From assembly GCF_021134715.1 (NCBI RefSeq), contig NC_060023.1, positions 7,936,001-8,000,000 of the forward strand: 64,000 bases of DNA, read 5' to 3'. The position numbers and the translations under genes are program-made. This DNA is from Daphnia pulex (Eukaryota > Arthropoda > Branchiopoda > Diplostraca > Daphniidae). This document shows positions 1 to 64,000 of the stretch, in pieces. Every line of letters begins with the position of its first letter. The stretch's first letter is position 1. The notes under the pieces are model-generated. The model saw only the letters and a program-made list of their open reading frames with translations. It did no database searches and was not told where the DNA came from.

Positions 1-176
1 TTAACACACTCGCAAGTTAAAACTTGAGCGTTTCCGAGCTGCTTCAAACCCCTCTTTCGTCCAACGACAACTTCATATAACCAATATAACAGATATATAG
101 TATGAGCGGATCCAGCAGAATCAAAATCCAGTTGAATCCAACGAAGCGAACCTCGCACTTTGCAATATTTTTCCAG

Positions 177-1195
177 GAGAAGACGGGACGCCGACGACGA
201 TCTCTACATTATTCCGCACACAAAGTGGTGCGGTAAGGGCAATCGGGCCGACGGACCGTCGCACCTGGGCGGCTACGCAGCGGCGGACAGGTGCTGTCGC
301 CAGCACGACAATGAGTGCCCTCAGCACATCACGGCTTGGTCCGAGAAATTCGGCCTTTACAATAGTCGCCCTTACACGGCCATGCATTGCACTTGCGACG
401 ACAGGTAACGTTCGTCCCCTCGCCTCCAATCAACTTGGACGTCGGTGTTGAAAATGATAAAAGTTCCGTTGTGTTGATCGTTTAAGAAAAAAAAAAGCGA
501 AACCAGAAAAGGGGGGCCCTTAATCAAGGACGAAGTGGGAAGCTTATAATTATTTGGCGACGGCAAAACAGAAAACGAGGCCATCGATCGATCATTTTCT
601 CGAATGTTTTTTCAAAAGGCTTAGGCTAAAATTTGAAATTCCAAGAATTCGTATGTACACCGCCCAAAAAATAATAGTATGTATGTCTATTAGGGACCGT
701 TAGACAGAAAATGGAACAGGCTAGAGAGTATGCTGATGACCTTCTTGGCCGACATCGCCTTGCCTCCAGCGGTTCAGCCGAACTTTCATTCTAATTATTA
801 AATGAACATTTTTTTTTTGCCTGAAATGATTTTGGGATGTTGCGTTATGCCTGTAACATGGTTTTATACTGACGTGGAAGCCCGTGCCAAGAATATTTAA
901 TTAATGTTCTCTTCCACATTTTTAGATTCCGCTCATGCTTGAAACAAGCCAACACGGCCGCCTCTAACCTAGTGGGAAAGCTTTTCTTCAACATCATTCA
1001 AATCAAGTATAATAAACGTCAATTTTTTTTGTTCATATTATACAAACAATTCTGATCTTTTCAAATTCATTTTTTTCTTACAGATGTTTTGTGCTTAAAC
1101 CAGAGAAAGTTTGCAAGAAGAGTTCCTGGTGGGGCAAGTGCACGCAGAACGAGTGGAAAAAGAAAGCTCACCTTCGCGATCCTATTCCTTATTGA
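177..1195 (+). CDS. Group III (bee-venom-type) secreted phospholipase A2, 3' exons, 5' end missing
   Basis: Exons 177-404, 926-1006 and 1084-1195 join in phase (AG|A, then AA|A) and end at TGA. The product should hydrolyse the sn-2 ester of phospholipids outside the cell, with calcium as cofactor. The first exon shows the calcium-loop motif TKWCGKG, then DRCCRQHD with the catalytic His-Asp pair, then the HCTCDDR-F-R-SCL core typical of group III enzymes. A Cys-rich tail ending DPIPY follows. The acceptor at 175-176 (ttttccag) means that the signal peptide exon lies upstream, outside or at the edge of the window; the ATG at 160 falls inside the presumed intron. One oddity is that the active-site loop reads HDNEC where relatives usually have HD-x-C, one residue longer. 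The family call is firm. Substrate and tissue are unknown. Confidence 0.85.
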
Positions 1196-2640
1196 AATTC
1201 CAGTTTTGTTTTCGTTACGTGTCTAACGATTTTTCATCGCCGATAATAAGCGGTCAATTAATTTTTTCCCCACAAGTGGAAATAGAAACCAATGTCGTTT
1301 TTCCTCTTCGACAGCATCATCATCCATGCAAAGTCATGCACACCTTTTTGTTTGTTTTTCTTTCATATTTTCTTTCTATTCCTCACTAAAGTCTGCAACC
1401 ACGGTTCCGAATTCGTGTAGGCATCCGTGACGACATTATCTTTGATATTATCATCGCAAATTGAAGGACGTCTCGATCTTCTGGGGGTCTAAGACTCCGC
1501 GTGTCGAAAGGTCTCAATATTTCATACGTGTGTATTATTTACTTTTGTGTAAATTGTCCGAACTCGCATTCATTCGTATTATACAGCTCGTGCACATGTT
1601 TTTTTATGTTGAAACCGATTCTCCGTTTCTCCGAAATTTCATACGAATTATCTGAATTGTGTTATTCAATTTTGCGCCTTGCCAATTGCATCCTAGAAGT
1701 GTTCTCCTATTATGGCCAAATAGAAAAATTACGTCGCGTTCGTGTAATTTTAAAACGCCATTTTTTGTGACCGTTTTCGTGTCCTTTTTATATTTGGCAA
1801 AAATAAAATATTGATTTCCAATGTGCCATTTATACGCATTACATTGACACGCGCTAAATGTAAACTGAAGGTTAATTCCGTGCTTGCATGTGTTGTTTGT
1901 TTTGACACATACGCAACGCCACTGCCATGAACCATTAGATAAATTGATCGAACCAATCGAGCATTTCCTGGATAAAACGCTGATTTATTTGATTATAAGT
2001 GGGTCAGCCGGCCATTGAGTTGTTATTAAGCAACCCCAGACTAACTAAGGACGAAATGCTGCAACACACAAGATTCAGCAAAACTGTGAAATACGAAAAA
2101 CAAAAAAAAAAAGCAGGTTAACCTTCAGAAGAACCAGATTGAAAGCTCAGATTGAACTTTTTGCGCATGTACTACTGAATAAAGTTAACTTACATCCGGG
2201 ATGTTTCGCTGATTTTTTTAGAGGTCTTAGACATTGGCGTATTAACCTTGGCGTGAATTAATTAATTAATTATGGCGTTGCGGTCTTGCGGAAGCTTAGC
2301 CTTCAGAAAGGACTGCGTCTGAACTGATTTTTTACAGTTATTTATATGCTAGTAAATAAATTTGATAAAACTCATAATTTTAAATACATTCTAAAACGTT
2401 TTTTCCAATGCCAAGTTTGTTAATTTATTGCTGACTTAAAACTTGATTAGATATTTACAGATTTCTACTATTTGCAGACAACTGATGAGGCGGTTAAATT
2501 GATAAAGGGCTTTAAGTAATCTTTAAGTCTTCTTCGTTAATAATTTCCATGATTCCGGATTCCGGATTCCGGAGCTCTGCAAGTCTGCTAGTGCTAGTTA
2601 GCCTAGTTTGCAGTCAGCTTCTGGCCTCCGCTTCATCAGC
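1196..2640. other. Intergenic: 3' UTR of the phospholipase gene and spacer
   Basis: No open frame here resembles a protein. A possible polyadenylation signal (AATAAA) for the upstream phospholipase lies near 1802. The rest is AT-rich, with simple runs near 2097-2112 and short TTAA-type repeats near 2255-2275. Confidence 0.6.
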
Positions 2641-2652
2641 AGAGGCGCCACT

Positions 2653-2660
2653 TATATAAG
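2653..2660 (+). promoter_or_regulatory. Probable TATA box of the DDX52-like helicase gene
   Basis: The sequence TATATAAG lies about 205 bases before the helicase start codon. It is the best TATA-like match in the interval between the two plus-strand genes. The call rests on motif and position only. Confidence 0.4.
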
Positions 2661-2864
2661 GAGACTTACTTACACTTGGCAACGTTACCAAATGCTGTCT
2701 GCTAGTGTGTAGAAAATTCGGTGTGCTGTTTTGCACGTGTATTGAAAGTTTAATCGTTTAATCTGAACATTGAATTCGTTTCTCATTTGAATTTCGAAAT
2801 ACCCATTTCTAATAAAATTAATTGACCAAGTTTTCCAAGTGTTGCACTGTTTTTGGCAATTAAA

Positions 2865-5070
2865 ATGGATGCTCGTGACTTGTTCAGGCGACTGTCAGCT
2901 GGCGCAAAATTTGACAAAAACAGATTCAAGAATGATGCTATTAAGTTTCAGGTACCACATTATTGACATTTTTTTTAAAATTCTATTTATAATGTTGTTC
3001 TCCTCATTCAGCTAGCTCAAAAACAACCTTCCTCTACTTCATTGAGCAATTCTACTCTTGGAATTGACACTACACAAGCACAGCATAATCATCAACCAGA
3101 AAATGATATCGACAACAATTCATGTGAAGAAAATGAAGAGAATGAAACCGTGGAAAACATTGTTGATCCTAGAGCAGAAATTAAAGCATTGCGGCGTGAA
3201 AGGAAAAGAAAAATAAAAACACCAAAAGAGTTAGCCGCACTGAAGAAAGAGGAAATCAGTAGAAAGAGAAAAGCCCACAAAATACATGTCCAGGGTAGTG
3301 ATATTCCAACTCCAGTTGAAACGTGAGTAGTTTTACAAAATGGTTGTCCTAGGAAAATGATTTATTTATTCAATGTTTCAGGTTTGAAGAGCTTGCACAG
3401 CAGTTCAGTATCAAAGAAGAACTTATTAAAAATATTCAAACAAGAGGATATGAAGTCCCTACTCCAATTCAGATGCAAGCTATTCCTTTAATGCTGAAGA
3501 AAAGAGAGATTTTGGCTTGTGCCCCGACGGGATCTGGAAAAACTGCTGCATTTTTGGTCCCCATCATACATTGTCTTGGAGCCCCACAGAAAAAAGGTTT
3601 CAGAGCGGTCATCGTATCTCCTACTCGCGAGTTAGCCAATCAGACTCATAGGGAATGCGTTAAACTAACGGAAGGAATTGGTTTACGTTGTCACGTCATT
3701 GACAATGTAGGCAAAGCTACGCAGAAATTTGGGCCAAAGTCATCTCAAAGATTCGGTAGTATCAATTTTACAGAAGATTTCTATTTCAAAATAGTTGTTG
3801 TATTCATATTTGTTTGTAGATATCCTTATCACAACACCGAATCGATTGGTCTTTTTGCTCTCGCAAGAACCACCTGCGATTTCGCTAAAAAAGTAAGACA
3901 GTTTTCCAAATCTGTTAATATTTTCTAATTTTATCGATTCCTTTCATATCTTGCCCCACTATTCTTTAGTGTGGAGTGGCTTATTGTTGACGAATCAGAC
4001 AAGTTGTTTGAAGAAGGACGCCAAGGGTTTCGTGATCAATTGGGGGCAATTTACCGGGCATGCGATTCTAATCAGATCAGAAGAGCTTTCTTCAGTGCAA
4101 CTTTTGCATTCGACGTCCAAGAGTGGTGCAAATTAAATCTTGACAACGTAGTTATGCTCACTATCGGACAAAAGAATTCTGCTTCCGAAAAGGTAGAACA
4201 ACAACTCATCTTCGCCGGGAGCGAAGGTGGAAAACTAATGGCATTCCGCAACCTAATTGTTGAGGTAAGTAACAAGCAGTTTTCCCTTTGCTACGACGAT
4301 AACAGAAAATAAATTGTTTTATTTATTTATTAGGGTCTTAATCCACCAGTTTTAGTATTTGTTCAGACAAAAGAACGAGCAAAAGAATTATACACTGAAC
4401 TTGTGTATGACGGTATAAATGTTGACGTCATTCACGCAGAGCGTTCTCAACTTCAACGTGACAATGTGGTGAAAAGCTTTCGCTCCGGTCAAATTTGGGT
4501 ACTTATATGTACGGAGCTTATGGGTCGTGGTATTGATTTCAAAGGTGTTAACCTTGTGGTCAATTACGACTTTCCGCCATCTGCCATCAGTTACATCCAC
4601 CGAATTGGTACGTACTACTGCAAATTGTTACTTTTCTCGATTTCAATCCTCTACAGAAGAATTTTTATTTTCAGGTCGAACGGGGCGCGCCGGACGTCCA
4701 GGCAAAGCAATTACTTTTTTCACAGAGTGTGATGCAGTCTATCTCCGCAAGTATAATTTTGTTTTTTGCACAAATATTCTATGTGTCAATTGTCGTTATT
4801 CTTTTACTTTGTAGGATTGCCACTGTAATGCGGAATTCCGGATGCGAGGTACCAGAGTACATGTTGCAAATGAAGAAAACCTCGAGGAGTGATGCCAAGA
4901 AGATGGCCCGGAAGGTTCCTACTCGAAAATCTATTTCCACGGAACCACTCCCCGACAAGATTAAGCGGAAAAAGCGTGAAAGGATCATCGCCAACGTTCG
5001 AAAAAACAAACAAAATGGACAGCAAGGGCCGTCAACTAAGAAGCAGAAAATTGTGGCTAATAATGTGTAA
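2865..5070 (+). CDS. DDX52: DEAD-box RNA helicase, DDX52/Rok1 type, 581 aa
   Basis: Eight exons: 2865-2951, 3012-3322, 3382-3755, 3820-3892, 3970-4264, 4334-4607, 4675-4750, 4815-5070. All junctions are GT-AG with agreeing phases, giving 582 codons including the stop. Motif order: motif I APTGSGKT (about 180-187), PTRELA, TTPNR, motif II DESD (289-292), SAT (324-326), RGID (445-448), and [11 protein letters not shown] (469-479). The DESDKLFE variant of motif II, the acidic and basic N-terminal arm and the Lys/Arg-rich tail match DDX52/Rok1, a nucleolar ATP-dependent helicase needed for 18S rRNA processing in yeast. Length is near the human 599 residues. The ATG at 2865 is followed by a conserved-looking [13 protein letters not shown] start. 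The gene appears intact, and its 3' end converges on the giant minus-strand gene. Confidence 0.93.
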
Positions 5071-5523
5071 AAAAAAAAATTATGCGTTGTGTCATTCACA
5101 CGAATACAAAACCTTGTGAAATTTTTAAAAGTTTATTATTACTTCCATTCATAAGTTTCATTACACTTCTTGTTGGATTTTTGTGTCCAACTTTTAATAT
5201 TTCAATATATGGATACATATAGCAATAACTAATAAATAGATTTCACAAATGAATCAAATCAACAAATAGAATTAAATAATGGGTGCTTTATAACTTTATA
5301 AAATGTTCAGCCAGATCTACCAGATCACTTCCCACTCTACTGCACTCATTGCTGAATTTGGGGTAAGCGAAATAAGCTCGTGTGTGGGCAAAATGTAAGT
5401 TCAGAATAAAGAACTTGTCAATGTTGTGTGAATATTTTTAAAACATTACTGATAAAACGAATGATAAAGATTATTTTTTTATGTGCAGCAGAAATGAATT
5501 TAATTTAATTTGTCTTGGTTGAA
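5071..5523. other. Convergent 3' untranslated region between helicase and giant gene
   Basis: The 453-base gap separates the two stop codons. AATAAA signals for the plus strand occur near 5229 and 5405. The reverse complement of AATAAA occurs near 5132 for the minus strand. The two 3' UTRs may therefore overlap. No coding frame is seen. Confidence 0.5.
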
Positions 5524-8500
5524 TTAAGCCCGGACTGGATCGAAGAGAAAACGACGGAAGAGCATGTTGGGAACGCGTCGTGGCTCTTTGATGGACAGGG
5601 CTTTCTCAGTTGCATTCTTCCTTCTTGCAGCACGAAGCCACTGTGGAACGTTGTTGGGTTTCCTAGAAACAATTTCCTTCATTGCCCCCGCATCTACGTC
5701 TCCACGCTTGTCTGCATTCCGTTGGAAAGAGACGCGATTAATTGAACAGAGAATTGGGCCCCATTGACATTTCGGAGGTGGTGACACGGACGTTGTTGTA
5801 GGGCGTGTTTCGGGTTGTGTTGTTCCTTGTGTTGTTGGTTCCGTTGGTGCTGATTCCTCGATTTCCTCATCGGATTTCTTGAAATTCTTGATTTTGAACA
5901 TAAGTCGATCAAAAAGCCATTCGTTATCCAAGTGACTCGAATCCGGTATGACATTCTTTAACTTTGAAATGAAATCGGAGTTTTTCACTATAACTCGCAG
6001 TTTATCTTCGACATCTGGAGTTATATATTTCTGGGCGAATTCCGGAAGATTGTCTTTTGCGGCTGTCAGGAGGCGAAGCATTAACAATCTTAGGTTTCCA
6101 GTTTCGGTATAGTCAATTGTATCATCGGTCAGATATTTATCCAGATGCTTATAGTCTACTTGAGCGAATTTCTCCGGAATCAAATGGATCAACACACTAG
6201 GTATCGACAACTCTTTCCAATTTTGCAAGGTTTCAAGTTGCTCCGGAAACATTTTTGCAACATATTTGGTAAGAACCATTCTTTCTTCGCTGCTAGATGG
6301 ATTAAATTCTTCGGGAAACATTTGCGATAGGATTTTGGCGATCAACCAAGGATGGTCCAGCGTACGATCTTCATAGAGATCGTTGAAAAGAGCAAGGAGC
6401 AAGTCACCACCGCCATCAATAGATCTACCGAAAGGGGTTCCAATGAACAGCACGGAAAGAAGTAGCAGGAAAGGCGAAGCGATTATAAGTGCTGCAATGC
6501 CTAAAACTGGAAAAGCGTTCCAAATAGGAACTAAGGCCCCCCAAGGTGAGGATGGTCCGCTACTGATTGACGAATCCCCTGATGATGACGAACTTTGAGA
6601 TGATCCGGATGATGAAGAAGATACCGACGGTACGAAAATAGTATTGATTGGCGGGGGCGGGGGCACGGGTACGATTAGATCAGTGAAAACGGTGATAACT
6701 TCAATACTCGGTAGTAAAGGCGTTGTCAAGTAACTTTCAGTGGTGGTTTCCTGAAAGGTGGTTGAGAAGGTTGTACTTTGTTGCACATCCGAGATCGGCG
6801 TAGTAAAAACGGCTGACATCATAGTAGTTGGTAGTTTTGTCGGTGCTTCTGTCAGCTCTTCCGTCGGCACTTCTGTTGGTGCATTAGTCAATGGTAGTTC
6901 AGAAGTGGGTTTCACTGTTATCTTTTCAGTTGTAGTAGTTTCTACAATGGGTGCTTCGGTGACATACTCCGTTGTTACTTGTTCTGTAGTAGTCATCTTC
7001 TCTGTAGTTGGGCCCGGAGTAGTGGTAATAATTTCAGTTGTTTGCTCAGTAGTCATGGCCTCAGTGGTTGCTTGTTCAGTAGTCATGGCTTCAGTGGTTA
7101 CCTGTTCAGTAATCATAGCTTCCGTAGTTGCCTTTTCAGTAGTCACGGCTTCAATTGTTTGTTCAGTAGTCATGGCTTCAGTCGTTTCTTGTTCATCAGT
7201 CATGGCTTCAGTTGTTGCCTTTTCAGTAGTTACGGCTTCAGTTGTTGTTTGTTCAGTAGTCATGGCTTCAGTGGTTAGTTGCTCAGTAATGAGGGCTTCC
7301 GTGGTTGTTTGTTCAGAAGTCATGGCTTCTGTGGTTGTTTGTTCAGTAGTCATGGCCTCAGTGGTTGCTTGTTCCGTAGTCATGGCCTCAGTGGTTGCTT
7401 TTTCAGTAGTCACGGCTTCAGTTGTTGTTTGTTCAGTAGTAACGGCTTCAGTGGTTGCTTGTTCAGTAGTCATGACTTCCGTGGTTGTTTGTTCAGTAGT
7501 CATGGCCTCAGTGGTTGCTTGTTCAGTAGTCACGGCTTTCGTTGTTGTTTGTTCAGTAGTCACGGCTTCAGTGGTTGCTTGTTCAGTAGTCATGACTTCC
7601 GTGGTTGTTTGTTCAGTAGTCATGGCCTCAGTGGTTGCTTGTTCAGTAGTCACGGCTTTCGTTGTTGTTTGTTCAGTAGTCGCGGCTTCAGTGGTTACTT
7701 GTTCAGTAGTGATGACTTCCGTGGTTGTTTGTTCAGTAGTCACGGCTTCAGTGGTTACTTGTTCAGTAGTCATGACTTCCGTGGTTGTTTGTTCAGTAGA
7801 CATGGCCTCAGTGGTTGCTTGTTCAGTAGTCACGGCTTCAGTAGTCATAGCTTCTGTGGTTGTTTGTTCAGAAGTCACGGCTTCTGTGGTTGCTTGTTCA
7901 GTAGTCATGACTTCCGTGGTTGTTTGTTCAGTAGTCATGGCCTCGGTGGTTGCTTGTTCAGTAGTCACGGCTTCAGAAGTCATAGCTTTTGTTGTTGTTT
8001 GTTCAGTAGTCACGGCTTCTGTCGTTGCGTGTTCAGTAGTCATGACTTCCGTGGTTGTTCGTTCAGTAGTCATGACCTCATTGGTTGCTTGTTCAGTAGT
8101 CATGGCTTCAGTGGTTGCTTGTTCAGTAGTCATGGCCTCAGTGGTTATCTGTTCAGTAGTCATGGCCTCAGTGATTACTTGTTCAGTAGTCATTGCTTCA
8201 GTGGTTGTTGGTTCAGTAGTCATTGCTTCAGTGGTTGTTGGTTCAGTAGTCACTGCTTCAGTGATTCCTTGTTCAGTAGTCATGGCTTCAGTGGTTACTT
8301 GTTCAGTCATTAGGGCTACTGAAGTTGCTTTTTCAGTAGTTACGGCTTCAGTAGTTTGTTCAGTAGTAATAGCTTCAGTGGTTTCTTGTTCAGGAGTCAC
8401 AGCTTCAGTGGATATTTGTTCAGTCACCAGGGCTTCTGTAGTTGCTTTTTCAGTAGTCACGGCTTCAGTAGTTGTTTGTTCAGTAGTCATAGCTTCAGTG

Positions 8501-11500
8501 GTTTCTTGTTGAGGAGTCACAGCTTCAGTGGATATTTGTTCAATCATCAGGGCTTCGGTGGTTGCCTTTTCAGTAGTCACGGCTTCAGTTGTCGTTTGTT
8601 CAGTATTCATGGCTTCAGTGGTTTCTTGTTCAGCAGCCATGGCTTCGGTTGTTGTCTTTTCAGTAGTCACGGCTTCAGTTGTCGTTTGTTCAGTAGTCAT
8701 GGCTTCAGTGGTTTCTTGTTCAGCAGCCATGGCTTCAGTTGTTGCTATTTCCGAAGTCACGGTTTCAGTTGTCGTTTCTTCAGTATTTATGGCTTCAGTG
8801 ATGTCTTGTCCAGTAGTTATGGCTTCAGTAGTTTGCTGTTCAGTAATCAGGGCTTCTGTGGTTGTTCGTTCAGTGGTCATGGATTCCGTAGTTGCCTTTT
8901 CAGTAGTCACGAATTCAGTTGTTGTTTTTTCAGTGGTCATCATGGCTTTAGTAGTTGTTTGTTCTGTAGTCATAGCTTCAGTAGTCATGCTGACACTTAT
9001 CTGTTCGGTAACTGAAACCTCTGTAGGTTGAACAGTTGCGCTTTCTTCTTCTTCCATACATTCCAAGGTCGCTGTCTCATCCTCACTGTCTTCCGTACTG
9101 TCCGTTACGTCAAAATTGGATTCAATCAGCCCAAATGCATCAGTTATTTCTTCAGTGGTGCTTTCAAATGATGACATTGTAGATGTCTGTACTACATCTT
9201 CTAGTGTAGTGAATACGGTTGGTGTGGTTGATTCCGATGTATTGGCTGTTGTGAAATCTGGAGAAGTCGACAAACTAGCAGTTGTAGAAGTAGTTTCCGC
9301 TGTGTCCGTTACTTCTGCCTCTGTTATGGTAGTTGAATCGCAATCAGTATTTCCAGTCGTTGGTTCTGTCACTGTCACTGCCAACTCGGTGGTAAATTCG
9401 TCTTCGGTATCATCTATAAACAACACAAGACAAGACACAAAACTTAAAACCGCTGAAAAATTTAAATGTTGTGAAAATAGTTCCGTCCAAATTGCCACGC
9501 GTAACGCGAAATGTATTAATTATTTTGAATTATACAGACCTACCTTTAAATATTATTTTTAAAACATTAATGATTTTAAACTTACCGCATGGTTCTGATG
9601 TACTCGTTTCTTCTATGGACGTTACTTCTGTAACCACAACTTCATTCGATACAACCAAGGTTGTACCTTAAATATATGAAAAAAATAAATAAATAAAAAC
9701 ATTGTAAATGATTCTTAATAAAATCAACAAACTGTAAACATTTAAATTAATTCAAGATTGGCGAAAATATACTTTGCGGTGTAGTAAAATTAACAGTGGA
9801 AGGAAGAGTGCTATGCGTAGTTGTAGAACTCTGGGATGTTGTTACAGCTTCTGTTGGTTCGGTAGTGATAGCAGTTGTAGAAAAGGGCGAAGAAACATCG
9901 GTAGATGAAGTTATCACAGTTGCAGCATCAGTCGTGGAAGTGAAATGAGGAGATTCAGTTGAAGTAATGAAAATATTTGCAGTTGTTGTGCCAAGAGAAG
10001 TTTCTTCACTCGTAACATCAGAGATCAACTGGTCTGGAGCAGTAGTTTCAGACGTTACAGAAGTTTGGGAAGTAGTTATCGAACTATCGGTCGAAAGGGG
10101 ACCTGAAGAAGGTGATTGTTCATCGTGTTCTTCGGTCGTAGCTAAACTCGATGACTCAGTAGATTCCGAGGTCGATTCTAGTGTGACAGAATAAATAGTA
10201 TCAAACATTGAGGAAGACACTGCATTATGGACATACGAAATTATGTAAAAGGACAGATAAGAAGAAGTTGTATCGTCTGATATGTTATGTAGTCGTCGTG
10301 AATAAAGAAGTACCGTAATCGTTGGTAACCGTAAAAGGTTCAGTCGATAGAGTATCTGCTGATGAAGGTGAAGTCGTAGTCGATGGTTGAGTGAGCATGG
10401 GAGTAGTGCTTATAAATATGTCTATGGGAGTGGTGGTTGAGAAGAAAGGTTCAGATGCCGACGCAAACCCTGAGCCCATTGTTGTTACAGAAGTTGAAGT
10501 AAAATCAGAGAATGTTGATTCAGTTAACACTTCAGGTAATAAAGAAGTCGAATAAGTTAAGTCGGTTGTAAACGTGGTTTCCGTGGTCAGAGATTCTGTG
10601 GAAGAATGTGGAACAGAATGACTTAAAGTAGTTAATGGCAACAAATCAGTAGTAGACACATCAAATGGCTCAGTGGTAAACGAAACAGTAGTAGTGGATA
10701 GCGAGGAAGAAAATAAATCGTCCGATGCTTCAGTGGTTACAAGAATAGAAGACATGTCGGTTTCTGTCACGCTATTATCTGCTGTTGTCTTTGTTTCAGT
10801 TGAATAATCGCTTGGTGCAACAGACGATTCTGTAAATAAGTCTGAGGCGGAAGTCCCACTAGAAGGAGTGGATGTTAACGATTGAGTTGTCGAAGAAGCA
10901 ATTGGTTCGCTACTTTCGAAACCTAATGCAGTGGTAAAAACAACATTTTCCGATGTATGTGGGGAAGATGGAAAATCAGTTTCTAATTCTGGATTTTTAG
11001 TTGTTCCTATGGACGATCCATCAGTAGACGTGGGGTGTTCAGTGGGAGAACTTTCCGAAATGGTAGAAAATGCAGGAAAAGTAGAGTCTGAGTTCACCGC
11101 CGTGGAAGTAAATTCCACAGTTGTATCATAGTTTTCTTGTGTCTCGTAGGTAGATTGGAAAATTGTAGTTGACTGAGGGTTAGAAGTAGAATCACTTGTG
11201 ACAATAGTGGGAACTGTTGTAATAACTGACTCGCTAATTGGAGATTCCGTTAAGGTTTGCGATGTTTCTGAAAATTGCTCGATGGTAGTCGTGGAGAACG
11301 ATTCTGGTGTGGAGTAAGAAAAAGAGCTGGTACTACTTTGCTGCATATCTGTTGTTGACGAATCTTCAGGTGTAGAGGTGCCTGAAATTTCTGATGAAAG
11401 AATTTCAAAATTTGGATCTGTTGTTGAAGAAGGAAGAACTGTTTCATCACTCGATTGAGTAACAACAGTAGTTGGCACAAAAGCTATGTCGCTTGTAAAT

Positions 11501-14500
11501 TCAACTGTAGAAGAAGTGTAATCTTCGTCAAGGGTAACTAAATTGGCATCTGTTGACTGAAAAATAGGGGTCACAGAATCTGAAGTAGACCCAAACATAG
11601 AAGTAGGCGTTGTATTAACAATAGATGTCTCCGCAGTAAACGCGGAAGTCGTAGAACTAAGAATAATTTCAGTCGTATACGTTGTAGCTATGTCACTGTC
11701 TGATGAAGTCATAGCTTCATCGGTTGTTGGAGAATGTGTAGAAGAAAGCACTTCGGTTGAATCTGTAGAAATTTCCGCTATCGTAGAAGAAGTATAATCG
11801 TCCAATAAAGAAGTAGTAGATTGAAAAAGTTGAGAGGACGAAGTATCAGAAACTAAACCAATCGTCGTATCGCTTGATGTAGAAGATTCGTTAGTGAATG
11901 CTTCAGTATATGTTGTTGAAGTTGGGGAGAGTGTAGATGGCACATCTGTTTCAGTAGTTTGCAATGGAAATGATGTTGGTGTAATGTCTGTTGCGGAAGA
12001 CACTGAAATATTCTCAAAAACTGTAGTTGCTGTAGTTGAATCGACAAAATCATCTGTAGTTTCCATTGCAGATCCCATTGTTGTGATTGCTTGTTGCGCA
12101 TCCGTTTCTGTTGTTAGATCTTGTGATTCGCTGGATTGTGTTTGGGAAACTGGTTCCAATGTGATGGTTGAAAAAATCGTTCCAACTGTGGTAGAAGGAG
12201 CAAAATCACTTGTTTGATAAGAAGGGGTAGTAGAGTGCAACTCAGAAGGAAAATCAGTTAAAATTTCGGTTGTTGATGCAGATAGAGCAAAAGTGGATAA
12301 AGTTGTGGATTCTTCCTGCGAAGTCGATGATTCAGTGAAGAAAACTGTCCCAGAAGTACCTTCCGATGGGATTGAAGAAGTTACAGAATCACTAGTTGGT
12401 TCAGAAGGAAGAACAGTAGTTGTTATACTACTTTCGCTACTATAATCGTTTTCGTCCGTGAAATGTGTTTCTTGAACAGGGGTAGAGGTTTGTTCAAAGG
12501 GAAAAGCGGTAGACGTAATACTACTTTCGCTACTAATATCGTCTGTGAAATTTGTTTCTTCAACTGAAGTTGAGGTTGAAGGCTCAAAACTGAGACTTGT
12601 TGATGCATCCTCAACGGGATTAACGGTTGTAGATGATTGAGAAGATGTTTCAACATTATTAGTAGTGGTAGAATCAATAGAAGATGTTGTGGTCATAACA
12701 GTGGGGGATTGGGTAGAGGACATTGAAATATGTGAATCTGAAGTTTGCAATGGAAATGTTGTTGGTGTAGAGTCTGTTGCAGAAGAGACTGAAATATTCT
12801 CAAAAACTCTAGTTGCTGTAGTCGAATCGACGAAATCTTCTGTTGATTCCATTGTAGATCCCATCGTTGTGGAAGCTTGTTCCGCATCCGTTTCTGTTGT
12901 TAGAACTTGTGATTCGGTAGATTCTGTTTGGGAAACTGGTTCCACTGTGATGGTTGAAGAAATGGTTCCAACTACGGTAGAAGGAGTAGAATCACTTGTT
13001 TGATGAGGAGGTGTAGTAGAATGTAACTCAGAAGTAAAATCAGTTAAAATTTCGGTTGTTGATGCAGATAGAGGAAACGTGGACAAAGTTGTGGTTTCTT
13101 CCTGTGAAGTTGGTGATTCAGTGAAGAAAATTGTCCCGGAAGTCCCCTCCGATGGGATTAAAGAAGTTACAGAATCACTAGCTGGTTCAGAAGGAAGAGC
13201 AGTAGTTGTAATACTACTTTCGCTACTATTATCGTTATCATCCGTGAAATATGTTTCTTGAACAGGGGTAGAGGTTTGTTCAAAGGGAAGAGTGGTAGAC
13301 GTAATACTAATTTCGCTACTAAAATCGCCAGTGAAATTTGTTTCTTCAACTGAAGTTGAGGTTGAAGACTCAAAACTGAGACTTGTTGATGCATCCTCAA
13401 TGGAATTAATGGTTGTGGATGATTGAGAAGATGTTTCAACATTATTAGTAGTGGTAGAATCAATAGAAGATGTTGTGGTCATAACAGTGGAGGATTGGGT
13501 AGAGGACATTGAAATATGTGAATCTGAAGTTTGCAATGGAAATGTTGTTGGTGTAGAGTCTGTTGCAGAAGGGACTGAAATATTCTCAAAAACTGTAGTT
13601 ACTGTAGTCGAATCGAAGAAATCTTCTGTTGATTCCATTGTAGATCCCATCGTTGTGGAAGCTTGTTCCGCATCCGTTTCTGTTGTTAGAACTTGTGATT
13701 CGGTAGATTCTGTTTGGGAAACTGGTTCCACTGTGATGGTTGAAGAAATGGTTCCAACTGTGGTAGAAGGAGTAGAATCACTTGTTTGATGAGGAGGTGT
13801 GGTAGAATGTAACTCAGAAGTAAAATCAGTTAAAATTTCGGTTGTTGATGCAGATAGAGGAAACGTGGACAAAGTTGTGGTTTCTTCCTGTGAAGTTGGT
13901 GATTCAGTGAAGAAAATTGTCCCGGTATTCCCCTCCGATGGGATTGAAGAAGTTACAGAATCACTAGTTGGTTCAGAAGGAAGAACAGTAGTTGTAATAC
14001 TACTTTCGCTACTATTATCGTTATCGTCCGTGAAATGTGTTTCTTGAACAGGGATAGAGGTTTGTTCAAAGGGAAGAGCGGTATACGTAATACTACTTTC
14101 GCTACTAAAATCGTCAGTGAAATTTGTTTCTTCAACTGAAGTTGAGGTTGAAGACTCAAAACTGAGACTTGTTGATGCATCCTCAATGGAATTAACGGTT
14201 GTGGATGATTGAGAAGATGTTTCAACATTATTAGTAGTGGTAGAATCAATAGAAGATGTTGTGGTCATAACAGTGGAGGATTGGGTAGAGGACATTGACA
14301 TATGTGAATCTGAGGTTTGCAATGGAAATGTTGTTGGTGTAGAGTCTGTTGCAGAAGGGACTGAAATATTTTCAAAAACTGTAGTTGCTGTAGTCGAATC
14401 GACGAAATCTTCTGTTGATTCCATTGTAGATCCCATCGTTGTGGAAGCTTGTTCCGCATCCGTTTCTGTTGTTAGAACCTGTGATTCGGTAGATTCTGTT

Positions 14501-17500
14501 TGGGAAACTGGTTCCACTGTGATGGTTGAAGAAATGGTTCCAACTGTGGTAGAAGGGGTAGAATCACTTGTTTGATGAGGAGGAGTAGTAGAATGTAACT
14601 CAGAAGTAAAATCAGTTAAAATTTCGGTTGTTGATGCAGAGAGAGGAAACGTGGACAAAGTTGTGGTTTCTTCCTGTGAAGTTGGTGATTCAGTGAAGAA
14701 AATTGTCCCGGAAGTCCCCTCCGATGGGATTGAAGAAGTTACAGAATCACTAGTTTGTTCAGAAGGAAGAAAAGTAGTTGTAATACTACTTTCGCTACTA
14801 TTATCGTTATCGTCCGTGAAATGTGTTTCTTGAACAGGGGTAGAGGTTTGTTCAAAGGGAAGAGCGGTAGACGTAATACTACTTTCGCTACTAAAATCGT
14901 CAGTGAAATTTGTTTCTTCAACTGAAGTTGAGGTTGAAGACGCAAAACTGAGACTTGTTGATGCATCCTCAATGGAATTAACGGTTGTTGATGATTGAGA
15001 AGATGATTCAACATTATTAGAAGTGGTAGAATCAATAGAAGTTATTGTGGTCATAACAGTGGAGGATTGGGTAGAGGACATTGAAATATGTGAATCTGAA
15101 TCCAATAAGTCAATGGGTTTTTCTGTTACAATTTGAAAATCTGTGTCTTCGGATTGATCTGTCGTTGAAGTTTCAATTTCAGTTGTACCGTTATCAGAAT
15201 CTGGAGTGGTCACGGAATGATCAGCAGTCGATTGTGCTTGTGATACACTTGTTAGAAACTCTGGTGAATCTGTCGTGGCTACAACTGATATTAAACCATC
15301 TGTGTTTTCAGTCGAATAAAAAAATTCGGATGTGGTAGTAACATAATGAGATGTGTCTAATTCGGTTGGAGATGTGGTTTCTGGCCTTTGTGTTGACGAA
15401 GCAGGGAATGTGGAAAACTCTTCAGGTAAACCGGATGTGCTAGTAGTTTCCATTGTATATTCAATATTTACAGAACTAGTACTTTCAATTGAAGTTGGAG
15501 ATGTTTCAATTGTAGAAGTAAACTGAGTCGATTCTGGTCGTCCTGTTGTTGATTCACTAATTGATGAAGTTTCAGTTATAGGTATCTGTGTCGTTGAATG
15601 TTCTGTAGGTTGCACTGAAACTAAGAGAGTGGTAGAGCCATCAGTTGTCGAAGTTAATTCAGAATCGCCTGTAACTTGGATGCCAGGAGTGGATATCTCC
15701 GACGTAAGATCAACTGGAATTTCGGTTGTGGGAAAGGTAGAAGGTATTAAAGAAATAGAGTCTGTGTCAATACCAATATCTACAGTTGTGGGTGCAGAAT
15801 GTGATTCGGTAGTCTCTGAATTGGAAAAATCTTCTGGCTCCAGCGTGGTTGAAGAAATCGAACCAAATGGGGTAGGAGGAGCAGAATCACTATTCTGATG
15901 AGAATGTGTTGTAGAAGGCCACTCAGAAGTAAAATCACTAAACATTTCGGTTGTCAATCCAGTTAGAGAAAAAGTGGACGAAGATATGGTTTCGCCAGTG
16001 GATGATTCAGTGAAGAAAGTCATCCCGGAAGTTCCGCTTGATGCGGTTGTAGAAGTTAGAGAATCATTAGTTGGTTCAGAAGGAAGAACGGCAGGCGTAA
16101 TGCTACTTTCGCTACTATTATCGTTACTATCTGTGTAATTTGTTTCTTCAACAGAAGTATACGTTGACGTAGACGTTGATTCAACATTGTTAGTAGTTGT
16201 AGAATCAGTGGAAATGTCTGTGGTCATAATAGTTGAAGATGGGGTCGAGGCAAAAACTGTCGAGGTAAAAACTACACTTGTGGGCACAGAATGCGACTCT
16301 GTAGTCTCTGAAGGTGGAATGGAAAAAGAAGCTGAAGACTCTGATTCAATTTCTAAAGTAGTTCCATACGTCTGTTCTACTGTAGATAATGTTGGTAAGT
16401 TAAAATAATTCGTAGTGGTAAGTATATCAGAACTGGAGGTTTGTGATTCTGGTTTTGTCGTGGAGCTATCGATACCATCAGATGTCGAGTAGTATAATTC
16501 AGTTATTTGCTCTCCAGGAGTCTGTTGTGGCGTTGATGACATTGATACAGTTGTTTCTGGTACCCCACTCTCCGTTTGGGCTGGAGTAGACAACAGTATC
16601 GTTTCCGGACCAACAGAGACTATTGTTGTTGAAAATGAATCACTGTTACCGCTATTAAATTCAGTACTTAGTAAAGAGTCTGATAGTGATGTGGATGCAA
16701 TCGTGGAATACGAAGACGAAGTCTGGCCTGATGTTGAAGGAAAAGGTTCAACTGTAGGGAAGATTTCACTTTCACTGCTTGTTTGTGAAACTAGAGAAGG
16801 TGTAGATTGGTTAATATCAGACATGAAAGTAGTAACTAGTCCGTTCCCTTCGGTAGAAAATTGAGGAAATGACGAAAAATCAGGATGCTCAGTGGAAGAA
16901 ACCATTTCTTCGTTATTAATTTGAGAAAATGTTATAGAAGTAGAGCTAGGAGAATTAGTAGTAGTAAAGTAAGTTGAAATTATTACATCGTTCGAAGTAC
17001 TATCTGTCACGGAGGACACAGTGGACGATAGAGCGGAAACAGTATTACTAGGGAAGAGTGTTGATAGACCTGGAAGAGATATTCCCATTTGTTCACTTAA
17101 AGTGGACAGAACAGACTGAATAGTTGACGGAGAATCAGTTTCTGTTTCCACATTTCCTGGGTCAGTGGGGACAGTAGTAGAAGACACAATATTATGAACA
17201 ACAGTTTGGGAAGTTAAAGGGTCGTTTGTCTGACTTGTAACCGTAGATGAGGAATCATTCACTGAAGATTCACCAAAATTGTTGACATGCTCACCAGTTG
17301 CTTCGCTATTTGGAAAATGTGAAGTTGTGTCCTCGGTTGACGTTGTAATTGTTTCTGTTTGTTCTGTTGGCAGAATAGTGTTTGTTTGAGTTTCAGGTGG
17401 TAAAGTCGAAAATGTCGATTGAGTTTCCGGATCATTTGAGATGGGAAAAGTTGAAAATAACCCACCGTCAGTTGCTACATTAGATTCTGATCCAGTTGTT

Positions 17501-20500
17501 GCAGTTGGCTCCGTTGCAGCATTGGTTGAAATCGGAAAAAGGGTAGAAGTTTCGTTGTCATCACTCTCATTCATTTTTTCGGTGGTTGTAAATGCAGATT
17601 GGGTCGAAGAAAATTCGGCTGAACTGACCGTTTGTTCCGAATGCGAAAAAAATTCGGAATCGGTGTTTGGTTCTTCAGAGAAGGTAGATGCTTGCGTCGT
17701 AGAATCAATATTGATAGAACTCGTGCCTGTTTCAAGTGTAGTTGCAACAAAAGACGGCTGAGTAGAAGATTGTGTTGATGGTTCAGTAGAATAATCCAGA
17801 TTCTCCGTAACTATCATTGTCGAAGACGTCGACAATAATCCGTCTGTTCCATCAGATGATGACGTTGAGAAAACAGTAGAGGCAGTGTCAAAGTTTTCGT
17901 AATCTGTGATGATTGATGTGCCAGAAGTTGTTTCCGAAAAAAAGGAATCAGAAGGACTAATGGTAATAATTTCAGTATTTGTTGTAAAAACAGTAGTAGA
18001 CTGGGTTGTAGTTTGGGTAAATGGCATACTGGAAAGGTGCGAATCTGAATCCAGTGTTCCAGTTGGAATTTGGGGTGTGGTGTTAATTATAATTTCTTCC
18101 GATGTATCTGGTTTTGAAGTAACAACATCCAAATTTGTGGTTGTTGTCGACTCGGTTTGCCCAGCATCTATTGAATTAGACACATCTTCGATTGTTGAAC
18201 TTTGAATGGCAGAAATCGTTGACATTTCACTTTCGATGGAGGTTGATGTTTCCAAAAGTGTAGGCGGTGATATTGTTTGTTCCATGGTGGAGAATTCTGG
18301 TGTATTAGTGGAGACTTCTGAAACAAAACTTGGTCCATCAGACTCTATCTCTACTTCTTCACTTGCTTGTGATTGGGCTGATGAAGAAACTAAAAATTCT
18401 GTTGTTATTTCCAGATTTGATATCGTTGACGTTACAGATTGAGAAAAATTTTCAGTTACTCCAATGGAGTTTTGGCTAGTCGATAAAATTTCGGGTTTAG
18501 TGACTGCGGAATCAATTGTGGTAAAGGAGCTTGTTTGTTCATTTTCAGTGGACGATTCCGGCGCGACAGTGGATACGATAGAAACCGAACTCGGTCCATC
18601 AGACTCTATCTCTACCTCGTCACTTGATAGTGAAACCGTCGAAGAAGAAACTTCGGTTATTGTTACTTCCTGGTTAGATTCTGTTGTTGACGTGTCAGTT
18701 TGGACATAACTTTCAGTTACTGTTGTGATGTTCTGATAATTTAAGTGTGTGGTTAAAGGAATGGGTGTTGTGACGTCAACTTCAATTGCTGATGCGGAGC
18801 TCGTTAGTCCATTTTCTTGCTCTTGTACCTCAGAACTTTCTTCTGACGGTTCTGTTGAAAAGGTTGTTATATCGTCTTCGTCGAACGAACTCTGGGTGGT
18901 GTTTAAAGAAAACAAATTTTCGGTTGTGCTAGGTGTTGTAGTAATTGATTGGATGATTGTAGATTCAGTTATAAAAGATGTTTGCTGTTCTGATTGTATC
19001 CCGGGTGTTGATGTAGATGTCAGTTCTTCAAATAGACTGGTCATCATTTCCGTTTGGGACGTTGATTCAATACTTACAGGGCTCGTGTTATCACTTACGA
19101 TTTCAGAATTGATGGTGGTTGAAGATTGGGTAGCGGAAAACATGGGCGACACAGATTCCATATTTTCATCTGTAATTAATTCACCACTTGATGAAGTTTC
19201 TGTGGGGCGAATTGTTTGTTCTTCTTGAAGCACTGTAGACAGTTCGGGTGGAGTGAGGGTTGACAATTGTTCAACGAATTCGGTTTGCAAAATTGATTCT
19301 GTTGTAGATGAAAAATCAGTTACAGTTTCAGTAAGGACATCTGTTGTTGCTGTACAGGGATCTGACGTAAACTCTTCAGTAGCTGAATTGGTAAGAGGCG
19401 ACTCCGTGTCTTGCTCAAATGTTGAAGAAAGTTCGGGTTGGACAGAAGAAGCCGTTTCTTCATTAATCGTTTGGGAGACAGTAACGGAAGATGTAGAGTC
19501 AGGATAGTTAGATACAGTGAAGGCAGTGGTAGTCGTCCCTTCATCTGGAGTGAAACCTGTTGAGGTAATAATAGTAGTTGATTCAGAAAACAGATTAGAC
19601 GATAGATCTGAAGTAGTATGATGAGGAAATATTGTAGTAAGACTGGGAAGAGTCAATTCTGCTTGCGCATCAGTAACTAACGGAATGACAGATTGCACTG
19701 ACGAAGAATTTGTATCAGCATTAAACTGAGAATCTGTAGTAAATGTTGAAGGCAAGGTTTGTGTAACAAAAGATACAGTAGAGTAAGTACCATCTGTTAA
19801 AATGTTCGTCGCAGGAGTGGGTTCAGATGTGGAAGATTCACCGAAAATATTCTCATTGTCGACAGTTGTTTCACTACTTGAGGGTTTTTCGGTTTCTGGT
19901 ACGGCGGTCGAAAATGTCAACATAGGTCCTGTATTATCTAATGTTGATAATGCCACTCCTGTTTCCGTTGTTAACACATTTTCCGTTGAAGTCGGGGAGG
20001 CGGTGGATTGTGAATTTGCTTCGCTAACGTCCTCCGTTTGAAACTCAGTAACTGCAGTTGTTGGTGATGTCATGATCAATTCATTCTGAGTGGTTGTTCC
20101 GTCTACTGTCTGTGTTGTAGGCACCAATGTGTCAACTGTCGATACCTCTTCAATGAAACCAGCATTGCTAGTTTCTTGTGAAGATGGATCAATACTTACT
20201 GGAGTGGTAGTATCATTTGGGATTGCTGACGTTATGAAAGAAGTAGATTGAATTGCAGATTGGGTAGAAGGCAAACTGGAATGAGTCGATTCTGTATCCA
20301 GCTCTAATGTAGAAGAAAGATCGATGTGGATAGTGGAAGAAGCCGTTTCTTCATCATTGATTTGGGAAAAAGTAACGGAAGTGATGTAATCAGGAGAATT
20401 AGTGGTAGTGAAGGAAGTCGTACTCGTCACTTCTTCTGAAGTCGAACCTGTTGGGGAAATAACAGTAGTTGATTGAGAAAACAAAGTAGAAGATAGATCA

Positions 20501-23500
20501 GATGTAGTGTGCTGAGGAGAAAGTGTTGATAGACTTGGAAGAGTCATTCCCATATGTTCTGTCGAGAAGAAAGATTGGATGGTCGTAGGTGAATCTGTAT
20601 CAAAATTCTCTTGTGAAACTGGTGCAAAAGTTGTAGAAAACAGGGTTTGCTCGGCAAAGGATATGGAAGAGGAAGGACTGTTAGTATTCTGGCTAGTGTC
20701 AATATAGCTTTCAGTTGATGCACTACCCGCATGCTCACCAGTTGCTCCACTACTCGAAAGATCGTCAGTAGATACGTTGTCGGATGAAATGATTACAATA
20801 TTTTCGGTTTGATCTGTAGACGAAATTCCTCCAGATGTGGAAGTTTCAGTGACTATGGCAGTTGGTACGTTTTGGCTATTCCCGTCAGTTTGGAATTCAT
20901 TTGAAATGGGCGTTGTTAGATCAAATGGCTGTGAGGTCGTGTGCTGTACAACTGTCACTGGAAGAGAAACAGAAGAATCTGGCGTCGATGTCTCTGTAGT
21001 GAAACTGTCAAAATTTGCTGAATGAGACGTTGAATCAATACTAACAGGACTGTTAGTAATTATTTCCGTTGTCGTTGTGAAAACAGTAGTGGGTTGTGTT
21101 GTAGATTGGATAAATGGTGCACTGGAAAGGAGTGAACCTGAATCCAGTGTTTCAGACGGAATTTTTGGTGTGGTATTAATTATCATTTCTGCCGAAGTAA
21201 CTGGTTTAGAAGTTGTTTGCTGCACAGTAGAATCTTCTGGGGTATGAGTGGATACGAAAATAGACGTAGAACCATCAGATGAAACATAAGAAGCTATCTC
21301 CTCCTCGGTTATTACTTCAGGGTTGAGCAGACCTATCGTTGAAGTCCCAGATTGTGCAGAACTTTCAGTTACTGCCATAGAGATATGATCACTGAAGTGA
21401 GTCGATAACGAGATGGGCGTAGTGATGTCATTTTCAGTCGCTGATGAGGGCCTCGTTGTTTCGTTTTCATGGCCAGTTTCCATTGAGGCAGAATTTGTAG
21501 TTGCTGTGGGCGGGGTAATTTCCACTGTTGTTGATTCTTCTGTAGAAGAAAGTGTTTCAATTGTTTGGTTCGGAAATGCATCTACTGTTGATTGGGTGGT
21601 TGTAGGCCTATCATCATCATCTGAGGTTGTCATACCGTACATAGTTGTAGAGTCAAATATTTGTTCTGATGTTATTTCAAAAGTATTTTCCGGACTGCTG
21701 AATGGTACAGTATTCATGGTAAAACTAGGTATTGTAACAAGAGGACTAGTCGTGATCTCAGATTCTTCAGCTAGTGTTTGGGAAATTGTTGAAATGTGTT
21801 CTGTTTCAGTCAGTGTCGAACCGATGTTCTGTAAATCAATAGGAACTGTCGAATCGGTAGTAAATAAAGAAGTGAATGTCTCTGTTTCGCTTTGAATTGT
21901 CCCCCCAGGTTTCTCAGATGTTGGTGTAGAAACATTTTCTTCTGTAGACATCGAAGAGTTGGTATTTGAATCGATGGTTTCATCCTCAGACGGAGTGGTA
22001 GATTCAGTAGCAACTATTTGATTCTCCGTAGTTGTGGACACAGTAGAAATACTATTGTCATCTGTGAAAGCCAGAGAGGTCGGATTGTTTGTTGAATTGG
22101 ATTGGTCTATTCCATCAGTACTCAGTGATTGATCAGTTGATCCAGTCGTCGTTTCCGAATTTAGAGGATCAGTTTCTAAATTTTCCTGCTGAGATGTTGT
22201 TGTTTCAGGAGAATGCTGTGTTGATATTGGAGTCGAATAGGGACGTGAGGTCGATATATCTTGCTCAATAGTAGAGACAGCTTGAGATTGTGTGCTATCG
22301 CTCGTGACTAATGTATTAATTCCGTTGTCCTCTGGTTCCGTTTGAACCGTTAATACTTCAGTGGTAGTTTCAATAACAGGTTTTTCCGTGGAAATCGAAT
22401 GTTCATTTTCTGTGAATAGTCCACCAGTACTCGACGGCAGCAAAGTAGTTGTGTGGTAACCGGAAGTTGTTGTGTCTTGATTCAATATGTTTTCATCAGG
22501 GGTCGCGAATGTCTGATCGTCATTCGCCACAGCGACTGTGGTGGTGATGCTTGGGTCGGTATTAATTACTGTAGACGGACTACTACTTCCCGATTGATTA
22601 TCGATACTCATTGCTGTCGTAACCTGAGATTCCCCTGATTGCGTTTCAGCAATAGTTGAACTCTCTTCCGTTTCGGACAGTGTTGATTCTAAGTTCTCCG
22701 TACTAGAAGATAATGGCCAAATAGTGGTAAATGAAAAAGTGCTTTGAATCGACGACAAAATGCCGGACAATGTTGTTGTTTCGCTTTGAGATGTCTCTAC
22801 ATTTTGCTCTGATGACGTAGAAGTTTCTTCTGTAGTTGTTGAGCTAGAGCTCGCACTTTCTTCAGTTTTGGCGGGAGTGATAGACTCTGTGACCATCGGC
22901 TCTTTCCCCGTAGTTGTCGTAGTGGGAATATTTGTGGCGCCAGTAACAAACGATTCGCTCAAAGGGGATTCTGTGGAACCAATTTCTATACTATCCTGCT
23001 GCAAAGTTGTTTCGAAAAAAAACTCAGTTGAAATTAGGGTCGACAGGGGAATTGTTGTCGTGGTAGTCGAAGATTGACCCTGTTCGATAGTAGAGCTTCC
23101 AATGGAATCAGTTTCCAAGTTTTGTTGCTCAGTAGTTGCCCCAAGTAACGACGAACTAGATGAAAATGAGGTGGATAAAGGTGTATTCGTCGTTATCAAA
23201 GACAAATCCTGCTCGATGGTAGAGCTTCCGTGGTTTAAAGTGGTATCGCTGGCGACGGATGTAGTAAGAACGCTCTCCGTTACTTCTGGAAAAAACGAGA
23301 ATCCTTCAGTGATAATTTCTAATTCTGGTTTATCCGTGGAACTCGGCTGTTGAAATTGTGTAACTTGTCCGTCAGTGCCAGAAGAAACCAAAATCGTCGT
23401 GAGATCACTTAAAGTTGTTGTAGTCGTCAATGTGGGATCTTCAGTAGCGATAACGACTGTAGTTTCAATGCTTGGGTCAGTATTAACTACTGTAGAAGTG

Positions 23501-26500
23501 CTACTGCTTCCCAATTGATCAGTGGTACTTGTTGTTGTGACCTGAGTTTCTTCAGATTGTGTTTGAGCAACTGTTGAGATTTGTTCTGTTTCGACTGTTG
23601 TCGATTCGGTGTTCTCTGCACTAGAGGAAGGTGGCCAAATAGTAGTAAAGGCAGCAACAGTGCTTTGAACTGACGACAAAAAGGTGGAAAAAGTGGTCGT
23701 TTCACGTTGAGTTGTTTGATCAAATGGCTCTGATGACGTAGTCGTTACTTCTGTAAACGTCGAAGAGCTAACAATTTCTTCCAATTTCGATGGCGTTGTT
23801 GACTCTGTTGTTGTAGCTACATTGGAAATATTTTCTTCCACTGTGACAGCCGGAGGAATTGGTATATTTGTGGAGTCAGTAACGAACGTTTCGTTCATAG
23901 TTGTTTCCGTAACTGTAGGATCAGTTTCAAAATTTTGTTGCTGAGATGTTGTTTCAGAAACAAACTGAGTTGATGCTAAAGTTGACGAGGAAATAGCTGT
24001 AGTTGGCGACCAATCTTGCTCACTAGTAGAGCTTCCCATAGAATCACTTTCTACATTTTGTTGCTGAGTAGATGTTTCAGTCAACGACGAAATAGTTGAA
24101 ACTGAGGTCGACGACGGTGCAAATGTTGTTATTATGGACAAATTCTGCTCGATAGCTGTGTTTCCCTGATCTAAAGTGACATCACTCGCGGCGGATGTAG
24201 TAATACCGTTCTGTGCTCCTTCTGTTTGAACCGAGGATTCTTCAGTGATAACTTCAACAGCAGGAAATTTCGTGGAAGTCAGCTGTTCAAACTGTGTGAC
24301 TTGTCCATCTGTACCTGAAGACACCAAAATAGTCGTAAGATCACTTGAAGTTGTTGTTTCTGGATTGAAGAAGTGATCAACAGGGGTCGACGATGTTTGA
24401 TCCTCAGTCAACGAAACGACTGTTGTCCCAATGCTTGCGTCAGTATTAGTTAATGTAGAAGGGCTACTGTTAATTTCCAATTGATTTGCGCTACTTATTG
24501 TTGACGTAAACTGAGATTCTCCAGTTTGCGTTTGAGAAATTATAGATATATCTTCCGTTTCCCCGATTGTTGACTCAGTGTTCTCTGCACTAGACGACGA
24601 TGGCCAAATAGTCGTAAAAGAAAAAGTGCTTTGAATTGAGGATAATATGTTAGACAATGTAGTCGCTTCACTTTGGCTGGTCCCCTCAGGTATCTCTGAC
24701 GTAGAAGAAGGTTCCAGCGTAGACACTGAAGCGCCAGTACTGACTAAAATCTCAGATTGCGTCGTAGACTCTGTAGCGATCGGCTCTTCCACCGTGGTTG
24801 ATACAATCGAAATACTCGCGGCCTCAGTAACGAACGATTCATTCAAAGTTGTTTCTGTATCTAGAGAGTCAGTTTGAATATTTTCGTGATGAGTCGTCGT
24901 TTCAGAAAAAAACTGGGTTGAAAATAAAGTCGACGCTGGAATCGTTGTCGTTGACGATAAATCTTGTTCTATATTCGAGGTTTCCGTGGAATCAGTTTCT
25001 AAATTTGGTTGCTGGGTAGTGGTTTCAGTAAAAGACAAAGTATTTAGAACTAAATCTGTCGACGGCTCTGTTGTCGATGGCAAATCTTGCTTGGCTGTAG
25101 AGCTTCCCTCATTGGTGGTATCAATTGCGAAAGATGTAGTAACACCACTCTCAGCTACTTCTGTTTGAACTGAAAATATTTCAGTTATAACTTCAAGTGA
25201 AGGTGATTCCGTAGAACTAAACTGATCAAAATGTGTGGTCTGTCCGATACTACTTGAAGACACTAAATTCGTCGTCTGTTGAGTTTCAGTTGCTGTTCCT
25301 TGACTGGAAGTGGCAAAACTTTCTGAATCGGTGTTTGCTGTAATAGTTTCCGTTTGCGCTGAGAAGTTACTCAATGTTGTTGTTACATCGGTCAGCGCTG
25401 ATGACACCCCATCAGTAGTAAAGGATAACGTACTCGGAGTTGATGCCAATGTTGGCATATCGTTAATTTCGGTAGTTTCAACTGAGTCAGAATTTTGATC
25501 ACTCACTTGCGTGGAAGCACCTGGTATAGAAGTTGTATGTTGAGACTGCATTGTAGATTCAGTCACAAATGTCGTCGGCACCGAAGTCGAGGAACTGGAA
25601 GTTGTCGAAACAATTTGTTCAATAGTAGACGTTCCCTGATTTATCAAGACAGTGGGTGTAATTGTTGTGATTTCCTCTAATCCCGTTGAAGTCTGTAGTT
25701 TCTCAGTGGTAACTTGCGGGACTTCAGTATTACTCGGCTGTTCTTCGGTTTCTGTAGTTCCTTGTTCAACAGTGGTAGTGTCAGGTGCGAAATTAGTTGA
25801 ATGTTCAAATTCTGTGCTTGGTTGAGTTGCGATGGAGTTTGTTTCTTGATTAGAAGATTCACTTGTCGTTGTCGGATTAGTGAATTGTGTAGAGCTTATC
25901 GAAACAGGGAATTCTTCTGTAGTAGAAGATTCGCTAGCAATCGTTGAGCCAATAGAAGATTGAGATTCCGTAACAACCGAAAGATCCTGTTGTGTTTCTG
26001 TTGGACGAGGTATTGGAGTAGTTTCTTGGTCATTTGTAACATTCATCGAATTAGGCGGTTGAGTAGATGCTATGAATGTGCTAGACGTAGTAGAAACAAA
26101 ATCTAAATCAAATCCGGGAACTAAATCCGGGCCAGTCACGGAAGAATCATTTTGGGTTAAAGCGGAACTAATAAATGTTGTCATGTTCAGAGATTCTTCC
26201 GTTTGGGTTTCTGAAGAAAATGAATGGTTACTGCTCTCAACCAATGTCGACTCAGTGTTCTGTACATCACTAGATGACGTCCAACCAGTAGTAAAGGATA
26301 TCGTACTTTGAATTGACGATAAAATACTTGACAACGTAGTCAATTCGCTTTCGACAGTCATCTCAGTTGGTTTTGTTGATTGATCATTCTGTTGTGTGAA
26401 TATGCCACCGATAGTTGAATTGGTGTCACTTTCAAACGTTACCAGAGATTCAGTGACTGTCTGTTTATTCTCCGTTGTTGTTCTTTCGGTAGTGGTACTA

Positions 26501-29500
26501 TCATCAAAAGTTCCTTCTTCAGTTGTTGGTCTAACTGTTGATTGGCCTGACTCATTGGTAGCCAGCGATTCATTGACAGTAGTTTCAGGAGAGTCAGTTG
26601 TGACGATTTCTTGCTGCGTGCTTGAAAGTGTTTCAAGCACAGATGTCACTGTTGACACTGCGTTTGTTGTCGGGCTAAATGTGGTATGGGATTCTTGGTC
26701 GATCGTTGAGCTCCCTAGGGATGTATTAAAATTGTTTACCATTGTTGTAGTAAAATTGGTCAGTTCTGTTTGGATTTCGGGCGTTTGACTCGTTACTTCA
26801 ATATTGGTTTGAGTGACCTGTAATTCGAACTGTGTGGTATGCTGCCCAGAAATGGACGTTTCAGTTTCGGTAAGAGTTGTTTCTTCACTCTCAGATGTAG
26901 ATTCTTGTGTGAGAGAGGTGCTTGATTGGTCTTCTATGGGTTTTCCCTCATTCACATTAATTGTCGTTGTAAGAACGTTCGGTGTTGAAGTTTCTACATT
27001 TTCTTGAGTAGTGATTTCAGCCAATGGTGGACTACTGGATAATGTCGGTTTGTCCGAAGGGGAAACTGTTGACTCGTTTTGTAGAGTAGAGTCACTCGTT
27101 TCAGGAGTAGTAAAAATGTCATTGCTGGCAGATGAACTCGGATTGGTAGAAGTAACTTGTTCTCCATGCATAGCAGTAACAATATCATCTGTGATGGGGT
27201 TTGTGTCTGATCCGCTTGTTACAGTGACTGGGGAAATAGTTGAAGACGTTCCAAAAGCGTCTGTCATCGCGGTAGATAAGGTCTGGGTGGTTTGAATTTC
27301 ACCCGTTGTATGTTCTTGTCCGATTGAAGACGTTACAACTACAGATTCGGTTGTTCTTTCAGTGTTAGCAGGTTCTTGCGTAGAGACGGTGCTTAAAAGA
27401 CCCTGAGCCAATGATGAAGCTGTTTCAGTCTGAATGTTTTGTTCCAATGCTGAACTTGCATCGTCTTCCTCCGTGAAGATTGGATTAGAAACGGATGTTG
27501 ATAATTCACTCACTAAATCCGTTACAGAGGTACTCTGTGTTGCCTCAGTGACTGCATCGGATGTAACTAAATCAGGTAATGTACTTTCTGTTAGAGAAAC
27601 TGTAGACGAAAATGTAGTGGTAGAACTATTTTCACCCGACAACGAACTGCCAGCTTCGTTGGAAGAAGTTAAGGGAAAGAAAACAACTGTTGTGGAACCA
27701 AACGTTATGGTGCCCTCAGTGGATAAGACAATTGTGGTTTCATTGATTGGACTGGCAGTAATAATTGTGGAACTGCTTCCCAATTGATTTTCGCTATTCG
27801 TGATAGTTGTGTGAGATTCCCCAGATTGCGTTTCAGCAACTAATGAGATCTCCTCCGTTTCAGACAGTGTCGACTCGGTATTCTCTATACTTGAAGGCGT
27901 TGGCCAAATAGTAGTAAAGGCAAAGGTGCTTTGAACTGACGACAAAATGCTGGACAATGTAGTCTTTTCGTTTTGAGTTGTCGACGGCTCTGATGTAGGA
28001 AAGGTTTCTTGCGTAGATGTTGAAACGCTAGCACTTGCTTCAACTTCAGACTGCGTTGTAGACTCTGTGACGATCACCTCTTTCTCTGTAGATGTTGTCA
28101 GAGTCGGAATACTTTCCTCTACTGTGAAAGAAGTTGGTGTCGGGGCACTTACAGCAGTAGTAACAAACGATTCGTTAATAGTTGTTTCGGTACCTATAGA
28201 ATCAGTTTCTGTATTTTCTTGCTGAGATGTTGTTTCAGAAGAAAACTGGGTTGATACTGGAGTCGACGAGGGATTTGTTGTTGTGGTAGTTGACGATAGG
28301 TCCTGTTCGGAAGTGGTACTTCCTACATCGCTTTCTACAACTGTTTGCTGAGTAGTTGTTTCAGGCAAAGACGAGGTAGTTGAAACTGAATTTGTCGACG
28401 GTGCAATCGTTGAAATTGATGACAAATCCTGCTCGACTGTAAAGCTTCCCTGACTTAATGTGGTATCGCTTGCAGCGAATGTTGTAACACTACTCTCAGC
28501 TACTTCCGTTTGAACCGAAGAGACTTCAGTGATAACTTCCAATGCAGGACTTTCTGTAGAATTTAGCTGTTCAAATTGTGGGGTCTGTCCGACAGTACTC
28601 GAAAGCACCGAATTAGTAGTCTGAGTAGTTTCAGTAGTTGTTTCTTGACTGAAAGTGCTAGATGGACTAACCGTCTGTGCTGTTGTTTCTTGATCATTTG
28701 GGAAACCCGCAATTGTATCTTGATTACCAATCGTCGTCGGACTACTTGATGGAGTGACACTGAATAAAACGGTCGATTCTTTGTTAGCTGTTGTTTCCTC
28801 CGTCACATGAGACTGACTCTGTATAGTTGTACTAGAAGAAGATTGAGATACAGTTGAAGGCATCTGTTCTTCAATAGTAGTACTTAAATCTTGGCTGGCT
28901 GTCTCACTGACTGAAGTGATAGTTGTTGATGGTGTTGTTAACATAGCTAAATCAACATCCGAACTTGTTGTGAAGTCTGTAAGATTGCCTGTTTGAGTTG
29001 CGCTAGAAGAAGTACGCAATGTAGTACTGAATGGAGTTTCTTCAGTTTGACTTTGAACAGTTGTTTCAACCTGGTCGGTTCCGGTTGACTCTGTAGTCTG
29101 CACTAATGCCGACGTAGTCAAGTCGTTTGTGAAGGAGAACATATCGTCTCGCGTCGTCTCGCTTCCACCAGACGTTTCGTCATTTACCGATGAAGTAGAA
29201 GCACTAAAACTGATGGTAGTCGTGAAGTCCTCCGTCTGTGAGGACAATTCAGTGACAGGCTCCTGTATATCCGTAGTTGTTTTCACTGTAGTTGTTCTTT
29301 CGGTAGACATGACAGCTGAAGTACTAGAAGTTAAACTACCTATGGTACTTGAAAACTCGTCGGGGACTCCCGTGAATTGCGCTTGATTCTGGGTGGTTTC
29401 AAAATCCGAAGAATCGGTTGCACTATTTTCTGATTGGGAAGTTGTCGACACCAGGGTGGTTGAAGGTCTAAAAGTTGTTGTCGCCGACGAAGCTTGCTCT

Positions 29501-32500
29501 GTTAGTTCCGTTATTGATTCATTAGTGATATTTTCTACTGATACTACCGAAGGTGTTGTTATTTGTTCATTTTGTGTAGTTTCGTCTCTTGTCGTAGAAG
29601 TAGTGTCCCCGAAGATGACCGTTTCTTTACTTTCTGTTGTTGTTTCTTGATTGAAAGTACTAGACTGGCTAAATATCGACGTTGTTTCTTGCCCATTTGG
29701 ATTATTTGTGGTATCGACCACAGTTGTATCTTGACTTGGGAATCCGATAACTGTTGTCGGATTGATGGATGGGGTGGAACTGGAAGAAATAGTCGATTCA
29801 TTGGTTGTACCTTCTGTAGTAGCTGGTTCACTTGATGCATCACCGAGTGTAGTGCTAGTGACGGACTGGGATTCAGTCACCAGCATCGCATTTTCCTGAA
29901 AGGAAGTAGTTTCTTGGCCTACGGTTACATTGGTGGAATTAGTAGGTGATGCTGATGGTGAGGAAGGTGTAGCAACAACATCTGTTTCAAATTCTGAATT
30001 AGTAGTCAGCGCTGGAGTTGTAAATAATTCAGTTTGCATTTCAATGGTTGTTGAACTACTCAGTTCCGTCACGGCTTGTGATTGCGCTGGACCATTAGTA
30101 GAAATCTCTTCGGTTTCCGTAAATGCGGTCTCGGTAGTCTGTACAATAGGTGTTGACGTAACATCGTTAATAAACGTAAGCGTGCTCTGAATCGACGACA
30201 AAATGTTCGACAGAGTAGTCGTTTCGCTTTGACCATTTGTCTGAGATGTTTGTGTTGTTTTATCAGCGTCTTGAGTGGAACTAGAAGAACCGGTACTTAA
30301 ATCTTCCGGTTGGGTCACCAATCCAATCTCCAGCATTTGTTTCTCAGTTGTCGTTTCGTCAACTGTTAAGTCTGAACTGAACGTTGTACTCGCTGTACTG
30401 GATTCCACCGTGCTGCCAGTAACCTGTGATTGGTTCAGAGTTTCTTCCGTACCTACAGGATCGGTTATTAGATTTTCGTGCTGAGTAAATGTTATTTCCG
30501 GCGAAGACGTTGTCGATTCAAGAGTAGTAGAAGGTCTTGACGTCGACGTCGTTTCCCGCTCAGAATTCAAACTTTCTTCAGTTATCGCAACAGTATCGAC
30601 CATGGTTGTAGAACCGGGCTCCGTCAGCTCCGTTGCAATCGTTATTGTGGTTTTGTCAACGGAATTTTGTGTAACAACAGCATCTGCAGTAGATGGCCCT
30701 GCAGTAGTCACAGCGTTTGGTTCTGTCGTTGTCTCGTCGGTAACAGATTGAATCATGTTAACCAACGTCGTACCGGAAACATCCGCAAAAGCAAGAGTTT
30801 CTGTTACGGATGGACTCGCGGATGTCAAGTTGTCATTGGTAAAAGTGCTCATTGTCGATGAATTCGTTTCGTCTGCGCTTCCACTTTGCTCGCTTGTGAT
30901 CGAATCTGTAAGTGTGACGATTTCGGTTTGACTAGTTATCGTCGACGCAAATCCCGATGATCCTTCTGTTGTTGATTCGTTATTGCCTAACACACTCTGA
31001 CTATCTACTGAAACAGTTGAAATCCCTTCCGTAGCCGACGATGGCTGTGGAGTGGTTTCCGTCGACTGAACAGACGATGTTTCTTGACTAGCTAAAGTTG
31101 TTGACGACGACACTGATATACTGGGCGTATCACTTGTCTCTGTCAACGAAGAGAAGGTAGTCAATTCGTCGGGTGTAACAGTCATTGGCACCGACGGGCC
31201 AGTGGTCGTAGAGCTCAACAAGAGTTCGCCATTAATAGACGAACTATTATCGAGCCCTTCAGTCATAGTCATTGTATCTTGGTTAGTGGTCGGGTTGTTA
31301 TCGAGCGGTGCAGTTGTAGAGACAGTGAGTAAAGAGGTGGTATCAATAGGATTAGTGGTAGAGAAAACGTGTGTGGGCGACGCGTCTGTCGGGTTAGTTT
31401 CGTCGGCAGGCGACGAGGAAACATCTGTTGTAGAAGAGACCAAGAATGTCGTGAAAGTGTGGGAAGAATCCGTCGGAGCGTCCGTCGTCTGAGTCAATCC
31501 GATCGGATCCAAGTGCTGGATGGTACCTTGAATTGTTGAAGTGGCGAGAGGAGTGGTCGTCGCTTCTGTCGAGAGGCTAGTCGCTTCCGTCACCGTCGTC
31601 TCTTGCTGAGTGCTAATGGGTTGAGGAGTCGTCGTAGTCTCAACTTGGCTAGTGCTCAATGAAGAGGCTTCAAATCCCTCTGTCGTTCCTACAGTCCCTA
31701 TTATACGTCACGTTCATAGTATAAATCCATCGTGAAATGTATTCGACTTACCCATGCAGTTCACCAACTATGTACATAGCGTATACAGGCCCATAACCAC
31801 ATAGCGAACCATTGCCCTTATTGCCTTAAACTACTTGTATTGTGATTTTGTGATCACAAGATCCTAAAAAATTTTTCGGTTGAACGAATGGATCGGTTCT
31901 ATTATTAATGGCATCAACATTAAAAGAGGACGCTCTGATTTCGTAAGCTGTTAATCGATGGACCACATATTATGTTTACGAGAAAACAGAAACGACTGGG
32001 CCTCATCCAGTAGATTTTTTCTATGTGAAAGCATGGGTATCGGGGGAATCGTAAAATAAAAGCGGGGGATCGTGTCTATACAGTATTGGCTTCGTTTCGC
32101 TAATAGTAGGCTATCATGCCATCAGCTGTTGCGATGATGCGCGCTTGCTGCGCTGCCCCTGGAAATCAGGCCGTGCGAAATAGGCGCCAGCACGTTACAT
32201 GAATGCGTGACCGAATCAAATTTACAATAAAGGGATGGAATAACCGACCGACTGACGCGTCGTAGCTATATAACGGAAACAAATAGCGCCAGGAAGTATG
32301 TATAGATAGCTCTGATTATATAAGAACTGATTTCTATAAACTTCAGACTATGCAAACAAAATAGTGATTCGATGCTTGAAATGATAGTCAAGTTTGTCGG
32401 AAAACTAGCTGGAAAAAAAGTTTCTTCATGCTTGTAAAAAAAAACTAATTTAAATGGTAATGCATGCTCGATGAAATTGTCCCCAGTATTTGACTAAAGG

Positions 32501-35500
32501 ATCAACACTATAGATAGGCAGTTGACTTTCTTTACCTTCTGAAATGGTGGAGAATCCTGAGTCATCCAGAAATGAAATAAGAAACGGAGGAGAACTATCA
32601 AGGGTGAACGAAGGGGCGGTTCCGAAATCCGAATCCAAGAACTCCACGCTCAATTCTGGTTCTGTTGTCGACGTCGCTAAAGAATCATCCGGGAAGTTGG
32701 GAGCTGGTGCTATGACGAGCGGGGTATTGTCTTCATTTGAGAGACTGAGAAGTTCTTCCAACAGGGCCGAGGTGTCGATTTCTGGCGTGGCCGATAGGTC
32801 CGTTTGGAAAGACGGCGAATCAGTCGGTGATGCATCGCGGGTCAAATTGGCCTTCAGAGAAGCCTGAAATTTGCTTTTGATGACGGCCAAAGGTTCCTGT
32901 TGGTTAAGAGGCGATACTAAGCTGTAAGACGGCGACTCCTCTTCAGGCTTCCAAGCGTGGAACGCAGCCGATGTCGGATCCTTAATGGGTAGCTCGTTAA
33001 AGATTGGGCGCCGTCCAGGATACTCCAGCTGGCCAGGTGATGCTGGAAGTATGGGTTGCTGAATGCTCGTCTTGTTCCTCAACCTGCTACTGTTGATAAT
33101 GATCCTCTTCTTGAACTTCAAATTGTTTTTGAGTTGCTCAAGGCGTTCGGACAAGCCCATGCGCTCCATCAGCTCGCTCGAATCTTCCCACTCTTCCGGG
33201 CTTTGGATGCAGCGAGCTTCAAGGATGCCGTCATCACGGATCGAACAGGACGCAATCTGTCCATCTGGCATTATCTGGTTCGACGGCAGGGGTGTGCAGC
33301 ACATGCTGAAACACTCCCAGCTAACCAGGCAAGAAGCACCGATGGACAGTTTCTCGTCATGTTGATTCTTGCTGCTCTGTTGGCTCACCCTCAGTGCTGA
33401 CGCAAAACTCTAAAATAAAAAAATTCAATTAATAAAATTCGAGTATTCAATATATAGGCCATCCACAAATAGGAGATTCCCCGTATATTGACCAACAGAA
33501 TCATCCTTTCCGTCCGTTTATTAGCCTATCATCTGGACTGCTTCTATCATTGCCGTTCAAGGCGTTTGCTAGTTCAATAGATTTTAAGTTATATCATAAC
33601 TTCTATTATATCCTATGTGCCAGGCTAGACTCTGTGGTATACGTTCTGTTTCAATTATGGTCTATTCTAAGAAGACAAAAAAAAAACATGCTCGGGAATA
33701 AGGCAGCATATAACGGTGTGAGAAGAACGGCAGACGGCGCCTGGCTCACCGTTTTCCTTTATTCCCAGCAGTCAATAAATATGTATAGTCCCAATAAAAG
33801 CAAGCAGTTGACCCACTGAAGGAAGAATAATCTGCCGTTTACAAACAACAACTATACAACCAGTTAGTGCGTTAAATCACCTGCGAGTGTGAAGCTTCAC
33901 AGGTAATTGAAAATAAAAATACCATTTTTTTCCTTATTCTGGTCGTGCGTTAAACGAAAAACTACCGTTAGTACGGCTACATCAAATGCCTTGTGATATA
34001 ATCAAGAAAATGTTCTTTTTACTAATATTATAAAAATGAAGTGACGCAGTAAAATGCCTATGATACATTGCATCCTATATAGCCTACATTGCAAACAGCA
34101 GGATCGATAGACACCTTCTAATATGTTGAGTCTATACTCCCTATACTCGAGAAGGAAAAATCGGCAGACAGATCGAATGCATACCACTGACTGTTTTCGA
34201 AGAGTATAATATATAGAAGACTGTGAGACATTTTTTATGTGATGCTGTCACCCAGTGTGGGAAAGCAAGAAGAAAAATGGCAAGATGGGAAATGGCTCTT
34301 AGAGGAAAGACATGTGCGCCACATCTTTTCGTCGATCTGATTTACTATTATGAAACGAACATCAGTGAAGCTTTGGCGACGTTCATTAACGGGACCATCA
34401 GCGATCTCGGCCGTGACTTTCTCAAATCCCAAGAATAAGAAACAACACGACAACGCCATTTCGATCCGGTCAGTTGCGTTGGACGAGGTAGGTACTACCA
34501 AATTGATGCTGGGCACGGGTCGCTATTGTAATGAAATTTCTCGTAGAAACTCTTCGTTTCTTCCCTGGAAGTTGCTGGTCTTCACAAAGCTCCCGACAAA
34601 CCTGTGGGAGGTCCCACCGCAAGTCCAATGCCCATCACATGCAACACGCTGTAAGGCCGAATTTTGTAGCGATGGTCAATATGGAGTGCGCGCTCAACAC
34701 CATGGCGACGGCCTGTTGAATTCCGACACCGTTATACATTGCCAAGCGATTATACAAGCCATCACGTAGTATATAAAAAGTTAAGAATTCAATCGAGCCT
34801 ATCTGATGCGAAAACCACCTGTGGAAAGCATGGGACGTTTCCTCTTCCTTCATCCTTGTTATGGGTGCAGTATGTAAACTGAATTTTTATTCTTCTGACG
34901 TCCTCAAAAAAGTCTATAAACTTTTCGTTGCAGCAACAGTTCATTTTTTTTTGTTTAATTTTGCCTTCAACTTTAATTCGCCAACATACTGACGGTTATA
35001 ACGTGTTGACACAATCACCCCAATTTTAATTCCAGGAGTTGAATAACATGCCCTTAGTTCGAAACCATCTCATCACACTAGCTATATGTTGTAATTCAAA
35101 CTTTTGCCTCCTTTTCTGTTTTGTTCTGAATGGAGTAATATATTGCCCGGTAGCGATATGATAGCCGCATTTTCTTTCTTGTATTTCTTCGTTCCCTTTT
35201 CGAACATAATGAAGGTTTTCTTCTTCTTTTTTCATTTTTTTAATTTTCACCTTCATTTCACCCGGTTCTCGTGCAACAGTTGTCGGCAAGTCCCTCGATT
35301 GGGTTATATACTGTATACTTGTCAATTGGGGTCTACACCAGTAGTGTATAATATCTGCTAATACAATTCAATGGAATGCTCAAACACAAATCGATTGTTC
35401 GACTCATATTCGCCCAATTGTCTATAAGATATTGGGCACCGAAAACAATTTCCAATTTAATTTCTCACACGGTTGGTGGTTTATATGCTGCGAGAGGAAC

Positions 35501-36638
35501 AACACGAAAAGTGGCCGCTTTGACGCGGGTGGGCGGCCAAAGGGAAAGAAAAAAAAATAATAATTTTAATTAGACCCGTTTAGTGAAAAATCCGTCGCTT
35601 GCGGAAGAGTTGGTGTGAAATGGTCAGCAACATTTCAGACTAATAATATAACAATTTAGCCGAAGGAGCTCCTTCAGTTCCGAGCGAGTGCGCTGCTGCA
35701 CAAGGCAGATGCTGCGTATGTATTATAGCAGTGTAGCCCCTATTACAGTACTTTGGCCCATCTACCACGTATATAATAACAGGCTGCTGGGACGCTCATG
35801 TCCTCACGCCGCAATGCGGTTTATCAACTTGCGACGAGGATGTACGGGAGAGTTACTACACACGAGATAAGCTAAGGCGAGGCGTGTCCACTAACGGTCG
35901 TCTGTCACCAAAAATTATGGAAAAAGACAAAAGCTTCACCAAAGGTAATGAGAAGTGAAAATATAACGACGACCAAAAATCTATGCAAAGCCACACGGCG
36001 ATAAATAAATGCGAGATTTACTATGAATTCAGCAGACTCATTGAAACCCCAAAAAGAAGCCGAAGGGCAGACAACGCTCGATTTTCCCACGTTATATCGG
36101 GGCAACCCGGGCAAACCAAACGGAAGACATTTTTAGGGGAAATCCCTCGATGTAACGAATCAAATATTATGTATGTATTCAGACAAAAATGAAACGGTAT
36201 CAGAAAACTATAGCACACGTCATTTTTTTTCTTCTTAGTATTTCTTTCAACTTCGCGGTCACCAAATAAGTATACAGCTAAGCTAACTATATTCGAACCC
36301 CACTGTTTTTTTCTTCTGCGCTACAGGGTACATTCTGTGAGGCCAGTGTGTACAGCGAACAAGTGAACCATGGCAAAGAAATAATAAAAATGACAAGACC
36401 CAATTTTTTTCTCAGCCCTCACGTCGGGACGGAAGTGCTTGATTGAGTATTTGACGGTGCGTGCTGCCATTGATTCGAGTTAGAGATTTATAGAACTTAT
36501 AAAGCAACCCCCAAAACACAATGAAGGTCTATACGTTCTTATTCTATATATGAAAGGAAATAATAAATAATAATACAAGATGACTTCAATGTTTCTTACC
36601 GTCAAGAGAAGGAGACTGACGATTGCCGGGGCACGCAT
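5524..36638 (-). CDS. Giant mucin-like, Ser/Thr-rich secreted or membrane protein, predicted 8,901 aa
   Basis: Six exons in minus-strand order: 36638-36600, 33409-32536, 31688-10314, 10219-9773, 9666-9586, 9413-5524. All junctions are GT-AG, every phase agrees, and the sum (26,706 nt) is 8,902 codons with the stop. Exon 1 encodes MRAPAIVSLLLLT; exon 2 continues SFASA, completing a signal peptide with likely cleavage after about residue 18. An in-frame TAA lies just upstream of the ATG. Next comes a six-Cys segment (about 41-84), then thousands of Ser/Thr/Glu-rich residues likely to be O-glycosylated. A hydrophobic helix (about 8573-8597) and a roughly 300-residue tail follow. It is probably a surface or extracellular-matrix mucin; no named orthologue is recognised. 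The exon 2 to exon 3 junction is the least certain link: without it exon 2 reads on to a stop at 32450-32452 (332 aa). Confidence 0.78.
6441..6513 (-). other. Predicted transmembrane helix of the giant protein
   Basis: About 24 uncharged residues (FPVLGIAALIIASP, then FLLLLSVLFIG) sit after a Pro- and Ser-rich stretch. They are followed by an Arg and a helical, charged region. With the N-terminal signal peptide this predicts a type I protein with its tail inside the cell. The tail, however, ends with a short Thr/Pro-rich mucin-like piece and two Cys, which would be unusual in the cytosol. A buried hydrophobic helix of a secreted domain is therefore an alternative. Confidence 0.6.
6995..8995 (-). 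repeat. 30-bp coding minisatellite (10-residue TTEAMTTEQT-type repeats)
   Basis: About 66 units of 30 bp lie inside the last exon of the giant gene, encoding variants of (A-[MV]-TTEQ-[AT]-TTE). Two units fit exactly in each 60-base line, so the register is visible over long stretches. Higher-order copies of 120 bp occur, for example 7471-7590 and 7591-7710. The units lack stop codons in several frames on the opposite strand, which produces long spurious antisense frames. Residues affected are about 7745-8412. Confidence 0.92.
11950..15100 (-). repeat. Four tandem 786-bp coding repeats (262 residues each)
   Basis: Equivalent points recur at 12,732, 13,518 and 14,304, and the matching antisense features end at 12,677, 13,463, 14,249 and 15,035; the spacing is exactly 786. 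Each unit begins SDSHISMSSTQSSTVMTTT and ends near TPTTFPLQ. By eye the units differ at a few percent of bases. A more diverged relative precedes them in the protein (about 15,850-16,240). The multiple-of-three length keeps the frame open. Confidence 0.9.
22700..30230 (-). repeat. Degenerate long modules with an LSSIQSTFSFTTIWP-type motif
   Basis: Six clear copies of a hydrophobic motif of the form TTLSxILSSxQSTxxFTT, followed by a Ser-rich stretch and ESTxxETExIS, occur near 22,750, 23,670, 24,635, 26,315, 27,940 and 30,195. Spacing is about 0.92-0.97 kb between neighbours, or roughly double where a copy is lost. The intervening text (TTQQQNxETDS, TxNESFVT and similar) is also repeated. This suggests an old tandem array of about 310-residue modules. 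Confidence 0.75.
31689..32535 (-). other. Intron 2 of the giant gene
   Basis: The donor reads AAG|GTAAAG at 32536/32535 and the acceptor ends CTGTAG at 31689. Both sides are phase 1 and join GAAG to GAACGACAG (Gly-Thr-Thr). If the intron is retained, translation stops at 32450-32452. The intron holds no other coding signal. Confidence 0.65.
33410..36599 (-). other. Intron 1 of the giant gene, 3.19 kb
   Basis: The donor ACG|GTAAGA follows the signal-peptide exon and the acceptor ends TATTTTAG before SFASALRV. The phase is 0 on both sides. Small open frames inside, for example 34235-34853 on the minus strand, do not resemble known proteins. The tract at 34,220-34,770 is less AT-rich than its surroundings and could hold a gene remnant that I cannot identify. 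Confidence 0.65.
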
Positions 36639-39600
36639 CGCGTCTCGGATTGGTTAAATAAGATGTCGGAACGACTGGAACAAAAAAGGTACTCGTTTTT
36701 TTCTTTTTTTTCGGATGTGCTCGTTTAATCCGCAGTTACGATGTGGATGGCAATGCTCAACTCGGAACGATCAATTGTGCCAGAACATAGTCCAGGTGAA
36801 TGGACTTGGAGTGTGAGCTGGTGAGGTGCGGAGAAGGTGGGGGAGATGTTAAAATAAATACAATAAATAAACTATCGCGGCCCAGCTCGCGATCTTCAAG
36901 TACTGGAAGAGCTGTACTGTTCAGAGTCAAGTCCGATCGAAGACTAAATCCACTGTTGGGTAGTGGTCGAGCATTTTCCCTCCTTGCAAGAAGGCGACAA
37001 GTAGGTCCCGTCGAGTTTATTTTCACACCTGTAACAAAAGTTGAAGCTTCCTCCATGTCTTCCGCCCGCCTCCAAACACCCCCCCCCCCTGTCCAACCCC
37101 CGTACCACATCGGAGTGTATACACGCGTTACGCAAGACCCATTGATCCCGTTTGTCCCGTTTAAGACGACGCTTGTTTGTTCACGTATACGTCTATACGT
37201 GTATATTGGGCGTTATTTTCTTATTTCTTTTCTTTTTCGAGCCTAACTGAGAAAAAACAAAATCTTTGATTGCATTTTGTTAACAGCTGCTGCTGCTTTG
37301 AATATAATAGAGGAAGCCAGCAGCTTTTGATTTCGCGATTCCCAGTCAATCTCCAGGGAATGTTTCGCCTCCTCTCTTTTAAATTAGTTTTTTTTTCCCA
37401 GAAAATATTACACGAATCAAACCTTCGTAAAATTAATAAGATTTTTTTCTTTTAAATCATCATGCAGCCTGTGATATACTAGGCCTATAGGCCTATATAC
37501 ACAGCATTCTTTCAAACACGATAAACCGCACGGGTGCGGTTTTTCTTCCGAAGAATGACCGCAGCATAGACCTAAAAGGCCGCCAATTCGTTCAACTAAA
37601 TTGCTGGACTGTGCTGGACGCGACGAACGTTACATCATATTGTACAGTAAAACTTTCTTAAAAAAGGATGCTAACCTCTTTTCACTGTGCAATGATCCTC
37701 TCTAGCCGTGCTATCGGCCATGCTCATATGAGCATCAAATAAAGCGCGTCATTGCCATTCGTCGCTCCGTTATTGCTGCTGCACACGCATCAGTCCATCC
37801 ATTCCTCTTTTACTATATTACGGCTCAAGCAAAGTGTTTCCTTTTCTTCGTTACAAGAAATAAGTGACCGATTAGGCAGCTGAATTCGGTACAATTTAAT
37901 TTTTCTCTCTTTGATTGTTTCACACCCGTCTAGTCGCGGGTGATATTCTGTAACGGGAACGCCGACGCGCACGGACAGCAGCAGCAGCACGAAAAATATC
38001 GAACGGGAATATTCATTATGTCTTTAAAAATCGTTAAGTAATGTCGCTAATATGCGCATGTATAGTTTGGCGGAATTTTTGGAAACGGTTTCAGCATCAG
38101 TTGAATGCTGGCATTTCGCGTTGGCTTAATCATGCGATTATTTTCAGAAAGAATTCATAAGTCCATGCAGCAAGTATATAGTGTCGCCGATATTATATGG
38201 TTCAAAATATATCTGTATAATAAGAAGAAAGCGTTATCTTGTTGGAAACGGTATTGCTATAACATATAACGCGCTCGCCTTCAAATCGTGGGATATCTGC
38301 CGAATTGTATTTTTCGGTTCTAGACTTCCTCAAGTTTGCCCGCGTCCTTTGAATTTATAGATAAGGTAAATGTCCATCGCCAGCCGAGGGAATCCGTGTT
38401 AGCAGGGCAGATTTCTTCCTAGCAATTATAAGATTCCCATGACATCTTCGGACCACCGAAAATCTCAAACGAAAAAAAAAAAGTAAGAAAAACAATTTTG
38501 GAAAGCGGTACATATAATTTGCGATCGTGATCAAAACCTCCCGGAATCAGCAGCATCTTTATTCTCACTGTGTATATGTTAAGAGATATCGTACTGTGTG
38601 AGGATCGAATCCGATTATATAAGCGCGGGAACGTCTGCGCCGTCATGTTGTTTCTGTTTTCTCAACTCTTTATATTATTAATATTTAATCTTTCTTTTCT
38701 CTTATTTACGAGTATATACGTGCTGCTGAACCCTCCCACTTATGGGAGTTCTACATTTTTACAAATAAATAAATATATAGAGCTTTGGTATATTACACAA
38801 TCTATACATCGCAGGACAATCTGGGTCTTTTCCCTTTGCGGTTCTTATTGACGGCCAGCACGGCCAGGTTTCGAAACAAACAAACAAAACAAAGAAATGC
38901 GCAGTAGCAACAATCTTCCAGTATATAGAGCCTGCTGCTGCAGAGCCCAGACTGTCTCTTTGTGTATTTATTTCGTGTTAACCAGTTTACCGACTATTAT
39001 AGCCGGCTCAGAAATGGCCCGATAAAAACGGAAGAAGCGCGGCTGACTTTTTAACCCACATTTACGGTTCCGCCTTTCAACAATACTACGCCGACCGCCA
39101 CTTTCCCACTTTCTGTCCAGTTTCACAAAATTGTATTACAAATAAATCGCCCAAACTATCGCGATAAAAAGAAAAAGAAGAAGGCGGGCCGCAGCTCCAG
39201 TTTCAAATTGTTTCTCCATGATGGAATGGAACAATGGACACGTGTGGGGGCTTATAATACGCGTTATATGTCGCCGGATCGCGGCGCACGGAGCCAGCAA
39301 AAGAAATCTAACCATTCAAAACCGGATACGAATAAGCGCTAACGCTGCTGCGACCACCGACGGCGGCCAACAGGAAATAATGGAACGAATGCGTTGCATC
39401 ATCATTCGTCGCCCATCGTCGCATAGGAAAAATCGGAAATATTTTACCGATACGTCGCATCTTTGACGGCAACGAATATTTCACTGCAAAATTAATCCAA
39501 ATTTACTCACAGTCCAATAAGAATAAGTCGTCTTTATTATTGTAGACTCAATGGCTCAATGGCTCATTCTGAAAGGTATATAAATTCCATCACGAGATTT

Positions 39601-41530
39601 GTTCTTTGTAAGCGAGAAACAAATGACCGGCGGGTCCCGTTAAATCAACACCAAGCAGCAATATCTCCCAAACCGCATCTTGGATTAACTTTTTTTTTTT
39701 CACGTGAAATGGCGAATGCCCAGCATACGGCAGACGTCAGAACCAAATACACGCTAATAACATATCCCGCGCGCCCTAGAGTCCGCTCAGAATCCAAGGA
39801 GAGATTACGTTCGCGATATTTTGGGTGTATATATATTTCTGTCGAACTTTTGGGCTACACTCTCGTGTGTCGCCGTAACACGGTCTCGAAACACTCGAGT
39901 AGAGCCGTTTGAGGAGAGAGAAAGAGACAGCGGAGAAAGAGACGACACGGAATGAGAGAAGAGAGAAAGGCGAGTTCTTCCTTTTCTTTTTTTTTTTTAA
40001 ATTTTACCCTGATGGTGTAAAAATGTACCGTAAATGTCTCACCGCTCTTTCAAGTGTTTCTTTGCTGGTCAACACAAGATAGAAAAAAAAAATGTTTTAG
40101 AACTCATTTTTTAAAAACTGAAAAACCAAATGTCGTGCGTAGCAGACCGGCAGTGACGCTGATCACGCGCTAGAAACTTCAATTAATCATCAAAACCATC
40201 GCGACAAAGTCGAGACGGGTGGTACAGAAAATGCGGAACCGGAGAGAAATGAAAAGGTCCCGTACTCAATATGCATTTATCAAGTCAGCAAGTGACGTAA
40301 GTAGCCTACGCACAAACATTTGAAAGCGCTCTTAATTTTACAAAATAATTTAATTTAAATTCGTATTAAAGCCCCCAAAAAAAATAAATAAAAAAAGTAG
40401 AAATAGTTTTGGGAATCGACTGAAACCCGTATGGTGAGTACTTAAAGAAATCTGTATACTCTGTTTATAGACCAGGCAAATAGGGCGATATTTATCGCTT
40501 TCTTTCTGCATTAATATACGATATAGATGGTGTTACCGACAAAATCGACCAAATTATAAAGGAAGAAGTTGAGACCAAAAAAAAAAAAAGGAAACTTTGT
40601 CTTAAAAAAAATACTCTTTGTTGTCTGAACTGGCTTTGTTGCTTTGTACTGTACAGCACGTTACCTATTTAAGTATTACGAGGACGCGACTTATAACAGT
40701 TAGCTCTTGGCTGCTCATTTCACACGGATGAACACGCATTATAGCCAGCACGTACAGTACTTGGCTGTGTAGAGTGCTGGCGATCGAGTCTGTTGTTTGA
40801 TTTTTCATATCCGTACTACATGTTACTGAAAGATATAACGTTGTTGTTGTTGGCGATTGCGTATTCCTCTTGTTCATTGGCGCCATATGGGAGCGACCGA
40901 TAGGGATGTTATCACGCAGCGCTAACTGGCCTCAGGCATAGCTGGACTCGACTTGGTCGTTTTCTAGAAAATATGTAACAAACCAGGCCACTGTCACACC
41001 AGTCACTACATTTTGGTATTTTTTACTGCCTTTGTTTTCGTTTAATTAATAATATTGGTCGTTGTGAAGATCATCATCGACTCGTGCACAGTCACGATGA
41101 CTTGCGCTTCTGCAATATTAAGGGCTAGATATCCCCACGGAATTTTTCCCAGTTTCATAAATTTTTTACTCATTTATTAGAAATAAAATTTTCGTAAGCA
41201 AACCATCATTTGCATTTGCAACTGACAAAGGAGAGTGAGGCGACCGGGCCACTTTTTGTTTTAGCTCATATTCTCTAACTTCTTAATGCATTAAGCGCAT
41301 CGAGTTCTACAAACAAAAAAAAAATAAAAAAAATAAATTCAGCTTTGACCATCACTTTTTCAAACTCATCAAATTCTATTTTAAATAGCAGAAAATAACA
41401 AAATTTTAAAAAATAAACACATCGCATCACGACCCAAAAAATCATACGACGGTTAAAAAACATTATTTTACCAATAGGAGCTTATTTACAATTAATTAAG
41501 CTATTTGTTGATCTCTTGGAGTTAACTCTG
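36639..41530. other. Long intergenic region, no gene recognised
   Basis: About 4.9 kb upstream of the giant gene, presumably containing its promoter. Visible items are a C-run at 37079-37089, a perfect 16-bp palindrome (TAGGCCTATAGGCCTA) at 37480-37495, GA-rich sequence near 39910-39970 and several A/T runs. Overlapping open frames on both strands at 36757-37246 show no protein-like conservation. Confidence 0.5.
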
Positions 41531-43835
41531 CAATATCTTGCGAATGTTCGTCGAAGCCGCCTTCAATCGAGCGTACCGAACCATCTCCGGCGCAGACCCA
41601 TAACTCCTTGCAAATCATTCGGATAAGACGCTCGTCGTAAGAAACTATATAGAGTAGAGCGACACCACCCTAGAAACCGATTGCACAATTGTCGTAAATG
41701 TAATAGCTTAAATCTCTTGGTTTCTCGCATAGCAAGTCAAACTAACCGGAAATTTCCACAAGGCTAAGGGCTTCGATCGTTTCAATATCCAAGTGATTGG
41801 TCGTCTCGTCAAGGATGAGGAAATTAGGCCGGGCCGGGCCACGCGAGATTTCTGACCTCTAGAGAGACTAGCAATGTTCGATTTTCAAGTTCTGAACGGG
41901 GCAAGGTCAACGATACACCAAAACTACTCAGCCGATATTCTTCGATGATGGGGAAAAAAACCACAAGATTAATTGTTGTGCCCAACAGAAATGGATGAAG
42001 GCGTTACTTACCAGGAAATTTGGTTTGCAACAACTCGACAGGACGTAATGAAAGATTAAGCTGATCAACGTAGATTCTGGCTGAAATAACCTATGCGTAA
42101 ATGTCTGCTATTGTGCCGCATTCCAGACTTGGGATTCAATTCCCCAGTAAGAATCTTCAAAAGAGTGGTCTTGCCGGCACTGTTTTCACCAACCTATACA
42201 ACAAAAGAATCATTACTGAAGCTTTATGAAAATTATAGGTTTTATTTATTGATTAAAGTTATTTGCATAAGACTTACGATTTAGATTCTTGAGTCGGATC
42301 CAGCCGACAGTTTGACACACGGATGGGAAAAATCCTTTCAGTATACCTGTGTGGATATTCATTTCGTATTAGTTCGGAAACTTCCATTCTTATGCATAAA
42401 CAATGAGAATTAATGCTATACAACGTTTGGACGTGACGGAATAATAACGTTTAACTTGATACGCTCATGGGTGACTAGGTTAACACTCTGATAAAGAGAG
42501 AAACATAATTATAGTGTACCCGAAAGAAGCCAAAATGCCAAATGTTAACTTTTCATGTCCAACAAGTTCGTCGGTTCATCGATAAGGAGAAAATCTGGAC
42601 TAAAAAGTTAGACAGCATTGAAATCCCTGTTTAAATGGAATTACATTCAAGGACTTACTTGGAGAAAAGTGCTCTCGCCAAAGCTAACGTATTCTCCATC
42701 CGCCGGAAAAAAGTTGTAGTCGCTCTTAACTGGCCTAGCCCTCTGGAGAGAAACCAATGCGCCGCTCTTGTTGGTGCTTTGTCAGCATCAATAGCTTGAA
42801 GTTCTCGCGTTAATTTCAGGATCGTTCATTTTTTCACAAAGTTTCTTCTCCTCTCTGAATAAAGCCACTCTTTTGAAGTCGCACTCTAATACGCTATGAA
42901 TGGCTGGAGATTCGTCATCGACTTCCTGTTCAACAAGTAATATGGAAATATGCGACGGAGTCCGTCATTGCCCTCTAAAAATTAGAGAAGGAAGAATTAG
43001 CAAGATGTAAGAGCTATATTTAGTATATTTTTTTTACGATGAAATCATGGAGCAACGTCGCTTTTCCAAGTCCATTTCGGCCGACAGAACCATACTGCTT
43101 GCGGCCACGAGCAAAAGAAAAGTAAAAACCTTTCAACACACAACAACACTGTCTACAAAAAACAAAAAAAAAAATAAATCCATGAATTAAGCACAAAAGA
43201 GGAGATTTGTTGTTTCTTACTTGTCTCCGTAGGCAGTATACAAATTTTCAATATGAATATCTTTGCAATTATTTGTGCCTTTGACTTCCATTCTGGTTTC
43301 CTTTTTCGTCAATGCTGTAGATCCTGTAGCATTTGAAGGTGTATCTTTGTCGGTTGCTTTTGTTGCAGTTTGGTTTCAGCTTTTTTTCAATTTTCTAGTG
43401 TCAAATTTTTAAAATAGAGAAGTGGGTTTAATAATGGGTTTATCAAAACATTTACAGAATTTACTTACCATATTGATATCCTTCCCTTTGGGTTTATTCC
43501 GTATACTACTGCTTTCATGAATGACAAAGAATCATCACTCATCATAACTGGATTATTAAGGAGTTTTCTTTCACCTCCATTAATTGTAACTAGAATGTAC
43601 CTTTGATCATTCTGCTGACCAACCAAATCAGGTTTTCACACTGTCAAGAGTTGTTGGTCATCGTTTCGCTAACTGACAAGTATGAATTTAAAATGTTGTC
43701 ATTTATAACTAAATAACTGAAAAATACCTGATCTCATCCTCCTCTCATTTTCTATCAGCAACCTCACGAAGGAATTCTCTAATTCCTTTGTAGACTTAAT
43801 TAGAATTTTGAAAATCATCTCCCACATCCAAAACA
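41531..43835 (-). pseudogene. Decayed ABCF3/GCN20-type ABC ATPase
   Basis: Reading the minus strand from high to low coordinates gives, in correct family order: an N-terminal piece ending REFLREVADRK (43735-43830); IHIENLYTAYGDK (43222-43270); first Walker A GRNGLGKATLL (43045-43100); a linker with ISILLVEQEVDDESPA (42770-42980); signature FSGGWR (42665-42715); first Walker B LLIDEPTNLLD (42558-42596); second Walker A GENSAGKTTLL (42161-42193); VDQLNLSLRPVELLQTKFPG; second Walker B ILDETTNHLD (41789-41815); and VSYDERLIRMICKELWVC (41570-41645). ABCF3 is a soluble two-ATPase protein of the GCN20 group. In-frame stops (43796-43798, 43745-43747), a one-base frameshift in FSGGWRIR, loss of the linker between the two ATPase halves and a truncated second signature mark it as dead. 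Intron-like spacers with splice sites remain, so it arose by DNA duplication rather than retroposition. Confidence 0.85.
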
Positions 43836-44409
43836 CTTAAAATAAAAGTAAACAAACGTCTGCTCTGCACGCACCAATTCTTCAAAACAATTGACAAACG
43901 AAAGGCAACGAAAACAACATTTAAAAAACAAATCTCTCACGGAAAACAGGTAAACTGATTAACAATTGATATTACTACTAGAGATAAACTATTCAAAATA
44001 CATATTTAAAAAAAAAGACCTAACAATAATTGATATTTGTCTATAAATAATTGCCCCAAAGGAGATTTCATTTTAGAAGAAGTTTTTATTCGCATAACAG
44101 CTCTTGAAATTGATGTATAGGGTGTTCATATGAACAAATCAAGTATATTCCATCACAAACGATAGATTGTTGAGGACGACACTATCGTGTTGTTGCATGT
44201 TAACTGCTTAAAGGTTGGCCTAACCCAAAAATAGTACAACATTTATTTTACGACTACTACCCATCATGAATAACAGCACTTCCTAACAAGTGGTTACCTT
44301 CGTCCGTAACCTTTTTAAGACAGAGAAATGACCGCTTTGCAAATAGGTTTGTTAAAAGCGCAAATGTATTATATATTTTTAGCAAATAGATTGTGTCAAG
44401 TAAATATAG
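43836..44409. other. AT-rich spacer, left edge of the segmental duplication
   Basis: No coding frame is supported. From about 44,280 onward the sequence matches the stretch starting near 48,490, marking the start of duplicated block 1. Confidence 0.5.
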
Positions 44410-44604
44410 GAAGGTCAAGCGCGTTTTGAGGAAAAACGCCGGATCGATGACGAAAAGCTCCGTTTAGATTATGAAACGAAATTGGATATTCTAGAAAGCA
44501 ATCACCTTCAACTTACACAGCACTTGCAAGCCCAGCAAGCCGAGTTTGAAGAAGTCAAAAAGCCCATTCAATTTCTTACGCAGGCAATTATTCACGCGAA
44601 TTAA
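44410..44604 (+). pseudogene. Coiled-coil coding fragment, 64 codons
   Basis: An open frame starts right after TAG and ends at TAA (44602-44604). It reads like a charged coiled coil (RFEEKRRIDDEKLRLDYETK, then LDILESNHLQLTQHLQAQQA). No Met or clear donor site is present. The duplicated block 2 lacks almost all of it: near 48,625 only its last bases are found. It is either an exon remnant inserted in block 1 or a piece lost from block 2. The origin is not recognised. Confidence 0.5.
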
Positions 44605-44650
44605 ATAATGTTAAATAAAAAAATAAAAAAACTGTGCGCGATCACTGCAG

Positions 44651-45449
44651 TCAAACATTTGCATACGCTTCAATTGGAACCGGAACTGCAAATCCATCGG
44701 CAACCGTCTCTTTGTCGTTTCCTGTTGGCGGGTAAGGCGCAGCAGCAGCAACAGCTTGGCCAGCTCCGCCGTATTGCATTACCCAAGTCTATGCGAAAAC
44801 GGAAAATAATAAAATGTTATGGCAACATGATATTTTGGATTGTGCCAAATTTTACCCCATCAGACATCTGCGGGGCACCGGCGTATTGGACGAACTGCGG
44901 GCCAGCAGCTCCGTATCCTGCGGGATAAACTGCGAATTGTTGCGGTGCAACACCCTGGCCAGCGACAACAGCAGGGACCTGAACAGGAGCTGCGTAAGCG
45001 GCAGCCACGTTGGCTGAAGCGGGGGCGTACATGGCGTATGACGCAACTGGAAGAGGTTGAAGATACATCGAGCTGGAATAGTCGACGGCCTTTGGCTGTT
45101 GGCGTCCATCCGTCACAGTTCCATCAGAAGATGTCATTGCGGGAGAGATGGGCAGAAGTCGGTCGGCAACTGCTGAGGTCGTGTCGTCAGACGCGTACAT
45201 CGGAACGTAGACCTTCTTGGCTACCAGAATCACTTTACGTGAATTCGGTGCTGACGTCACTGTGGCCGCTATGTCAGATTTGCCGGATTTGAGATTGAGG
45301 AACCATGCCTCCGAAACGCCGACCAACAAGCTCAACAATGACAGGCTCACAATTACAGACTAAGAAATAAGACAATGAAACACAATGAAAAGAATTAATA
45401 AAATAAATCACAGCAGATTAACTTGATAAAAACGTGTTGATACCTTCAT
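44651..45449 (-). CDS. Secreted Ala/Pro/Tyr-rich structural protein, copy 1, 215 aa
   Basis: Exons 45449-45444 (ATGAAG), 45359-44856 and 44788-44651 join at phase 0 with GT-AG borders. The signal peptide is MKSVIVSLSLLSLLVGVSEA, so the mature chain starts WFLNL. The middle is rich in Ala, Pro, Val and Tyr, with AAYAAP- and YPAGYGAAGP-like stretches that resemble low-complexity cuticle or eggshell proteins. The last exon encodes TWVMQYGGAGQ and ends AYANV. No RR chitin-binding domain is present. The function is inferred to be an extracellular matrix component, probably cuticle, because of composition and the neighbouring cuticle gene in each duplicated block. The tiny first exon carrying only the first codons is typical of arthropod cuticle genes. 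Confidence 0.82.
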
Positions 45450-45531
45450 TTTCAATAGAGTTGGAAGAGACAATAAGTTGTGCCGTGGAAGATAAAATGG
45501 GATCTGCGTACCAACTGTCACGTCACGTCGG

Positions 45532-45540
45532 CCTTTTATC
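45532..45540 (-). promoter_or_regulatory. Probable TATA box for the copy 1 Ala/Pro/Tyr-rich gene
   Basis: GATAAAAGG on the minus strand lies about 85 bases upstream of the ATG. It is conserved at the same distance in the second copy. Confidence 0.5.
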
Positions 45541-46331
45541 TCATCTCATCGAATCCATAAATCACCTCGAGCTATTGGCGCTAATGAACTTTTCAAGGTA
45601 ACATTCCTGTCTCGTTTTAAAAATGGAGGTGGAGACCAATAACTAAAATCCAATTCAGAGTCACTTTAAACAGATTAAAAAGTGGCGCGCACATTTGAAC
45701 GGTCTGTAACCGCTATCTTTGTATACAGCCCATTTTTAGGCTGGGAAAATATAATGGCCATTGAGTTCTGCACGAAGTAGCATCATTCTGCCATTTTTCT
45801 TTATTCCTGTATTGTATGTAGTGAATTCAAAGAATTAAATTAAATTTCTCGGGAAGGGAAAATTCCTTATAGGCATTTACGTCATCCAATATAATTAAGA
45901 AACGTGAACGTTATTAAAGATTCGCTATTATTTATGAAATTCTATTAGGCTATAATAAATTCGTTACACTTTTTCATTGTAAAAATAATAAATGCATTTG
46001 GCTGTTCGGGTACCTTTTTGGAGAAAAAGGGATTGTCATGAAAGTATTTTTTCTTCGTTGGAATCACACTTAGCTCTCCTCTGGATTGATATGAAATCGG
46101 ACGTCCTCCGCAAGTTTCCGAAGAGGAAATCTGAAAATGTGTTCATTTGTTTGATCAAGTATTTCACGTTATTTCATCAGATTCATTAGATGATTACCTT
46201 GGAAAGTGAACAAGGATGGTCAACCAGAAAAAGAAGCTTACTTGCCACAATGCAAGATAAGTTATTGTAATTGATCATGCAGGATAATTAAATAATACTT
46301 GATTCAATTAAAAATTGGAACTATAATAATT
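45541..46331. other. Spacer between the Ala/Pro gene and tRNA cluster, block 1
   Basis: AT-rich DNA. The first roughly 300 bases match block 2 closely; similarity then fades. A 65-codon open frame at 45992-46189 has no protein-like features. Confidence 0.5.
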
Positions 46332-46437
46332 TGCCTCCTGAGAGGATTGAACTCTCGGCCTTTGGTTTGCTGTATAATCCTAATTTTCTAGACTTCATGA
46401 GTACGAGACCAACGCTCTACCACTGAGCTAAGAAGGC
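46332..46437 (-). tRNA. tRNA-Thr (CGT), intron-containing
   Basis: Minus strand: the acceptor stem GCCTTCT pairs with AGGAGGC (one G-U). The D arm reads AGCTCAGTGGTAGAGC, the anticodon stem is TTGGT/ACCAA, the loop is CTCGTAA with anticodon CGT, and the T arm is GAGAG-TTCAATC-CTCTC. An intron of about 34 nt follows position 37. The discriminator base is A. Confidence 0.85.
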
Positions 46438-46667
46438 ACACATTGGGTGATTTTAGGACATTTTTACTATTGGTTAATTAAAGCCTGAAGTGGAAACCGT
46501 TAAAGATTACTGGAAGCTTCCGTTCCATGCAAAATTCACATAGAAGCGCATAGAAATAGAAGTTGCGCTGTGCGGAGCTGTGTCTTCAAATCGTATTATT
46601 AACAATGTTTCTATAAAAAATTCCAATTCATTCGAGTTTTTCCCTTCACGTTTTTTACATATTCATT

Positions 46668-46765
46668 TGCCTCCTGAGAGGATTGAACTCTCGGCCTTTG
46701 GTTATCTTCTTCTATACATATTATAATCGTACGAGACCAACGCTCTACCACTGAGCTAAGAAGGC
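46668..46765 (-). tRNA. tRNA-Thr (CGT), intron-containing
   Basis: It has the same cloverleaf as the neighbouring copy, with anticodon CGT and a 26-nt intron after position 37. T and D arms are intact. Confidence 0.85.
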
Positions 46766-47249
46766 TAAAATATAGGAGTACATTAATGTTATTAACGAAA
46801 CGATTTGGTGAAATTATCCGACTGTATGCAAAAAATCTAAATTTCATTTCATCTAACAACTTTATGATGATGCAACTATTCTTAATTTTGTTTCCGATGA
46901 ACGCAACTTACAACAAACCAAGATTGGAAAATCTTCCATAGCCATTACATCATCACATTACAAATGATATTTTTATATTTTCTGTTTTTAATAAGCCTTC
47001 AAACTTGAGATCAAAAAGTTTCGTAGCAAAATACGATTATTTCTCAGACGACTATGTTACTTACAATTCAATTAGAGGTGATTGCGAAAGTGAATGGTTT
47101 CATTTGCAAATAACACCAAAATGAAATGCAAAAGCAATATTTTCATTTCTTTGTTCGTGACCAAATTGGCAAAAAAGGAACCACATTCAAACAGACCCTT
47201 CCCAAATGGATAGTTTTTTCCCCTTCACTCGTTGCCATTCACACCCAAC
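46766..47249. other. Upstream region of cuticle gene, block 1
   Basis: AT-rich, no coding frame. The last 250 bases match the region upstream of the second cuticle gene and presumably contain control elements. Confidence 0.5.
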
Positions 47250-47287
47250 TATAAAAGCCCAGATAGGGAGGATGAAAAGTATCAGTT
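47250..47287 (+). promoter_or_regulatory. TATA box and initiator of cuticle gene A
   Basis: TATAAAAG at 47250-47257 is followed about 32 bases later by TCAGTT (47282-47287), the arthropod initiator. The ATG is 26 bases further on. The same arrangement is kept in copy B. Confidence 0.75.
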
Positions 47288-47312
47288 GTTCTACAAATCA
47301 ACCTAATTCAAC

Positions 47313-48105
47313 ATGAAGCTGGTAAGGAGAAGAAACGCACGTCATTTAATCAGTCAATAGCCGTCGAATTCATTCGTGCTTTAATTGCCTCAGACTTGGA
47401 CTAAACTGAGTGAAATATTATTTTCTAGTTTGTTATCGCCGCTGTTTTGGCCGTCGCTGCCGCTGCCCCTTCCAGCTACAAGCCGGAATACAAAGCCCCC
47501 GCCTACGCTGCCCAAGCCTACGCTGCCCCAAGCTACTCTGCTCCGGCTTACGCTGCTCCAGCCTACGCTGCCCCGGCCTACGCCAAGGATAACAAATACG
47601 CCGGCATCACCATCACCAGCCAATCTGATGAGCGCAATCTCGACGGCAGCAGCCAGTGGAGGTAATAAAAATCAACGAAATATTATTTCTACATTATACT
47701 AGTAGTTAATAATCGTCATGAATTCAATCGGTTAATCATTTCTTGATATTGATTAATATGGGCAGCTACGCCCAGTCTGATTACACGACCCGCGAGGAAT
47801 CGCAGGTTCAGAAGAAGATGCAAGGCGTCGCCTACGACTCTTACGGCAAAGCAACTTACGAGGATGTGATGGGAAACACCAACAAGGGATCTTCTTACTG
47901 GGTTTCCCCCGAAGGCGAGAAATTCACTTTGACCTGGGTCGCTGATGAGCAGGGATTCAAACCCAAGGGCGACCACTTGCCCGTCGCTCCCGTCCACGTC
48001 TACGAACTCCCCGTCGCTCCCGTCCATGAATACGAACTCCCAGTTGCTCCCGCTCTCCCCTACAAACGCACCGGACTCGGTTATTCCGGCAACAGTTATT
48101 ATTAA
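47313..48105 (+). CDS. RR-type cuticle protein (chitin_bind_4), copy A, 193 aa
   Basis: Exons 47313-47321 (MKL), 47429-47661 and 47766-48105, with GT-AG borders and a shared Ser codon at the last junction. The signal peptide MKLFVIAAVLAVAAAA precedes a mature start rich in YAAPA repeats. The Rebers-Riddiford chitin-binding domain spans about residues 60-150. Its core is YWVSPEGEKFTLTWVADEQG followed by FKPKGDHLP, the RR-1-like signature. The C-terminus has ELPVAPVH-type repeats. It should bind chitin in the exoskeleton. A polyadenylation signal AATAAA lies at 48190-48195. The strong TATA/initiator suggests high-level regulated expression, as in moulting-cycle cuticle genes. Confidence 0.94.
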
Positions 48106-48688
48106 ATGATTAAATTATTAGACCAATGAATGATTGAATGATGTCATATTTGATGTTTTCTTTGCGTTAACGTTGAGTGTGATTGTATAAATAAATACAA
48201 ATTAGGCTATCTATAATTAACCAAGTTCTATTTTCACGAATTCATCCGAAAATGTAGTGATAAGCTATTCTCCAATTTTCACGGGCATAGGGATGCCTTT
48301 TTTACGATGAGACAACAGTTTGTATTTTGATTGGTAAGAGAATTAACCGGTTTGATTTTAGCGCCATCCAATATATTTTTCCACAGTAATTCAATGCCCT
48401 AAGGGACTTCTTGGATTTGAGCAGATAACGTCGAAGTAAAGATGAACTAAATATTGAAATAATTTAGTCGAAAATTAATTGTGAATAACTTCCTTACAAG
48501 TTTTAACCTTCGTAAAACCTCCTTAAGACAGAGACCTGACCGCTTTACATATAGGTTTGTTAAAAGCACAAATGTATTATATATTTTTTGGCATAATCGA
48601 TTGTGTCAAGTAAATATAGCAAGGTCAATCATTCAGGCGAATTAAATCATGTAAAATTAAAAGTAAAAACTGTGCGCGATCACTGCAG
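48106..48688. other. Junction between the two duplicated blocks
   Basis: Holds the 3' UTR of cuticle gene A, about 250 bases of unduplicated spacer (about 48,240-48,490), and the left end of block 2. No coding frame. Confidence 0.6.
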
Positions 48689-49490
48689 TCAAACATTTGC
48701 ATACGCTTCAATTGGAACCGGAACTGCAAATCCATCGGCAACCGTCTCTTTGTCGTTTCCTGTTGGCGGGTAAGGCGCACCAGCAGCAACAGCTTGGCCA
48801 GCTCCGCCGTATTGCATCACCCAAGTCTATGCGAAAACGGAAAATAATAAAATGTTATGGCAACATGATATTTTGGATTGTGCACAATTTTACCCCATCA
48901 GACATCTGCGGGGCACCGGCGTATTGGACGAACTGCGGGCCAGCAGCTCCGTATCCTGCGGGATAAACTGCGAATTGTTGGGGTGCAACACCCTGGCCAG
49001 CGACAACAGCAGGGACCTGAAAAGGAGCTGCGTAAGCGGCAGCCACGTTAGCTGAAGCGGGGGCGTACATGGCGTATGACGCAACTGGAGGTGGTTGAAG
49101 ATACATCGAGCTGGAATAGTCGACGGCCATTGGCTGTTGGCGTCCTTCCGCCATCACAGTTCCATCAGAAGATGTCATTGCGGGAGAGATGGGCAGAAGT
49201 CGGTCGGCAACTGCTGAGGTCGTGTCGTCAGACGCGTACATCGGAACGTAGACCTTCTTGGCTACCAGAATCACTTTACGTGAATTCGGTGCTGACGTCA
49301 CTGTGGCCGCTATGTCAGATTTGCCGGATTTGAGATTGAGGAACCATGCCTCCGAAACGCCGACCAACAAGCTCAAAACTGACAGGCTCACAATTACAGA
49401 CTAATAAGACAGATAATCAAACACAATGAAAAGAATTAATAAAATAAATCACAGCAGATTAACTTGATAAAAACGTGTTGATACCTTCAT
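48689..49490 (-). CDS. Secreted Ala/Pro/Tyr-rich structural protein, copy 2, 216 aa
   Basis: Exons 49490-49485, 49400-48894 and 48826-48689, with the same structure and phases as copy 1. The protein differs from copy 1 by a handful of substitutions and one extra residue (MAEGRQQP instead of TDGRQQP). The signal peptide, WFLNL start and Ala/Pro/Tyr-rich body are conserved. No disabling change is seen, so both copies should be functional. Its role is inferred as an extracellular or cuticle component. Confidence 0.82.
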
Positions 49491-49572
49491 TTTCAATAGA
49501 GTTGGAAGAGACAATAAGTTGTGCCGTGGAAGATAAAATGGGATCTGCGTACCTATTGTCACGTCACGTCGG

Positions 49573-49581
49573 CCTTTTATC
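49573..49581 (-). promoter_or_regulatory. Probable TATA box for the copy 2 Ala/Pro/Tyr-rich gene
   Basis: GATAAAAGG on the minus strand at the same distance from the ATG as in copy 1. Confidence 0.5.
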
Positions 49582-50283
49582 TCGTCTCATCGAATCCATA
49601 AATCACCTCGAGCTATTGGCGCTAATGAACTTTTCAAGGTAACATTCCTGTCTCGTTTTAAAAATGGAGGTGGAGACCAATTATTATTATAAAATTTCGA
49701 TTCGCTTTAAACAGATTAAAAAGTGGCGCGCACATTTGAACGGTCTGTAACCGCTATCTTTGTATACAGCCCATTTTTAGGCTGGGAAAATATAATGGCC
49801 ATTGAGTTCTGTACGAAGTAGCATCATTCTGTCATTTTTCTTTATTCCTGTATGTAGTAATTTCAAAGAATTAAATTTATCAGGAAGGAACAAAACCTCT
49901 TAATGTGGATTTGCGCTTGCATTTACGTTTACGTCATCCAAAATATAATTAAGAAACGAAAACGTTATTACAGAAGAAATTCCGTTTCCATCTATGAAAT
50001 TATAGTACAATCACTTCGTTACTTTCTAGTTGAAAAAATAATAAATCCATTTGGATTTTATCTTTCCGGAGAGAAAGGATTTTCATAAAACGATGTTTAT
50101 TTATCAGAATATCAAAGAAAAATAAATCCAACTGCCCCTCTGGATTGATAAGATGAAATTGGAACTTGTGCAAACGGGCAGTCACATCAGCCTCCGCAGA
50201 GACAATCTAAACAAATTTCCATTCGTTTGATCACGGTGTAAGCTAATTGATCAAAACATTACCATTCATATCAAATTAAAGTT
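49582..50283. other. Spacer between Ala/Pro gene and tRNA cluster, block 2
   Basis: The first roughly 300 bases match block 1, after which the sequence diverges. No coding frame is supported. Confidence 0.5.
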
Positions 50284-50406
50284 TGCCTCCTGAGAGGATT
50301 GAACTTTCGGCCTTTGATTTTCTATATTTGTTCTTTTTCTTCATAAATGTTAGATCATAAATGTTAGACGTACGAGACCAACGCTCTACCACTGAGCTAA
50401 GGGGGC
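50284..50406 (-). tRNA. tRNA-Thr (CGT)-like, probably decaying
   Basis: The D arm and anticodon CGT are intact. The acceptor stem has a C-A mismatch (GCCCCCT against AGGAGGC) and the T stem reads GAAAG against CTCTC with an A-C mismatch. The intron is longer (about 51 nt) and contains a small internal duplication of ATAAATGTTAGA. It may be a pseudogene. Confidence 0.6.
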
Positions 50407-50662
50407 ACAAATAGTGCTCAAATAGGCTATTTTTTAAATAATAATATTTGTCTGGAAGCGTGACTTGGAAAAGATTTTAGATCACTGGAAGCTCATCCGC
50501 GTTGCGCAAAATTTAGATAATTAAAGTGTTATCTGCGATTCACACGGATGAATTCATTACGTTTAGATACTCACTCAGTATTCTCAAATTTACCGACATT
50601 CCGCTATTCATCAATGAAGTAGAGGTTTTAATAAATTATTGTATTGTTCATAGTGTCATTAC

Positions 50663-50770
50663 TGCCTCCTAAGAGGATTGAACTCTCGTCCTTTGGTTTG
50701 CTATCTTGCACTTAAGTTATACTTTTAAATTTAATACGAGACCAACGCTCTACCACTGAGCTAAGGAGGC
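50663..50770 (-). tRNA. tRNA-Thr (CGT), intron-containing
   Basis: The acceptor stem GCCTCCT/AGGAGGC is perfect, the D arm is standard, the anticodon is CGT and the intron is about 36 nt. One T-stem pair is a wobble (GAGAG against CTCTT). Confidence 0.82.
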
Positions 50771-50915
50771 ATATATTTAATAAGTTATTATAGTGTTTAT
50801 TTTGTTTTATTAAAGCGTGAAGTGGAAACCATTAAAGATTACTGGAAGCTTCCATTCCTTATGTCCAATTCAGTCGAATGTTTCTCGACACGCATTTATA
50901 ATTTTCATGTGTATC

Positions 50916-51024
50916 TGCCTCCTGAGAGGATTGATCTCTCGGCCTTTGGTTAGCTACATTCAATTATTAATCATCTCTTTAACTGACGTACAAGACCAAC
51001 GCTCTACCACTGAGCTAAAGAGGC
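50916..51024 (-). tRNA. tRNA-Thr (TGT), intron-containing, altered T loop
   Basis: Same backbone as its neighbours, but the loop reads CTTGTA, giving anticodon TGT. It differs from CGT by one base at the wobble position. The T loop starts ATC instead of TTC, which changes the B-box promoter. The intron is about 37 nt. Activity is uncertain. Confidence 0.72.
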
Positions 51025-51551
51025 ACACAACAAATTTATACCGAACGTTAAAGACTGGAATATTTACATGCTGTTTCTGAAAGAAACAATAAGTTGCTCA
51101 TAATCAATCTTTATGAAAATGAAACGAGAGAAATAAAAACTAAAAGAACTCCATTTCAACTAACAACTTTTTAATGCTAAACCGAGAGACCGATGCTAGC
51201 TCTTAGTCATGTTTCCGACTTAACGCAACTTACGACATACCAAATTACCAAGATTCGAAAATCTTCCGCAGCCATTAGTCTTCAAACTTCAAAGGGATAA
51301 AATAGTTCTACTGAAAAATAAGATTCTTTCTCGAACAAAAAATGTTACCTCAATTCAATTAGAGAGGACTGCGAAAGTGAATGGTATTCGTTTGCACCTG
51401 ACACCCAAATACAATGAAAAAGTAATATTTGCAAGACTTGGTTCCGTTCGTGACCCAATTGGAAAAGAAGAAACCACATATTCGAACACACCCAGACCCC
51501 TCCCAAACGGATCATTTTTTCTCCCTTCACCCGTTCCCATTCACACCCAAC
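51025..51551. other. Upstream region of cuticle gene, block 2
   Basis: No coding frame. The last 250 bases match the region upstream of cuticle gene A. Confidence 0.5.
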
Positions 51552-51589
51552 TATAAAAGCCCAGATAGAGAATATGAAAAGTATCAGTT
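51552..51589 (+). promoter_or_regulatory. TATA box and initiator of cuticle gene B
   Basis: TATAAAAG at 51552-51559 and TCAGTT at 51584-51589, as in copy A. Confidence 0.75.
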
Positions 51590-51614
51590 GTTCTACAAAT
51601 CAACCGAATTCAAC

Positions 51615-52437
51615 ATGAAGCTGGTAAGGAGACGACAAAATCACACCAATGGCATTTAATCAGTCAACAGCCGTCGAATTCATTTGTGCTTTAATTGCCT
51701 CAGACTTGGACTAAACTCAGTGAAATATTATTTTCTAGTTTGTTATCGCCACTGTTTTGGCCGTCGCTGCCGCTGCCCCTTCCAGCTACAAGCCGGAATA
51801 CAAAGCCCCAGCCTACGCTGCCCCCGCCTACGCTGCCCCCGCCTACGCTGCCCCAAGCTACTCTGCTCCGGCTTACGCTGCCCCGGCCTACGCTGCCCCG
51901 GCCTACGCTGCCCCGGCCTACGCCAAGGATAACAAATACGCCGGCATCACCATCACCAGCCAATCTGATGAGCGCAATCTCGACGGCAGCAGCCAGTGGA
52001 GGTAAAAGTCGACGAAATACTATTTCTACATTATACTAGTAGTTAATAATCGATATGGATTTAATTGGTTAATTATTTTCTTGTATAACTTGTGCAGCTA
52101 CGCCCAGTCTGACTACACGACCCGCGAGGAATCGCAGGTTCAGAAGAAGATGCAAGGCGTCGCCTACGACTCTTACGGCAAAGCAACTTACGAGGATGTG
52201 ATGGGAAACACCAACAAGGGATCTTCTTACTGGGTTTCCCCCGAAGGCGAGAAATTCACTTTGACCTGGGTCGCTGATGAGCAGGGATTCAAACCCAAGG
52301 GCGACCACTTGCCCGTCGCTCCCGTCCACGTCTACGAACTCCCCGTCGCTCCCGTCCATGAATACGAACTCCCAGTTGCTCCCGCTCTCCCCTACAAACG
52401 CACCGGACTCGGTTATTCCGGCAACAGTTATTATTAA
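51615..52437 (+). CDS. RR-type cuticle protein (chitin_bind_4), copy B, 203 aa
   Basis: Exons 51615-51623, 51739-52001 and 52098-52437. The structure is identical to copy A, but exon 2 is 30 bases longer, adding ten residues (two more YAAPA units). The last exon encodes the same protein sequence as copy A with at most a base or two of silent difference. It carries the same RR domain ending ADEQGFKPKGDHLP. The AATAAA signal is at 52526-52531. Both copies appear functional. Confidence 0.94.
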
Positions 52438-53257
52438 ATTATAATAAATTATATTGGACCAATGAATGATTGAATGATGTCATATTTGATGTTTTCTTTG
52501 CGTTAACGTTGAGTATGATTGTATAAATAAAAATAATTTACCTTTAATTAACCGAGTTAAAAATTTACTTTTCTCTTAGCCTATACTTATCCGAGAACGT
52601 TGTGATAATCACCACCTTTTTATAGTCAATTTTAAGCTTTTATTTAAGGATCACACGATTCAATATCTATATTTTTCAACTCTATATTTTTTCGTATTTA
52701 TTTAATATGAAATATTTCATTTCTTGGAGTAGTTTCGTATTTTCCCGAATAGCTTTGACTATAACTGAGCATAAATTGACTATAGCGCTGAAAAGACGCA
52801 ATCTGACGCAGTCTGACGCAATCCTGCATTTCAATGAGATTCGATAAATACATTTTTAATTCATAGCGGTGGCGACGGAAAACTAAGGGCCAGTATTGGC
52901 AACTAGAATTCCTATACGGAAAATTGGCCATTTTTACCTGAACTAACAACACTATTATAACGAATTGAGAAAACGATGCAAAAGAGATTTGGGATAAATA
53001 AAACTCGGAATCGATGACGTATTGTTTTCGTAAAACGGCGAACAGACGTTGAAGAGGAGGGGCTAAGAAAAGATAAGAAAACGAATACGACATTGATGCG
53101 AAAGGGGAGAGCAGAAAGAGAGGGGGTCGATCCAGGAAAGATGTGCGGCTTGTGCCGGCCAATATCTCGGAATTGATTGATTTTTTTTTTGTGCTTCTCG
53201 ATGAGTTGTGCTGATTGAGTTGTTTATCTTGGTTACATTGAAACAAAAAAGTATAGG
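52438..53257. other. Intergenic: cuticle gene B 3' UTR and LRR gene upstream region
   Basis: Block 2 similarity ends near 52,560. A 182-codon minus-strand frame at 52698-53246 has no recognised domain and overlaps the presumed promoter of the LRR gene; it is treated as spurious. Confidence 0.5.
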
Positions 53258-54921
53258 ATGCCTAAAGTGAAGCCGGTCGTTTCACTTTCCTCACAGTGTA
53301 TTAACCGTATTAAAAGCAGTTTAAAAATGTTTGAAATTCCCCTCGATGTTAATCTTATAGCAACATGGAGGGGTAGTCCATGGGACCGAAAAAGAAAAAG
53401 GACTGGCAGCGAGTCCGACATCAATCATTTTCAAACAATGCGTAAGTTGCGAATTATTTTCATTTTGTAAACCTAATTGAATTTTTTCTTTAAAAATTTC
53501 GTATGTACTGTAAATTATACGAAATAGCCGTCGTTCTGTTGGAGGCTATCATCCAGTCTCTTTGTAGTCGCAAATATACGATGGACTTGAAATATTTCAA
53601 CATCAGATTTCTCATTTCAACCGAGCTTCAAAAGTTAAATGCTCCCAGTTACCCGTATGACTATGAACAATTCTCAAATTTCTTCCCCAAACTTGAAAAA
53701 CTGCAAGTATTAGTCTTGTGTTATTCTAAAATTGACGATTCTTGTTTAAAAATCATAGGGACTTGGTGTAAAAACTTGAGGTAGGCTATATGCAATATTT
53801 TTCCTTATTTTTCGATTTTTCCAATGAATAATTGTGTTTTCCAAAATAGGATATTGGATGTAAATGAATGTGATAAGTTGACGGATACTGGCCTTGAATG
53901 GTTAGTTCCGAAAACAGCCGAGCTGAGCAAGACCCTCCAGGAATTGTTGGTGACCTGCCCTGTTGTAACCAAAAAAGGAATAATAATGGCTCTGCAGAAT
54001 TGCCCGGCTCTGCGGGTCGTCGAGAATGACCACATCTTTGATGTCTTAGTGGAAGTGGCTCAGCAGTCAGCGGAGTTAGCTCACACTAATTTCGCCCGTC
54101 TACTCCTTTGCCCAGTTGGGGAATATTCAAGCGGCCAGCTGGGGTTAGTCGTGCGATATTGCCCTTCGCTTTTCTCTGTCACTATTTCTGTTAAAGAAGG
54201 ATTGACAGATATTGATCTGTTTTGCCTAACGAGTTTGAAGAACCTACAGATACTCAAATTCCCATGCTCAGGTGAAGAGGATGAAGAGTATGATGAGGAT
54301 GAAGAGGATAATGACGAAATTACCTTTGACTTGGGCTTGGTTCCCGTACTGAAAGTAATCGGAAGTTCATTACAAGTTCTCGACCTATCGTACTTTGAAT
54401 TCGTTGACATTTGGACCCTCGTCAAGTTTTGCCCCAATTTAATATCCTTGACATTCGACAATCAATGCCACAGTTTAAGTGCCTTGTCTGAAAACGAAAT
54501 AATTCAACTGCGCAATGAAAAAGGGCAAGTTTACTTTCGACATCTTAAGGATCTCGTCTGCGGCTTCAACCTTTCACATGACATTCTATTTGATTTGTTA
54601 TCTTGTCCTTTACTAGAGAGCGTTTACATAGAATATGGTGACGCGCTCACTGACGATTTGTTACAACAAGTCATAGCGAATGGCTTCCTGAAAAATCTTA
54701 AGTTACTAAGTTTAGAATCCTGTGATTTAGTGACAAAGGAGGGATTAGATCCATTAGTGATAAATGACAATAATCTTGAACAAATTATTTTCCAATTTTG
54801 TGAAAAGATAACCAAACAAAATGTTTGGGATTGGCTCAACTTTGCTCGTCGTAAAAATTGGAAGCTGCGTTTAGAATTCCAGAATGTTGATACTAAAATT
54901 AAGGTTTTCTATGAAACGTAA
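53258..54921 (+). CDS. Leucine-rich-repeat protein, 502 aa
   Basis: Exons 53258-53441, 53528-53780 and 53850-54921 join with agreeing phases (C|CC, AG|G) and end at TAA. The product has irregular leucine-rich repeats of the cysteine-containing type (LRR_CC), for example LRILDVNECDKLTDTGLEWL and LKLLSLESCDLVTKEGLDPL, over most of its length. An acidic insert (EEDEEYDEDEEDNDE) lies near residue 285. The basic N-terminal region (DRKRKRT) precedes the repeats. The repeat type is usual in F-box adaptors of SCF ubiquitin ligases, but I do not see a clear F-box. The first intron's acceptor (AAATAG at 53527) has a weak pyrimidine tract, so that junction is less certain. Substrate and role are unknown. 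Confidence 0.75.
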
Positions 54922-57070
54922 ATTAATAGCCTGTAGGCCCACTAAAAAAAATACACACAACGCACTTATTTTATTTTTGGTGTAGATACCGACCTCCAAT
55001 TGCTATTGTTCTATCGAACTGTTTCGTTGTTTTCCGTTGAAAATAAAGTTGATATGAAAACATTTTTACCGGTACTTGTTGTCCTCTTGACTCTCTCGAA
55101 TTCATTTTTGCGTCATAATGTATATAGTGCCTTATATGCGAAAACCGGTTATGTGGGTAATTCAATCTGCTGAGGCATAATTCCATGAACCATATTTCAC
55201 CTTATTGACTCGTTCCCTCACTCCTTTGGGCATAGCTTACCGACGATCAACCCTTAAAGATAGAGAATTCAAAATTTAAAAAAAAAAAAAACCTTTTGGT
55301 CTGGGGATTCCACAGCTTGATGAGTTTAGCAAAATTTTAAAAATTCTGATAGTCTAGGCACATCTAGACTCTCGTACGGAAACAGTTATGGAGGTGCTAT
55401 CTTACCTAATCTTACGAAGAATTAAGAATTGAAAACTCAAATCTCAAGAACTCCCCTCTCTAATAAAAAAAAAAAAAAAAAACGCTCCACTCGCCGAGTT
55501 ACGCTGAACGCGAAGAGCAAATATAACTGCCGACGGTGTAAACCGCCAAACAAAAATTTTCAATGACGAAGACGCAGGACAAGGCCGATGTTGCCGATCC
55601 GCTCATGTAAGCCATTGAAACATCCTCGACGTAATAAAAGATGTGGATTTAGCTGACTTGACTGGATCAACAACACCATCGAGAAACAGAAGGTGCGATA
55701 GAGATGACTGGACAGCCGACAGTCAGAGACTTCCAGTGACTTCCAGTGGATTGGAATTAGGCACAATGGCACATGCACCTTGTTAGAGGTTCAAGACTCT
55801 AGAGGATTTTCCGGCGTTCGGATGTGATCCTAATGTCTGATGGTTTGAACTCATTTAATCGAATTGGCTGAACATTGACGAGGCCATAGTGAGACATCTC
55901 TTTTCTATCACGGTTGTTGCTTTCCAACTAGCCAAATTATCACTTGTATATTTCCTTCATCTTGTTCTTACAAATTATTAATCAAATGATGGCAATTGAC
56001 TGAATGGACAGCTGAGTACCGTACTCAGCATTATTAAGTGCATTTTGTCCTCTATTAAGGATTGATATTTTGCAAGCGCACACTTGATGCCATCAGTGTA
56101 CCTTATAAACGTATACAAAAGAGAAGCTCGATTAGTCATTGAAACGGCGACATTAGTGATCCAATAATTTTCTAAATGTGTTGAAGCGCACAACGACAGA
56201 AAATGTCGCTATTGCTATAATAAAATCAATACTCTACATAGTGCGACGTAAGCTACCTTCCACGAAATGACGAAACCCATCACAACAAGCGGTCACAATA
56301 ACAAGTTTATCTAATGGAAACTCCTTTTATTTCGTGCCCTTACATTTGTTGTTGCTCGAATCCTTGAAAGGATAAATTGACGATGAAATCTAAAACATGT
56401 TGTATACCGTACCGCTTTTTAAAGAAAACATTTTTGTTTTTTACTTTTTCAGAGAAAAGTCAGAAAACATATTTTATTCGCCTTTTCTATTTCCCGTGTA
56501 TGATTACTAAGAATCATAAGCTAACTATTGATAATGCTAAACATAAAAACACATAAGATTTTTGTGTCGTTTTGGTTGAAGATATTTTATTGAGACATTC
56601 ATTCAAATCAACAGGCCCACACAGACCAACCACAGACCAAGGCCAGATTTCGGTCACGTGGTTGTTTTTCTCTCTAAGCTCCGCCTTTTCCCATTTCCTT
56701 TCAGGGAGACTTTTTAGGTCTACGGGAACCCTGTTCTAAAGCCTTAGCCTCACTGCCTCAGGGACCAGAAACTTATGAACATTTGACGGCAAGGTCTTAT
56801 TCGTCCTTATCCCTCTAGGCTTCCAATCAAATCTTGCCGAAAAAAGGACTAACGTTAGCACTACGTAGTTTCGGACCGTTTCAAACTAGCAGTTAAAGGC
56901 TTGCATTGTCTTCATCATTATCAGTCAACAGGAAATCGAAAGCTCCTCATCTAACATGTAAGTCACAAATTTTGTTGAATTTCAGTGCCTTTCTATAAGT
57001 TTCTAGTGATTGGATTTAGTAGTGCATCAGTTATGTTACTGATTAGTTTTGAATTATTTCAGAGTCACAG
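54922..57070. other. Intergenic, repeats and 5' untranslated exon of the BTB gene
   Basis: A-runs at about 55281-55293 and 55464-55483. The stretch 56,250-56,620 is one copy of a dispersed repeat. A probable 5' UTR intron of the BTB gene runs from the GT donor at about 56957 to the acceptor at about 57061. No protein-like frame is seen. Confidence 0.5.
56250..56620. repeat. Dispersed repeat, copy 1
   Basis: About 350 bases closely match 61,855-62,205 in the same orientation, including ATGTTGTATACCGTACCGCT and TTGAAGATATTTTATTGAGA. Small indels separate the copies. It is likely part of a mobile element. Confidence 0.8.
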
Positions 57071-58012
57071 ATGGCTTCAATGCAAAAAATAAGAGAAGGA
57101 ATTTTCAAGATTTCTTGGAAGAGTCCACAACAAAGTTATAATAATAAACATGTGGAAGAAAATTGGCCAGAAATCGCTGAATCGTTAACACTCGAGTCGT
57201 ATAAGAACGATTTTAGAAAAGAAATTGTTCTTAAGATTGAAATTGTATTTGCTCCAGAAAAAAAGCCCAAAAATCTGGACAGTGTTATCATTTTGGCCAG
57301 CAAAGATGGTGTGAACCAAACAATGAAGTTGAAAAATTCAAAATGGGAAGCTACCTTCAGTAACGAACAAGCACAACGATGTTGCGGCAAAAGTGCATTT
57401 TACTTTGAATTGGTAATTGATTTAAAATCTGATTCCATTGCGAAAAAAGAATCGAAGCATGTCCTCGATAATCTTTGGATTGAAAAGACGCTGGCTGACG
57501 TAACATTCAAGTTTGAGGAAAAAGTCATCAAAGCTCACAGCGCAATTGTTGCCTCCGGAAGTCCCGTATTTTGCGCCATGTTCCAAAATGACTTCAAAGA
57601 AAAGATAGAAAGAACTGTGGAAATCAAAGATATCCAGCCGAACGTTTTCGATCATCTTCTTCGCTACATCTACACGGGGGACGCTGACCTGGACAACGTA
57701 GATGTTCCTGGACTGCTGGTGGCTTCCGATAAATACGGAATGGGTTCATTGAAAGAAGAGTGTTTATTGCGTCTCTCACAAACTGTCAACGTTGAAAATG
57801 CCGTCCAAAATCTTGTCTTAGCTCGCCTTCACAATTCAACCAGTCTGCACCAATCTACGTTGGATTTCATGTCGGAGAATTCGAAAACTATTTGCTGCCG
57901 AAAAGACTGGATTGAGCTGATCCAAAATCATCCGGACCTTAGCTTTGTGGCAATGCAGATGATGTTGATGGGCCGTGCTGTTGATGGAAAGTACAACAAC
58001 ATTTGGTCTTAA
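57071..58012 (+). CDS. BTB/POZ domain protein, SPOP/TD-POZ-like, 313 aa
   Basis: A single coding exon follows a 5' UTR intron. The BTB fold lies at about residues 133-235: LADVTFKFEEKVIKAHSAIV, SPVFCAMFQNDFKE, then DIQPNVFDHLLRYIYTGD. A BACK-like helical end (VENAVQNLVLARLHNSTSLH) follows. The first 125 residues occupy the place of a MATH domain but are too diverged to assign. SPOP-type proteins are substrate adaptors of Cullin-3 ubiquitin ligases. A role as such an adaptor is inferred; the target is unknown. The ATG at 57071 is the first after the acceptor. The gene looks intact. Relatives are numerous in Daphnia genomes, and a broken one lies next door. Confidence 0.85.
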   Translation: MASMQKIREGIFKISWKSPQQSYNNKHVEENWPEIAESLTLESYKNDFRKEIVLKIEIVFAPEKKPKNLDSVIILASKDGVNQTMKLKNSKWEATFSNEQAQRCCGKSAFYFELVIDLKSDSIAKKESKHVLDNLWIEKTLADVTFKFEEKVIKAHSAIVASGSPVFCAMFQNDFKEKIERTVEIKDIQPNVFDHLLRYIYTGDADLDNVDVPGLLVASDKYGMGSLKEECLLRLSQTVNVENAVQNLVLARLHNSTSLHQSTLDFMSENSKTICCRKDWIELIQNHPDLSFVAMQMMLMGRAVDGKYNNIWS

Positions 58013-58339
58013 CAGGTTCCTTCATTGATGCACGTTTTATGTTTCGTGTAATGTAATACGAACGAGTGACACAGAAATTGGATTCCAGAAATACAGAAAT
58101 TTTGATTCTCTTTTTCTAGCTTGAAATTTCGTTTGTTCAAACCAATTCCCAAGTTATAGATAAACCTTTTAAGGGTTATGAATTTTTTTTGTACATTATT
58201 GAGTTTCTTGTTATATATATGATGATAGGCATAGGATTAGTAAAATGTACAAATTTTTAAAAATAACAGTAGGCGGAACCATGTGTTTCGGCCATACACA
58301 CTCAGTCCCAGATGATTCTTTGTTAATTCTTCACATTCA

Positions 58340-58900
58340 TCCAATGCTCAAGTATTATTGCCAATAATCAGGATCACGCAGTAGTCAAGAGCCGCATCTT
58401 GAAACTTACGAATCGAATTCAAGTTCGCGCAGATCAGTAAGTCAATAGAGTTGTTCACGCGGATGTGATTGAAAAGAAAGCGGATGCACTCTTCCTTTTT
58501 TCAATCCGAGCTGTCATATGTAGTTGTTGGCTGCCACAATCCATTTAAATAGCGACCGGACATTTTCTTCGGTTAGTGTACTATACTTATCCGGCCCAAA
58601 TAAATTTAATGAAGCAATTGCTTGAAAATCTCTGGCTGGATATCTTGGATGGTGACTTCTCCCGTCTTATATCGTCTTATATATAGACTCTTTGACCCCC
58701 GGTCTAACAAGGATGATGATGGACTCCAATAACTTGCTGATTGGTTTCCTATCAAATAGAATTGGGTGTCGCAGTTTCTTTGTTGGACACACATAGACTA
58801 CATCTTTCAAGTGCGTGAGAGCTTTAATCTCTCGCCGAGGTTGAAAGGGTTGAACTTTATCCAGATTCGACAAGTCAACACTGGCTGATTCCAGATTCCA
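58340..58900 (-). pseudogene. Broken BTB/POZ gene copy
   Basis: The minus strand reads KTGEVTIQDIQPEIFKQLLH then TAA (58606-58608), where functional relatives continue YIYTG. Downstream, the other frames give VRSLFKWIVAANN-like and CANLNSIRKFQDAALDYCV pieces of the BTB/BACK region. Upstream pieces (58680-58890) are in shifted frames. Stops and frameshifts show loss of function. The motif EVTIQDIQPEIF parallels VEIKDIQPNVF of the intact gene at 57.1-58.0 kb. Confidence 0.75.
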
Positions 58901-58910
58901 TCCGAAACTT

Positions 58911-58930
58911 GGGGGGGGGGGGGGGGGGGG
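58911..58930 (+). repeat. Run of 20 G
   Basis: Uninterrupted poly-G, prone to length error or to G-quadruplex formation. Confidence 0.9.
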
Positions 58931-61854
58931 AGGAATATCGGCAAAGAATTGATCCGACGGAACGAAATGACTTTCTCAAGAGGCTCAACTTCAACTCCTT
59001 CAAAGTTGACCCAAACAGCGCACGGTTTGTCGTAATCATCTGTCCAAGGTGCCACCTTTATTTGTGTCTAAAAATGTTACTAACCCTTAACATGGCTTTG
59101 CCATTAAATGAGTCTGCGCCGTCAGACACAAGAGGTGCAATTTTAAACGGAAAGATAAATGACTATTTCTTGTTCTAGAGCAGAAGTCATCCAGTTTAAA
59201 CGTCCCCTCTTTTACTCGCTTTTTTGTGTCCCGTTAATTTAATTGATTCCCTTAAACCGTCTTCCACTTCTTACTTCGACTTAAATCAGCATTATTAACT
59301 GGTGTTTATTAGGGTGTACGACGTTGAGGCCTGCGTCTTTCAGGCACACTTTTATTGGGCCTCAACGTCGCAAAAATTGGGCGGACTTGCCTTTTTGCTA
59401 TGCTATGTCGGTGGTGGAATTGTTTACAATTATATGCATCACTCAATTTAACTGAAACTTATGCTTGACTAATAAGTGACGACGACAGAGCATCTCAACA
59501 ACTCAGCCACTCAAAAGGGAGAAAAAATGACGCTGAAAAGAAAAAATCCCGAAAAAAGACGGACTTATTCAGTTCTCTAATTCTCTATCCTTTATTCGTT
59601 TTCCTCCGTTTTTTATCCTTTCTTTTTAAATTTGCACCTACTTCTTTTATATTTCGTTCCAGTCTTCAATTTCTTTTTCGTGGAACTGCATTAGCTTACA
59701 AATGTTTATTAGCTGACAATCACAAAATGCTGGAGCTCAGCTGTTTAAGCTTAGCCCACAATTGGATGCCTCCAGCAACAACTGCTCTCGGTTTTTAAAA
59801 GAAAATGTTTCATAATCGCATCAGCAACTCGTTATCAAACGAATTTTTTTTTTTCTGGCGAAATTATTAAGCATGACTTTTGAATGAAACGCGGAAGATG
59901 ATGTCAGTGTCAGTTTAGTATTCGTGTCGAAACCAAGATGACAAATGTTGATAAGTTCAAGGAATTAATGCACCTAAAGTGTTTTAGATGTATTATTTTT
60001 TCCCCTTCCGTTTCCCTAATTGGCATACCTATTTTTGTCTTTATTCGTTGCAAAGAATCTGATCTCTTGCTGCGTGCGCGATTTTCTGTGAGATCAAATT
60101 CAAATCGTGATTGCACTCATCGCTCAACAGATATCACCACCGCACATCACCAACACGATCCGTGTTCAATTCATTTACCTTCCCACTTGTGTAATACCCT
60201 TTTTGTGTATGCATATATCCTACACGTAAGCTCATCATTAATAAAAAACGGTCGAATGTAAAAGTAAAACTATCGTCGGACGCCACTCCAAATAGCCTTC
60301 AATTTCAATTCTTTCAGCCAATTTTCTTATATATCAACTCCCGTTTTAAAATGTTCTTATCCTAAGTATTAGTTTCGTTTAATTTTGAATGCGACGTTGC
60401 ACTCCAGCGTTATTTTCTCTAAAACGTCATTTACCTTTCGTACCCTAAAAAGCTTATTTTTATAATAAGCGGAATATATAAAGCCTTGGAATGTAAAGCC
60501 CTATAGGGGTATTTGAGTCCGTTTTCAAAAAATTTCTTCTACGGTGGGAAAAGGCGATCAGGGAATTAAATCAATAATATTATCTGGCCTGACAAAGGGC
60601 GGCAAAACACGAAATATCACAAATTTACTAGGTTTACTGTAAATTCCTGTCTGTCGTTGACTGGACCGTAATTTACTCATTTCAGACAGTGTGAACCTGA
60701 GGTAGAGTGAAACAGGATTCTTTTTTGTTTTTTTCAAAATACCCGGGATTATTTCTACGGAGACTTCTACCGTTAGGTCTCATCTGTGTCAATGTTGTGC
60801 AACACGGCTGGAAAAGGCAGCTAGATTTCTGACAGCCAAGTGGGTTGCTGGGCTGGCTACTTCACATCATCGGTCCGACAGCTCCTTCAAAACAAGAATT
60901 CGCAGTGGGATAGGTCCGGATAGGTCCGCGTCAAACGCAGCTTGGTGTTGGATATCGAGTATACTATCATGCCCTGTATTTTTTGGCATTAAAAAAAAAA
61001 ACTTTTTCTATATAGCTTTTATGATTATATTTGCATGACGAAACTTGCTTTTCGCTTACACTGTGCCTCGCTGACTGCATATTCTGCGTCGCACTTGCGT
61101 TTTTACATCGCGATTTTTAGTTCCCCCTAGTTTTTCTCGGGAATTATTTGTGTCGTCGATCGAAATCAATTTCAACGGAACAGCTTTCGCAAGTTCTCCA
61201 ACACCTGACTAAATAATGACTGATGACGCCAATCGCATAATTTATATTTGACCTACGTGAGCGGTGGTGATATATTGAAACTAACTTCACCATTTCGTGT
61301 TTTTTATCGCTTTTATTCCCTGGACTCACAAAGCCTTGTTCCAAGTTTCGTTACTTCTTTTTTTTTACGTTGATGCCAAACCATCGTCCAGTTTTCTTGA
61401 TCAATACGTATAACAATGTTACACAAACTGAATTAGTGAGCGCGTGCTACGTGCTCATCATGACTTCGGCAGTCTTCCGTGCCCGCCGGCATTGATAGTC
61501 GTGGCCTCTGTTCGTCGGCCGCGCTCTTTATATTCCACGAAAGTCCGCATATGAGCGTTTACGCCGATGGCATTTGCATCGTAACTTGAAGAGTATTCTA
61601 TTCATCATGTTATTATTATGCAGCACTTGTGAGCAATCTGTCCATAGTTTGTGCTAGTGGCAACGTAAAATACGGAGCAAAGCGCGTGTACTTTAAATAG
61701 GTGAAAGGTGACGAATAAATCTTAACGGTAAAATGACTTTCAAACAATCAGCTTGAAATAGAAGCAACGGTATTTTGTATGTAAGATGCAAGCGTGCAAG
61801 CCATTTCGGGGAGACAAAAATGAAAGACAATTTTCGTTTGAACCGGACGAACCG
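58931..61854. other. Intergenic, no gene recognised
   Basis: AT-rich DNA with a perfect-arm hairpin at 59319-59370 and a short direct repeat (GATAGGTCCG) near 60,910-60,930. Small open frames (for example 59938-60261) have no protein-like features. Confidence 0.5.
59319..59370. repeat. Inverted repeat, 13-bp perfect arms, 26-base loop
   Basis: CGACGTTGAGGCC at 59319-59331 is matched by GGCCTCAACGTCG at 59358-59370. The left arm overlaps a smaller alternative hairpin, GCCTG...CAGGC. Confidence 0.8.
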
Positions 61855-62205
61855 TAGGCTATCTTTCACGAAACCCGTCACAATAATAATATTTATCTAA
61901 TAGAAACTCCAGTTATTTCGTGTACTCTAAATTTTTGTTCCTCGAATCCTTAATTGACAACGAAATCTAAAACATGTTGTATACCGTACCGCTTTTTAAA
62001 GCAAACGTTTTTGCAAGCGTTTTTGTTTTTTACTTTTTCAGATAAAAGTCAGAAAACATGTTTAATTCGCCTTTTCATTTTCCCGTGTATGATTACTAAG
62101 AATAATAATCTAACTATTGATAATGCTAAATTATAAAAACACATAAGATTTTTGTGTCGTTTTGGTTGAAGATATTTTATTGAGACATTCATTAAAATCA
62201 ACAGG
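61855..62205. repeat. Dispersed repeat, copy 2
   Basis: Matches 56,250-56,620 in the same orientation. On the minus strand it contains CAATAAAATATC, a possible polyadenylation signal, about 1.3 kb beyond the stop of the open frame at 63.5 kb. Confidence 0.8.
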
Positions 62206-62259
62206 CACACACACAATTTTGCACACATTCTTCAAATCCACGCTCCATTCATTCACACG

Positions 62260-63290
62260 AAGGAAGCGAAGGAAGAGAAGAAAAGAGAAAGAAGGGGAAA
62301 AAATAGAAAAGAAATCGGGTCGTGATATTGACGTTCACCTAACAAAACTTTAATTCGACGCCAATTCGACGCAACTTCAACAGCTATAGCAACTATATTT
62401 CCACAATGGTACGAAAATATTTCGACAACAGGTAGCTAATGTACTTCGACCTAACCTAACCTTAACTAACTTAACCTAATCTTAAAAACGAATTGCCGAA
62501 GTACTTTGGCATACACTGTGTCTACGTATTCTCGCACCAGTCGAAATACAGCTGCCTTATGTTGAAGTTACATCAAATCGATGTCGAATTTAAAGTTTTG
62601 TCAGATAAAACGACCAATATCCGACCCAATTCTGAAAGAAGAATATGGCGATAAAGATGAAGAAGAAAAACAATAGATGAAGGTAAATAATTAAGAGGAA
62701 GTTAAAGAATAAGACAGAAACATATTATATAATAGCAAGAGTAGTTTTTTTTTGAAGGTTTTTTTTTTTGTTATTATTTTTTTGGGGGTGAGGGAGGGGA
62801 GAATACACGAAGGAAGTGAAGAACAAAAAGTTAACGAGAAGGAAGTGGAAAAATAGAAAAGAAATCGGGTCGGAATATTGACGCATACACCCAACAAAAG
62901 TTTGATTCGACACCGATTTGATGCACCTTCAACAGCTAGCAACTATATTTCCACGATGGTGCGACAATATTTCGACAACAGGTAGCTAATGTACTTCGAC
63001 CTAACCTAACTTAAAACTATCTTAAACTAAATTAACCTAACCTTAAAAACTAATTGTCGAAGTACCATTAGCATACCCTGTGTCTACGTATTCTCGCACC
63101 AGTCGAAATATAGTTGCCTTATGTCGAAGGTACATCAATTCGGTGCCGAATTAAAGTTTTGCCGGATGAAACGACCAATATCCGACCCAATTCTGAAAGA
63201 AGAAGATGAGAAAAAAGATGAAGAAGAAAAACAATAGATGAAGGTAAATAATTAAGGGGAAAAGAAAAAGAATCGAGAAAGAAAGATATG
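62260..63290. repeat. Tandem repeat, two units of about 0.55 kb, with CCTAA runs
   Basis: Landmarks recur with 550-561 base offset: GAAATCGGGTCG at 62311 and 62861, CGACCAATATCCGACC at 62611 and 63172, and the CCTAACCTAAC runs at 62450-62485 and 63000-63045. Each unit ends at a T-rich tract (about 62740-62780 and 63301-63405). Confidence 0.85.
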
Positions 63291-63300
63291 AAATCAAGAG

Positions 63301-63405
63301 TAGTTTTTTTTTTTGTTTTTTTTTTTTTTTTTGTTTTTTTGTTTTTTTTTGTTTGTTTTTTTTTTGTTTTTTTTTGTTTTTGTTTTTTTTTGTTTGTTTT
63401 TTTAG
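63301..63405. repeat. T-rich tract, (T)nG
   Basis: About 100 bases of T interrupted by single G; it reads as an A-rich tract downstream of the minus-strand frame at 63.5 kb. Confidence 0.9.
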
Positions 63406-63490
63406 ATTTTGTGAGTTTTATGTTGTTTTTTTTCTGATTTTCTGACGATTTTTTCCCATTGAAGTCCTTCGTTACACGTAATCCTCTTTT

Positions 63491-64000
63491 TTACTCGGCT
63501 GACGACGACGCTGCTGCCTCTCTATTTTTCTTGGCCTTTTTCCGTCTAGCTGTTTTTTTGTTTATCTTTTGCTTACGAGTCATCAGGATAGGGTTGATCT
63601 CGCACGAAAGAGATTCTTCCACCAGGTTCTTGTCGACGACAGGATCATCCAAGTGAGTTGACTGATGCATGTCTTCAGTAGTTGCTCCTGGCAAAGTCTC
63701 TTGCTGGTGGACGGCCAAAGCTTCAGGTACAATTATTTCAGGTGTTACAACATTTATTTCAGGTGCGTGGTCGATGGTTGGAGACGCATTAATCAAATCG
63801 GCGACAAAAACGCCATCCGTTGCTGTAGGAACTAGCTCCTCTTCCTTCTGGTACGATCGTTGGCCATTGATGTAATATGCAACCTCTACCTTATGCCAAA
63901 GGTTTATGTTCACCAGAAAATACAGTGAACCATCGCAGGTTTTATAGGCTCGCCTCGCGTCTGATGGATGGACAAAGACAACCGCCATGCTTTCGGCATA
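63491..64000 (-). CDS. Unknown protein with basic C-terminus, 5' end open at window edge
   Basis: The frame is open from the window edge (no stop before the ATG at 63988) to the stop at 63491, giving at least 165 residues after that Met. The start MAVVFVHPSDARRAYKTCDG is followed by a region rich in Glu, Val and Pro. The end is a strongly basic Lys/Arg tail, then AAASSSAE. I do not recognise the family. The position next to tandem and dispersed repeats and an A-rich tract suggests a mobile-element protein, but a host gene is equally possible. Confidence 0.5.
   Translation of the reverse strand, partial: YAESMAVVFVHPSDARRAYKTCDGSLYFLVNINLWHKVEVAYYINGQRSYQKEEELVPTATDGVFVADLINASPTIDHAPEINVVTPEIIVPEALAVHQQETLPGATTEDMHQSTHLDDPVVDKNLVEESLSCEINPILMTRKQKINKKTARRKKAKKNREAAASSSAE

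Follow-up and report, generated by a model that had tools for sequence, protein, structure and literature searches.

A six-exon locus of Daphnia pulex predicted to encode a giant mucin with a signal-peptide-like start and conserved ends

Introduction

In vertebrate transmembrane mucins such as MUC16, most of the protein is a giant body rich in Ser/Thr, and a hydrophobic segment lies close to the C terminus. For arthropods, a survey of Drosophila reported mucin-like proteins of 300-23,000 residues, described Muc14A as approaching human MUC16 in length, and counted nine peritrophin-type mucins that carry PerA chitin-binding domains (PMC2515642). In Daphnia magna, the gene APZ42_021089, listed as an uncharacterized protein (mucin-5AC), was lowered by copper (PMC11331620), and glycosylated proteins in the cuticle-lined gut have been proposed as the attachment sites of parasite spores (PMC9894429).

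The locus described here lies in a stretch of 64,000 nucleotides of the Daphnia pulex contig NC_060023.1 (positions 7,936,001 to 8,000,000), called the window below; its GC content is 40%, and all coordinates are those of the window. A single giant mucin that starts with a predicted signal peptide is the reading of this locus that our analysis supports best. The size of such a product is not unprecedented, since the mucin-like proteins of Drosophila are reported to reach 23,000 residues (PMC2515642).

Results

Layout of the gene

Six exons on the minus strand, separated by GT-AG introns, join into 26,706 nt, that is 8,901 codons and a stop. The joined frame holds no internal stop, its sole stop being the last codon, and GT and AG were found at the expected bases at 5/5 junctions. 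This confirmed the six-exon open gene structure, for which an earlier note on this DNA had claimed consistent GT-AG joins, a length divisible by three and a terminal stop; the in-frame stop that it had placed before the start codon was also found, six codons upstream of the ATG at 36638.

Exon 1 (36600..36638) carries the ATG and the predicted core of the signal peptide, and intron 1 (33410..36599; 3,190 bp) was placed by splice sites and codon scores. Exon 2 (32536..33409) encodes the end of the predicted signal peptide and a conserved N-terminal region, and is followed by intron 2 (31689..32535; 847 bp). The giant exon 3 (10314..31688; 21,375 nt) encodes a Thr/Ser-rich mucin region, which is continued by exon 4 (9773..10219; 447 nt, Ser+Thr 51% in the proposed frame) and exon 5 (9586..9666; 81 nt). 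Exon 6 (5524..9413) holds the end of the mucin region, a hydrophobic segment, the C-terminal region and the stop. Downstream, a sequence scan of the same strand gave a candidate polyadenylation signal AATAAA at 5132..5137, and further candidates at 5509 and 5198 (ATTAAA) and at 4669 (AATAAA).

The frame that contains exon 3 stays open for 7,140 codons; when this stretch was resampled 200 times under a Markov-1 model, the longest open frame averaged 154 codons and never exceeded 244. Codon scores were positive in the proposed frame for exons 3-6, where Ser+Thr amounts to 33-51%, and below zero for the two other frames and for all five introns. Exon 3 supplied the training codons for the table, which makes its own score circular. 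Neither exon 1 nor exon 2 is mucin-like, and both scored below zero in this table; the proposed frame was the best of three for exon 2, and not the best for exon 1 (-0.85 vs -0.80).

Splice junctions and exon usage

The phases agree at all junctions, as had been claimed earlier, but this agreement is weak evidence and was rejected as proof of the joins, because junction 2 can be formed in frame by 222 GT-AG pairs and junction 3 by 29. By splice score alone, calculated with a generic matrix and not one trained on Daphnia pulex, the proposed pair ranked 7th of the 222 and 4th of the 29, and the donors 10314 and 9773 placed no higher than the top 9% and the top 16% of GTs. Junctions 3-5 were then scored by codons and splice sites together between about 10620 and 9250, exons shorter than 15 nt being disallowed. 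The optimum of this search coincided with the three introns proposed in the earlier note (10314/10219, 9773/9666 and 9586/9413), and it led the runner-up, in which the acceptor of junction 3 was moved to 10177, by 4.9 bits. An earlier dynamic programme over exons 2-6, trained on mucin codons and run with no minimum exon, fragmented both of the ends that are not mucin-like, but nonetheless recovered the donor 32536, the acceptor 31697, and the pairs 10314/10219 and 9773/9666, and it arrived at 9413 via a spurious 2-base exon.

The acceptor of junction 2 is poor: 31688 scored 52.7, and 31697, which lies three codons upstream and in frame, scored 55.6 (2.9 bits better). The claim of a product of 8,901 residues thus stands in that the frame is open from end to end; the exact length is less firm, as use of 31697 would give 8,904 residues. 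The lengths of exons 3, 4 and 5 are all divisible by three, and each of these exons has phase-1 junctions on both sides; therefore skipping of exons 4 and 5 keeps the frame. It is quite possible, if tentative, that a single gene uses its minor parts variably, with exon 4 and/or exon 5 skipped in some transcripts, or with the acceptors 31697 or 10177 in use. Skipping would be frame-neutral, and the two acceptors are respectively better than the proposed one at junction 2 and second best at junction 3; against this, exons 4 and 5 score strongly as coding sequence when read in the proposed frame, and the proposed junction set wins the local search by the lead given above. Such variation would depart from the exact junction set only and is compatible with the reading that we prefer, a single gene for one giant mucin.

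The mucin body

The predicted product has a mass of 943 kDa before glycosylation and contains 73 N-glycosylation sequons. Ser+Thr make up 41% of all residues and 43% of residues 305-8450, above the threshold of >25% in the mucin definition of the Drosophila survey (PMC2515642). The repeat body holds hardly any cysteine: of the 12 in the protein, six fall within residues 40-80, positions 8821 and 8828 account for two more, and four are scattered, with none between residues 81 and 4415. Proline accounts for 4.8% of residues 305-8450. In the scheme of the survey, PTS repeats with proline take up over a third of a mucin's length (PMC2515642); with its low proline, the predicted protein might count there as 'mucin-related'.

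Several nested repeat types had been described for this body, and the scans bore this out. A 30-bp unit in about 65 copies (7037..8982, minus strand) encodes TTEAMTTEQT-like decapeptides that are almost free of proline, and a repeat of 262 residues occurs in four tandem copies (residues about 5826-6889; 11932..15126, minus strand). Looser recurring phrases are also present in the body. Copies 1-3 of the 262-residue repeat share 93-95% protein identity with each other and 81-82% with copy 4, and all four keep the frame. The dN/dS values of the three closest pairs were 0.024/0.042, 0.035/0.042 and 0.031/0.010, those against copy 4 were 0.5-0.7, and the range across the six pairs was 0.54 to 3.0. 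This pattern fits a relaxed constraint on sequence, and would be expected if composition counts for more than the exact order of residues.

The C-terminal region

The 19-residue hydropathy of the whole protein reaches its maximum, 2.8, near residue 8578, within a long hydrophobic stretch (residues about 8563-8600; 6430..6543, minus strand) that could serve as a membrane anchor. Hydropathy stays above 1.5 over residues 8563-8604 and was also above it at residues 8504-8523 (1.6), little below the N terminus (1.7). The C-terminal region has eight relatives, with identities of 44-97%; P0009, the only one of them that covers the hydrophobic stretch, has a similar one. Further on, the best-conserved part of this region, residues 8820-8837 (5719..5772, minus strand), forms the motif KCxWGPILCSxNRVxFQR, in which 15 of 18 columns are invariant across the window sequence and all eight relatives (9/9 sequences). 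A degenerate DNA pattern for KCxWGPILC occurred once in the own genome. A possible likeness of the C-x6-C spacing to allatostatin C was considered and dropped.

The topology of this region is ambiguous, and several of its features make the anchor itself less certain. Ser/Thr-rich linkers, sequons and paired cysteines are more usual outside the cell. In 7/9 sequences the linker directly before the motif counts 10 or more Ser/Thr in 38 residues, 7/9 have an N-glycosylation sequon after the motif, and the motif itself contains two invariant Cys six residues apart; moreover, the hydrophobic stretch, at about 35 residues with a central Ser-Pro, may be unstable as a single anchor or may form a hairpin. 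We nevertheless regard it as rather unlikely that the mucin is secreted or that its C-terminal region is extracellular, since a signal peptide with one hydrophobic segment is most simply that of a type I membrane protein, and in the tail that follows the motif basic residues outnumber acidic ones (16 Lys+Arg vs 7 Asp+Glu in 62 residues).

The N-terminal region and the exon-2 donor

Joining MRAPAIVSLLLLT, encoded by exon 1, to SFASA, encoded by exon 2, gives a start that resembles a signal peptide. The 14.5 kb upstream contained 21 candidate leader exons running from an ATG to a GT with a donor score of at least 4, and by hydropathy the proposed exon 1 ranked first. Its donor was the second-best of the 21, the higher score belonging to a single-codon exon, and lay within the top 0.4% of minus-strand GTs. 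A leader candidate equal to or better than exon 1 was held by 4 of 300 Markov resamples. The hydropathy of the N terminus rises to 1.7 in a 19-residue window, by which measure it appears signal-peptide-like; the earlier note had suggested that a complete signal peptide is formed only on joining. Residues just after the predicted signal peptide are kept in P0020 and P0021, the only 2/9 relatives that start early enough for this comparison; over the N-terminal region the nine relatives show identities of 44-98%. Residues 40-80 (33209..33331, minus strand) form a six-cysteine segment, C-x5-C-x3-CC-x16-C-x11-C, without a Pfam match.

At the proposed G|GTAAR donor of exon 2, a glycine-lysine pair (SEGK, EEGK or GGK) is present in 7/9 relatives; the donor is absent from view in P0020 and P0021. 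Beyond the donor, six of those seven diverge from the window sequence and end at different lengths. With the 40 columns before the donor set against all aligned columns after it, identity to the window was 29/38 before and 6/20 after in P0013, 22/35 and 6/20 in P0016, 22/35 and 2/3 in P0015, 10/38 and 4/26 in P0017, 14/34 and 2/18 in P0018, and 10/31 and 1/5 in P0019. P0014 is near-identical on both sides (38/38 and 26/27) and uninformative on the donor. Since P0013 and P0016 share their tails (22/25 alike), they amount to one observation, not two, and P0017-P0019 had already diverged over the 40 columns ahead of the donor. The drop in identity at this donor is clear in only some relatives, yet the donor codons persist amid changing surroundings.

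It is improbable that the locus holds two or more genes, with a small secreted protein encoded by exons 1-2 and a mucin of its own beginning at exon 3. In favour of this, the acceptor of junction 2 is weak and the frame of exon 2 continues for 27 codons past the donor codon before a stop, an extension that is also open in the near-identical P0014. Against it, the other six of the seven relatives that reach the donor depart from the window after it, no AATAAA or ATTAAA occurs between 32450 and 31700, exon 3 has no hydrophobic leader and its first Met is residue 444, 139 residues in, and splitting would leave leaderless mucin fragments.

Homology and structure searches

In the own genome (133.2 Mb, 13 contigs), a paralog search with both ends returned the gene itself and three C-terminal matches of E 1.8-3.0, and the gene is apparently single-copy. 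Among 469 word-sharing candidates of roughly 4,800-15,300 residues, no full-length giant relative was found at E<=1. The C-terminal region had no match in prokaryote genome contigs, viral contigs or phage records. With Pfam, neither exon 2 nor residues 8584-8901 matched a family at E<=1, exon 4 gave one DUF below the cut-off, and exon 3 (searched as two pieces) and exon 6 gave none at E<=0.1. The scans, which covered exons 2, 3, 4 and 6, showed no SEA or EGF domain and no chitin-binding Peritrophin-A domain. A PDB profile search gave no match for the C-terminal region and three matches for the N-terminal region that were not convincing (E 0.19-0.79). The AlphaFold models were of poor quality, with mean pLDDT of 41 and 45, too low to interpret. 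In the literature on Daphnia, arthropod and crustacean mucins, no title among the matches listed concerned this gene; WGPILC had no match there, and the word 'mucin' is absent from the main text of one Daphnia pulex KAP4 expression paper (PMC13322756).

Discussion

The optimum at junctions 3-5, the donor of exon 2 kept in 7/9 relatives, the hydropathy of the leader and the hydrophobic segment on the C-terminal side together support the earlier proposal of a giant secreted or membrane mucin. We consider it likely that the locus is a single gene for a membrane-anchored giant mucin of about 8,900 residues that forms an epithelial coat. The product would enter the secretory pathway via its signal-peptide-like start, and its repeat body, judged by composition, would carry dense O-glycosylation and be stiff, with a length that perhaps exceeds 2 micrometres. 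The mucin would be anchored in the apical membrane by the hydrophobic segment, and may coat the surface of the gut, the gills or the epidermis or form an apical matrix there. Contacts could be made at two ends, by the 6-Cys segment at the N terminus and by the conserved C-terminal region, and the body in between would, as in other mucins, need bulk and composition, not exact sequence.

A more far-reaching and, as a whole, improbable version would take the conserved ends as the working parts and the mucin body as a micrometre-long spacer, with KCxWGPILCSxNRVxFQR, possibly a disulfide loop, as a binding or signalling module of an undescribed crustacean family of tethered giant mucins. In practice, the conserved ends offer handles for tagging, knock-out and ortholog searches, and the repeat body offers none. 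The locus provides a well-bounded example of a giant mucin from Daphnia, apparently single-copy, and its single coding exon of 21.4 kb is extreme.

Compared with known systems, the predicted protein resembles the MUC16 type in its giant Ser/Thr-rich body and its hydrophobic segment on the C-terminal side, a likeness of layout, and differs from it in having no SEA or EGF match in exons 2, 3, 4 and 6. Like Drosophila Muc14A, it is a very long, Ser/Thr-rich and repetitive arthropod protein; Muc14A, however, is described as having Cys-rich EGF-like regions (PMC2515642), for which exons 2, 3, 4 and 6 of the Daphnia gene gave no Pfam match. It has arthropod mucin repeats in common with the peritrophin-type mucins, but not a match to their chitin-binding domain. 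APZ42_021089 of Daphnia magna, compared by its annotation, is likewise a Daphnia gene linked to mucins (PMC11331620). Giant mucins are a known kind, with examples in flies and humans; two features went beyond what these searches turned up, namely the paired conserved ends and the length of the single exon.

Two copies of a cuticle protein gene were found in tandem on the plus strand (47385-48105 and 51660-52437), both matching Pfam Chitin_bind_4 with an E-value of 3e-11 and both carrying APAYA-type repeats. Along the window they alternate with two minus-strand open frames (44817-45359 and 48855-49400), which have a hydrophobic start and encode Ala/Pro/Tyr-rich proteins almost identical to each other, without a Pfam match at E<=0.01. 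Because of this alternation, a block of about 4 kb appears to have been duplicated.

Rfam indicated five tRNA genes on the minus strand (46332-46437, 46668-46765, 50284-50406, 50663-50770 and 50916-51024); ARAGORN with bacterial settings predicted none. The length of these five genes (98-123 bp) suggests that they contain introns. A BTB/POZ domain protein is encoded by a single open frame at 57053-58012 (plus strand, E-value 2.2e-22).

Antisense to the 30-bp repeat array of the predicted giant mucin-like gene, we noticed an open frame of 585 codons (6755-8512, plus strand), which is probably a by-product of a repeat unit devoid of stops. A DEAD-box helicase exon (3353-3928, E-value 2.4e-24) lies 3' of the mucin gene, on the opposite, plus strand.
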